From positions 62,001-126,000 of the forward strand of contig LUCM01007134.1 in the NCBI GenBank assembly GCA_008360955.1: 64,000 nucleotides of DNA. The letters are read 5' to 3'. Positions 1 to 64,000 of the stretch are shown here, piece by piece (position 1 is the stretch's first letter; each line of letters begins with the position of its first letter). Source of the stretch: Fasciolopsis buskii (Eukaryota; Platyhelminthes; Trematoda; Plagiorchiida; Fasciolidae). Below the pieces are notes generated by a model, which was not told the origin of the DNA, did no database searches, and saw nothing but the letters and a program-made list of their open reading frames with translations. The position numbers were made by a program, and so were the translations under genes.

Positions 1-205
1 CACGAAATCATCTACGGTCTGGAATAAGTAAAGCACGGTAAGAATGATTTTTTATTTCCATCCATCCCAAACATGTATACTGACTCTTTCATATATGATG
101 GTTGTCCATCATTTCACCTATTCCTCTGCTGCTGTCCTAAAATTTGGTGAATACTTTCGAGCGACAATCCCCATTTTTGTGCCGTTTGTTTTTTCCTAAA
201 ATTAG

Positions 206-217
206 GTTATTGTCGCT
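206..217 (+). CDS. Gene P exon P1, 12 nt (type 12a)
   Basis: Acceptor TTTTTTCCTAAAATTAG, donor GTAAGT. Core codons TAT TGT CGC (YCR). The last base T plus AT of P2 makes Tyr, as at the matching M35/M36 junction. Confidence 0.8.
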
Positions 218-3200
218 GTAAGTGAGGAACACCAACAATTTCAGTGAATCATAAAACAACCGCGTGTAGTTTAATAAGTCTATCTGCTTGTCAAACCGAA
301 TTCCATCTAGTTGCTCCAGTGAACTCATAAAATTTCGTAGCTCTGTTGGTAGAATTCACTCTATCTATTTTTAGACTTTTATGAGAAAAGTTATCCTAGC
401 ACGCCAGCCGGACACTAGATCCAAATAACCTGGAACAGCAGTTAAATTTTTGAGACAAAGCGACCTCGATCACTGCTAAAATTCTCTCGCGGGAGCCTGC
501 ATACGGAAGAGTGTGTTGTTTCGACTGAACCACGAGGTTGATTAGCGCGCAAAAAAAAACAACGGAAACCATAATTAGAAGGTTGGAGAGGAATATTGGG
601 CTAAAGGCAAGCACATCACTGTAAAATTCCAAGTTATTTGTGACGACCTACTCATAGCTCTATTGACAAGAAAAAGGGGTTCGGCAAACGCAACCCATAT
701 AAAATTACTCAGCAACCTGTATCGTTGCTCACCTTGCCACTGAGGAGCCGGAAAACACCGAGTAGGTGTTACGAATTGAGGGCTTTGACCAAGATAACGC
801 GTGACGAACAAATTCTTATAACCGTATAATTTACAATTAGTAATATAAGAAATTAGTCTGGTATAAGCAGAGAAGTTTCCATGGCCATCTGTAAAGCGAC
901 GCGATGCCTGAAACCTCGATAGTGCTGACGAATACAAAACATCTGACTCCATACCTAGATCTATTTGGCCTTCTGTCGAGATCGCTTTGACCACCTAGGT
1001 ACAAATACTCAAATGTTAACACTATGCTGCACCATTTAGCTGTTATCTGTTTTAAGCGTTATCAGTATGTCGTACAGAAGTTTCACTTCTCTTTCAGGTT
1101 CAAAAAACAACCCTAGCGAGCTGTCGTGTATCCTCAAAACACTAGGAAAACACAAGATACTTCGCAAGATAGTTTGAAACCGAATCGGAGAGAGGGGATG
1201 TTGAAACTCTAAGTTTAGCTCAGCTCTTCGGCTCATCAAAGTGAGTAGGTTGCCTAATTTACAGGAACCATAGGGAAGCCATCGGATAAAAATTTCGCCG
1301 GCAAATCCACGACTGTAAAAGTGTCCCTTAAGTTAATTGGTAGACTGTTCGTAACAAAAAAAATGCAGGATTGACTCTTTAAATTATGTTCATCATCAAT
1401 GAGCCAATAGTCTAGACAAGCCTAAACTATTTCCGAAACTCTATGAATTTGGTTTATGCTCAGGTGCACTTGTTAATGAAACAGCCTAAAGCGTTTCATG
1501 AGCTGGTTTCAGACTCCGAAGTTGACCACCTAGACAACGATTCCATTCAAGATGTGCTCAGTTAGTGTTCATTTATTGAAACAAGATGGGGCAAAGCCGT
1601 TAGCACATAGAGATCGCTCAGGCAAAAACAGATATATATATAAATATATATATATAAACTTAGTTTGGATCAGAACGGCGCAATAAAATTTGCTACTGAC
1701 TGCACGCCTGCTAACCTTTAATATGTATTTATGTACAGATGAACAATTATATGAACACATAAACAGACACAAATCCGTGCACATACATATATATATATAT
1801 ATACATGAATGATTACATACATGCGTGCACGTATGCATGCATGTATACATACGCATTTACATGCATATATCTGTATAGACACAGACATGCTTACGTACAT
1901 GGATGCACGCACACAGTACATGCATGCGCAAGTTTATACACAAACGGATGGGCCAACATACATATCCTCACGGGGAACGTTGAATTACTTGCATATTTTC
2001 TTTTAATTGTCCGCATTTGAAGCAGCATCCAGGGAGTGAATGAAATTAAATTCTACTAAATAACCACCATTTTCATTGCATACTCTTCACACTTAAGATC
2101 TAAAGAAGCAAGGTAAGTTGGGCATTCCGTGGACTAGCCAGTGGCCCCTAAGGAATAACTGCAGTTCTGTGTATATATTTTTACATGACAGGGCTTCCTT
2201 AATTTTAGTATTATATGTTGCACGACCAACAAGTCACATCCTTTGCAAATGAGTGAATCTTTTGTAGCTTTTGTTTTATGAGGATAGTGCATCCCGGTTC
2301 AAATCATTTCCATCGACTCAAAATGGGTCGAGAATTTTTAAACATTTTACCAGCGCAGCAGCTACCTTATAAGGACAATAATAATCGTACCTGAAATTCA
2401 TCTTGGCTTCCTAGGAAACAGTAAATTATATCATTGGTTTTAGGTTCTAAAGAATGTGACAAAAATAACACCAACAGAAAGAATCAAGACAACACCAAGA
2501 ATATTCCAGATACCAGTGGAATAGATGTTCAGATGAACTGCGTTATCAGTTCCCTGCTGACAACAAGAAATCCAGCGCGGAAGATTCCCAAGTGCTATTA
2601 CTGGTAAACAGTTCTTTGCAGCAGGGTCACGTCGCTGTTGCTCACATGTTATTATTGGAATTTGGATAGAAGGACCTGTGACTGACCATTTGGTAGTGTG
2701 GTGGAATCGTTTAACGATCATTGTGGTGTTGGGAAGTATGCATTGAATTTTCGGTCATAATTGACAACAAATCAACGTGGAAAGAATTCAATGTATCTAG
2801 AAAGTAGTCTGAAGAAGTTCAGAAACGAACCTAAAAGTCGAAGAATCACTCAGATCTGGTAAGATACAAACAAAAGTAAAATTTCTAAACATTTGGCAAA
2901 ATTAGCAGTGACACTTACGAGTCGAGGAATACTGATGAGTATTCTAAAACCACTGAGCGGCTGACAACGTAACTCACAAATTTTCAAGTCCGGATACAGT
3001 CTGCGATATCTCCAAGTGTAACACTGTTGTGAAAAGACGACAAATTTTGGAACAACTGAAATGGTTCACATTGGGGGCAGGAACATTTTATCAATCCTTT
3101 ATGCAAACAAGCATCAACCTTATTAGCAAGCAGTGAATTACTATTATGAATCAAATCATCAGCAAATATCACGGAGAACAGGCGTACTAAGTAGACCTGC

Positions 3201-6200
3201 GCTAGTTGACCCCACCACCACGGTGACGCATGACGTGGAAGACAACTAATCACTCACCTGACCCACATTTCAAAGCACACACATACACGAACACAACTAA
3301 ACATCAGTTGGCATGTGAACGTTCCCTCAGTCATTTGATTGTAAAACTTGCCTTGAGAAAGACTATCCACGGTAGTCGAAACGTTGGCGCATTACATCTA
3401 CCAACAACGCTGTGTTATTAATATTATATCATTCACAATAAAAACCAATACATGGCGCATCGATTTTTCGATACACTCCTTGCGTCGTTTGGTCCGGAGA
3501 CCTGCAGTAAGTTTAAAAGTTAGGGTACCAGAAGAGTGGTGGACTGACACTAGTTGAAGCGCCTATCTCTGAGACCAGGGCTGAAGAGGTTAAACCATAG
3601 AATCGCTTTAATTATTGCCACTTAACCACAAGATTTGTGGTCTATTCATTGCGTGTCAAGATGCTTAGTTAAACACTGCTTACTGAGGCAGCCAGTTCAC
3701 TTCATTTGTTTTTGATAAAATCTCTGCAGCACAATCCTACCGTAAGTCTCCAAAATGATCTTCATTTATTAAATGAAATAAGGTAAACTCCACACGGTTC
3801 ATCTACTTTTGTGTATATACGTCCAACTTTAAAAAACATTATGTGCGTATAAAGTTAGAACAGGTATTTAAAACTTACTCGGTTGTACTCTTAGTTGGCC
3901 TCATTTTTTCGTTTTTTGTCAGGCAAGTTGCTTCAAGGTGAGTGATTCTTTGAACTCACCGTACTACGCTAATGGTCTCGATGATTTTTGATTCCCTTGT
4001 TTAACGTGCGACAGCGGTGCAATATTTTGGTAATGGAGCAAAAGGCAGTTGGTGACGGGATTGGCCGACGGTCATTTCAGATGATTAGACACTTTACGTA
4101 CAAACGTCATCATGCAAGCCTTTTGAAGTTGTTGTGCACCATCAAGAACCATGAGCATGCTCTATGCACTGTCAAATATGAAATATTAGTAAACTTGTGG
4201 TAACCATTGACGGATTCGATAAGATTTACCAGTTTCATGAGCACCAAGAACATCAATCTGTCCATACTGTAAGGCAAACAGTTCGACATTTTGAATGTTC
4301 TACATTAGTTTGTGAATGTATGCGCGAAGGTTGCACCGTGCGGGGAGATCTGTGAAATATCAACGATTAGTCAGTGGCATTTCATAGGCTAGGGATCCAG
4401 ATCGCAGTTTGGAATTCTTTCATTGAAATAAAAATGACTTTCCAGTGTTTAATACATTCCAGGTTATATCAAAAGTGAGTTGGATCAAGTCATATGTCTT
4501 CTTGAGGCGGGGTTTTATCAAATCTGATCGCTTCCGCTTAAAAATCGCTTCCTGACGAGCACTTTACTAATTCTGTACCATAACAGGACTGGAGAAACAA
4601 GGTAATCGACCGTTTTTTGCATATATATAAACTAATAAGTTTTCATCAACTTGAATTAAGTGAATCAATCAGTAGTGACCAGATTACCATAATCCACTTT
4701 TCAAGTGTGCTTCTTTGTTAGGACTGAGATCGGGGATCATCTTACCAAAATGTGACTAACGAGTTGTAAAATGGTTTGCATGTAGGAATACAAGACAGTA
4801 AGTTTTGTAAAAGCATGTTTTTCCTCTCAAACGGAAGTTGAGCATGTCTCACCTTTCTAAGATCATTACGGGTTTTAAATGTTTATTCAGTTGCTCGAAT
4901 TGCAGTCCCAAAAAACCTAGCATCCATTTGCGATTTTTAGCGCTATTCTGTATGATTTAATTGTAAACAAATTATTCGTGTTGTTTTAATCAATCTAACT
5001 GTTACATCTATTGGAACGTGGATTATAAGTGTGTCATTTAAAGCTCCCGTTTCTACTCTCCTTTTCTGTCTGTACCTATATGCTGTTTGTTAAGAGACTG
5101 TCCATAAGCTGTGACTTTTAAGCCCCATTCCTCTCTAATCCTATTTGACGTTTCCTTATGGCAAGGCGAATGGGGCCGTTAATCCTAATATCGCAAATGC
5201 GCATTTTCCTGATAGTGATCAACACTTACTTCACTTTGAATTCGAGTCCCCCTTGACTTATTTGCAATACTTTATTTGGTCCTGTGCTTAACATTTTTCA
5301 TTCAGTTAGAGGTTCTGTTATGCATGTGCTCGCCTTGGGGAGTGGTTCTGAATCGAACTGCATTTGAAATGTAATAACCGGTACATGGAAATTTTGGGGC
5401 ATTCAACCCAAAGTCGTTCGCCCTTAGCTCGCGTCCTAAGTCGGGCATGGTGGATATGCATTGCTGATGATTCCTGAGGAGGATAGAACAGCTGTGCAGT
5501 GCTTCTATGGTTTCTTAACGGTGAGTTGATTGTTGATATCACATGATGCATAGGTTCGTAAACGGAAAACTTTGAGGTATGTTCGTGTTCATGCAAATAT
5601 TACGAGTGATCTGTGAAGAAATGAGCTTGCGAACATTCGAGCCCCTGTTTTTTGGAACTGCCATGCACGTATTTAAGCTATAAAGACAATGGTGATCACC
5701 TTAGTGGTGGAAACTCACGGGGCTACCATCAGGTAGCCAGAAGCATGTGCGTTCTACCGATCTTTGAGCCCAGAATATTTCCTCCTACTGTTATCCCGGG
5801 ACGAAACTCTCACTCATATATTCATGCAAGCATGCACATGCACATATCGGTTGACATTCAGAAGAGCCCTAAAAATGACCCAATCACTTTTCTTTCTTAG
5901 TTTGTCTATGGGACTAGGCGTAAGCCTTCGATTAAGAGTGATAGTTAATATCCTGTTGCTCAACATATCATTGGCAATATGCCGACTTGATAACTTGTAA
6001 AAGCGAAGGTAATATAAGGAAAATAGCATTTTACTTCTATTTCATCGCCTTTTCCCTACCGCACACAAACCATAGTTTAACTGACTCTGCCGACCTATGA
6101 GTTCCATCTACAAACACTAGGTTACTTTAGTTTGTCCAAATATGTGGAATGAAGTTGGCGCGACCAGGTTCATCCATTGCAGTTTGGATACTAAACAAAC

Positions 6201-9200
6201 TGCATTGCTGCACCCTAAGGGTGACGAAAGTTAGGAAGTTAGGAAATTGTTTTGAGGTAAGAATACAAAGAAGATGCATCTGGACTGTTTGTCGGTCAAC
6301 TTGCAAACCGACTGCGTTTGTGCTTTTCTAACAATATTACTGGAAACAAAAGTTGCGTCAAATGAAAAACAGGTAAATTGGATCAGAACATCTTTAAACG
6401 ATGCTATCTCAGAGTTCATTGGACGAATATTAGATCGTGATCTTGGAGCTAGCAAGCTTTTTTCACATAAAGCAAACATTCATGTTGTTAATTATGAATA
6501 CTGGCGGCCTGAACCGTTACAGAGCAGAACAACGGAATTCGGAAAACGTGGCTGGTGTTCCATCGTTGGGTCTTAAAATGCGTGAATACTTTGGCGGCGT
6601 TGTTTAGAGAAGAAACAGTGTTTGTATCAACTTGAGTGACAATCAAGTAAGATGGTTAGGAAAGATGGAGTGTTATGTGCTTTTGTGTATGCGCGTGAGG
6701 GAGATTTGACTCAGTCTAACGTAAGACAAGTGGGACGAGAATTTCGATGAGGGCACAACGCGCATGGATTCGGTATCGGCTAGTATCACCGAAAGATTCC
6801 ACTCACTTGGGAATGATAACGGTACAGAGAAGTGGTATCACCTCTGTCTGGTGGCGTGCTCCTATCAAATTTTAAATAGAACTAAATGATCACAACTGTA
6901 TTTGTTCTGCTGCAAAATAAACAACTGAATGCGATTAACTCTTTTAGATCCACTCATGTAGAGGTTTCCCAGGTTTGCTTAATTAAAAAAGGGGTGCCGT
7001 TTTTCTGGAAAAATGCCGCTGCCGTTACCTCCATACTCAATATTATCCCTGGTCAATTCCAGCTGTCTCTTTCCAAAGTGAGTACTTTGGCGTAATTGCA
7101 TATCCATTTTGGCCTAAAGAAGTAAAAATAACTCATCACTCTAACGGTAATCCTTCTGATCGCTCTGTTCGTATGGGCAAGGTTAAAAGTGAATCGGAAC
7201 AGAAATTATACTGCGTTGATCACTTAAGGCTGTAAACTTACAAAGTATTGGTTCTATAAATAAGTACGATTTTGAAATAATTCCTTGATGGCGGTCCCAA
7301 AAGAGTGTCAGATCTGTGGATTTTTTATCCGATAGACTTAGGACCAGACACATATGCATGTGCACATGTAACAATTATTGTGACTGTGATCTTCGGAAAG
7401 ATTATTTGACCGAATTGGAGAGTAAAACAGAAAAACCAGCATGGTTTGCGTTCCAGTAAGTGTGGCACTTAGCATCGACACTTACAAATCGAAACCAGTA
7501 GGACGGTATGGAAGACGCATAATATATACATATGTATTTGTATTTATATGCATCTATGTATATATGTATGTGTATACATATATGCATATGTCGGTTCTTC
7601 TAACACATATTTGAGGTGCATCAAATCGGATGAAATTTACGGAATAAAATCAACTCACATTAAGAACAAGAACCCATTTAAAGGACATTGCTAAGATCAA
7701 GCGACGGAGTGTATCTAAAAATTGGTGCGTCAAGTAGTGGCTTTTAGTAGGAGTGAAATAATATTAACAACTCAGAGATTTTGGTGAAAGCTTTGTTATC
7801 CCCGTGAAATCATTCGCAATACCTTTATAGGAAAACCATTTTTCTGCTTCTGCGACTAATCTGCCGTTGATCAGTGATCCCACTGAATTTCTGTAGAAGT
7901 TGCAAACTGAATCATTTGTATTGGGCAGCTAACAGGAGAATTACGAATGTGATGAGGGCCGGTGTGCAAATGTATTCAGAACTCCCAAATACCAAAATCT
8001 GTGAAGTAGCCTCAAGGGCAACAATTATAAGATAGCAGGACTTACAACAGTGCTCAGAAAAAAATTGTTACACATCAAAAAACAGTTTAAAGACTTGGAT
8101 CGATCGAGCAGTGAAAGTACAACGGTTACATGTATTCCGGTGAATCCTTTGGGATATGTAGGCTAGAACGAATTCCATCCCGTCGGTGGTACAGAGCTAT
8201 TTCACTATGAACTACAGCGAACACATTTTCCTCGTCTTAGATTGTGAGTATTGTTTCCGGTTTTGTAGAATATCATCAAAGTGAGTTTTTCACTGTAACG
8301 TCCAATGCTTTGCTTCCTTTATCATGCAATAATAAGGAGAGAATATTTCCCCAAATTAATGCACATATCTCTCGTTAATTTCAGAACTGGTAAATCAAAG
8401 TGAGTTGAAACTAACGGGAATATGGGATCTGTCTTTAGATTTTAGCAGCGGAAATAGTATACCGAAAACGAAAATCTCAAAATAACTTGATTGTTGCTGA
8501 AACCTCACGAACAACGGTCTGCAGTGTAAAAAGCTTGAAACAAGACTGTTAAAGTTGACTTTGGCTATTTTCCGATTTTACGAAATATATCTACTGCAAT
8601 ATCAAACTACTCGCCTTAAAATGTGACGATAATTATTCACAAAAGTGTTTATGTCCTCAGGTTTTGCCTATATTTTCATTATGAGTTCAACTACAAGTCC
8701 TACCTCCCGTAAATGTGTTTAAATTATGCAAAATATACAGTGCTTGGCCAACGGTTCTCAACATATGTAGGGTCTGGAAAGGCACTTTGGCGTTCCTTCG
8801 TAAAGCGAACTTCTGAAGAGCTTGCAGCCTCCATTGAACGGTAGGTGTGGAAGCGGTTCCAGATTTCAGATTTTATGGCCGAAACCACTTCTTAAGATCT
8901 AAGACTCCCACAAATCAGACCAACCTGGTTTAGTTGAGTTGCTTGCGTCCTGCGGCAAGTGGCTGTGTAGAAAATGTCAGAAATTTCCATGCCATCTCCA
9001 GGAGTTTACTACAGAATCGACAACCTTTCAAAAGCATCGAAACTTAACATTTGCTACCGACGAATATTCCAGCTAAATGAAGCTGGTTAGAATCTTGAAG
9101 CTTGGAATCACGCCACCAAATTCAGCTCACGTGTTAATGCATGTGTCTGATGGGTATTAAAGTAGTCAGCTTCATTAATGACATGGAAATCAAAGAAACA

Positions 9201-12200
9201 GTGGAAGTCTGCTCATTTTGTACGAAATCATTACCTATTTCAAGAAAGTATTTTTCAGGATCACTTTATTGTTTACCTGTCGATATGCATTTCCAATAAG
9301 ATGACACTAGGATTTTCACCTGAAATTTACTGCAATCCGAGAATTGTATTCATATGTTCACCAATACCAATTCGTCCTACAAAATAATTCTTCAGGTCAA
9401 GATCAGAGTGAGTTTTGTGCACTCAAAAGGAATTTTCAGGTCTGTATCATATTCGCCGTAACTGCAAACAGGAGAAAACATTATTTCAGCAAGATCGATT
9501 TGGAGCCAAATAAACTAGTCTGCTTTATGCTTTCAAAAAGATAGCAAAAACGATTTCAAGAATGACATTAGGGAACATTCAAGACGACTGACTTGGCAGT
9601 ATTGTCTTTTCTTATCTCAACTCCCCACCCTCATATCGTTGGTTATCTCGTTGCAAACCACAGAGGCTGTCCTAAAAGGTAGGAACTGACTTACATTAAG
9701 TGCCATCAAAATTGGTAGATGAAATTTTGTTGCCAGTTGATGAATAAATTAGAAATACATGCTGTGTTCTATGTTGACATGCCCTTGTGTACACGCATGT
9801 CAGTTGCTTTTGATCTATATCAAGTCTAGATTTTTATTTTCAACCGACCAGACGTTGAACGCAGTTTCGTCTTGAATCTTGATAAATGCGTTTTGCTCAG
9901 GTGACCATATCCTTCTTTGTTACTCGCTTATGCTTGAGTCCACGTATTCACTCGGCGCTTGCCTAAGTTATTCATTGACTAATTCTGCTACGTAAATGGT
10001 GCAGTGCATGCTAACTGGTTCAAGGGTTACAATTTATTTTCATTTGTGGCTCTAAGGGACAGAAATCATGGGGAATAGGAAATCCGCTTGCGCATTATAT
10101 ATGCCCAAACGATTACATCTCGGCATATATGATTTACGACTTACCCGGGTTAGTCATGTTCCGCCCGTGTTTCTCTGTTGGTTTGATGGAAGTATCGCAT
10201 GCGGTCTGCTCCTATCAATTAGGGAAATGGTAACAATAACGTTACGTATCATGGCCTTGACTGCGCAATGCATGATATTATCTCATTTTCAATACAAGTA
10301 ATAATCAGGAGACCAATGAACCAACGATCAACGGTGTTGATTAAACGGGAAATCCACTTTAAAAGGAACTGTGAAGTTGAAAATAGAAGCCGATGTCGAA
10401 CTGGGCCGGGTGTAGTCAGTTACCGTAATAGGAAATTTAATGATTGCATCATCAAAAGTAAACTACGTAACTGTGCACAAAAAGCACCCGCAGAGATGCG
10501 ATAACGAAATCGCAGCCAGCAGTTTTCCTCTCTGAAATAACCCTAGTTATTAAAAAGGTTGTGATGAAAAGCGTTACGAAAAATTAGGAGACACGGAAAA
10601 TTGATATATCTACTACCACTCCTGGACACCAGGGCCTACTAATCCCTCAAGAAAAGTGTGGAATCTTTCTAATTCCATTAATTTGCTTTCATCCAAAACA
10701 GAATTTATCAAATGTAAGTATTATGTGAAGAGTCTAGGATGACGAAACGAAACTCAATCTCTATTCCGAGAATTTTTGTAAAGACACAACTGAATAATTT
10801 ATTATATCTGCATGTAAGGTGTCATTGAATACATTACTTCCAAAATTTGGATAGAAAGTAAAAATAACCACACCAAATAGATCGCTAATAAGATCCTTCT
10901 CGCTGGGCACAATGAGACTGGTATTCCCTACCCAAATTCTCGGCACCAAAGCACATAGGTTGACATAAACAAACTTAGTAGTAGTGCCTACAATATTTAG
11001 TGTAGCCTAATTGGTTACTCGTTACCTATTCCTAATCACATGAAACGAAAATTGTCTCTCTAGCTCACTTATTCTTTGCTCATTCCTTTCGATCTAATTT
11101 CCTGACTTAACCCGAAAACGATCAGTAAAATCACCGGATTCATTTCATCTCAATGCCGCATGATCCTTGCGATTTGCGACAGATCTATTTCAACATATAT
11201 GTGAGTTTGATAAAATTCTTATTTTGCGTTCCTAAGATCGGCAGCTCACACCATTTCCTCTTCAAATTAGCTTCTCTTGGTTTGTTGGCCGGGTCCATAT
11301 AGCGCATTAACTAGTTTTTGCAAACAGCGGTTCAACGGACAGTCAGTTAGCAATGTGCGAATGAAGATTTAAGCGATCGGGCAGCCATACAAACTGCAAC
11401 CACAATGTCTATTTGTGGTCCTTTGATTCAAGCTTATCTACCCTTTTCGTTGAGGGCATATAAAACTGCCAAGGTATTTGGTGAACAAATCCTTCTGGAA
11501 GGGGTTTTGCTGAGTCTCTTGATGTTGAGATCATACCAGTATGTACAGTAATGCCAATATCTACTCCACGTTACATGCAATATCAGCAAGAAGGACACTG
11601 GAGATTAGAAAGAATAAACAAAACCTGATGTATGGGATCATGTTTGTATTTGTACGAGTAAAGTCTATCTGTATTTTCTAATTCATTGCCAGAAAGTAAT
11701 GTTCACGATGGCAAAAAGAGGAGTATTTCTAATTTGATAGACGAAACCCATAGACCAACAGATTTGCATTTATTCTAGCCATTCTCAAGCTGCATTGGTA
11801 GATTAATAAATGGTCCACAATTGGCTGAACGGGTTATTGTCCATTTATTATTACAGTTTGGAAGACCGCCTAATCGATGCAGTCGTCTGCCACCGCTTTG
11901 GGAAATCGAAGGGTGATGACGGCTGTAGCAAGTATCTGAACCATACAAATTAAGGAAATAATCCATAAAATGGTGCCTCGTTTGATGTTTTATCTACGTA
12001 ATTTTTAAAGAATCCACAGCACAAAGTTCGCGATCGGGTATGTAAAGGGACAATTTTTTAGCTATCAAAGAGTGATCCATCTCAACACAGGTCTTCTTTG
12101 ATCATTTGTGTGATCATAATTCATGATCGATTTAATCTACGCCTGCGATTCAGGGGATCGTCATGGTAAGCGGCTTTTCTGCACCTGGTTTGCATTGGTC

Positions 12201-15200
12201 GTGATATCCGCATATATCTTCTCCGCTTAAGGCATATACCCGTGGAAAAACTGGGCTGCACTGAATCCATCAGGTGCATGATTTCGATATCTGATGGATG
12301 AAATGCAAATTATGCGAACGACTGTAAAGTTTTTATTCTATATTTGCTGTTCCAGAGAAAATAGCACAGTTTGCTGTCAAAAGTATCCAATGCACCTTTC
12401 GTTTTCACTATCATGTCGCGCCCACTACCAAGTGTTTGAATGATCATTGTTCGGTAGTTCATTTATCCAAGTGCACCCGCTCGCAAGCGGAATTATGCCC
12501 AAAACGAAAATCGTCATGGTAGCAGTGTTCATCCGAATCAGAGTGCGTTCTACGAAGAAACGGATTCGTGAACACCAAACATTCTGCCGCGCTGATCTTA
12601 TGCATGATCGGAACAAATGTTTTTCACGTTCACACCAACACGAACGCGGGCATTTCATTTCATTTGTGAGAATAGCCGTTAAAGGTTGCAGGGCAATGTT
12701 GGTCTCATTCAATTATATGATTGGCGAGATCAGGATTTGGTTTCTGGTAGAGTGCACATGTGTTTGGGTAGATGGTGTTACTGCAGAACGTTTCCATCCG
12801 GTGCACAGCTGTTTGTGACCGCCTAATTGTTTGATTAACGCTTCTATAGAACAGCAAATTCACTTACGCAATAATAATTCCAAAGTCCACGCCGTGAACC
12901 GGAAGCGAACCGGCAGTAGCTCAGGGTTGGAACACATGCGCGGCAGGCGCAAGGTCACCAGTTTTTTTCGATTTATGGTTCCTACCTTTGGATGCATAGT
13001 GCATAAATACATATTCCATTCTCTAGGATTTCTGGCTTTTTGTGTCATCTCAACAAGAATACCGATAAGCCATAACACTCGGACTCCGTTGAGAAAAAAC
13101 TATTATTCTGCGTTATTACAACTATCATATAAACTGTTAGTTTCAGGAGCTAGACGTTTACTTAAATTCCTTTTTTTATAAACCTCAGAAAATATTCTGT
13201 TGTTTGCCCACTCTTTACGCAAGATAAGCCAGTGAAATGTGAGTTTGTCTTGTATTCAGCTCAAGCTGTAGTTACAATACCTGTTATTTGCAATGTTTTG
13301 GTGACCACGCCACATGCATTTTAGACAGGGTAGGTGATCGATGGCGCACTTCTGAATAAAGGATACCTTTCAATTTCTCGGTTTCAGTCCAAAGGATAGG
13401 GTTCATTTTCATTTTTAAGTTGAGAAGTCTGTCCCGTTTATAATTTCCATTTTGGAGGTGGAACGCACATTGCCGCCATCCTGTTCCACGGAAGCAGTAG
13501 AATCGAACCGACGGAAAATTTGATGCTCCTCGAGATCAATATAACAGGATATCAAGCTGGACTTACTGCAGTTCGGCACAGTTGGTTCTTACTCGGGCCA
13601 ATACGGGTTTAGCCTGACACCATCGTATTGTGCGCAGTATTTTGAATATTATTCTTTGTTGAAAATGATGTCATCGATCAATCCTCTCGTGGAACTTGCC
13701 ATGGGTAAATTCACTGAAATTCCTGAAACGCGAAGAGTGTGAAACCGTTATGAAGTTTACTTGTTTACGGAACAGAAAGATTTAACGAAAAGCTTGTTAC
13801 CGGTTAAATATAGTCATGTCAGTAAATTACATTAAGTATAATTTGCAATACTAGACAGGGGAAGAGGATAGGTTGTCGTTCTAACGACCAAAATCTGTAG
13901 TATAATGTGTTTACATACATGCTTGTAGGAGAATGCCGTTCACAGGAAGTAACCTAGATCTGCACACGGCTGAAGAGGTTTTTAGGACGACGACTGGGCC
14001 ACGGATGCCCTAGTTCATGCGGATCGTATATTTCTGTACTTCGTGCAAACAATAATAAGCTGCTCCTAATGGTTCAACGGCTAGTAGTGTTTCTATAGGC
14101 AACTCACATTCTGCTTCCTTGGCTTGTTAATAAGCTTTTTGTAGTTCACTATCACCTCAGTTTCAAATCATATGTGGTGATCCATCCCAATCCCAAGAAT
14201 GCGAACCATAAAGGCTGTGGGGATGCTACTTTCACCGCACTCGTACAAATTTTGTCAATGAATATTAAATTGGGACTCAAAAATTAGAATAAGATACAAA
14301 CACGTTGACTCGATTCAGTTGAATTACTGTCTCACCAATGTTTCACATTCACAAATGCTTTACATTGTCATTCTGTGTGGATTGGTAGTCTCACGCCGTC
14401 ATTTTAAGGATTATTTGCATTAGAAGATATCAATTCCCTAACTCGGCAAATGCCGTACCTGTCACTACCAAATCACTGCACGGATCACTGGACTATTTGA
14501 ATGATGGATCCGGAAATATTCCGGTACGCACATTATTTGACATCCATCCAATCAGACTTTAAACGAATAGGGCCTTCGATTCGGCACTCTGATGCGTTGG
14601 CTGACAGTTGGATGAACCACCGTATTTCTGGCAATCGATAACCTACAAGCTGTGAGGAAATCGCCAGATGGATATTGGATTCTGGTTGGAAGCGGAGAAA
14701 TTGAAAGACGCGTAAATAAAGAAACCTGTCTCAGTATGGAGTAGTTCTGAGTGGAAATTGCCTGAAAAGTTTGCAACTGTTTCACCCCTTTTTCATTGTC
14801 AGTCTTGAATGTGATTATAAATAAAAAATGATATGGGGAACTTCAGTACATTAACTGCCCCTTGCAGGCTTTTTCAACAAACCAACCAATGTTCACTATC
14901 CAGACTTACTGGCCTCTCAGTTATTACCTAATACTGCGTTGGTAGACTTGTTCGAATCTCAACGAGAACAAATTAAATTTTAAATTTTGATCAACTTTCA
15001 TTGATATCTTTCGAACTCTGTCCGAAAAGCACTGTATGTGGATTGATTCTGATTGTTCACAAGTGAGATTCATAATCCGCGAAACAGAGTGAAAGGAAGA
15101 ACAGTAAACCTAAATCCCGTTGCCAGGCTCGATAAAACAGTTACTTGCGACTAAAGTAACAAACGTCCCACGTTTACAGTAGAAGCTTGGTTACAGTAAT

Positions 15201-18200
15201 AAGACCTCGAGTCATTGGTTAAGTTCAAGCTCGGAGTTGCATTTGGCGAAAACATCAGTACTTATATTCACCCCGTCTCATTCGATTCGGTCGTAACGAA
15301 CCAACGGATCTGTTTCATCCAAGTTGCGCCTTTTTACTCAGTTTTGAAATTTTATTTTCAGAAAAGAATCCACTAGGCATAAATCAGGTTACCAATAAAT
15401 GCTTCACCATAAGTATTTGCACACTTCATTTTTAGTGCTTCCAAGCTATCGCAAAGGTGAGTCACTTGTGTCCTTTGCCGCAATAACCAGCGTGAAACAA
15501 TCCGTTCAAATGTTTTACTGGTTTCTGTATCACTCATTGACGGTGAGTGAAGTTGTTTCACCAAACTTCCGTGTTCGGAATGACATTTTTCTCCACAGAA
15601 TCACTTCAGTGCAGTGCATGCCCTGTTCCACGCGATCTAAACAAGTCTTTATGTTTTCCACAGCAGTGTACTAGCAAACAACGTTCAGATGTGCTATTTC
15701 AATATCGCAGCTGAATTGCGAAAGAACGTGTTGTATACGACTGCTGTTCTCTCCAAGTAGGTGCACCATATTTGAGTCTGTCCTCACAGTTATTTTTCTA
15801 AACGGTTAACGTTTCCGTCGTGAACCAACTGCGAATCGACACCAAGAACTCATTGTCATTACAAAACAAACAGCCAGTGGCCCGGCGGATAAGGTCGCGG
15901 CGCTTGGACGTGAAGGTCGCGGGTTCGAATCCTCCAACAGTCGGTCAAATTCTCCACTTGGTAGCCCATTGTTGCCTGCGGCCTCCTTCCTGAATGATGA
16001 CATACATTGTTATTTTATTACTAAAGTAAATAAAGATAGGAGATAAAATGGGTTCTTTTATTCAGCTCTGACATATCTGCAACTTTGTTTTCCATACCGA
16101 CCAAATTAGTTTCATAGCGAATTCTTCTAAAGAATGCATCCCTATTAGGTGATACCTCAGTGGAAATCATGGAATTTATTTGGTCTGTAGTGTGTTCCCT
16201 TTTGGAGGGGGTCGCGGTCGTGTAAACCTGAAGGGGAAAGAGAAAACCGGTTAATTTCGTTTGATGCTTCTATTGATGAAATCCTCACTGAGAGCACTAT
16301 TTCACTGGTCTTTGATTTCACAATTTCAAATGCATTTTAATTTTCTCCAAACAACTTTGGTGTGTGCCGCACCAGTTGCGCATTGTTTGAATGAGTAAGC
16401 CAGCTTTAGCATAGTATCCCGTTAATGGCATTCACGCCCTCAATCAAACATCAAAAGGTGTCAGATATAAATAACATTTAGTTTCTAGGTAGACTGCGTG
16501 GGTCACTTTCAGCTTCCAACAGCTGACCGGAACGCTCTGCCAATTCGTTGGACTGGCTTCACCTCACTCTCCTACTGTCTGGATGCCATCCATTTGACTA
16601 TAGACAAAGCATTTCATCTCATGCCTTCAGCCCTCCTCCGACGCACCTAGCATACTGGACGTACTTCGCGTTCAAACATCGGGGAGAATCCACCACAAAC
16701 TCTAAGTCATCCGAATGAGACAGGGAGGCCAGCCAAAATATTAAACAATCGTTTATCACATCATTTAGAACAACAAATCCACTCTTGCGACTGGTTTCCA
16801 ATTCGAATGGAATTAGTTTCTATTCGGATCGCTAGTCACTTCTGGATCGGACGACTTATAGTTCATTCCATATTTCGCCGATTTAGTTTTTAATTTCCCT
16901 TTATTCCGCAGTTTTTATTTCACACCAGAATATGAGAATTAAGCTGTTCTTATCACTCGCCTTCGTGAACAAACATTTTTGTCTATGAATACTCCATAAC
17001 TAAAACAGGTTCTCCGGAGGACAGTAAGTTGGTCGCATCTAATAATATTCTTTCACACAATTCAAATGCTTTTTCCTGATTAATGCTGTTTAGATTCAAT
17101 TGTACGAGATCCCGAAAAGTTTGCAATTGTTACCACTCTAGCGGTGGTCTCCAGCATTCGGAACAAGGGGAGTTCCTCGGATTTAGCAGGGATTCTGTGG
17201 ATATCAGATACAATGGATTGTAGTTGTTAGAAAAACAGGCGTTAAGTAACTCATGACAGAGACTATTGAAGTGTTTATTGTGAACTTCTCCAACCAACAG
17301 GAGGAATGATCCGAATATTTGTTTGTATGACAGATAAAAAAAGAAGACGTGAGTTGAATGCAGAGTCTGGTTTTTTGAACGTCGAAATTCTGAGTGATAT
17401 TTTTACGTCTCGTACACTTGAAACTGCAAACTGTTTGTCGAATCAGACAGCCAGAGAGGTTCGGCAGTAAGCAGTAGTCTAACAAACAAGAAACTGTTTG
17501 GCATTTAATGTGCTGATGGCCGGCTTTAGGCAAGTCAAGAGTAGCATTTTATGTAATCGCGCGATGCAACCCCGTGATTCCTCCACCTGTCGGTTACCAC
17601 TTTACAAACTGATAATTTGCCAATTTCAGCGATACGTCGTCATGGTACGTATATAATCATCTTTCATTCAGTAGGGAGGTAAATATTTGGCAGCATGCGA
17701 CTACCAAATGCTGATCACCTATAATATTGTTTTCCTGATATAATAACACGGATATGCACATGGCCGTACTTGGGAGGCTTCGGAATTTATCACGGTCAAA
17801 TAATTTTCAACATCCATCAAATCTACCAAAGTGAATATACGTATAGGTCATGCCGGCACGTTCATTTTGTGAGATTCTTGATGTTTCAATGGAAATACCC
17901 TCATGGGGCAACAAAATTACGAGAGTCCACCATTAGGGACTTCATGCTTTCCGTGACAATGGTGAATAACTAATGATCTTCCAATGAAATGTCTAAAACA
18001 TCATTCGTCTGGACCTGCTGACTTAGCTGATAGGTCATTTGCATTGCTGCTTTTTTACACGTTGAGTTGGAAGGAAGACTTGCAAAATTCAACTGTTTCG
18101 ATGCTGGCAAAACCTGGCAAAGCACGATACAAAAGTTATTCGAGTAGCTTAGACCCAGTGGTGGTTCTCAGTGAGAGAATAATTCCGTTGATTTGAATTC

Positions 18201-20309
18201 TAAAGATAGGAAATAGTGACTTCGAAGTGAAAACAATTAACCGCTTTGCCTTGGGATCCTTGCCTTTAAAAGGTCAATCACAGTTTAAGCAAATTTGTCA
18301 ATTTAGTAAGCAATGTTTTGTTATTTTAGCTGAACAAATGTTCCATGCCAAGGGCCACTTTCTGCATGTATTTAAATTGATCCACCGCAGGCTCCACTCG
18401 TTTTGTTATACTATCCAATCGATACCATTATATTCCCACATCAATCCTAATCTGTGATTAATTATTTAGGAAAAAATCGCCATCGTAAGTGATTGATCTG
18501 CTTTATATTCCGTACTTTGACGTAATTGTTGACAAAACTATCAATTATAACTTTTAAACCGATTCTTGATCTTTTTAAATATATTGCCTAATTTTAGCAT
18601 GCTATTAACTTTTCAAGCAACGTATTTGAAAAACTGATATAATCTAATCATGTTAGATGGCTATAGTCTTCTGCCGAGCCTATTTATTTTATTCAGAGTC
18701 AATGTACTTGTAAATTCCCGGTGAAAGCGGTACCAGAGTGACTATGTTGAAGATTCTGCACATATCTTTATTTATACACTTATTACGTTTTGTATTCTTA
18801 CTCGCGTTTTCTTTTTTCTATTCACCTTTTGTTCGAAGTAAACAGGAGAGATGATTTGTGATGACATATCTCCAGCCATTTGATTACATTCTAATTTCTA
18901 CTGCCCAGTTTCTCTACTCCTTCATACCAGACATTTGGGACAAGTAACATAAATGAATGCTCTGCGGGTCATAGACAGTGCAGAGGGATGTTAAGTGACA
19001 CATGAAGTATTAATCTTTCTTCCAATGTCTCCGATGTCAATTTTCTGCATCGGCTATGACCGGCAAGATCCATGAAGTTGGTGTTTCGTAGGTTTACTAG
19101 AAAAAAAGACAAAATATTCGTATTGATTCCCGGAAATCGTATTGTGTCTCTTCAATTTGCTTTGTGATCTCTTGGGGTAACTGCACGGTCGGCTTTAGCT
19201 CAAAATGCATTAAGAAAACCCTCCCAGATCCTTGGCTCGTTAAACAGGTATCTACTGCATCAGCCGGCGCTCCTTAAGGGCAAAGTGTGAAGGCACTGAC
19301 AAGACCAAAAGGTTTTAGAACAGCCAAAGGATTCCCAATGGGCATACTCGATGCTGGTCAAATTGACTATCCTTACTCGGCTCGCACTCTTTTAGACGTG
19401 TAGTTCGGCGTAGCACCTCAAATCCAGTGGGTGCGTGGCGCAAGTTTCAATTCACCAAATGATCTGAACACATTTAGGCCGAAATGGCCATACGGGGAAT
19501 TTTCGACTTCGCAGCTTGCTTCGGCTAAGTACGAAGGGGTGAAAAGCAATGCAGGCATTCGACAATTTCAATCGACCTTCCTTTAATGGGTGAATTTTCG
19601 TGGACTTTCGGTTCCATTTTGTTATTAAACTTCATACAACTTGCCAGATGACGTTATGATCGTTTGAGAATAGTATCGAAACAGTTTTTGGAACTACTAA
19701 TGTACACGAGACAAATTGCACATCGCTTGGTCACTGCATTTTAAGTGCAGTTTGTTTTGAGGCACTGCAGAAGCAATGGATGCAAGCATCCCTCCTTGAA
19801 GGTTCTAATACTCTGAGTTTCTAGGAACGGCGTTAGCCGTATTCGCAGCTTTCCGTACCCGCTAGAGTAAAATGAACAAACTGGCCATTTTCTTTGATTT
19901 TACTAAACGAATATTGAGCAGTGATATATCTTATTATGACACCTCTTGGACCGGTCTTCGCCCTCCCCTCGCACTAACGCGTAAAGGATCGGGAAGACAT
20001 CGAGGTATGTTATCAATTGTGCTAAAGCAGCTAAATGGGTAGAAAAATTTTATTCAAATGATAGACACAAGTCTCAGATTTGAAACTGTCTTAACTCTAA
20101 TTGACAAAAATCATTGCCTAACAACTTTGAATTTTAATTGCTTCCTGAAATGAGCCCGAAGATAGCGGACACAATGATTGGTCAAATTCCTACGATCCTT
20201 TGTAGCCTTACGTAAAACGACTAACACAAGAACTGATATTTTCAACTCTTTAAAAATTGGGCATCCTCCATCATTGTTGCATTTCTCTTTTGCAGCTGGC
20301 TGGGGTTAG
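206..20309 (+). CDS. Gene P: plus-strand micro-exon gene (3' part), 23 exons, paralogue of gene M
   Basis: I do not recognise the family by name. The span holds 23 accepted exons: eight of 12 nt, eleven of 15 nt, then 18, 21, 18 nt and a short terminal exon. All internal exons are multiples of three with phase-1 introns on both sides, and the joined frame has no stop until the terminal TAG. Exons P1-P13 alternate 12/15 nt and encode a Q/K/L/Y-rich amphipathic helix. After a Trp formed across the P14/P15 junction the product becomes a basic R/H/K-rich tail ending in AGWG. P1-P13 align exon by exon with gene M, which is the strongest evidence that both are real. The 5' end lies left of the window. 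Introns range from about 100 nt to about 2.3 kb. Function unknown; the basic tail could bind nucleic acid or an acidic surface, but this is inference. Transcript data would settle the exon chain. Confidence 0.85.
1630..1660. repeat. AT-dinucleotide microsatellite
   Basis: Interrupted (TA)n tract, ATATATATATAAATATATAT-like, in a gene P intron. Confidence 0.8.
1770..1960. repeat. Degenerate TA/CA/GC alternating purine-pyrimidine tract
   Basis: A pure (TA)n core at about 1,786-1,802 is followed by a long stretch of ACATACATGC / GTGCACGTATGCATGC character. It is almost continuously alternating purine-pyrimidine. The short ORFs on both strands here are repeat artefacts. Confidence 0.8.
2098..2112 (+). 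CDS. Gene P exon P2, 15 nt (type 15a)
   Basis: Acceptor is an unusual AAG after a pyrimidine-rich stretch (CTCTTCACACTTAAG); donor GTAAGT. Core LKKQ, against LKKH in M36. The paralogue match decides this exon despite the weaker acceptor. Confidence 0.8.
3730..3741 (+). CDS. Gene P exon P3, 12 nt (type 12b)
   Basis: Acceptor ATCTCTGCAG, donor GTAAGT. Core QSY; M37 encodes LSY. Confidence 0.85.
3923..3937 (+). CDS. Gene P exon P4, 15 nt (type 15b)
   Basis: Very strong acceptor (CGTTTTTTGTCAG), donor GTGAGT. Core KLLQ; M38 encodes QLLQ. Confidence 0.9.
4463..4474 (+). CDS. Gene P exon P5, 12 nt (type 12a)
   Basis: Acceptor TACATTCCAG, donor GTGAGT. Core YIK; M39 encodes YTR. Confidence 0.87.
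4587..4601 (+). CDS. Gene P exon P6, 15 nt (type 15a)
   Basis: Acceptor CTGTACCATAACAG, donor GTAATC (weaker). Core LEKQ; M40 encodes LERQ, and both genes form Gly across the next junction. Confidence 0.85.
4786..4797 (+). CDS. Gene P exon P7, 12 nt (type 12b)
   Basis: Acceptor GTTTGCATGTAG, donor GTAAGT. Core IQD; M41 encodes NYE. The next junction codon is Thr in both genes. Confidence 0.87.
4798..7062. other. Gene P intron P7-P8, nothing further supported
   Basis: About 2.3 kb. Only short shadow ORFs and one weak 21-nt exon-like match (5,500-5,520), which was rejected. Confidence 0.5.
7063..7077 (+). CDS. Gene P exon P8, 15 nt (type 15b)
   Basis: Acceptor GGTCAATTCCAG, donor GTGAGT. Core VSFQ; M42 encodes SSYQ. 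Confidence 0.87.
7520..7600. repeat. TATG/TA-rich degenerate microsatellite
   Basis: Imperfect ATATGTATTTGTATTTATAT / TATGTATGTG units, similar in character to the 1.8-kb tract. Confidence 0.6.
8269..8280 (+). CDS. Gene P exon P9, 12 nt (type 12a)
   Basis: Acceptor TTCCGGTTTTGTAG, donor GTGAGT. Core YHQ; M43 encodes FIG. Confidence 0.87.
8385..8399 (+). CDS. Gene P exon P10, 15 nt (type 15a)
   Basis: Acceptor CTCGTTAATTTCAG, donor GTGAGT. Core LVNQ; M44 encodes IDQQ. Starts with the recurrent AACTG seen in many 15-nt exons. Read in codon phase 0 it contains TAA, which helps fix the frame. Confidence 0.9.
9396..9407 (+). CDS. Gene P exon P11, 12 nt (type 12b)
   Basis: Acceptor AATAATTCTTCAG, donor GTGAGT. 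Core QDQ; M45 encodes KAQ. Ser before and Lys after it (junction codons) match gene M. Confidence 0.88.
9664..9678 (+). CDS. Gene P exon P12, 15 nt (type 15b)
   Basis: Acceptor GTTGCAAACCACAG, donor GTAGGA (non-standard at position 4). Core AVLK; M46 encodes AALL. The next junction codon is Glu in both genes. Confidence 0.8.
10702..10713 (+). CDS. Gene P exon P13, 12 nt (type 12a)
   Basis: Acceptor TTTCATCCAAAACAG, donor GTAAGT. Core FIK; M47 encodes ILK. Confidence 0.87.
11183..11200 (+). CDS. Gene P exon P14, 18 nt
   Basis: Acceptor GCGATTTGCGACAG, donor GTGAGT. Core LFQHI. One codon longer than its M48 counterpart (FKVD). The final T joins GG of P15 to make Trp, exactly as at M48/M49. 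Confidence 0.75.
12154..12165 (+). CDS. Gene P exon P15, 12 nt
   Basis: Acceptor ACGCCTGCGATTCAG, donor GTAAGC. Core DRH after the conserved junction Trp; M49 encodes KNC. Start of the basic tail. Confidence 0.82.
13224..13238 (+). CDS. Gene P exon P16, 15 nt
   Basis: Acceptor CCCACTCTTTACGCAAG (AAG type, like P2), donor GTGAGT. Core KPVK; M50 encodes FGGK. Both other frames of this exon contain a stop, which supports the chosen phase. Confidence 0.75.
13239..15435. other. Gene P intron P16-P17, nothing further supported
   Basis: About 2.2 kb without accepted exons or recognisable repeats. Confidence 0.5.
15436..15456 (+). CDS. Gene P exon P17, 21 nt
   Basis: Acceptor CACTTCATTTTTAG, donor GTGAGT. 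Core LPSYRK. No 21-nt counterpart in gene M, so it belongs to the diverged tail. Confidence 0.72.
15872..16040 (+). mobile_element. tRNA-derived SINE-like element in a gene P intron
   Basis: The segment is clearly richer in G+C than its surroundings. It has an A-box-like TGGCCCGGCGGA at 15,878 (10 of 12 positions fit TRGCNNAGYNGG) and a perfect B-box GGTTCGAATCC at 15,922-15,932, 44 bp downstream, the spacing of an internal RNA polymerase III promoter. A tRNA-unrelated body follows and then an A/T-rich tail (ACTAAAGTAAATAAAG). It is not a functional tRNA, since no convincing acceptor stem closes around the boxes. Boundaries are approximate and I could not verify a target-site duplication. Confidence 0.65.
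17009..17023 (+). CDS. Gene P exon P18, 15 nt
   Basis: Acceptor CCATAACTAAAACAG, donor GTAAGT. Core SPED, the only acidic patch in the tail. Confidence 0.82.
17334..17348 (+). CDS. Gene P exon P19, 15 nt
   Basis: Acceptor TTTGTTTGTATGACAG, donor GTGAGT. Core KKRR. The alternative frame with one leading base reads TAA. Confidence 0.82.
17630..17644 (+). CDS. Gene P exon P20, 15 nt
   Basis: Acceptor TTTGCCAATTTCAG, donor GTACGT. Core IRRH. Confidence 0.83.
18470..18484 (+). CDS. Gene P exon P21, 15 nt
   Basis: Acceptor GATTAATTATTTAG, donor GTAAGT. Core KNRH, close to the preceding IRRH exon and possibly a tail-exon duplicate. Confidence 0.82.
19190..19870. other. G+C-richer block inside the last gene P introns, possible old repeat
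   Basis: Base composition differs from the flanks, with a short palindromic GGCCGAAATGGCC and several CG dinucleotides. No ORF or domain is visible. It may be a decayed transposable-element fragment. Confidence 0.3.
19987..20004 (+). CDS. Gene P exon P22, 18 nt
   Basis: AAG-type acceptor behind a long C/T tract (CGCCCTCCCCTCGCACTAACGCGTAAAG, read in two parts), donor GTATGT. Core SGRHR, fitting the R/H-rich tail. Weaker than its neighbours. Confidence 0.55.
20296..20309 (+). CDS. Gene P terminal coding exon P23 with stop
   Basis: Excellent acceptor (ATTTCTCTTTTGCAG). In the established phase it reads, after a junction Ala, GGC TGG GGT TAG (GWG, stop). The rest of the exon would be 3' UTR. 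A following donor is not evident. Confidence 0.6.
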
Positions 20310-21298
20310 AACTGACGGATTTCACGAGGATAATTATATTTTGACAAGGAATCAATCTGGAGAATTTTGATCTGTGACCCTGGTTATTCGAACAGTTACT
20401 TTTATTGATTGTGTATTCATTAAACCAGTCTCGGTATGAAAACGTTTGGTGACGAACTTTTGATTATCCTTGATTACGCATGAGTTCACCTAAATTATTT
20501 TTACCATCACTCACCGTATCGAGCACTCCAGTTGACACGTTGAATTTTCAATTATATACAAAAGTATTCAATCATGGTTTAAACGTGATCACCTATTATC
20601 ACCAAGTGAGAACACCTTTACTCGTATTTCTTCGGCTCAGAAGATCTCACTAACATCTCATGACTTTCCTTGTCTTGCTACTCACACTAAGTTTCCGATA
20701 ATAGAGGAATGAATTTCAAAGCGATTCTTTTAAATATAGTTGTTTTCGAGTACGTTGGCTTTCTGAATTTCGGTACTTCTGGTCAAGCGTCTTTGAAATA
20801 TGAGCACATGTAGTGCATTTTGAGAAAAGTAAACTTAAATGCAGCAAATTTGAGCACTATACATCAGTATGCACTTCTATCAGTTCTAGGTGAAACTGTA
20901 TTTATGATCTTTTTATTAAAAAATCGTGTCCATATTCTAGTTCTCATTTGCAATCGTCGAAGTTTTTTTACATGCGTACCATCTCGCTTCTATGGAAACG
21001 ACAAACTTCGATCGTCCGCGGAGTGGGTGACAAAACCGTGACGAATGTTTGCGATTTAAAAGATACAGCAATTAGGGTGACTGGGCCAGCGCACAAAAGT
21101 TCAAGAATAGCAGCTCCAATACAGCCTAACGTCAATACCCGTCAACTGGTATCTCCTAAGCCACAGACATTTATACACTAAATGAACGACCACAGGAAGA
21201 GGAATACTATCCATGAGACAAGAGCTGATAACACCTGTGCAAGGCTTTGACAATTACCAATTTTTAAAAGCAGGCGATTCAAAGCGACTGCCAGTAAT

Positions 21299-21304
21299 AA
21301 TAAA
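21299..21304 (+). promoter_or_regulatory. Candidate poly(A) signal AATAAA for gene P
   Basis: First canonical AATAAA I see downstream of the proposed stop, about 1 kb away. An ATTAAA variant lies earlier, near 20,914. A hexamer in A+T-rich DNA is weak evidence on its own. Confidence 0.25.
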
Positions 21305-22113
21305 CCATTCGGCATCAGCTCCATCCGCTTTTGAGAAAATAACAAGTAGATATCCGGTGCTGAAGTTTTGTTGCATATCTAATTCACTTTTACTGAATTA
21401 AATTTTGATCTCTCTTGAGCCAATATTTGTGCTTGCCATAAATTTAACCAATCAGACTTCATCGGACCGCTTCGTGAATTTATTCAAACTGTATTTTGCT
21501 GTTGCATAGCTCGAAGCAATCCATTGTATATTAATTCCGGCTTGGTATTGGCATACATAAAGAGGGAAATGCCATTGTATCGATTACACTTTGTTGGAAC
21601 CACTGGCCTGTCACCGGCTCCACTGCATTGCTTTGCAATGATCTTTTCGAACATAGATGTTCGCATTTGTGATAGTTCTTGGAATTGTATCATAGCACAT
21701 AGGCGATTCTGGTTCGCCGGAGCTTCTGTGATGTCGATGAAGCAATACAATGAAGCAGGAAGGTAGTGTATACAAGAAATTGGTAACTTAGGTAGTGAGC
21801 GTGTCTCATGCCGTTGTGGTTTACGTCTGTTTCTTTTCTACAACCACAACCATTGAGCACACGTGCTGCAGTTTCAGTTAGTATATTCATGCAATGTCTA
21901 GATTTAAGACAACATTAAAGCCTATTAGGTAAAGCCATAAAAAGGGAGGAAGCAAACTCCGTAAATCCTTTATTTATAATATGTATGTGTATGGTCATTG
22001 CACTGATAACGTCACTTCCGCTAGTGACGTAGCATTTGCAGTGAAATTTCACAGCGCATCAAGCAAATCAATACCATCCTATTGAACCCGAGCGAGACAA
22101 TCATACTCTAAAC

Positions 22114-22142
22114 TCATATCATATATATATATATATTATATC
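22114..22142. repeat. (TA)n microsatellite
   Basis: ATATCATATATATATATATA-type tract in the 3' flank of gene P. Confidence 0.8.
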
Positions 22143-23489
22143 CCATTAGGTACAATGTCATCTGTCAGTCCATTTCTCCGGGTCACGCTCTTGTATTTGG
22201 ATAAAGATTTCAGCTAATGACCGTTGGCTTTTAGCTATCTGTCAATTCTCCCCCTTCTATAGTTCACAAAGAAAGCTTATTTGGTTACCCACTTTACCGA
22301 ATTCACAAGGGCAAAGGGTTCATCTGTGTCACTGGGATCATTGTAAATTTGATAGCGTTTGCGGACCAAGATAGGTAAAGGAAAATTGCAACAACAACGG
22401 AACAGTGGAATTGGACAACTGCATTTCAGTCATCTGTTATAAGCCTCCGTGTGGTTTAGAAAGTGCAAAGTTCATCAAAAGGTTTGCGACAGTGGAAAAC
22501 ATCTCTCCCATTTCTGCGAATTTTCATTTGCCGACGTTTACACTTTCAACCATTTTAATGGCCGAGGTGGGTGAGAAAATTTGTTACCATAAATGACACA
22601 TTACTGAAAGCGACTTAGGAGGTCCCACATTTCTCACACGTCAATCTCTTTACCCAACACACTTTCTAACGAAACGGGCCGTGCAAAACAAAACAAGACG
22701 GTCATTTTTTTGCATTGGATTATAACATTAAAGCTGCACAGGATATCCTTCTGTGCGACTCAATGCGTTCGGTTATTCAACTTAAGACTGAACGGTCTTT
22801 AGTATTTCTTCAATTAGCTGAGATGAAAAATGAATAGGTTTTACTTAGTGCATTCATTTGCGTATGACGAGCCACCTCTCTTTTAATGCACAGGTATCTG
22901 TGTGAAGAGTTAATTAAATCCTTCACGAACATATCTACCAATGTTTAAATAAACAACAAATGACCTACCGTCAAAAGAATGGCACCCCATGGGAAATTTA
23001 CCTGTTGAACTGCCCCAACCAATTGGTTGTCACTAGCGTTCGCAAGAAATCACGCGTTCATTCATCTTAAGTCCCACCGGGAACAGTTTCCAAAAATTTT
23101 TCACGCTAAGTTATTTAGCTATTCACATTGCGATTATCAGTTGATCACAATAAATTATATCTTCTAAGTTTTGGTTTAATATTTCGAAAGCATGAAGGAT
23201 ATAAATAGGATTGCTCCACTGGTTGTATTTTGCTTGATTCGTAACCAGCAATGGACGCCTAAGGGTACGAGCATCACTTTTCATCTCTTTAGAATACAGT
23301 AGAACCGCGAAACGTTTGAACATCGCAACATGACGGTTTGAATGATTATTCCTACGGTAGCGTTTATCACCCATTCGGTTAACTATGGCTCACTGGTTGT
23401 GTCTGGAACGCTTTTTCTTACGCCAAGACCACATTTGACATCTTCCTTCTTGATCACGTTAGCAAAATAGACGACGGTTTAATGCCAAA

Positions 23490-23698
23490 TTAGTGCCTGA
23501 AAAAATACCAAAGAATTACCAATACTAAGGCAACCAAAGGTGAAAATGCTACATTACTGCCAAAAAACCCTGCCATATAACTTGTTAGCATTTTGTTTCT
23601 ACTGACAGTGACACTATGTCCGTTGCTGCGGAGATAGTCCAGCCTACAGCCAGCACTTTTATCGCAGACCCAGAATGCACCTTTCCACTTCAGAGTAA
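23490..23698 (-). CDS. Candidate terminal exon with C-terminal hydrophobic segment
   Basis: Acceptor ATCACGTCTGCCGTAG puts a 68-residue frame in the same phase as gene M. The peptide has two Cys and ends with about 17 hydrophobic residues (SPLVALVLVILWYFF) and a short basic end, like a membrane anchor. Caution: the hydrophobic run coincides with the pyrimidine tract of a strong downstream acceptor (TTCTTTGGTATTTTTTCAG), which would encode such residues anyway. Using that acceptor instead gives a short open tail to TAA. Confidence 0.3.
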
Positions 23699-25167
23699 CT
23701 ACGGCAGACGTGATCAAACTGTCACGCGTAAATATTTATTACCATAAGGATCGGAAAGATGCATTAGGAACAAATTATTTTCGGTAGGTATCGATGTCAA
23801 ATAATTTAAGAAGCTAATGTCAACATAAACAGAACGGTTTACTAATCAAACTTGGTGCACTGGCACTCTGCCTCCAGGTATTTAAAATTTTTGATATTTG
23901 ATGGCGGGATGTTTTTTAAACGAGCATTTTACCAAGAAACACATGCGTACTTATTCTATCCTGCAAGCAAACTTCCCTTCCCAAAATCAAGCAGGGCTTA
24001 ATTAATGAAATCTCTCATTGAAATCAAAATATTGCTGTGAGCATCACACTGAACTTGTCCTAAAAATGTCCTTGAACAGTTTTTGATTGAACTACTAGTT
24101 GATGGTCGAACAATATTTTTCCATCAAGCAGTGCTGGCATCACAATGCGTGATTTTAACTTGTGGATTGTCAGACCCGGATATACAAATGGAGGTGTGTG
24201 TTGCAACTCTGTGATCTTTACTCTTGCAACGGTGGACAGTATCACGTGAAAATACAATAGGACCAGTCTAGATGAAATTACTATAAACAACTGGTGTGGA
24301 AGCTGCGATCCATGGTTTATACAGGAATGGTTGGGGTAGATTGTTGCCAGTGTTTGGCAGTTCCCGGTCCTACTGACAAGTTTAGTTTGAACCCTAATAT
24401 TAGTTACACTGGACTTAACGGAATTCCCGACTTTATCAGGGTAAATGCAGAAGAAATGTCGTGCGAAGCTAGATGAGAAAGAAAAAGCTTAATCTCTTAT
24501 TTCAGCGTAGATGCGCACAATCAATTGCTTTACTTGCCTGCGGAGCACAGACTCGACAATTCATGGCTCGTTCAAAGTTGCGCCATCGAGAACAAAGAGA
24601 TCCTTTTGAAAGAGTGAAAACACTTAATCTCACTGCTCGGATGGTTCCAACCACACTCATTTTTCTAATGCTGCATGAAAGATAGCGCAGGGGACCAAGC
24701 ATCAAAGGCAAAAATATGGCCTTGTCACCGCCCATAATGACCAACTGTGCAAAACCTACCGTGAACAGCATTGAAAGAACCTGCCCATCACTAACGCGTA
24801 TGAATGTTTCTCTCATTTTGGACGGCGCATTCGATGCAGTTTACAGTTGTTGATATTTTAAAATTGGCATGGTAATCAGACCAAATTAATCTTTGTGAAG
24901 TTATTTCAGCCCTTGGGATTCGTTTCAGTAGACGAAAGGCAAGAAAATTCCGCACACCTTCGTCTAATTGTGGAAAACCCAGAAAAGAACAAACGGAGTG
25001 GGTTTGAAAATGAATGAGCAGCCGTTTGGCGTACATGTACGTCCAAAGTAAAAGAAACATCTTTATAGAATGCAATGTTACTCGCGAGCAGTGAATATAT
25101 AAGTATGTCGGACTGCCTGTCTTTCGAACCGCACTTTTCACATACATTCCTCGGGTTATCTACTCAC

Positions 25168-25176
25168 ACTTATAGT
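25168..25176 (-). CDS. Candidate distal gene M exon, 9 nt
   Basis: Acceptor CTAATATTTCCAG, donor GTGAGT. Would encode junction Asn then YK after the 26,971 exon. Such a short match has an appreciable chance of being accidental. Confidence 0.35.
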
Positions 25177-26970
25177 CTGGAAATATTAGATTGGAACTTT
25201 TGTCCTTGTTCGCGTTCATTCTTGGCGTACACCTTCCGTCGCAATCCGGCTCTTAACTCGGCCTTTCCGATTGGAAGGCCAATGTATTACGAATGTGCCA
25301 GTAGCTTCCATCTAGACGGATGACATTTGCGGAGTTGAGTTTGTCGAGATATTTTCCCCATTCACAATTACCAGCGCATGACAACTTGGGATTGGGACAG
25401 GGCAACTGTCTCATTAGCGTCAACCGAATTACTAACAATAAACTACATCATGTACTGTGCCTTTCCACTGTTCATGCAATGGGTAAGCTAAGATGCAGTT
25501 AGACGAGTTTCGAGTGTCGACCCTCAGCCAAGCTGCAATATTCTGATGTTTCGATGTATCAGTGAGTCCATGCACTATACGTTAATGTTTTACGTAGATT
25601 TTAAAACAAGGAAATCCAATGTTGCTGCTCGTTAGCAGGTAATAGACGTTAAATTGCCAGCTATTCTTTGGCAGGAAAGAGTAAAAAGCAGAACACAAAA
25701 GTTGGTAATTGAGAAACCCAAAAGTTTATAACGTTGTCTGTTACGAAATTAATCTCCCAAATATGACGGTGGAGAAATGAGACAAGTGATGCGAAGAAAG
25801 AAAAGAATGAGATGCACAATCAAAAGTAAATATTTGGACCACAAGATTCCAGCGCACGGTTTAATTATATTAAGCTGAAGACTGCGACAATCCGATATGA
25901 TCAATGTTCCACGAATGTCTGGGAGCCAGTTACTGGCATGGCCGAACAGAGCGGCCCTTTCTAGACGATTTCATTGTTTACCAATGTTGCCCAGGATTGA
26001 GATGACCACACTGGTCAAAAATACCGTGGACGCTTTTCAGAACGACAGTGCCCCTGTCTAGTTTTTCTTTTGGTGATACCTTTTTCATGGAATTCAGAGT
26101 ACGAGGGCAATTTGACGGAAAACTTTCAACTTCAGAGTACGATCGAGCTATTTACTAACAAGTGCTCGTTTGCATAGATTCATGCATCGCCATCCACAAC
26201 CAAAAAGAAATTGACTGCAATGGATGATTTCACCCCTATCCGTTGTTTTGATTATTTCGACAGGGAAGATTTAGGTAATAAATTCGAATGGAATAAGGTT
26301 TGCTTTACATCAGAAAAGCAATGGGTCACATGATTTTTAGGTCATAGCATTTCTGGAGCCCACTAACAGTCCTTTGGTTGGACGATATTTGTGACCAACA
26401 TTCTCGTTAGCATAGTCAATATTTTCTACGGCAATGATTCAGACAGAAAGACCAGTCTATTAAATGTTTGATCCTTATTCTTAACGGATCCCTATGAGAA
26501 CATTCGGAAGTGATGAGGCCCTTGTGGTTGTCACTGTCTTTCTCCGATCTCCGGGCCCAAAAATGGCCGATTCACTCACTAACACCTACGATGGCTCATA
26601 TCAACCTATGAAAAGTACCTTGAATCTGGCTGTCTGCTATGTATCCACTGATAACGGAGCTCTATTCTAATTGCCGTTGGAAATTCAACAAACCGACTGG
26701 GCTTTTGGTTAATTTGTCTCTTTCATGTTATCGATAATTTTGACAGAATCCTCAGTAAGCCGTCTGATATTTTTTCAACAAAGCCTGGTGCTTTCTTCTC
26801 AGCGAATGACTCCTATGTCATCGTTGTAAAACCGAAAATTTATATTGCATCGTTCACGATGCCGTTGTCTAATCTAAGCATTTAGAGTTTAACCTGCGGA
26901 ACGTATCCACCCCAGTCGTTTCAGTTTTCAGACATTAGCCTGAAAATACTTATTCCTATTTTCCACTTAC

Positions 26971-26985
26971 TTCCGGGCTTTCCAA
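26971..26985 (-). CDS. Candidate distal gene M exon, 15 nt
   Basis: Acceptor AGTCCTTCGCAG, donor GTAAGT. Core GKPG. Joined to M56 the junction gives Phe, so FGKPG would continue the FGGK/FGKI-like tail style. The intron would be about 8.4 kb, far longer than any other in the chain, so intermediate exons may be missing. Confidence 0.55.
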
Positions 26986-28083
26986 CTGCGAAGGACTCTC
27001 ACTCTCCTGCAGATCATTTGAAACTACTTCCTGTGCATAACTGAAGTGTGGCATCTATTTACACCAAAAATGAATGAATGAAGATGCATAGAAATTCGGC
27101 CACATTAAAACTGTCGAGGGTCTGTCTTGTCCTATGAGGCTTGCTGAACCTGCATTTCCTGGCCAACTTCCAAACCGTCAGGGGGGAAACAACTATTAGG
27201 GAAGGGGAGGAGATTCGGACCCTCTGCAGTTGAAAAGAATACTTCTTTGTTCGTTCAGCAGTAATGTCCTCAGTTCTGCTGTAATTCAGCTAGCCCCATT
27301 GACTCATTCAACACATTCCTCCACCGACCGCACAGGTGTTGAACCAGTAGAAAAGGATGGGATTTTAAATTGCTTAAAAACTATCAAGTTGGCAGCTACG
27401 GCTTCTCCAAGCTCATTATCCCTTAGTAGCTAATTACGATGCCGTACGATGTCCAAAACCACAGTCTGTTTCATTAACAGCTTCTTGTATTTTTGTGCCA
27501 ACATAACTTCTTGGAAAGCAACACAAATTGCCAGATACTTAAGGATACAAAATCCGCAGATTTTTCTGAATTATGCCTTGTTACTGGCCTTACTTACTGG
27601 TTAACCGCCTACAAACTTTGCAGGAGCACATTTAATGTAATAACATTTAGTGAATTCTATCTCCAAGCAATTACGCAGTTCTGTTAGATGAGCATTTCTT
27701 GATCATTCCTTTGAATTTTATTCAATTCTACTTAAAAGTCACTTTGATTTCAAAAACCTAACTTTTGGGGTGACAACGTAACTTGTTAACATGGCTTGCT
27801 GATTACGTCGATCATCCAACCAAAAACAGGAAAAACAACGGTGTGGAATAGTCTAAATCGTTTTGACTGCTGATCCTGGTGTTTCACAGGAAGCAATTCT
27901 GCTCTTAGCTCGTGAATTTTTTCATCTATATAAGTGATATGCTCAGTAGTGGGTGTGGCTTTGGCCAGGTATGCGGAAGAGGCAGCCAAATATCGCCCGG
28001 TTTCAAATGATATTTACCTAGACGGTCTAATATGGGTTACCAGAAAGATTATAAGTTTTTAAAAAAACAAAATAAAATTTTTC

Positions 28084-28310
28084 TTAACACATCCCACCGC
28101 GGTCTCTGTAACTTCTTTCTACCCAGAAGTTAAGTATCTTGTAATCTCTTAACCCCACGGTCTTTGTTGCTCGTCTTATATTGTCCATTGGATGTCCAGG
28201 CTGCGTTTTCTGTTCTTTTACATTGGAAAACTCGAACAGTTCCTTGTTACAATCAACGTCCTCTCTAAGTACATCAAAAGAAACTTCACTAATCTGTAGT
28301 CCTTCCTGAA
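28084..28310 (-). CDS. Candidate coding exon of unknown gene, 74 codons then stop
   Basis: A very good acceptor (TTTAATGTTTTCTTTCATAG) opens, in the gene M phase, a 74-residue charged frame beginning QEGLQISEV and ending at TAA. Its composition looks protein-like (mixed E/D/K/R, no long low-complexity run), but no domain is recognised. It could be an alternative 3' exon of gene M (M56 would join as Phe) or a chance ORF. Confidence 0.3.
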
Positions 28311-31302
28311 CTATGAAAGAAAACATTAAATACTGCGCCATATTATATTTTTGATTACTCGTTTTTTCTATCCCCTTTACGGATCTTGCAAGTATCGTGC
28401 ATCACGCACAATGAAGCCTGCATGGAATTTGCAAAAAGGCCTTCGAAGATTCCTTCCTCGTTTCGCAGGGATATTTCTTCACATACCCCAAAACAAGATA
28501 CTGGTGACAGATTTTTGTAACTAATAATAATAAATAACATTCAGAAGAATTCTTACTTGCATTGCCTCAAACGCGTTCTGCTTAATAAAGATCCGGCGAT
28601 GCATAGCTACCCCTCTAACTTGAGTGTTATTTTTACCATTGTCGATACTCTACCATGGGTAGTGGGATTTCAGCTCCTGGAATGCAAATTTAAACCAGAA
28701 AAGCTGAACAATACAATACAACTAATACTTGTTTTCTGCAATCTGAGGTATTTCGGTAGTACGTGTCCAACAGACCTTGTATTCCATATCATTCCTGTGT
28801 ACTTTCCAAAGCTAAACTGAGGTAACACAAAAATAACTCAATAGGACCGAGGATTTCTTACGTACGCACAACATGATGCGCACGTACCTGTTCTATTTAG
28901 CATCAAATGTATCGGCTTTCTGTCGCAATCAGAGTGGTTGGCTTTGGCCGCCCAACAAAGAATAACCTATCAACCCCAGTTATGATTTCTCTACAGACCC
29001 TCCAGCAGAAAGCGTAAATGACGGCGCAAATCCGAGCCCTGCGATGAATTCCCACTGAGCGTTTACTACTGTGAGGATAATTCGATAAAAGAGCACGTGA
29101 ACTTGATTCGAAGTAGCACTGTTTCTGGTGATGGTTACTAACAAAGATAAAGAAACTGTAAAGTGCGCACAAGGTTTTCACTACTGAAGTGCTGATGCTG
29201 CCTGTTGAGTTGTTCGAAATCAAAACCGGATCACCCACTACTGAAAAATGAATTTAATTTGAAGGCTTTTGATAAGAGCCAGGACTCCAAATGGTTTATT
29301 ATACGAACAGCATTATTTAAATTAGGGTGCAAAATGCTACAGTAGATCTACCGAACCTCGATTTTATACACAATAATAGTGAATTATAAATTGGGTTACT
29401 TTACTAATTGTTGAAACCAGCTTGCAATACCCTTCACGGTAACTCAACCACGGCTTGATGCAGCTTGATGAGTAAGAGCTAAAACTAGTAGAAAACGAAT
29501 TCACCCGCCAAACGAGTCGATATCTACGAACAGTATCTTAAAATCTGGTAAAACTCAAGGCAAATGGATGGTGCATATGACGCGGACTTTTTTGGTGAAC
29601 CAGTGAACTGGACTGCAAACACTTCGCCACCAGCCAAAGTGACATCATCAGTGGTGCGGTCTCCCGGCGAGTGCTTGTGTTTTCATGCAATTATACAGGC
29701 AGTTCTTCTGCAGTCATTACTGGTTGGCTGCTTTGGTTAATAGAATAAAAGAGACACGGGCAAAGACTTCAGCTATCCGCTTCTTTCTTTGTCTCCTGCA
29801 CACCTGATCCGTTATTGTCTGAAAGGGTACCCAATTTCACTGGAGTATAATGACCGGTCCTTCCATAACTTCGCAAATAAACCTGGCTCAAATAATGATC
29901 AATTCCGTCGCTCTTCCTGATCAATTGCAAGCCTTAATAAACTGCCTCAAGTGGTTTTTCGAAAATAGGTGACAACCTTTACACTTAAATTCGACTTTGT
30001 GTTCCTCACGACTTTTATGCGCCTATATTTTGAACAGTGGATCGTGTTTGGGTTTCTTTCTGTTTTGTCCGGGACGGCACTTTTTGCAGACGTTGTAATC
30101 AGTCTGATAAACAAAGCTAAATCACTGTTTGGTATTTGTCTTTAATTCTTCGATGGGATGTTCCGTAAGGGCTTCGTAATCTACGAACTAATTCGATTCC
30201 ATGGGGTTTGAATAACTGCCTCATCCTTTAACAGGTATTTTTGATTCTCATCGATATATCCCTTTTTCTGGTTTGTTCAGCATCCGTCCCCTAGCAGTGA
30301 TTCTGACTGATGCTTCGCTTACTAAAGACTTGGAATTAGTCGCTCCGCATGTTTGTGTAGAGTGTATTTTTTCTCGGTGGTGCAGCGGGATTGGCCTTTT
30401 AGAGAACCGTCTTCATATAACTTCCTTGGCAGTAATTTGCGTGACTGCTATGAAACTGTAGAAGTAGTTCTGTGTATAATGTTATTTACGAATGTTTCCA
30501 ACACACCTGTACTCATCCTCGTAAAGGGACCTCCCCCAAAAAGCACGCAATTATCACTGTCTATTTCCACGGTAATCAAGAGATCCATGGAGAATTTTGT
30601 AATGGCAATGAAAGCTTGTTGTACTTCAGATCGTTTGATTACAAATCCTTTGTAACCTTTGCATTATCAGGGTTCCTGGAAAAAGGTCCTTCAAAGATTT
30701 AGAATCGCTCCCTCTTTGGCGATGCTCGTGAATCTACTACAGTCTCTCTCACTTCTTTCGTAGAACCTACCTTATCACTTGAAGTCGATTTGAAGGATTA
30801 GCTCAACCAAGTTGCACGCAGTCCTCGGCTTTATTTGTTCACCCTACTGATGCTCTTCTAGAAGTCCGTTAGCGTTTGTTTTGCAAGTGCTTTGACTTAA
30901 AGAGAACTTCGGCCTTCGAAGAGCTCATGAATTTAACCTGTTCAACGTTTTTCGACTAAGTTCCTCTAAAAATTGCCCATTTACTTTAAAGACAGTTTTT
31001 AATCGTTTTCATCAACCTCTGGCACATTGTGCGTTGTTTTCCTGGGTGAGACGAACTTCGATTTCAGGGTCATTCCGTTCTTATCCATTTTTGGTCGTTC
31101 GTAAATGGGTGTGATAGATGCCTGCGTTTTCGAGCTTTGGTCCTTGGTTATTTTGTGTAATTTATGTGGACGTTTAAATTTCATTTGGGTTGTTCCGCAA
31201 ATTTGTGAGCTGGATCGCCATTGACGCACTTTTTCATAACGCTTTTGCTTTCCTAAATAATCCGCTTGGTTCATACTGACTGCCATTTCTTCTGCCTTTT
31301 AG

Positions 31303-31326
31303 ATCACTGTCTCATGTGTGCTGCTA
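31303..31326 (+). CDS. Candidate plus-strand micro-exon, 24 nt
   Basis: Very strong acceptor (TTTCTTCTGCCTTTTAG), donor GTAAGA. Length is a multiple of three. Core HCLMCAA in the phase used by genes P and M. No assignable gene. Confidence 0.35.
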
Positions 31327-32819
31327 GTAAGATTCAGGACAAAAAGTTTCCGTTTTTTGCTGTGTCCGGGACTTCCAGTGGTCTTCAGTGCATATCCTTA
31401 CTTGTCAAAGCACTCCGCTTTAGTGGCCATCCCGAATTTTCATTTTATTCCCTCTGGATCATAGGGCCACCAGCATTAAAAGACGCAACCACCCAAGTAC
31501 TTCCCACAAGATCCTACTAGTGTTGTTGACAATCTAGCACATAATGAAGTGCTGGCAATCGAGCTACCCAGCTTAGCGAACAAACTAGTGACTTGTTATG
31601 GAACGGCAGCTAAGTGGGTGAAAATTCTTTGAATTTGTATTTCATATATGCATATATATACAGTGTCTCAACAGAATCTGATTTATAACGTCAGGAGTGT
31701 GCATGGAAGTTGACAGAATGACCACAGCTGTGAATCGTTGATAATTCTTTTTCACTTGGGCTTAGTCAACATTAGGAACGTCTGCAAGAACAGATATAAG
31801 TTTTACTTGGTTTTTGTTGGGTGAACAAAACTGTCTCAGATTACATGTTTGTTTCTTTTGTGGACTTTTGAACGAACGGCTCCCATGCACATTCAAGAAG
31901 CTAAAGATTAGATTTTGTTCAGACAAGACAATTCGGAATGTGCAAGTATAAGAATGTTTGGACAAAAGAAAATCAGATAAGCACACCTGACGAGTGGCAG
32001 TAACCGCGAAACCAGTCGTGTGTTTCTGGGAATTTTGCGCACCTTTCCAGATACCTCTCATAATATACATCAATATTTGTGCCTACATACATATCATTTC
32101 AGATCAACTTAGAGTGCTCTGATGTATAAGGCTTTCGACTAACGTTCGTTTAGCTCCCCAATTCTCGAGGAGCCGAGTGCTAACAAAATCCCTTTATTTC
32201 CACAGAAATAAGTTGTGATAGAATGGGCAAATAAACCCTTCATTGACAGCTTCCAAGTTCAGATGATTCCTCACAGGGTCAGTACGATCCTTCGGATGAA
32301 GAAAATTTAGTGTAACCATCTAAAATACCCAGGGAACAAGAAAGCCAGCTTTTGTTAAATATGCCAAGCTTTATTGAATGAGATTAACTAATAGGTTTAA
32401 TTGTTAAAATTCCTTTTGCTCGTGAATCATATTCGTTAATGGCGACATGCTGGAATGCATTAAGAAAGAAAAAAGAAAGTTAGACAGTTTGTTTTTCTCT
32501 TAGTTCCTTTACTTGTTACTAACCTCTAGGGACAAAGCAAAACTGTGAAGCTGAACTGAAATCTGCTTGCTTGTGTACAGCACAAATTGTTTATCTTTTC
32601 AAAGTGATTCCATTGGTTGAACTTAAAGAATACGCTGTTTTTTGAATGCTAACTAACAAATTTCTACAACTGGTAAACAGCAAACAAAATCACTGTGCGG
32701 GTAAGTTTTTGCCCGGAAAATATCTCAGTTCTCTTAGTTTAATCAAATATAATTGTTGAGTAGCAGTATTAGGCTTATTATATTATAACAATACCGCACA
32801 AAGATTTGTAAACTTTTAG

Positions 32820-32837
32820 GGAGCCAAACTACTGCTG
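32820..32837 (+). CDS. Candidate plus-strand micro-exon, 18 nt
   Basis: Acceptor TTGTAAACTTTTAG, donor GTAAGG. Core SQTTA. Confidence 0.3.
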
Positions 32838-33529
32838 GTAAGGGGGTATAAACCTCTTAGAGATGAGGTAAACATTAATCGTCATCATTACTGGAAAAAA
32901 TTTCTGATAGCAACAATATACAATTTAGCATCTAATCTCAGTCTGCTCTGAACCGCTGAACCGGTTACATTACACAATGGTAAATTCTAATTGGAAACGT
33001 ACGGAGTTGTTTTTTGATCACTGTGGATGGTAAAATAAACGAATAGCATCGATCAGTTTTCTTAGTGAAAAACTAAATAAATTAACTGAAGCCGTCCAAA
33101 AGCTTTTGTAGAGATGTCATACAAAAAGTGATTTCAGGAAGAATTCGGATGCGAGTAAGGCGAGAGAAACAACGTCACCTAAACGCACAAGTTTTGGTTT
33201 GATATATCGGCTCTAATGGCCTTGCTTCCCAAAATTGTTTGTCAATTAAGAACATACTTAAAAATGATGGTGAAAAAACACGGTTTGGAGATACGGAAGT
33301 GCTCTAGCGCAGTTCTACTGAACGAATTGTACAAACGACCCGGTTTGGAATGGGAGATATTTCTATAAGCATCATCTAATGCCGTCTAGAGAAAAATGTG
33401 GGATTTGCAAAGAGGGATGATTATGGATGACTTTGTGACTAGAGTATAGAAAATAGAAGGTCCGCTGAAAACAGGAAAATTCGGACAATTGAAAAAGACA
33501 AATGTTCATTAAGTTCAATTATTTTGCAG

Positions 33530-33544
33530 CCACCTACAGCTATG
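33530..33544 (+). CDS. Candidate plus-strand micro-exon, 15 nt
   Basis: Acceptor TCAATTATTTTGCAG, donor GTAAGA. Core TYSY. As strong by splice signals as accepted exons, but without a paralogue match. Confidence 0.4.
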
Positions 33545-35236
33545 GTAAGAACAAAATTGGTTGTATAGAAAATAATGGAAGTCTTTCCTTGTCCTAGTTG
33601 ATTGTATTCAACACTTAGTGATGCAATTTACTGTTAATTGCCCATCCGCATGTTATGTTCGTACTTTGCATGTGGTCTACTGGATATCTCAGCTATGGTG
33701 TCAAACTTCCAGCACTGGTGAGTTCAGCTGAACGATGGTGAACTACTCCACGCCTAATGAGATGCAGATCGAATTGATGAACCCCTCATGTTTTGCTTTT
33801 GTTCGAAATGTGGTTCTGTAAGCGTTCTGAGTTATTTACTCGGCCACGAAAATATGGACTATGCGAAATCTGTCAGGTGCAAGTGTGTATTAAAAAAATG
33901 AAATGCAACGAACAAGGTCAGATAAACGCGACTGAATAGTTACCGATTTTCCCAACAACTGAAAATAAATGCATTGAAAAAGAGGATAGTAATTTTCCAT
34001 TGAATCTGGTAGGCGGAAATTCACTGACAATTTAGCCAACGTTAGATCAGGCTCCAGTTTTAAGCCATGTTGAATGCCACTGACATTTCACTGTTTCAAG
34101 AACTCAATCCCTAGGACAATGGACAATCAGTCAGTGACGTCGGCAAATTACAAGATCATTTTGGGAAGACCGTTCTAGAGATCATTAGGCAAACGAGAAG
34201 GATAGCTACAGAACGAGAGGAACATTTGTTTTCATGATTGCGGGGAAACATTCAGGCGAAAGTCGACGAAAATCACTGGAATTTTTTGAATAAAATAAGG
34301 GATGTGATTTTAAAAAATAATTGAATTCATAATTCCTAGAAATATTAAAAAAATGGAGAAAATAAGTCTGTTCATGTCGGCAACAAAACCACTGCGAAAT
34401 TACTCTCCTTTCGGTATCCGCGCTTAACGTATCCTCGATAAATCACATAAGCATCCACAAACTTTGTGGCATTACTAATCCGAGATAGAACCCAAGCAGC
34501 GTTTTATCATTCGAGATCCTATGTTTCAATCGGACAAATACACAATGAGTTAAAGTGAATGAATAAATGGAAGTCTGGTCGAGCACAGTGGTAGAAATAA
34601 GACGGTCGACGGGATGTACTGTGTTGCAATCCCCAGATTACGGTTGCTTTTGACTAACGGAGCACTATTGCCATTACATCTATTTTATGCTCCTGGAAGG
34701 CTACTACTGACTGCCATAAACAGCATCTGAAGTAGACTTCGAAGGCTTATGAAAACTGAGGCAATATATTATTATTTTTCATCCATGTGATTCCTTTGAA
34801 GACAAGAATGTGAGAAAAGCATTTACTTAATTATGTATGAGGGGCAGAATGGATAAGTAATTTGTGAGAAGCCGAATGTTGTTGTGCAGTACCTCAACTT
34901 TCTACATTCATAGTTTCCTAGAAAAATGGTTTCACTGAGATTCATGTACCTGAGTGTTTGGCTGGTTTTGAGTTTATGAACCCACCCAAGTAAAACGAGA
35001 CAAGTATAACATTGTCCAACAGTAGATGACTGAACACGATTTTACTGTAGTTGCCCATTCATTCTTTCCGATTTTTTCCCCAGTTTTGGTCAACTACTGA
35101 TAAGGTCTAACACTGGTTAAATCCCTCTACCTTGCCTCCATGGTTTCACTGCCCACTTGGACGAATCCCGATGAACCAGTGGACAGTTCGAATGAGTGAA
35201 AGCATTTCGGCCTCAAGTCACAACACAACTACATAC

Positions 35237-35245
35237 CAGTGGTTT
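35237..35245 (-). CDS. Candidate stop-forming exon after M56
   Basis: Acceptor ATAGCACCTTCAG followed by AA. Joined to M56 (ending T) this makes TAA, so the protein would end in HEKK. It could be a terminal exon, or a 9-nt exon before GTATGT. Mutually exclusive with continuation to 26,985. Confidence 0.4.
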
Positions 35246-35359
35246 CTGAAGGTGCTATAATGTACCGTAAATATGTTTACTTATTTTTTTAAATGAAACA
35301 TCCGGATAACGTGGAAGAACTTGATAGAAAAGTGGAAGAAAAATGTTGTATGAACTTAC

Positions 35360-35374
35360 ATTTCTTTTCGTGAT
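35360..35374 (-). CDS. Gene M exon M56, 15 nt (tail)
   Basis: Acceptor TACCTCGAAAACAG, donor GTAAGT. Core HEKK after junction His. Ends in T, so the identity of the next exon decides whether translation stops. Confidence 0.82.
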
Positions 35375-38300
35375 CTGTTTTCGAGGTAAAATAGGTGAAT
35401 CATACGTGTAGAAAGTCGAGTTGAGAATTTGGTTTAGTTGACCGCACCAACCAAGAAATTTACCAGATCCGGTATATTCAGGCATGTCTTTCCCCAGCCC
35501 CATAGTGTTCGTTAAACCTGAACTATTAGAGCCAATCCAGTCCTGGATTTAATCGAGCGATGAAGTGATGCTCAGGTTGAGAATGAATTTTGCTTTGATT
35601 AGGCAATATCACAAGTGACCAGATTCCAAATTTTGAGAGAAAAGCATCATCCAGCTGTGCTTATTGCACGATGGAAGTGTGAGACCCTCAGGATTATTTC
35701 ATCCCAGTTTGTACTTGGGTCGCACATACTTGCTGCATATTGTGGCTCAAGTTCAATTAATCAGCTAACCACGCGAATTCGGACAACCCTCCAACACAAC
35801 ACGAAAATGTCTCCAGATGGAACTTACGAGTATTTTGTGTTGATGACTTGAAGAAAACTGTTACTTCTGGTTCTCACAAATACTATACTATAGGGCTCCA
35901 TCAAATGGAATTTAGGACGAAATTTATCCTTCGAATAAGTGAGTACAAAAACAAAAATTTACGGGTGGTCAAATTTGGGACGGATTCATGAGTACAACTC
36001 ACGGATTTTTCCAAAATCTATCATCAGTAATATTGTGTTGCGGACGGGGAAAAGAAAAAAAACAGGTTGTTCAAATATGTTGTCAGTTTCCATGATGTAA
36101 TAACAGGATGCATGGATTGCCTTCGGAGTATTCACATTCTCTCGTTCTGCCCTAAACAACCGACTGATGTGGGCGGCGGATAAAGAATTATAATACACCA
36201 ATGCTAATGGTGGCTATACTGGAACCGCTGTTGTGGCTGATAATGACTATACGCTTGAGGATAGTAATAGGGTTGGTGTCACTGAATATGCGAATAACGA
36301 TAGTGATGATGATGATGATAGTCTTGTTAATTTAATGCACAGTACTGCGGAGCAAAATGTTAGGAGCGATGGAAGTAAGTAAATCTTCTATTATGAACAA
36401 CTCCAAAGAAGACCAGCGGATTTAAAAAGCGATACTTTTCTTGCATATTAATTTTAATTTCGGAATTAGCGAGTATTTTTTCTTTAGTTTACTCTTTATT
36501 ATCTCATTCGTTTTATTTGTTTTTCGTGGTGCATTCCGCTCAAACACAATAGCATTTGCTCATGTGGTCAGCGATTACATCATTCAACTAGCGCCAATAT
36601 GTTTTTCTCTGTTTCAATGCCAATCGTTTCTTTTAGTCTACACGGGCTTTGACAATCAGACTGGCTTCATTCTTTTCCATAATTTGTAATAATAGGCAGA
36701 AGCAACTTAAAATCCCATTAGAACTGAAAGGCTCCCATAAATAAGGGGTTTTAAACTAAACAGACATGGAAATTCCTGTAGAAGCACGCAAATTCTTCTA
36801 AGTGAGCTTGCTTACGTTTGTAATGGCCTGAAGCAAATGCAAATTGAAATCGAACATGACCAGGTTAAATGAATACTAGAATGATATGATCTTGAATCAT
36901 TCCAAAGAAAACTGTTTCAATGAATTACTACTTTGACCTTGACAAGCCGACGAGTCAAATGAGTTATTGCAGCGTGTATCTTGTAAGCCGCGGTACTGGT
37001 TTCTGCGTGTAAGAATTGATGATCATTGACACAGTTACTGCTATTCGATTCACGCTAATATTTCTATTTTCGCATTTTTCTGGTCATTCATACAACTTTT
37101 TCGAAGGGGGCTGTTCCAGTACATGCATTACTGTGGATAACTGATTGTCTGGGTAAACTAAACTAACTTCATTGAACGCAGCCTTCCTACAATGCGGACA
37201 TCAATTAACCCGATGTGCAATGTCTCATTTGCCTGCTGGCATTTTTATCCGGACAGTGTCATCTGAAACCGGAGTAATCAAATCAATCTCCCAATGAAAT
37301 CAAGAGCAAACAGTTTCCCATCGTGCAGAAGTCTACTCGACACTAGACTGACCCACTTGTTTCGTTTTCGCTTTGCTCCAATTACGATTTGCTTTTATTT
37401 CCCCGGAAAAAAATTAAAGCTGGAATCAGAATTGTGCAAGTAGCTTGCAAAAACTCTTTGGAAACCAGGAGACAAAATCCCAAATATATCGTAAGAAATT
37501 AATACCGATTCACCTACATTCGTCAACGTATTCTGCTGAGAGGTCGTAATGCAGATTACATGCACATCTATTGGAGGAAATAGATTCTTTTCTTAAACAA
37601 TATCACCACAGTGTTATGGAGTACTATAAATCCAATTTTCCCCCCTTGAAATTAATCGTCTGCACCCGAAAATGTACTTGAATTATTGAAGGATAAGTGA
37701 AATTGGATTGAACTTAACTGGTGACATTATTTTGTTCTGGAGGCTGATCGTAAAATGGTCACTATGGCCATCTCCATACGAGCTGTATCCTGACAAAGTC
37801 ATCATGGTATTAAACTGTGCTCCATCAAATTATGGTGCATGCAATGATCTTTCCCGGAGTGGTCTACTCAGAACAGATTTTTGGAAGAATTCATATTGTT
37901 GACGAAAAAGAATTTCAAGAAAGCAACGCAGGACAAACAATGATTTTAGAAATTGGCAATACGACATATGAGATAGGAACCCAAAGGGTTGAGAACTGTT
38001 TACAACACATATCGGGTTGTGGAGAAACGTGTCTGAAAGGTAGCCGAACCAGTCACGACAAATAGAAAAGAGTGATCAGGACATAGGTATCACTCGATAT
38101 ATGGCATGGCAGTCAGTGTTGTTTTTGTTCTGCTGTGTGTAATTGTGCTGCATTATATGATAGTCGGTGCAGAGCACCAACTAAATTTATCTATGCGCCG
38201 TCGAAGTTTGAATGTCTGACAATTTGGCCTTCCTCAGTTCCGGCAGTTCATATCTAGATATGTTAGACAGAATATCAGTCGGCCGAGGACATTTCGAAGC

Positions 38301-41300
38301 GTCGTATTTTGTAACAAAAGGTTTTTAGGCATTAGCTTTCATGCGTATATATTGTCCGCAGAGAGCATAAATGCATACGTGGAGGCCAAGCAGGTAAAAG
38401 CAGAAAGTCGTGTAAATTACTATTGCTGAGAGCCCAAAAAGAAAACGATTTCGATAAGATTGCAATGGTTAAGTTTTTTGATGTTATCAAGGGTCAAATT
38501 GAGCAAAATTTCGTGAAATGATATAAAGGAATCGTTCGGTCTCACCTTTCTCTTTGTAATCTGAATTCATTCGGCGAGTTTTATTCCAGCGCGGTTTGTT
38601 TGCATGTGAGTATTGGGGGTTTAATAAGAAAAGAATACATTGTTGTTGAATGACACTGAGTGAACACAAAGCCAATAAGTGCACGGTAATCAATTTATTG
38701 CATGAGTTTCCTTGAGATTAATGAATACTCATTAAATGGTAAACTTTGAGACATTTATATCCAAGGCACACCAAGTCTATGTTCTCTTTCGGTGCACTCG
38801 CTACTGACAGAGATCTCAGCGTTAACTAGCTGATAACCAAAAGCAATGAATAAAATAAAAAGGAGGCATCAGGGACAAAAAATTAGTAGAATATGGGAGA
38901 AATAAACAAAAAGGTAGAAGAATTCGATCGCAGCCAAAGGTGGTGACAATTTGAAAATCACAATCATCACCAGGAAAAAGGCAGAGGCGGGAGGGCAAAA
39001 AGAACGAAGGGCCCGATGAGTTACGAGAAATCACAAGAAACGAAACGCCTGTGAAGCTCAGAAACACAGAGCTTAAACATACAAATAAAAAGTGAGGCCC
39101 CGAAGAAACAAAACTAGCTTAAGATGTGAATATGGAATTATGCTTGCAGCGAGTCTAAGCAGTTACCTGTTTACCCAAAACATTTCCAAATGGTGCTGTA
39201 TTATCTCGCGCAACAAGGAACACCAGCGTATGATTAATGGAGATTGCCGGCACATATCCGAAGTTGATATGACCGAGTAACTGGTCACCTATTCGTTTGC
39301 ATTACGGATATTAATAGTTCGTTCAGTATACTCTAAGAATAATCACATCTGACTATGTACAAATCGCAACCACACAGTCGAACGAAACTCACGTTTGCCT
39401 TTGATATCTGTCGGTGAAATGTGACGATCAATGTCGATGTGTGTTGATGGGATGGAGGAAGAGGAGAGAGATTTGGTAATCATTGCAATTTTTCCCAATG
39501 CATTGCAAATGAAGGAAGAACAGTGAAATTCTGGATTAGTGTCGGATGCTGATTGGTTGTGTTCACCGTACAAGCAAATGAAATGGTGGGTAAGGAGGAG
39601 GATGAATCATGGCATCTTCCAGTACGCATGATCAAGGTGACGATGTCGTGGTTGGATAGGACTGGAACCCTCTCGTTTTCCAGATAATTAGTTGCATTTC
39701 GTGTGTTAGATTGGCACCGAGCAACCCAGACGTATCATGGTAAAATGCGTATTGGTTTGCGAATAAGATTGGTAAATGATCATGCGATTGTAATGACGAG
39801 GATGAACTGCTTGATGGTGGATTGGACAATCTGCCAAAATAGGACCACTATCTATGCTTAAACCAAATGTGCATCGGAACGTTTAAAATAATGCTTTGGC
39901 TGATATGACATTCACAAAAGGAATCTGAGTTAAAGGCAAAATGGATTTGGCTCACATTTTCCTCCGAAATCTGACAACGTGGGTTAGTGTTGTGGTAGGG
40001 GAAGAGAAGATGTGTGTGGGGGTAAACAAATGGTTTATCTACATTGTCATTTGGACTCTTAGCTCCTAGGTATCCTATTTCGTGTTTGTACGTGTTTGGT
40101 CCGCATAAGCCAAATGAATGATGGGAACGGAGCTGATATGGAAGACTTATGCTATCGTGGTAATGGAAATGATGAAGATTGTGATAAGTAAGTTGATACA
40201 GCTGCCTCTGTTGCTCACGATAACCACGAGGATACGGATGTTGTTCGTACTGAGAAGAATCGTCCTCTAGGGTGAGAATATTCAAATTGTGGGGTCGAAT
40301 TAGACCGACTTTTGGCGATCGCCTCAAGAAGCATTCGGAAATATTGCTTTCCATTCAAGTGGATCTTCAAATCACCAAATGCTTCAAAGGAACACCCACC
40401 GGATATTTGGATCTGGGGTTTGGTAAACTAATGCCATGCCGAATTCGCAAACTCGAACAAATTGGTTTTCATCTTTTGTAAACATTTTGATAAGTCACCT
40501 GGATGACAAATTACCCAGTACACACTATCGATGCTTCTTGACGCATTTTGTCAGTTTATTTTGAAATGCGCTTGACAATGTGTAATTGCATACTCACAGA
40601 ATTCTTGCATGAGGAGAAGAAAACAAATCCCATTTTGGTTGCGTAGATTACAGTAGTCTAGCAAATCGCCAATGCTTGCACACTCTACTGGGTTATTGAT
40701 GTATGCATGTTACACAGGTATTTAAGGATAAATCAGTGCTCCAACAAAATGTATTGCAAACATGTGAGCTCATTTGTAGAAGAGCTTTCCAATGCGAACA
40801 GGTAGCTATTCACAACAAATGACTTTGGGCACCAACTTGAATATGGGTTCCTGATGATCAGTACAAAGTTAATGATATTTCGCGATCTGAGAAGATTAAA
40901 TTGCCTCACGTTTTTCATAGTCTGGGTTGAACGTGGATAAAGGAAAGAGAAGGAGATTGGAAACGAATGACGGTTATACAACTGACTTTATTCGAATCAT
41001 CTTCAGGTCAAATGATTGATATGATATGGTTGATAAGTTATGGGATTTTCGGAACAAACCGAGTGAAAGTTTATTCGGCCGGATCGAAGAAGTGTCATGG
41101 CTAGCGGAATTGTATCACATTAGTTCTTATTGACTGTTGACATTTGAGAAACAGGTTTCGGTCAGTGCAGATTGACATGGTGTTCTCCACCGATTTGGAT
41201 CACTCCCCTCTGAATTGTGCGAAACATAAGCGGTGAGGGACACGTGGTAAACTTTTAATCGAAGTTTTTAGCCAGGCACAATTAGTACCAATTGAGAAAG

Positions 41301-44300
41301 ACGAAGACCAGTTCACCAAGGAGGGCATTTTAAGCCGTGGATTCAATTTGCCGAATTTGCATGAATACTGGATAAAGGCAAAGTTGCAGAGCTCAAAGCA
41401 GCAGAGGTGCGGGACCGAAGCAACTTTGATTGTATTCCCCATTTCAAATTTCTAAACACAAAATTCTGGATCGCATCTGTTCACAAATGTACAAATTCAT
41501 CACCCGACGAGAAATATTATGCCAGTCCCGATTGCGTATTTCGTACAACATCACCTCCGCTTCGTTTTCCGGTCCTCCTCAAGTCATCACAATTATCTTC
41601 GGGTGCCTCACCATTTGTTTGACAATTCACTCGCAGTAGGAGAGACAATCAGTTATTTCCGCCAAACACCACTGTTTGTTGTATGCAATGAATTGTATGA
41701 ACCAACTGATATCAAACATTCGGTTGGTTTCATGCTGCAAAGCAGCAGATCATGAATTTCACAGCGGAAATCGAACAAACTGAATGTGAAGTTCTGGGCG
41801 ACTCACATATTTATTCGTCTCGAAATCCTGTCGCGTGCAACAGAAGTATATGTGTTTATCGGTTTTGTAGATTACAGAGATATGATATGAGGAGTGATGA
41901 ATGTGGTTGTGACCCATGTTTGAAAATTTACACCAGTGATATGGAGGTTTACATCGTTAGCCTGAAGTACACCAAACTTCAGAAAGCAATAATGAATTAC
42001 CTAATGAGAATTGAAAATAAACAGCAGAGTCAGCCGAAAACGAAAACCAATGCGATTGCCCGGCAATATCGTCATCGTTTTCTTCAGCAAAGTGCACAGT
42101 ATTTTGTCAGACCGCAACGATGCTTATTCACCAGTATTGTCTTCGCAATACGGTCGAATAGCTGAGGGAGTCATTGGCACAAGTCTTTGAACGATGTAAT
42201 CTCCATATCTGCCCAAATTACAACTCACGAGAAGGCTAGCTACATGGAAAGTCCTTGATTCGGATGACCGAAGAGGAGCTGCGATTGAACACGTGTTTAA
42301 TGTGAGTGATAGTAAGACGAAAATGAGCGCTTTCTTTTGAACTATCGCTCCTAGATCACGTTGTTCTTCTCCCATTTGCCAGGTATTCCCAGAAGACGGT
42401 TTGAACAATAATGAAATAATGATAATTATCACGAGACCATTGTTATCGCGAAATACGAGGCCACGAAAACGAAGTAACCTAATCTGCTTTACCGAGACCT
42501 CACCAAATGAGTGGAATGCCAAATGCAATTGAGAACATTAAAGAAGACTCACCATATCCTTTCAGATCTGTCCCAACAAACGAGTATGGTTAGATTGTGA
42601 GCATATTTATGTGTTCTTGGTACGGTGCGAGAAATAGAGTGGCATTAGTTAGTGATTAGCAATTGCAAATTGATCCGATTTGTGCCAAGATTAGTATTTC
42701 TTCCGCCTATTGTCAAATTATTTCACTCGCATTGTCTATTCCCGGTTTGCTAAGTATGCAATGCGCTGTCACCTGGTGACATCTGCACAATGGAATGAGT
42801 AAATTTATCCGCATTCAATGCACAGTTTGCAGAAAAGTAATGAGGAAAGGCGTCGTGTGGGTAGTGCAGAATCCTCATTTTGCTAGTCGTAGTTCTGATT
42901 TAATAGATGTCCAATTCTGACTAAATCGATTAAACGAAATGATGGTAGATGTGTTCATGAAAAGTACAACTCTCGATGCGAAACTCACGTTTTCCGCCAA
43001 AGTCTATAATAGAAGTTTCGTTTGAGTAAGTGTTTGAGTGATAGATGAGCACGTTACTGTGTTTCGTGATTCGTTTCTCACCTTGCTTATCTCGCTGTTC
43101 TTTCATGCATGACAATGTGCCAACTCCCTGCGTTTTTCCTTTTTTGCACCAACCCGTTCTCAAACATTTTGACGTATTTTTTCTCAAGGTCCTTTTTGCC
43201 TTTTTCCCGTTTTTTCTCTTCTGGGTTTCCTTTTTTCAAATTTCTAATTTGCACTGCCTCTTAACTTTTTGTTGCAATACGTTCAAATTTTCTCCTTTTT
43301 TCCCATGTTCCTTGATATTGTTTAACCTTTTCTTTCTGTAATTCTAAGGCTTCCGTCTATTTTCCCTTTCTGTTTTCTTTTTCTCACTTGTATTTTACCA
43401 TTTGCTTTTTCTTTAACCATTTCTAATGTCAAATAAAACCATAATAATTTAAATTGTTTAAATATTTTCATGTTTTTTGCAAAATACTTACGGCAATTCT
43501 TCCCTGAAAATCCACAGATTCAGATGTTTATATTTAAGTGTTTATTGGTGTGTTCAGCTGATATTAAATTGAATTTATCTGGCCAGAATTCAAGGCATTA
43601 TGTCTGTCAAAGGCTGCCGTAATCATTGCCTAATACTGACTGAACAACTTTACAAAATCTGTGCACGGCTGACTTGATTTTGTCATGATCCTGAAAATAT
43701 CATCCTTTTTATCCGGACGCAAGTGGCACAGTTTATCTTACGTAGTGCAGCATTACATTTTGGGCCATAAGCCAGTATTTCACAATTCCGTGAATTCATT
43801 TATGCAAAAATGTTTTCTAGGTGAATTTTTGACTCATACTGAAGGAAATCATGCCAGTCTGCTTTAACAGGAAAGTTTAAAGTGTGCATCAAACTTACAG
43901 TCTACTTTGAAATCTGCGTTTGGAAATGCGTGGACAACATATGCATAGGAGAAGCGAAGTACAATGGATGGTTGGTTGCTGAGCCAAGAAATTGAGTAAT
44001 CGAGTGCCAATGTTAGCTTTGTCGAAGAAGTTTCCACTTCCACCTGACCGGTACGAAAGCCAGTTGACAAACCCACTCTGATGAAATAGACCGAGTTCTA
44101 ACGTCTTAAAAATGAAAAAGCGATTCAGGTGCGTAGTATCACGACAAGATGCAGTGGAATCAGTTTTTCTGTTTTTATGTTGTCGAAATCACCGTTAGCC
44201 AACCCAAAATTGTTGGTAATAATTATGGTTCACCAGTTTCTGGGCTGACTACCCACATGACGGGCGATTATTTTCAGTGAAGCCACGGTGATTTTGGACA

Positions 44301-47300
44301 CTAGTAAGTTCGTCTCAGTTCCCAAAGTGCTTTCACGATGTCATTGAATTGATATTCCCATCGGTCAAATTATGGTAAAGTCGTGAGCAAAACTCAATAA
44401 CTCCAGTTGACATTCAATATGTGTATTATTGCATCCTTTTGAAAATGAAGCTCATTTTCATTACCGAAGACGAACTTCCCAGAATTAGATCAAACAAGAG
44501 TGCCAAGAAACTGCAAGGTGACCTTGAGAATTATTGAATGTTTAGAATGAATTGTGATTTGTCATATCAAACTTACGTTTAAGAATTTCTGTTTACGAGA
44601 ATATGGTGAGAAAATGTCGATCAGACAAGTTTTCATTTGTGCGTGAAAGACCTCGATGCATTTTTGCGCGTGAAAAATAGTAGAATAATGCATTACATGG
44701 TTGTTGCTTATTGTCCAGCTTCTTCATTTATTTAATTTGACTGTTCGTAGATTTTCCATCTCCCATCCAGTTTGACTGCTAACATCTACTCGTCTCCAGC
44801 AATAGCCGAACAGCTTTTGTTAACAGTCCAGTATTCACAATACCAATAATTATGCAACTGTCAATAGATAACAACTGAAGTCATTGCAAAATTTCGATGG
44901 ATATTTATGTCCCTCTTTCTGTTTAGGCATTTCCATGCTTTCTGAAACAAATGGTTACCGAGAAGCCTGCAATAGTTGGTGTCATTCTCTCAGTATTTTT
45001 AATTGGCAAAATGTTTATATTACTCTCGAAAATGCAAACATTAGTCCTCAATATTTTAATGGGAGATCGTTGTCTTGTTTTTTTGCACGGAACGGCAATA
45101 ATGAAACAATTAACCGAGTGAATGCGATTCAGTAATTGTACGGGGATATGTTTTCCTTCAGACACCCCAACGCTGCGCCGTGAAAGTACCTTGAACATCT
45201 GCCGTCAGAAAATTTCCTGAGTCACAAGTCGTCATAGCTTTCCGTTGATTAGGATTTTTGAAGTTCTGTGCATAGGAGGTAAACAAATTTCTTGTCTCCA
45301 ACGCTAAATGTACTCTTTTTTGAAGGTTTCACTTACCCAACAGGGCAGCTTCTGTGGTAACAAAAGTAATTAGTAAAAGAATAGACGGTTATCTTCGGGC
45401 CTTTATATGTGCGTCAAGTGTATTGTGCGGTATTCACCAAATCTGTGATGAAATTTTTATCTTCCGCGTCATTTTATTGATTACTTCGAGGTCTATCATA
45501 TGCAAAAGTCATTTAGTGTTCACAGGATTCCTTCTAGCCAAATACCTAAACAAGCAAGCCGAAAACTAAAGTGTCACAGTTTACTGACCGGGACCAATGA
45601 CTCGCTCCGGTTAGGGAGACTTACTTTGGGCTTTGCCTGCAAGATTAAATTTTAATTATGATGGTGCTTAGTTAACAATGTTCTTCAAATGCGTGTAGTT
45701 AGTTCGAAACAAAATACCGTTTGCATTTTTTCACAGGCAAAAGATCAGTTTATCTACACAGCGCACATAAGCATTTAGCATACCCTAGATCTAATATTTG
45801 TACCTTGTCATCAAGTGGATTTCATAAAGACAATGTCAGATAAACCTCCCGGTCCCATCTTGCGGGGTGACATCGGTATTCGTAAATGGTTTCTTTAAAC
45901 TAAGATTAGTCAGTGCAGTTATACTGGCAAAGCAGCGCTTAGACTACGCAGAATTGGTGCCAACCAATACCGACCACTAGTGGTTTTCGGATATGGGACG
46001 ACACTCGATTTATTCAACTTTAAGGGTTGATGTGGTTTCCATTGCTTCACCCAACATTCATTATTCGGATAATATAATTTGCACCCGTATTGATAAAGCA
46101 AACTTCCAAATTTTGCATAGCCCCTAATACAATACATGCGGGCCTGGCAACAGATAGTGTCATATTCGCATTCAAGTCCGGCGTTGGCACTGAGAGAACA
46201 TGCTGTATTTCAGTAAGACAGCTAAACGTGCACTTGCATTTGACAAAGGTGTTCATTCTTTTACGAAATTCCCATTCTATTTCGTTTTCTTATTTACCAG
46301 AATCATTTGAAAATAGTTTTAATGAAACGACCCTATGAACATCTACTCACTTTGTTGATCAATGTCTGCAATAAATAAGTGTACATGATATTACGTAGAA
46401 ATTCAATCATTTGTTTTGTTCGATGAAAATGCAGCCAAAAATATTCATAAGAATTGCAGCGTTTAGTTGCATCAAAATTACAGACGGTCAATACTCACGG
46501 CCAATGAATCCTGCAATCGTGTCAGTGAAGAAATGTTATAATCAGAACTTAAAACATGCTATCTACTTTTACCATATATTGAGAAAAACTCGAACATTTT
46601 GAAATGTGCAAAAGAACTGGATTGCCGTTCCCAGCTGCAATTCGCAGTCTGTCGCTGAAAGCTTACGAGCTGACTTTGCCCCAAGTCATTCTCGAATAGT
46701 CAACAAAATGCGGCCAACGCAGGTCGTCAAAAGCTCAATTTGGAATAAAGTAGGACTGTGTCGTGTTGGCTATGTCCTGCAAAGAGGCACATCAGCGGAC
46801 AGCAAGGTATGCACTATTCGCAAATTCCATGAAATATTTTTCCTTTTGAAATTTCCTCAAGCACAAATTTGGTTTATATTTCCTGACAACTGCTGCTAAC
46901 TTCATACACGTGATTAGCACTGGAAGTGGTCTTTGACGTTTGGGGATGGTTGTGATCACACAATGTTTAACTCTCTTGTGCTGGTAACTGTTTTCAAAGC
47001 AGTTTGGAGTGGGAGATAATTCAGAGTACCAAACAATAATTGTTTCCTTAATGCCATATTTTAAAGCCGCCCTGTAATTAAAGCGATTATACTTACTTTG
47101 ATAGGAAGAAGCTGAAAAGTGCACAAGAGATTGCCAAGTCAATATATAAAAAAGTCGATTGTTTAGTGATAAAGGTGTTTCAGCAAAATCAAGTTACTAT
47201 TTGGGTGATATGAATGAAATCTTTCAACAAAATCCAACACTTGTTTTATCAAGAGTTCAAAGAACAAGTTCGTTTTTTCCAATAGAAAATTTGTTTTGAG

Positions 47301-50300
47301 ATTGATTTTGATTAATCCCATTGAGAACGCTGTTTTTAATTGGTGCGCGCTACACGCGCATGCGGGTTGATCACAAATGAGAAAAGAAACCTGCCATTCT
47401 ACTTCCTCGCAAGTTCGACCAACGAAAAGACTACCTGATAAGTTAGAAGAGTGTCAGCGCGACGTGGCTTAAATTTGTTCTTCGTTGCTGCATATGTGCG
47501 ACTGCTTTTCATAACACCGACTGAAAAGACGTTTTGTCGCGGCAATTGAAACACAAGCAGACAGCAATTATCAACGTTGGTCAACTGGGTAGCTGACCGC
47601 AAGGAGCCAGTTTTGATAAGAGCGACTTTGAATTAACGTATAGCCCTGTTTTTACCCGCAGATTTTGCTTCGAACTCCGCGAAAGGCGAATCTGATTAGT
47701 AGAATGCAGTTAATCGAAGCACAGCCTAAATTTTCGAAGTCGGAAAATTTATGGTAATAGCAGATAGCGAATTTGTGATCCCCTAATCATCAGACAGACG
47801 ATCCAATGAGCAGACTGTCATGTACATTTTGTCCACTGAGAAGCAAGAACATGCAAATCAAAATTTCCAGTGTCACAGAAAGAGTTTTGTCATGTTTAAC
47901 GCGATTTTTTTGTTTGCTACTTCCGCTTCTCGCACGAAATGATCAACGTAATTGCCAACAATAATTTAGTACCTGATGGCATTCACTCACTTTCGTAATT
48001 TCCTGTTATTCAAATAAAATTAACAATTCCGCCAGCTGAAACGCATCCACTTAGAGCTCATGGGTTTTACATTTTCACCAGATAGTAATTTTTTAATACA
48101 TATAATGGTTTACAAACACTTGGAACTTCAATTTTATTTTAAAAGGTCCGCCACAATGCGTTTGATTCTTCAGATATGTTTGTACTTACCTTGTCGCTCT
48201 AGTTCTGTGAATGGATCGAATTAATGAATCGCGTATCAATAAATGCACCAATAACTAGTGAACAAATGTTGTTTGCCATGTTTAGCTGCACTGATCCCAT
48301 CTGAAATTCTAATCTCAGTCAAGACCTGCGCTCCGAGGTGCTCTGTTGCATCAGGCCATTAGCATGTGTATCTCTTTTACACAGCACAGCTGTCGGTCGA
48401 CTTGTCTGCCGAGCCCTTGTCCATCACACGTGAAATTTCCCAACGGTTGCTTGTTGGTCAGTTGAATAGCTTTTTGCCTTTCAGAAAAACAGATACCTAT
48501 TAATGACCGCATTTTCTCGGACAGTAGCGACCGCAAGGATGGACCGCATGACCAGCTAGTCTCCTGTCCACTGTGAAATTCTCTAAATACCTGAAATGGT
48601 TCAGTAACACAATTAGCACTGTTGTGTATCGCAATCAACGCCCCAATCATAAATAATGAACTGGTGGTATAAGAATTCAAGGAACACACTACTAATCGTA
48701 TCTACTCACCTCTGGTATAGACTGGAGTTAAAGTTTGAAAATTGTTTAATTTTTATAACCAATTTCAATAAGTAATAATGCAACCCACATTCTTTTTATT
48801 GTTGCACTAGGCCTGAAAAGATCTATTCATGTCCATATTCAAACTATTAGCAAGTAATGTTTACTAAAACTCTTCAGGTGTCTTATGTGTCCAATAGAGA
48901 TAACTTTCAATGCTTCCAAAATTGTAACGGAACATGCAGTCACTGAAATTGTCAATAATCAAATGGGCAAGAATTAGCCTCATTTGGGCACGTTTCCTCC
49001 GCGGTTGAAACCCCACTGATTATGCCAAATATGAATACCATGTACCACTCACTTTGAAGTAGTTGGACTGCAGTAAAACAAATAATTCAGATTAGTAATG
49101 TCGATAAAATGGACTAAGTGAAATGATTTACATGCGTCTTATTCATTTGGATGGTTTATATGTGAAGTAAAATGATGAATAAATGTTTCCCAACAAAAAA
49201 ACAAATGGATTAATCAGAACGTTTGATACTCACTGTACGATAATTCTGTGGAGAGGGGATCAAATTCAATTATCCCATGGGGTTAACAAATTTCTGACAG
49301 TAAGTGTTGCCAATACACCAAAAACGAGGTAAGCTGTGCTGGCGCCGTTGTTAGAAAAGTCTCGGCTTGTGTTTTCTTCCACTTGTTGGACTAGACACTG
49401 CAAATTTTCTAATTCTGAGACCGCGAGCTCAGAGGCAAACAATTTATTTTGATAGTTCACTTTCTAGCTGTTGTATATTCCATTACAAATCGATTTATTA
49501 GGATGGATCCAGCGTCATCTGCTTCAGGAAAATTTATTGACGGATGAGTGTTTTTCGATTGGAATTTTTTATTACTTACATTCATGAAAGGTCAAGCAGT
49601 TTGCCAACCTTTATTTTGTTGTGCTGCATAAAATTACTTTCTCCACCTATCTATGAATTGCTCCTGTGAGCCGATATCCCCACAAGACAAGCGATGTTTT
49701 CATAATGAGCGACTAAAGCGGCTAAAGTCAAACGGCGGGGTTTAAAATCATTAATGGACAATCTCTTTTATGTGTTAGCCACATTTACTTGATCACTAAA
49801 AGGAATTTTTGTTGATGTTAGTAACAACATTTTGATTCAAGCAACCTGGAGATTGAATTAACCAACTATTCACGCGTCACACACAGTTACACACAAGACG
49901 CCGTGCATGTTCTAAATCACATCAACATCAAATCCGTGGATGGTCAAATAAATGTGCCAAATTGCTTTTCTCAGTTACATTACCAAGTGATGATTCGGAG
50001 AGGACCGTCTCTTCTACACATGCGGAAAAGTCTTGTGACTTTCTGTCTTACGGATTTGTTAAACAAAGACTGCCTCTGGCTAAGCACATTGACAAAACCT
50101 TTAATTGGTGTTGTCACCCACCGGATTTGAGTTCGGTGTCTACTTACAAGCGGCAAGTATGACAAAGTTATCAATCAGCTATATGTGAATTCAGATCGAG
50201 TGTGTACACTTACTGTGTTTCTTTAAATCTAGGATTGCAGAAAGTTTTAATAATCATGGATGAGGTGTTTAGCAGACCGTATTTTTCCTTCGTTCTCCTA

Positions 50301-53300
50301 GTGCACTTATTAGATCACAATACATAACTCGTCCCTGAATCGGACAAATTTCAGCTAGCCCAAGTCATACAGCGAATATTTGCAGAAGATAATGGGTGGC
50401 GCTCAATGATACCAAGGGGGCAAGAATGAATGAAGAGGTAGTTAAGCGGGGTAACGGCGGCTCTTCTAACCCCGAAAAAGTACTTCATTTGAACCTTTAG
50501 GGAATGCGTTAAACTTTCAGGATGGGAAGCACAGCAGTAACAACAGATCATTGGGCCTTGTAGAGGGAAATCACTGACATCGTTTGCAACCTTTCCAGCA
50601 ACACATTAGGAAAACATTGCAAAATGTAACTGGAGTAACGAAACAATATGGTGTTGTATTTGCATGCCCGTGACGAAGGAAACATTTTTATCAGTTTTTC
50701 TGATAATTTAATGGTATTGATACGCAAACCTAAAGCCGCATTTTTATGGGTTGAAAAAGGACACCTATGTTTATTGGGAACCAAATCCGCGATTTGGGGT
50801 GAAACTGCAGAATGGGTCATTGGTAATGCTGGGTTAAAATTGACATCTTAACCATGCTGGTTGATAGTGCTATAATTTCATAAGTCTACCAATCCTCTGA
50901 CGTATTTTTCAAGGTTTGCTGTTAATGATTCTAAAGAAATATCTCAAATAGCTTTTCACTCCGGCAATGGGATTAACGTTAATCATGTTTGATAGATGAA
51001 TTGTGCGGTCTATGGGGAGAAGTTTGATCATGTTCACTGCACTTTGACTCACATTGCAGAAATCCTAAAACGCAATGGACACGAGGTTTTGCGTACGGAA
51101 TTGTGTGCATGAAGAGTAAGAATAATATGTTTGATGTATGGAATGAATCTAAATTTGATGCGAACTAATTATCTGCCAACTATTTTGCACACATTTCACA
51201 AAGTTATGCTGAAGCAGACACCAAGAACGTACTTTTGTAAGCCAGTTCTGTATGACGGAGAACAATATAAAATGCATGATTTAACTCAGCTGATCCGTGG
51301 TAATCTCATGTGATGTATTAAAAAACTGGAGGAAAGCAGATCTATTGCAGGTGCCGGAGCAGAGTCAGTCTAAATAACGAAATATCATTTTATCTTGCTG
51401 AAACGAACAAAAAGGTGACGGCATGTAAGTTCCCACTTACGTTGTTCGTGTTCTAAAATTGCACATAGCAAATGTAGCGGGAGCTTAGCACTAGAAAAGC
51501 GAGTCACTTGGCACAGTGAAAATAATCGATAGATGGATTTATAAATTTGACTCACTGTGTTTGTTGATTTCTGAATGCCAATACAAACCAGAACAATTGC
51601 TGACATTAGGACAGGCAAAAACTGGCAAAATTTGTTTTTCTAAATAGCAGTAAACGTTTCTTAGAAAAAGTTCCATATATGTCTATAATTTGAGATCCCG
51701 TTTTTGTGGGCCAAAAGACATTCTTAATCCAATGTTTGTATAAATTATTTGATGTTGCTTCTGGGAAAACAAAAACATTAGAATTTACTGTGATTTATCG
51801 TGATGTCTTCTTCTCGGTCTCGGACAGAACAATAAGCTCGGAGAAAAGGATCACATTTTCGGATGATGTTTTTCTGGCAACCATTTGAAACAGGCATTCA
51901 ATATCCAGTGCTCAGTGGCAATCGTGGTGCCATTCAAAAATACCTACTGGAGAAGTAATAATACTTACGTCTGATGTAAACTAAAAAATAAAAGCAAGAA
52001 ATATAGTTTTATCAATGAAAAAATGTAGTACGTTTGTCTTATTCACACTGTTGTATCAGGTCGGTCGCATCGTTCAGCGCTTGAAAGTCATAATAGGTTA
52101 TGGTCGAAAAGCAAGGGAAACATTTCTGGGATTCGGAAAGAATTCTGTCTGCTACTTTGCCCGTTGAATCAAAAGGGAACACATTTATATTCATACCAAG
52201 AAGCACGGAAACGAAGCATTTCCATAAAGACTGATAATTCGTAGTATTTGTCAAAAAATGCAATCAGTCGCTTATTTTCTTTCCATTGAATTGGTAAGGT
52301 CTCGGCTTTACTGAAGACGAGGTCTGTCATTCTGTTTTTCCTAGAAAACGTGTCAACCATGGCAAAATAACAAAGCACAATTTCGGTTCGTCCGCTACTA
52401 CGGAACACAAGATGTATGTGAAGTGCACGGTACTTACGTTCGTAACGCAGTTCTGCACGAAATCAACAGGGATATTGCGTGTTCATATTTGTCCCACGTA
52501 ACAGGTGACATTTGGACAAAATCAAGAAATGATTTTTGCAGCTTAGATTCACCGACAAAATATTCGGTGTCCCTCAAATGGCATGAATCATTGCAAACAT
52601 TCTCAGATTTCTGGCTTCTCTGCCATTCAAACGAGATGTAAAATAACAAATTATCATGAGAGAAAGTGAAACAGTTGCACGTGTATCTTACTTCGTTGTT
52701 GTTCTAAAATTAATTGTTTTCGTTGACAAGTGTTAAATACTATCACGGCCGTGAGTAAAACATAAGATCACTGCAAATTGCAGAAATCTAGATGAAATCC
52801 GTGATGAATCAAATGAGAGTGGTTCTGCGGGGCTAGTTTAGGAAATATTTTCCACTCGTCCTGGGAACTAATAGACAAGGACGTGTGAGAGATTCAGGTA
52901 GGTGATTTTATTCCGCTACAGACAAACTCCTGAGGAGTCTAATAAAAAAGGTGGCTGTAAATGTGTCATAATGTGCTTTCAAACGGTCTTTGCTTATCAC
53001 TGGAGCCAAAAGAGCGTTAGTTATTTGTCGTTTTTCTCCTAAAATAACTGGCCAAACCGAGGTTTTCAGGGAAGAGGTATATGAACTCTCGAAACTGCCT
53101 GTTTTGCTTTGAGAGATATAAATCCGCTTCTGTGGAGAAACTATCGGTTATGTTGTTTCCAAGATGAACTCAAAATCGTTAGTGGTACGAGAACCGCCCA
53201 GATCTATAATAATCTAAAAAACTTGTGGAAAAATAAACAAAATTACAACGATTCAGATTTTCAACCAAAAACATGTTGTTGGTACAAAGATCGTACTATT

Positions 53301-56300
53301 TTTGACAGCTTTTCAACTAGTTTCCGGGTAAACTGAGAAAAATTCTTTGGAATGGACGACTGAATACTTGGAAGGACAGAAATCAAACACTAATTGGGCC
53401 GGAAAACTGTTCTGCGCAGAGTATGACAAACTCTACTTACTTTGACGATTCAGTTCTGTGTAACAGAAAAATCAGAATAGTATTGCTTTCATCAACCGAA
53501 ACAGAATTACTCGAAATTAGCCTGGATTACGAACTACTTGCGACGAAAAAACAGAGAGCTTATTTGATTCACAAACATTTTCACATAGAACTTATTCAGT
53601 AGTTTTCAGTTTTTTGCCAACATTTCATTTGTTAACTGGTTTGGAATTTCGATCCTGCTCACCAGATCGATCGTTTCTTAATGGACTGCGATAACTCAGT
53701 GCACTGACGATGTCTCCTCCAGTGGCGATGGAATGTTTGCGAACTGTGACAACTTCCGGTTTAATAACATTATGCCACCGGTATCCGGTGTAGTCGTCGT
53801 TTATTTCCCCTGTGACGTTACAACACAAATCAGTTGCACAGAAGCTAATAATGAGAGCTCACTAAACCTAAACAATCCAGATGTGTATTGCACTCTCCAT
53901 ATCGTTGTTTCGACTCGAAATTTTAGACATCGGCCTTGTTTAACTCCCCTTACTGTCGGTACCAAAATATCGTTAGAATTTAAAATTAAGGAGTGGAATT
54001 TAAACATATCCTAAGCTGATTAGATGATTGTATGAGCAGTGATTTATGAACTACTTAAAGTCTATCGTAAATACTAAAATAATTTCATAAAATACAAATA
54101 CAAGGAAGATTAAACAAATTTCCCAAAATATATGCGACTAATGCTTAACTCTAGGTGTAGTCAAAATTAGTCTTCTTTTAGACATCCCGGTAAAACATAA
54201 GTGAAGTAGGAAAGCAAACGCAAAATCATTCAAGAGCTTCAGGAACAAGTCGGTCTTGAAATGCTTGTAGCCAGTAGTCACAGCATTATAGAACTACTGA
54301 CCATGGGTGTCCGTTCATACAGGTGACAGTGTCATTCAGCACGCTCCGGTTGAAGGAAATGATATAGCATGACCAAATAAATGAATGATTTGATGTATAC
54401 TTATTCATCGCAGTTATGTAAAATCAATTAAACAAAATATTGCTAGAATGGAATGAAAGGTGCTGTAAAATCAGATTGAACTTACCGATGAGGAATCCTA
54501 AATGAGCGAGAAATGAAGATATTAGTAAACGCTTCATGCCAGTTAAAGACAAATCAGCCTTAAAAGACATGACATGAGACATTTTATACTGATATTTCAA
54601 AGGTTTCTTATCTGATCGACTGGACTTGCTATAGGTATTAGAGTTCCAATGAAGCTAATAACTCCTTGATATTTCCATCTGAAAACTTACTTCGGAATGC
54701 CAGTTCTAAATGCAAGAATCAAGAATCAGTTAAATAACCAATATTTTTCATTGACCGATTGCGAGCAAGCAATATATTAGGAATTTAACTAGAGTATCGA
54801 ATATTTGTCTCTGTTGATAGCACTGGATAAAGAGTTTTAATGAAGCAAGTAGGTATAAAACATAAACCAGGAATGAACTTAAGTGATTGGTCCTATCGTC
54901 AAAAACAACTAATATACCACATTCCGCTAGGTTTCTATACTTTTTACGATTCGTTTTATCGTTTATCTTAAGAAAACTCAAAGACATAACATTTCTGATG
55001 AGGATATCATTGTAAGTCATTGACAGAATATGAAATTACTGTGTTGGCAATTTGTGTCTCTTTTTGTACTTATTGAGCTTATGGTAAAATGGTGTCACAA
55101 AGGAATGTGCACAAAAGCGTCTCACCAAGTTGTTTTTCTAGAAAAATAATTCAATAGTCATTTTACTTTAAGTTTATTGTTTTCGCTTCAAAACCACGTG
55201 GCTGCATGTGGAAACTCAATATCACTGGCAGGGATTCTCTAGAAATCGCAAACGTGGATGGTGTTTGCTAGAGCTGTATTTCTCAAGCCTCTTATTAACG
55301 ATTTTCTTCAATGCCTATTGATAAGACCCGGAAACCACCAACTAGTTCACAAGTTTCATTATTTCTGAGTTACAGTTCATTAAAATGTGAAACGTTTAAA
55401 AAATCACCGTGCCCAGCCATCAATTTGATCAGCTGTTACAATTATCAGAAAACAATGAGCTTCGTTCTAAATTTTATTATTCTGGAATAAATAGCCAAGT
55501 TTTTGTTGATTAATCTGTTAAATTTTAGACAGTGAAACACACAAAAATCTGGCTGGTCGGTATATAATGGGAGTTATGAAAGTTTAACTTCGGAATAAAT
55601 GTTAATTCATAAGCATCCTGAATTAGCTAGATGAAATGTATGCCAACTTACTAAGTGCTGCCAAGTCTGCAAAATGGAGAAAACATTAAATATAGCAGCG
55701 TATATCGAAAACTTACGTAAGCTACACGTACTTCGAAGCTAATCATATCAAATTCTATTTGCAGCTCACAAACTGCACAATTCTGAATGCACCGGCAAAC
55801 TTTAAAATGCGGAATACATCAGGTAGATAATTTGCTAGTTTGGACGAACGCCACGGTTGGGTTGGTGTGCACAAGAACTACATCCGTGGATAAAGCTATC
55901 TTGGTATTAGGAAACTAGACTGCGTTTTTCTTCTAATACATGCGTCTTCATTATTTGGCTGAAAACGAAAAGGCCGACTTACATTGGAGGTAATCTGCAT
56001 AAAAACAGTTTGGTTATTTCGATGAATCCAACAGAACACTATCATAAATTACTTATAAGTAGTAATATTCTAATCTCAAAATCGTGGAAGCCTGCAAGGA
56101 ATAAGGGATTCAAAAACACGTTGACTTTTAACTTTCGGTTACATAGATGACAACCTTGCTCTGGATGACCGTATATTGCAAAGAAATGATATGTTTTGGC
56201 ATTTGTTTTTTTTTCGTTGAAACAGAGCTCAGTCATACAAACGCGATTCAGTGGTCGTATTGGCGATGTAAGTGAGCAAGTGAAGCCGATGGTATACACG

Positions 56301-59300
56301 CGATTACGTATTTGCTCGGGAAAATCAATGAAATAGTTGAGAATATAGCGGCAGATGGTTTCGTCAACTTTGACAGAACAGTAATTTGTTTTCATTTTTG
56401 CATATTGTTGGTTGACCTGTTAAAATGATTTGGCTTGCAACAACTTACACTTCCGCTTCAGTACTGTTGAAGAACAATAGAGCAATATAGGAAACTGTGA
56501 GCCATTTGCGTTATGTCTGCGAAATATTGACCGTAAAAGTGATCTTCAAAGCAAGTAACTTTAGAGAACTTGTCTGATTCACTTACGTCCGAATTGTTTT
56601 ACTGAAATAATAAGATGGTGCAATGCAAACAGGAAATCTGTCATTGATTTTCCGAATTTAATTGGCTCAGATTCGATAAAAGGGAAAATAAAAATGGTGA
56701 TCAAATTTGTTCTGTCCAATCTTTGTAAATGACTAATTGGAACGTACTTGCAATTTGCTCTGAAATAAAAACCGTTTTACAATTAAAAGTTTATTATGTG
56801 ATCAATTACTGGATAATGTTTCGGAATGTTGAAATACCAACAGCACAATTATCAGAAATCAAAACGTTTATTGTTTTGACAAACTTACCACGCCTGTGGA
56901 TTTCTGCACGAAAGAATTCATGAATATATTAGCTCTGGGGTTGCCACTTCGGATGCAAGGTTACACGAGTGTTTCTAACACATTTAACTATTGGGGTATC
57001 AGAAGTGTAACTAATGTCGGCCGTGACAGCTCTAATCTTTTATCTGTCTTGGCTCACCAAAATCTCGGAGAATTACAGCTTCATTATAAGGTTCCGGGAA
57101 CTTGTGTGAGCAGCCATATTGCTCGGGATATTCAAACGGTTTGAAAACTTTTAATGGGGGCTCCAGAATGTTCTGTACCTACGCACTACCATTATTCATG
57201 AAGAACTAAGTTTATTCAGCTGTTTTTTTTTAATTAGTCATCGAAGATGAGGAAAATCTTGGGGGATTTTTCATAATCAAACGCGACCATTTACCGGAAT
57301 AAGAAATCTTAACTTACCACGAATGAACGCTAAGAGAAATGCGAGAAATCGTTGAAAGATTGACAGTTATAAATGAGTTCGATACTTCGACGTCGATGTG
57401 AATGACAGAAACAGTCAAGGTGGAACGCACATCAGTCAGTGGAATTGAAGTTAAGTTCATCAATGGGGAAAATAGAACTCCTAAAAAGTTGGTTTCTATC
57501 AGTGCATCTTTAATAAAACAGATAATAACAAGCATGCAGTAACTGGTTTTACTTGGCCCCTGCAATGGTGACGCCTGTTGATATAGTACTGGAAACTCAC
57601 CTTGGAATTTGGCCTCTGAGATTTGGAAAATTTAATACGTTAAACAATGAATGACTTTTGGCAGTGAATACAAAACCTGTTTATCGATACCAGCCAAAAC
57701 ACTTTTGCAATCCTTGTCACACATTGGCATCAATGGACATTTATTTGTGTTCACAGCTGAGTAGAAATGAAGTATATCAGTGAGAACGTAAACACACTAC
57801 TGGCCTAAGAGTATTCTATTGAAACACTGGAATACTGCGTTACCATAACCGGCAACTTGTTTCGTTTGTACATCTGACTGCTTCTGCGTATTTTGCGAGT
57901 ACCGGTTTCATGCAGAATTACACATGTGAGACAAAGTCGGCTTCCACTGCTCAATTTGATCTGAAAGCGATTTACAAAATACACGGCGGGAAAACACTTA
58001 CTGTATTGATAAACTGGAATATCAAAGCGTAGTGAGAATGAGTTCAAGAGAGTGATCGCCATAATTTACTTGGTAAAGTTTACACCTCAATGGGTAGAAT
58101 AAACTTATGTTTTGTAGTTACTTACTTAGTTTTCTTGTGTCTATATAACGACCATAGGAGAATAAGTAAAACATTCAATTCAGTGATAAAATTTTCCTAG
58201 ATTCTTATGACTTTTGTCAGAATTAACTGGTGATCAAAATGGGTCAACTTATTTTCGTTCATCTAATATTTTGCAGTCAAGCAAAGTGACAATATTACTT
58301 ACAGGCCACGTATCCTGAGTGTAATAATTGAGACTTGTTAAACATTATCAGATGGCAGGCAAAATAATCCATTTGATTGATTGGAAACCAACGATAAAAA
58401 CGGAGCAGAATAATTTTGATTTGCGACTAACAAGTTAAATTGAACTGAACAATGGAAAATCATTTTTTTCTTTCCATTTTAGACTTCAAGCACATGTCTG
58501 AATGGGATCCAATCCCTGATGTAGTGTCTGTTACGAAAATTGATGTGGTTAATTTTTAATTAGAAAATATATGACCGCTTTTAGGAGTGGTTCACCCGCT
58601 TAAAGGAAGACTACGTGTGGCCTCCATCTCAGCATTCGTATTTCACGTGCAATCTATTAGCTAGGCCTAAAGTCGCCTAAATGGTCACATTGGCTCCTCT
58701 CTCGGTGACCATCAGGAAAGTTAAAACTACTTGGAATTCTCAAGTTGCTTTTATTGCATTCTGTTACAAAGTTTCCGTAGCGTGTCCGACTCTTTAAACC
58801 CAGTAATTTGCAGTAAAATGAATAGGTTTGTTTCATACATTCCCTAGCGGCAGGTAAGCGCAGTTTTCAGATATATGGTAGAAAAATATGCATTGAACTA
58901 GCGAGACAACTCTTGCTACAGTATTTACATCTACCTTACAGAGAATGAATCGTGGAAACACTGGACGACTGCTTCAATTTTGTCAGCACACGCCAGGAGT
59001 CTACCTGCAGTGCATCCGAACTGGGTTGACAACCAAGGACAAATGATCATATGTTAAACATCAGAGACAGTGGGCCATCTAAGGAGACTATAAATTATTC
59101 TGACATCGAATCACATGGTTTTTTGCAAGGGTGTAGTCCCTTTGGGATTAGACACGTAGTTGGACATCGGTCTAAATATTCCGAGGGCGTAGATTTTATT
59201 TCAGGGTCATTCGTCTCAGATTGACTATTATGTGGAAACCACATGGATGATGAGTTTTTAAGATATATTCCGTCAAATTTATATGCAATGATTTGCGAAC

Positions 59301-62300
59301 TACATTCACAAATTACAGTCCGAAGATGACAGATTTTCATAGCCGAAGTATCGGTACATCTCCCGAAGGAACAGAGTAGAAATAAATTGATTCAAAAGGC
59401 CAGTTTGCTTTGCGTGTTTAACACCGAGTTCAAACTAATCAACTCACTCTCATACTCAGCTCCTGAATAAGAAAAAGGAAGATGTTTTGTTCGGGGAGCA
59501 GGCACATATACGGGACAAACAAAATGAGTTTAATTCATTCGATTAAGTGGTCGAGGGTTATACGATACGAGGAATCCGTCTTCTCTAGAATGATTCGTTC
59601 ATTGATTTCCATCTACTCTTTTGTCCGTTACATTCAATGTGTATTCTGACTGCACATTACAGTGAGTTATGAAATACAAAAAACCACTTTTCCTAATTAT
59701 TTCAAAACATCCTAGAAAAGCTATACAAAATTGTATTGAAGTGACACCAACTTCGCATTAGATATGGGTTTAATTCAGATGATACCAGAAAACGCAACAT
59801 TATTTTCATTTCACAAGCTTGGCCAGCCCTCTGTGCACAGTGATGAGCAATAAACGAGTGACCAATCTCAATAAGCACTTACGGCGTTGTCGTTCTACAA
59901 TTTGGGGAAAATATAAAAATATCATTGGTGTACTAAGTGCAACAAGTTAATCAAACGCGAGCAGGCCTTTTTGCTCCCTATATGGCTTTTGTAAAAGTAA
60001 ACAAATCCGTCCAGATCTTAGTGGGATAAATTAGATGGAACCAATATTGAGCACATTTAGCTGGCTTAGACAGCAGAAAGTTATGCGCAAATTATTGATG
60101 AAACGTACTGTGCAATTCCAGGCCTGCGTTGTGGCAAAGAAAATTCAGTCGATTAGAGCGCGTTGGTTTTAAATCAACCAAATGATAGATATCACCATTT
60201 CTCGAGTAATAAAATTTTCGGAGAACTTACTCCTCAAGTATTCTGAATTGGAGTGAATGAAATCACAGATGAAAGTTTTTACGCATGATAAACTTGCAAG
60301 AATATTATCAAGGTAACTAATTCGATTAGCCGGAGAGGATGTCGAACGTAAGCTGCAAAATGATTTTTCTATTCTGCTAGTGTTCTAATTTCATTTCTCG
60401 GAGGAAGAAATGGTTCAGCAAAACTGTTTTTTTTCTTTTGTAAGTTGATTGCCAACAAAGGAAAGATTTCTGGAACGCCACCACCGCTTGGGTATCAGTG
60501 ATCGGAACATCGAGTGAACGAAAGAGACAGCTGCGTAGTGGTGGGTACTCCAGCTTATGCACAAAAATTGACAGACCGGCCAAAACGCAGCAAATTTGTC
60601 ACGCCCTAGAAAACCATAAAAACGAGGCCATTTATTTTCTCTTCTTTTTTCATTAGAGAAACGAGGTATCTGCTGATCTTATCAGAAATGGCCATTTCTC
60701 ACTATAACCACTTATTCATTTTCCTAACCCGTGTTTAGCCAACTATGATGGTTTCTAGTAAAGTAAATCAATTTCATGAATGCCTTTGCTGCTCGATGCG
60801 TTTACTTACACTATTTGTTTTCCATGTGCACAAAACGAAAATGTTTTCGAAGTTTGGGTATACTGAAAGGCTTTGGCTTGAATCATAACGTTGACGATTA
60901 TGCTCGATGAATAAATTATCCCTTTGTTTCCACTCACTCATAAATAAAAGAGACAGCTCAAAAGCAAACCAAATGATGACTAAAAGTCGCTCGAGAATTT
61001 GGGAGTCCACTTTCGAAATATTCACTTTGCTGACTTATTGATACGTTACGCGTTTCGGTCAGAGCATGCTAGATTGCAAAATTTCGTGAACAGTTAAAAC
61101 GTCACTCACTTCGGTAAATTGCAACTGCAATGGGGAAAAGTTAAGCGATATATTTTGAAAAACACTGGCACGGTAAGTGAAATTTACAATTGTTGTGGAA
61201 CAAGGAGAGCCAAAATAAATAGCCGAAAAGTCTACAAATTATTCGCCAATGAACGTGTCACTCACATTGAATTTGTTCTGTAGGGTACAGACATAAATGC
61301 ATGCCGTAGCGAGTAGGGTAGCAGTATGTTTTTGTAAATATGCTAATTATTTTCCGAACTCCTTAAAAATGATAGACTCATGGAAAATTGGTAAGCATTC
61401 GTTTAACCGTCTGTCTTTTCTACTTGGAGAAATGACAATCAGTTCAAAGCAGACTCAAGTCACGCACAAATACAACTGCTAAACAAGTGATCCTGAACTG
61501 CAGTGTTAAGACGACGACGTTTTGGTGGAATCTTTTCCACAGGAGCCACGCAAGATGGGGACATGATTGTCGTCCAAAGCAAAGATACTTTCGCGGGAAT
61601 AGTGTCCTCTGATTACATTAGTCTGAATGTACACGCTAGAGTAATTGGTAAACCGGGTTGTCAAGACTAAGTCTCAATGACCAAGTGCTTGGGTTCATTA
61701 AGGTACAAAACACAGAGAAAGAGATTCCTGTGATTGAAATCGCATCGCCCGGGATAGTTTAACAAGAGTTTCAGCGTTTAACTAACTGACAAGTTGGTCT
61801 TAGAACACAAGCGTCATTATGCACTAGGCGAACCACCAACATAAATAAACTATCTTTGGCAGAATTATGGTCAAAATTTTGTTTCCAACTTCAGAGTTCA
61901 AAGTAGCTCCTTATTCAGATGCAATTCAAACCAAAAAGAGGAAATTTATTAGTAACATACGTTTTTGGTGGCCTGAAAGAGACATTTTATTCCACAATGG
62001 AAAATCGATAATTCAATGCCTGATGTATCATTAAGAATCAGTTGTCCAAAAAGTGACCATACGAAAAGGTTTGGGAAATACTCAACAAAGATGACTCGAA
62101 ATCGTTTATACATCTCATTACTTTATTTGTTATAATCTGAACAGCATCATCCTACAGTAAACCCAAGGTTTTTCATGTGAATGAAATTTTATTTCCACAC
62201 CGCAATAAAGACGACATTCCGGAATGAAAAGCATCGGAATGGTTACTTTAATTTTTGTTCCATCTTCTTCATGAGTGCAAAATAGTACAACTCACGTCTT

Positions 62301-63786
62301 TTTATCAGTTCTGTAAATGTTCCGTTATGTCAACAAAATTAATACTAGGCAGATATTCGTCGATGCATCACACCATTTCAAACGTCTGGCAAAAAAAACC
62401 TTGAGGACTGTCCGCATCAAAGGATACTACTGAATTACTAGTACCATTTATAATTGATTTGAAAAGCACATTTGTATACGTGACCAATGCGACCAAAGAA
62501 GCAATGACAAATATTTTCCAAATTTACCTTCCAAATAGCCTAGAAAAATGTGTTTAGAATAGCAGGGATGCATTTAGATTTCTTTTTGTCAAGTTTATCA
62601 GTTTATTTAATAAACGTTTAAGTCACTGAGAAGACTAGATTGATAATCTGTGACATTTTTGCATTCGGCGGCAATCCTCACGAAATTGCCTAATTCCAGG
62701 AAAAGAGTATTAAAAAGAAATCCGAGTTTTGGTTTCCAATGATCAATAGTGTGTGGCCCACGAATTTTCCAATTATTGTTCATCGTCTCTTAATTTTGAA
62801 CGAAACTATGCAAAGGCAAAGTTAGCAGTATTATTGCGCTAACGGTGACACATGATTCTACATTTGGATGAACATTAATCGCACTTGTGCGGTCATTGTT
62901 CTATGCTTATTTACTTAAATGGATAGTAGAGACAAGATTGGGAAAACCTATTCAGCGAAACAAACAACAGAAAGATCTGACTGAGAGTAGAACCGTCATT
63001 AACTTACGTCTAAATAGGTTGTCTGTAAAGTAAAATTGGCAAACGGTGGATATCCGGTAACATTGTATTCACGATGGTTTTGCATGCAAATGATCACGAA
63101 AGGAATAAAATGTTTACTTACAAAGCTTGTTTTCTGCAATAAGATTGCGAGTGTGAAATTTAATCGTAAGTGAATCGCACATCTTATTCGAGCTTGCACA
63201 GGCAAGCTGAAACGCAAAGGTAAGAACACCGAACTACACGCAATCAATTTGCCTGAATAATTGAAATTTCACAGTGTAGGATTTGTCCTAGTAAAACTGA
63301 CCGACCGGGTCTGTTTTGTACAGTGCGTTCGGCGAAATACATTAGCAAAATCCTTCTTTCTTAATATTTGAGTATTCGGTGCCACTCACTTCGTTCTCGC
63401 AGTCCTAAAAGCAAGTTAAATTAAGGCATGTGCGAGTGCATTATTCAATTGCAAAATAGAGCGATACAATAAAGTATTGCATGAATAAATAGCAAACCTA
63501 TTATTAACTGGACATCTCAAAACGATATCACACGAGAGACGACATCTAGTTTGATTCCAAACTCAGTCACAGGCCACCAAAAAACGTACTTTACTGGATT
63601 GGAATAGTGGTAGATTTTATCTCAAGCCTTCCATGGAGAGACAGAAGTTAGTACGCAGAACCTTTTTTAGAGCATCCCAAGGAAATTCCTGATGAATCCT
63701 TGTTAGGTGGATTACCACTTATAAGCCATGACCATGAGGCCATACGGACAAGTACGGATATATAGTTGACTTACTTTGAAGGAATC
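35360..63786 (-). CDS. Gene M: minus-strand micro-exon gene, at least 56 exons encoding an 18-residue helical repeat
   Basis: I do not recognise the family. Reading the minus strand from the right edge gives 56 accepted exons: twenty-five of 12 nt, thirty of 15 nt and one of 48 nt (798 coding nt in about 28 kb). All are phase 1-1, with acceptors ending YAG and mostly GTRAGT donors. The joined frame is open throughout, while other phases hit stops at once (for example AACTGA in M6, TTTAG in M4). M1-M48 repeat the order 12a-15a-12b-15b, an 18-residue period with hydrophobic [FY][LIV], L and [YF] at fixed places and many K/R/Q: a predicted long basic amphipathic helix. M49-M56 form a different H/K/G/Y-rich tail. 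The order predicted three further exons with GTACGT donors (M11, M20, M34), which were then found. Both ends are uncertain: the 5' end is outside the window and the 3' end has several candidates. Product location and role unknown. Confidence 0.88.
36003..36017 (-). CDS. Gene M exon M55, 15 nt (tail)
   Basis: Acceptor ATTACTGATGATAG, donor GTGAGT. Core FGKI after junction Asp. Confidence 0.8.
36195..36385 (+). repeat. Degenerate trinucleotide tract with GAT core
   Basis: A clean (GAT)5 run near 36,305-36,323 sits in a longer stretch with three-base periodicity. One plus frame stays open for about 60 codons and would encode an Asp-rich peptide. I see no plausible acceptor for it, so a decayed repeat is preferred over an exon. 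Confidence 0.6.
37872..38065 (+). CDS. Candidate plus-strand terminal exon, 63 codons then stop
   Basis: Acceptor GAGTGGTCTACTCAG, phase 1. The frame begins QIFGRIHIVDEKEF, is rich in E/T/G and has three Cys near the end before TAG. It looks protein-like but I do not recognise it. It lies antisense within the 3' part of gene M. Possible partners are the small plus-strand exons at 31,303, 32,820 and 33,530. Confidence 0.3.
38546..38560 (-). CDS. Gene M exon M54, 15 nt (tail)
   Basis: Acceptor AATGAATTCAG, donor GTGAGA. Core YKEK after junction His. Confidence 0.8.
39393..39407 (-). CDS. Gene M exon M53, 15 nt (tail)
   Basis: Acceptor TTTCACCGACAG, donor GTGAGT. Core IKGK after junction His. 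Resembles M50 up to and including the donor context. Confidence 0.84.
39848..40266 (-). CDS. Alternative terminal exon: M52 read through its donor
   Basis: If the GTGAGC donor of M52 is not used, the frame stays open for 125 further codons to TAG at 39,848. This is part of the longest ORF in the window. The extension is His/Tyr/Pro/Asn-rich with scattered Cys and no obvious domain. It could be a retained-intron C terminus, or open by chance. Downstream exons M53-M56 fit the frame well, so splicing is the preferred reading. Confidence 0.35.
40219..40266 (-). CDS. Gene M exon M52, 48 nt (tail)
   Basis: Acceptor AATATTCTCACCCTAG, donor GTGAGC. Phase 1-1 like the others, with a 15-residue core DDSSQYEQHPYPRGY preceded by junction Glu. 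The only long exon in the chain. The same frame continues open for 125 more codons past the donor (see the separate entry). Confidence 0.75.
40267..42552. other. Gene M intron M51-M52
   Basis: About 2.3 kb. Carries a 137-codon plus ORF (41,752-42,165) without supporting splice signals or a recognised domain, a minus 60-nt exon-like match that was rejected, and the signal-like minus frame listed separately. Confidence 0.45.
42229..42528 (-). other. Open minus frame with signal-peptide-like segment, possible first exon
   Basis: The open frame contains a hydrophobic run (ALIFVLLSLTLNTCSIAA) after a Met-initiated basic stretch, and reaches a GTGAGT donor at 42,228. This looks like a secretory first exon. 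However, it ends in phase 0, not the phase 1 needed by the neighbouring micro-exons, and it sits inside the gene M chain. Unproven. Confidence 0.2.
42553..42567 (-). CDS. Gene M exon M51, 15 nt (tail)
   Basis: Acceptor TTTGTTGGGACAG, donor GTGAGT. Core LKGY after junction His. Confidence 0.84.
42989..43003 (-). CDS. Gene M exon M50, 15 nt (tail)
   Basis: Acceptor CTTCTATTATAG, donor GTGAGT. Core FGGK after junction His. Confidence 0.86.
43130..43432 (+). repeat. Long polypyrimidine (polypurine on minus) stretch
   Basis: About 300 nt dominated by T and C (CCTTTTTCCC, TTTTCTCTTC and similar) lies in the gene M intron between exons M49 and M50. The 98-codon plus ORF here is a composition artefact. 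Confidence 0.75.
43492..43503 (-). CDS. Gene M exon M49, 12 nt (start of tail)
   Basis: Acceptor TGTGGATTTTCAG, donor GTAAGT. Junction Trp then KNC, the only Cys I find in the gene M peptide. Confidence 0.87.
43899..43913 (-). CDS. Gene M exon M48, 15 nt
   Basis: Acceptor TTTCCAAACGCAG, donor GTAAGT. Core FKVD. The last base makes Trp with the next exon, as in gene P. Confidence 0.85.
44577..44588 (-). CDS. Gene M exon M47, 12 nt (12a)
   Basis: Acceptor TTCTCGTAAACAG, donor GTAAGT. Core ILK; P13 has FIK. Confidence 0.87.
45337..45351 (-). CDS. Gene M exon M46, 15 nt (15b)
   Basis: Acceptor TTTGTTACCACAG, donor GTAAGT. Core AALL; P12 has AVLK. Confidence 0.87.
45625..45636 (-). CDS. Gene M exon M45, 12 nt (12b)
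   Basis: Acceptor TTAATCTTGCAG, donor GTAAGT. Core KAQ; P11 has QDQ. Confidence 0.87.
46351..46365 (-). CDS. Gene M exon M44, 15 nt (15a)
   Basis: Acceptor ATTTATTGCAG, donor GTGAGT. Core IDQQ; P10 has LVNQ. Confidence 0.87.
46499..46510 (-). CDS. Gene M exon M43, 12 nt (12a)
   Basis: Acceptor CACGATTGCAG, donor GTGAGT. Core FIG; P9 has YHQ. Confidence 0.87.
47097..47111 (-). CDS. Gene M exon M42, 15 nt (15b)
   Basis: Acceptor GTGCACTTTTCAG, donor GTAAGT. Core SSYQ; P8 has VSFQ. Confidence 0.87.
47991..48002 (-). CDS. Gene M exon M41, 12 nt (12b)
   Basis: Acceptor TTTGAATAACAG, donor GTGAGT. Core NYE; the junction codons Gly before and Thr after match P7. Confidence 0.87.
48190..48204 (-). 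CDS. Gene M exon M40, 15 nt (15a)
   Basis: Acceptor CGATCCATTCACAG, donor GTAAGT. Core LERQ; P6 has LEKQ. An internal TAG acceptor would give a 9-nt exon; the paralogue supports 15. Confidence 0.87.
48710..48721 (-). CDS. Gene M exon M39, 12 nt (12a)
   Basis: Acceptor ACTTTAACTCCAG, donor GTGAGT. Core YTR; P5 has YIK. Confidence 0.87.
49053..49067 (-). CDS. Gene M exon M38, 15 nt (15b)
   Basis: Acceptor TGTTTTACTGCAG, donor GTGAGT. Core QLLQ; P4 has KLLQ. Confidence 0.88.
49234..49245 (-). CDS. Gene M exon M37, 12 nt (12b)
   Basis: Acceptor CCCTCTCCACAG, donor GTGAGT. Core LSY; P3 has QSY. Confidence 0.88.
50214..50228 (-). CDS. Gene M exon M36, 15 nt (15a)
   Basis: Acceptor TTTCTGCAATCCTAG, donor GTAAGT. 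Core LKKH; P2 has LKKQ. In codon phase 0 it reads ATT TAA. Confidence 0.88.
51053..51064 (-). CDS. Gene M exon M35, 12 nt (12a)
   Basis: Acceptor CATTGCGTTTTAG, donor GTGAGT. Core FLQ. Aligns with P1. Confidence 0.87.
51233..51247 (-). CDS. Gene M exon M34, 15 nt (15b)
   Basis: Acceptor TCCGTCATACAG, donor GTACGT. Core LAYK. Found by prediction from the 12/15 order. Confidence 0.84.
51441..51452 (-). CDS. Gene M exon M33, 12 nt (12b)
   Basis: Acceptor GTGCAATTTTAG, donor GTAAGT. Core HEQ. The intron from M32 is only about 100 nt. Confidence 0.87.
51556..51570 (-). CDS. Gene M exon M32, 15 nt (15a)
   Basis: Acceptor TATTGGCATTCAG, donor GTGAGT. Core INKH. Confidence 0.87.
51969..51980 (-). 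CDS. Gene M exon M31, 12 nt (12a)
   Basis: Acceptor TTTTATTTTTTAG, donor GTAAGT. Core YIR. Confidence 0.87.
52438..52452 (-). CDS. Gene M exon M30, 15 nt (15b)
   Basis: Acceptor GATTTCGTGCAG, donor GTAAGT. Core LRYE; starts AACTG. Confidence 0.87.
52692..52703 (-). CDS. Gene M exon M29, 12 nt (12b)
   Basis: Acceptor ATTAATTTTAG, donor GTAAGA. Core QQR. Confidence 0.86.
53441..53455 (-). CDS. Gene M exon M28, 15 nt (15a)
   Basis: Acceptor TTCTGTTACACAG, donor GTAAGT. Core LNRQ; starts AACTG. Confidence 0.87.
54486..54497 (-). CDS. Gene M exon M27, 12 nt (12a)
   Basis: Acceptor TCGCTCATTTAG, donor GTAAGT. Core FLI; shares GATTCCT with M1. Confidence 0.87.
54691..54705 (-). CDS. Gene M exon M26, 15 nt (15b)
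   Basis: Acceptor TTCTTGCATTTAG, donor GTAAGT. Core LAFR; starts AACTGGC like M34. Confidence 0.87.
55126..55137 (-). CDS. Gene M exon M25, 12 nt (12b)
   Basis: Acceptor ATTATTTTTCTAG, donor GTGAGA. Core KQL. Located after the order predicted a 12-nt exon here. Confidence 0.84.
55652..55666 (-). CDS. Gene M exon M24, 15 nt (15a)
   Basis: Acceptor TCTCCATTTTGCAG, donor GTAAGT. Core LAAL. An internal acceptor would give a 6-nt exon instead; the 15-nt form fits the order. Confidence 0.85.
55983..55994 (-). CDS. Gene M exon M23, 12 nt (12a)
   Basis: Acceptor TGTTTTTATGCAG, donor GTAAGT. Core YLQ. Confidence 0.87.
56449..56463 (-). CDS. Gene M exon M22, 15 nt
   Basis: Acceptor GTTCTTCAACAG, donor GTAAGT. 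Core LKRK. Follows M21 directly with no 12-nt exon between them, so the order slips here, or exons are missed on both sides. Confidence 0.85.
56587..56601 (-). CDS. Gene M exon M21, 15 nt (15b)
   Basis: Acceptor TCTTATTATTTCAG, donor GTAAGT. Core KQFG. In codon phase 0 it begins with TAA. Confidence 0.87.
56748..56759 (-). CDS. Gene M exon M20, 12 nt (12b)
   Basis: Acceptor TTTTTATTTCAG, donor GTACGT. Core QIA. Found by prediction from the 12/15 order. Confidence 0.83.
56889..56903 (-). CDS. Gene M exon M19, 15 nt (15a)
   Basis: Acceptor ATTCTTTCGTGCAG, donor GTAAGT. Core IHRR. Lies inside unrelated plus-strand ORFs, which are shadows. Confidence 0.86.
57318..57329 (-). CDS. Gene M exon M18, 12 nt (12a)
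   Basis: Acceptor GCATTTCTCTTAG, donor GTAAGT. Core FIR. Confidence 0.87.
57601..57615 (-). CDS. Gene M exon M17, 15 nt (15b)
   Basis: Acceptor TTTCCAAATCTCAG, donor GTGAGT. Core AKFQ. Confidence 0.87.
58002..58013 (-). CDS. Gene M exon M16, 12 nt (12b)
   Basis: Acceptor TTTGATATTCCAG, donor GTAAGT. Core YQY. Confidence 0.87.
58126..58140 (-). CDS. Gene M exon M15, 15 nt (15a)
   Basis: Acceptor GTCGTTATATAG, donor GTAAGT. Core TRKL, atypical because the Leu comes last. Confidence 0.83.
   Translation of the reverse strand, partial: TQEN
58303..58314 (-). CDS. Gene M exon M14, 12 nt (12a)
   Basis: Acceptor TATTACACTCAG, donor GTAAGT. Core YVA. Confidence 0.87.
59448..59462 (-). CDS. Gene M exon M13, 15 nt (15b)
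   Basis: Acceptor TTCTTATTCAG, donor GTGAGT. Core AEYE. Confidence 0.87.
59883..59894 (-). CDS. Gene M exon M12, 12 nt (12b)
   Basis: Acceptor CCAAATTGTAG, donor GTAAGT. Core RQR. Confidence 0.86.
60109..60123 (-). CDS. Gene M exon M11, 15 nt (15a)
   Basis: Acceptor CCACAACGCAG, donor GTACGT. Core LELH. Found only because the 12/15 order predicted a 15-nt exon between M10 and M12. Confidence 0.83.
60231..60242 (-). CDS. Gene M exon M10, 12 nt (12a)
   Basis: Acceptor CTCCAATTCAG, donor GTAAGT. Core YLR. Confidence 0.87.
61110..61124 (-). CDS. Gene M exon M9, 15 nt (15b)
   Basis: Acceptor CCCCATTGCAG, donor GTGAGT. Core AIYR. Confidence 0.87.
61266..61277 (-). CDS. Gene M exon M8, 12 nt (12b)
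   Basis: Acceptor GTACCCTACAG, donor GTGAGT. Core QIQ. Confidence 0.85.
61961..61972 (-). CDS. Gene M exon M7, 12 nt (12b)
   Basis: Acceptor GTCTCTTTCAG, donor GTATGT. Core HQK. The repeat order then expects 15b, 12a and 15a before M8; I could not find them in 61,278-61,960. Confidence 0.8.
62296..62310 (-). CDS. Gene M exon M6, 15 nt (15a)
   Basis: Acceptor ACATTTACAG, donor GTGAGT. Core LIKR; starts AACTG. In codon phase 0 it reads AAC TGA, so the frame is fixed. Confidence 0.87.
62528..62539 (-). CDS. Gene M exon M5, 12 nt (12a)
   Basis: Acceptor CATTTTTCTAG, weaker donor GTAAAT. Core YLE, exactly where the repeat order calls for a 12a exon. Confidence 0.8.
63008..63022 (-). CDS. Gene M exon M4, 15 nt (15b)
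   Basis: Acceptor TTTTACTTTACAG, donor GTAAGT. Core NLFR. A one-base-leading frame shift would read TAG, which supports the chosen phase. Confidence 0.87.
63122..63133 (-). CDS. Gene M exon M3, 12 nt (12b)
   Basis: Acceptor CTTATTGCAG, donor GTAAGT. Core NKL. Confidence 0.87.
63390..63404 (-). CDS. Gene M exon M2, 15 nt (15a)
   Basis: Acceptor GCTTTTAG, donor GTGAGT. Core LRER; starts GACTG. Confidence 0.87.
63775..63786 (-). CDS. Gene M exon M1, 12 nt (12a)
   Basis: Minus: TACCTTTTCAG, GATTCCTTCAAA, GTAAGT. Core FLQ. First exon visible; earlier exons must lie beyond 64,000. Confidence 0.87.
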
Positions 63787-64000
63787 CTGAAAAGGTATTT
63801 GAGCAAAAATGCTGTCCAATTCTCGACCGTGATGTTCATAAAAAATAACTGATGGCGCAAGATACTACTTCAATGCCCTGTCCTAACAAGAAAGCCAAAA
63901 CCGTTCTCTTATAACAAGCGCATTTACAGAGAATTAGCATAGAGCCTCAAAAATATTAAGTACTTAATTCAAGAGAAATGGATACCACCACAAGTATGAC

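Follow-up and report, generated by a model that had tools for sequence, protein, structure and literature searches.

In schistosome micro-exon genes (MEGs), most of the coding sequence lies in short symmetric exons of 6-36 bp, most commonly 15 bp, separated by long introns (PMC10526429, PMC5825161), and S. mansoni MEGs are described as having 10 to 20 micro-exons per gene (PMC10526429). Their products are reported to be secreted or membrane-anchored, with a signal peptide in MEG-26, and MEG-26.2 and 26.4 of S. mansoni are internally duplicated, their exon lengths recurring in the same pattern (PMC10526429, PMC5825161). Alternative splicing is proposed to make variant proteins from these genes, one group of which encodes amphipathic helices, several of them cationic, with a proposed action on host cell membranes (PMC5825161). 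In the aphid Melanaphis sacchari, megacycle comprises 118 exons over ~100 kb and encodes 2092 residues, reportedly with no obvious CYC motif (PMC9168663).

Genes of tandem symmetric micro-exons are already known, from schistosomes and aphids, and the first-pass annotation's comparison with flatworm MEGs and aphid bicycle genes agrees with that literature. Tandemly repeated exons encoding a regular 81-base repeat were reportedly described by Davis in 1988 for S. mansoni 10.3. Compared by description, 10.3 (MEG-4) is like the present locus in having tandem exons that encode a regular repeat, and differs in the unit.

The minus-strand gene described here shares with the MEGs a coding region made mostly of symmetric exons within 6-36 bp, and with the amphipathic-helix group of MEG-26 long introns and a predicted cationic amphipathic helix. 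It differs from the MEGs in its estimated ~160 micro-exons, against 10 to 20 of mixed length in S. mansoni, and in a 12-15-12-15 nt cycle that encodes an 18-residue unit repeated ~33 times. General searches of Pfam and a protein collection found no relative, and the comparison with the numbered MEG families is by description; the Pfam family TES had no match in the genome, where its control was equally silent. With megacycle it shares more than 100 micro-exons and one giant secreted repeat protein (secretion is predicted here), and its internal exons begin at codon position 2, as in the bicycle and megacycle genes. Unlike bicycle genes proper, it lacks CYC motifs (one Cys in 659 residues), whereas megacycle has longer exons on average and a repeat of about two CYC motifs. 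The available part of the megacycle report mentions no fixed alternation of two lengths (PMC9168663), and beyond the general searches the comparison with aphid proteins is likewise by description.

As far as we have seen, what appears to be new is the two-length cycle, the mean exon of 13.5 nt, the coincidence of exon cycle and protein repeat, and their conservation in a paralogue; no description of a 12/15 exon alternation was recognised in the open-licence literature searched. So many exons in strict alternation had also been called unusual; given the 118 exons of megacycle (PMC9168663), their number by itself has a precedent. Taken whole, our best explanation, to which we give a probability of about 0.6, is a small family of giant micro-exon genes encoding secreted basic helical proteins, with exons recognised by intron definition and products that would bind anionic surfaces.

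The minus-strand micro-exon array

The window is the whole 64,000-nucleotide stretch that was analysed (C4213:62001-126000), and its positions are those of contig C4213 minus 62,000. Exons of 3-60 nt were scanned strand-wide with an acceptor YAG preceded by at least 6/12 pyrimidines and a donor GTRAGT. By this criterion the window's minus strand held a 12-nt exon 21 times and a 15-nt exon 27 times, about 30 times the mean of the other 56 lengths, which gave 42 exons in total and none more than three. In 100 dinucleotide shuffles, the two lengths together averaged 0.81 (maximum 3), and no single length exceeded 4. All but two of these 48 exons (20 of 12 nt and 26 of 15 nt) lie inside one array; the others are at 26971 and 7242.

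The features assigned to the minus-strand gene within the window are the following:

43492..63786, minus strand: 3' portion of the array, with 50 micro-exons that each measure 12 or 15 nt and mostly follow the order 12-15-12-15, intron phase 1
61464..61478, minus strand: weakest array exon in the window, 15 nt, donor GTGACT and poor acceptor, uncertain; the cycle demands a 15-mer here
56449..56463, minus strand: extra 15-nt exon breaking the alternation (15-15); aligns with an out-of-cycle 15-mer of the plus-strand gene at contig 39,664
within 35360..43003, minus strand: ten C-terminal micro-exons, the first five at 42989, 42553, 40910, 39956 and 39393, the last five at 38546, 37518 (or 18 nt), 36816, 36003 and 35360
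34712-34726 and 33944-33958, minus strand: two more candidate 15-nt exons, tentative
31762..31781, minus strand: candidate terminal exon, tentative, with a strong acceptor, five codons and stop TAA

The proposed phase reads from the third base of each exon, with intron phase 1 on both sides. Among the 46 array exons found by signals alone, none contained a stop in this phase, whereas phase 0 gave stops in nine and phase 2 in four, and the counts were equal for all 48. The accepted list comprises 60 exons from 63,786 to 35,360, namely these 46 plus 14 with weaker sites, and all 60 exons and the 59 junction codons are free of stops. The 14 weaker exons were chosen partly by phase and alternation (61464 most of all), so that only the 46 constitute an independent test. 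A further candidate at 54282 was discarded, as it contains a stop. Donors read GTRAGT in 47 of the accepted exons, and every acceptor is CAG or TAG.

Along the first 51 accepted exons, 49 of the 50 steps alternate between 12 and 15 nt, a value that 100,000 permutations did not approach (at most 42); the 42 signal-only exons of that stretch alternate in 35/41 steps. The sole break is the 15-15 step at 56587/56449. Downstream of ~43 kb the alternation stops and the exons are mostly 15 nt. The ten C-terminal exons (eight 15-mers and two 12-mers, five with weaker sites) encode peptides rich in His, Lys, Gly and Tyr, of the type HFGGK and YIKGK. The 3' end of the gene is less clear than its start: an AATAAA/ATTAAA signal lies 312 nt beyond the candidate terminal exon at 31762..31781, which is one of seven listed candidates.

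These results bear out most of what the first-pass annotation had proposed for this strand. The recurring 12- and 15-nt exons are real, with 21 and 27 occurrences against at most three at any other length, as are their shared phase 1-1, their single open frame and the stops in the other phases. The proposed minimum of 56 exons holds as a lower bound, with 60 in the window, but underestimates the whole gene. The array does occupy 35360..63786, yet continues ~48 kb past the window end, and the strict alternation described earlier is confined to the part upstream of ~43 kb.

The window holds only the 3' part of this gene. When the flanks were examined (contig 1-196,000 of 385,188), the array was found to extend upstream to contig 173.7 kb, and a candidate start lies 51 kb past the window end. 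On the minus strand between contig 95 and 174 kb, signals alone identified 54 12-nt and 60 15-nt exons, and only 37 spread over the 56 remaining lengths, while control stretches (minus strand 0-95 and 174-196 kb, plus strand 81-196 kb) contained 0 to 2 of each. None of these 114 exons had a stop in the proposed phase, compared with 22 and 19 in the others. Alternation holds in 81/113 steps of this strict set, because weaker exons are absent from it. A cyclic four-state model (A12, A15, B12, B15), whose profiles were trained iteratively on the minus gene itself, recovered 147 exons, the first at 173.7 and the last at 105.5 kb; their mean length is 13.5 nt, three have poor sites and 138/146 steps are in cycle. 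The model scored 2060 on the array, compared with 16 on the opposite strand and no more than 13 in five block shuffles. Once three longer exons (21, 21 and 18 nt) after the candidate start are added, together with ten to twelve exons at the C-terminal end, the whole gene would have about 160 micro-exons over some 80 kb. The putative first exon is as follows:

contig 177,307-177,367, minus strand: candidate signal-peptide start exon, MNLLRFLPWGIALVLLVAVY, then the first base of a codon that the next exon completes, with a strong donor

A TATA box lies 46 nt before the ATG of this exon, and the encoded protein is probably secreted by way of it. Hydrophobicity alone is poor support for the assignment: the exon scores 2.80, against top values of 2.72 and 2.81 in controls of ~95 and ~115 kb, and one signal-peptide-like exon inside the gene scores higher (2.98).

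Paralogous genes with the same exon order

A second giant micro-exon gene, missing from the first-pass annotation, lies on the plus strand, convergent with the minus gene. It occupies positions 206-18484 of the window and contig 782-80484 overall, its array extending left to at least contig 782. Its features in the window are the following:

within 206..12165, plus strand: 3' array with exons of 12 or 15 nt at 206, 2098, 3730, 3923, 4463, 4587, 4786, 7063, 8269, 8385, 9396, 9664 and 10702, followed by 11183 (18 nt) and 12154 (12 nt)
13224..18484, plus strand: candidate C-terminal exons of 15 nt, tentative, at 13224, 17009, 17334, 17630 and 18470
15436-15456, plus strand: candidate C-terminal exon of 21 nt, tentative

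The exons at 9664, 11183 and 12154 were chosen with homology to the minus gene in view, and an 18-nt exon at 12020-12037 was left out of the model. On signals alone, the plus strand between contig 0 and 81 kb contained 28 exons of 12 nt, 23 of 15 nt and 47 at other lengths; none of the 51 exons of 12 or 15 nt had a stop in the proposed phase, compared with 13 and 10 in the others. Between contig 41 and 60 kb, to the left of the window, exons of this gene are sparse and introns long, which may reflect insertions or partial decay.

From 51,053 on, the minus gene is homologous exon by exon to the plus array. The 13 plus exons from 206 to 10,702, one of which (9664) had been chosen with the homology in view, match the minus exons from 51,053 to 44,577 in a single register with a score of 116, the runner-up of 13 registers scoring 47; this value was not reached in 20,000 within-class permutations (maximum 107). 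Their peptides are identical to the minus counterparts at 25 of 58 residues, and BLASTP gave an E value of 8e-13. In the plus model of 77 exons, which was built with profiles of the minus gene, every exon aligns in order with a minus exon, with 138/345 residues identical and a score of 656, compared with at most 489 in 100 unit-order shuffles. Identity is lowest at the third codon position (166 of 345, against 202 and 215 at the first and second), while flanking intron sequence outside the splice consensus is identical at chance level (2005/7161, 28%).

The minus model contains eight out-of-cycle steps and the plus model six, and these are homologous at two places: a 12-12 step at QQRR-EHKA and KKQK-QYKA, and the surroundings of the out-of-cycle 15-mers LLKRK and SLKRT. 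The remaining steps are unshared or fall outside the aligned part. This agreement in exon order, lengths and irregular steps, with introns unconserved, supports the earlier proposal of a single gene of symmetric micro-exons. Between the two genes, homologous exons reach 2.0 score units per residue (116/58), compared with 0.6 to 0.7 for units within a gene, indicating that the array was probably built before the minus and plus genes duplicated.

The whole genome (703 Mb) was searched with one pattern for the B15 exon and one for the A12 exon. The first gave ten matches (five on C4213, four on C5063 and one on C3109; two for the reversed control), and the second gave five (two on C4213, two on C5063 and one on C3055; one for the control). 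On the minus strand of C5063, at 455-475 kb, a third locus was found, where 12-nt exons number 14 and 15-nt exons 11, against 8 for all other lengths. None of its 25 exons of 12 or 15 nt had a stop in the proposed phase, against six and three in the others, and the cyclic model gave 34 exons with 32/33 steps in cycle. Further candidate exons reach 484 kb; no homologue of the candidate start exon was found within 30 kb. Scattered matches on the same strand span ~322-484 kb of C5063, and a single gene there would exceed 160 kb. The family thus appears to include at least three loci on two contigs, as counted with patterns that catch few exons per gene.

The 18-residue unit and the predicted protein

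The repeat unit is four exons, 12-15-12-15, which amount to 54 nt and 18 residues. This follows from the similarity of exon peptides, which among the 27 exons from 55,983 to 43,492 was positive at lags 4, 8 and 12 and negative at lags 2, 6 and 10, and from the 18/36-residue period of hydrophobicity, with an autocorrelation of 0.40 at both distances in the same stretch and of 0.41 at 18 and 0.31 at 36 residues in the full chain. The negative lags rule out a 9-residue unit. Recent tandem duplication of units was also ruled out, as direct repeats in the array all stay below 40 nt and the values at lags 4, 8 and 12 are similar.

The consensus of the 29 complete units of the minus gene is RYIRELERQKRQQLAAYE. 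Unit position 2 is Tyr or Phe in all 29, positions 3, 6 and 17 are hydrophobic in 27, 28 and 29, respectively, and 24 units have Lys or Arg at position 10. Hydrophobic residues occupy positions 2, 3, 6 and 17 in 14, 12, 14 and 14 of the 15 plus-gene units, and in 8, 8, 7 and 7 of the 8 units from the third locus. The 659-residue model of the minus gene contains only 2 Pro, 5 Gly and 1 Cys, with a net charge of +124, and a 48-residue C-terminal tail is composed of 25% Lys, 17% His, 15% Gly and 12.5% Tyr.

In the product, ~33 repeats probably form an amphipathic alpha helix that is very long and strongly basic, followed by the His/Lys/Gly/Tyr-rich tail. A helix is suggested by the scarcity of Pro and Gly together with the i+3/i+4 hydrophobic pattern (0.14 and 0.12 in the full chain). 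Formal helix tests were mixed. In a 224-residue chain, one residue shuffle in 2000 reached the signal at 94-106 degrees. For the mean unit, the hydrophobic moment was not significant (1847 of 20,000 position shuffles reached it), and the four hydrophobic positions fall within 100 degrees on the helical wheel, as would 5.9% of choices by chance. Full-chain periodograms peak at 80 degrees for the minus gene and 160 degrees for the plus gene, which are harmonics of the repeat and not 100 degrees; the 100-degree region leads only in stretches of 121 and 224 residues.

Neither the 272-residue joined part (E up to 1) nor the 659-residue model (E up to 0.1) matched Pfam, and the former had no match among PDB sequences. 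In a large protein collection, no relative with E up to 1 was found for either query among candidates of 0.55 to 1.75 times its length that had exact words in common with it (455 scored for the part and the 8000 best for the model). None of the reading frames listed for the window reaches 170 codons, and the 10 of 117 frames of at least 75 codons that were compared with Pfam gave sub-threshold matches only. The gene had been described as invisible in a long-ORF view, and long-frame, domain and database searches indeed reveal nothing of it.

Other features of the window were recorded. Candidate longer exons number 30 and 15 on its two strands. A 168-residue open frame rich in His, Tyr and Gln (39851-40354, minus strand) runs over the exon at 39956 in another frame; it has the strongest codon-position asymmetry among frames of at least 70 codons, and no relative was found among the four candidates scored. 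Scanned for tRNAs and for Rfam families at their gathering scores, the window gave no match. A tRNA-like stretch at 15885-15960 on the plus strand, ggtcgcgggttcgaatcc, which resembles the head of a tRNA-derived SINE, lies in the window, where ARAGORN and Rfam had no match. Elsewhere in the genome, a COX1 fragment with two broken frames (C753:1046-1702, at one end of a 173-kb contig) is probably a nuclear copy of mitochondrial DNA. It includes FIWWWPLITG when TGA is read as Trp and AGA/AGG as Ser, a spelling of the kind seen in parasitic flatworms; the fragment's Pfam scores were alike under codes 4, 5 and 9. The organism is likely to be a flatworm, and possibly a trematode.

Alternative readings, splicing and function

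Acceptor and GTRAGT motifs that happen to stand 12 or 15 nt apart and were picked by eye could in principle imitate such an array, and isolated candidates of these lengths do occur at 7242 and 26971, just as 14 of the 60 accepted exons have weaker sites. Such decoys would not produce peaks ~30 times above other lengths, 114 exons without a stop, near-zero counts on the opposite strand and in shuffles, or conservation in a paralogue; as far as sequence allows, this reading is refuted, and its probability is negligible. The exons could instead be the remains of a once-functional family, now dead and unexpressed and still recognisable through its recency. Sparse exons in part of the plus gene fit this idea, but between the two genes the introns are no more alike than expected by chance, whereas the exons have retained 40% identical residues, an open frame and near-consensus sites, and the third codon position varies most between the two genes, so that we regard a dead family as improbable. 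Membership in the aphid bicycle/megacycle family would account for the number of exons, over 100, the tandem internal repeats, the exon starts at codon position 2 and the candidate secretion signal, all of which have counterparts in that family (PMC9168663). It is very improbable given a single Cys in 659 residues and hence no CYC motifs (megacycle itself has no obvious one), a repeat of 18 residues instead of about two CYC motifs, and exons averaging 13.5 nt against ~53, a figure obtained by division from the published numbers for megacycle (PMC9168663). The flatworm-like look of the COX1 fragment also speaks against it.

The main rival concerns function. Tanned secretions of flatworms and other invertebrates contain cross-linked proteins, and the product could be a secreted structural or adhesive protein, a coiled coil or rod in which Tyr/Lys-rich repeats and the tail become cross-linked. 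The aromatic residues conserved at unit positions 2 and 17 and the 48-residue tail rich in Lys, His, Gly and Tyr favour this, while the searches of Pfam, PDB and the protein collection found no relative, and the Pfam eggshell family PF08034 had no match in the genome, where its positive control was silent as well. We consider a cross-linked structural protein a real though unlikely possibility.

The preferred explanation, a secreted basic helix from a family of giant micro-exon genes, starts from exon lengths, phase and order, the four-exon unit and the conservation of exons but not introns between paralogues, which are established from the sequence; secretion, the helix and the binding of an anionic partner are inferred, and exon skipping in this gene of ~160 exons is a possibility. 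The exons would be recognised by intron definition through near-consensus splice sites, since 12 nt gives exonic enhancers little room. Near the exons, the branch-point-like motif TTAAC is enriched (13 against 3.1 expected), while TGC and GCATG showed no enrichment near minus-gene exons. The hexamer ATCGAC, one of 4096, occurs six times within 60 nt upstream of minus-gene exons, against 0.1 expected from intron interiors.

With phase 1-1 in every exon, the frame would survive the skipping of any exon. An ideal alpha helix turns 100 degrees per residue; the 18-residue unit corresponds to exactly five helical turns and the 12+15 half-unit to 9 residues. Skipping would rotate the downstream face by 40 degrees for a 12-mer, 140 for a 15-mer, 180 for a 12-15 pair and 0 for an entire unit, and alternative splicing could give a set of helices with different faces. 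Such a basic rod might bind extracellular anionic surfaces (membranes, nucleic acid or mucins), a role also proposed for the amphipathic micro-exon proteins of schistosomes. A further, rather doubtful idea is that exon length acts as a code for helix geometry, in which exons of four and five residues and half-units of nine would let skipping rotate or preserve the active face, yielding combinatorial helices, with the cycle fixed before the at least three loci duplicated.

Micro-exons are considered hard for the splicing machinery (PMC4317164), and in splicing about 160 consecutive exons, mostly of 12 or 15 nt, this gene would put their recognition to a severe test in nature. Exon lengths agree with the protein repeat (four exons, 54 nt, 18 residues) in two paralogues with randomised introns, and this ties gene structure directly to protein geometry. 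Because long-frame, domain and database searches miss these genes, similar ones may be overlooked elsewhere. Should the organism be parasitic, proteins like these, secreted and variable, would be candidates for contact with its host.
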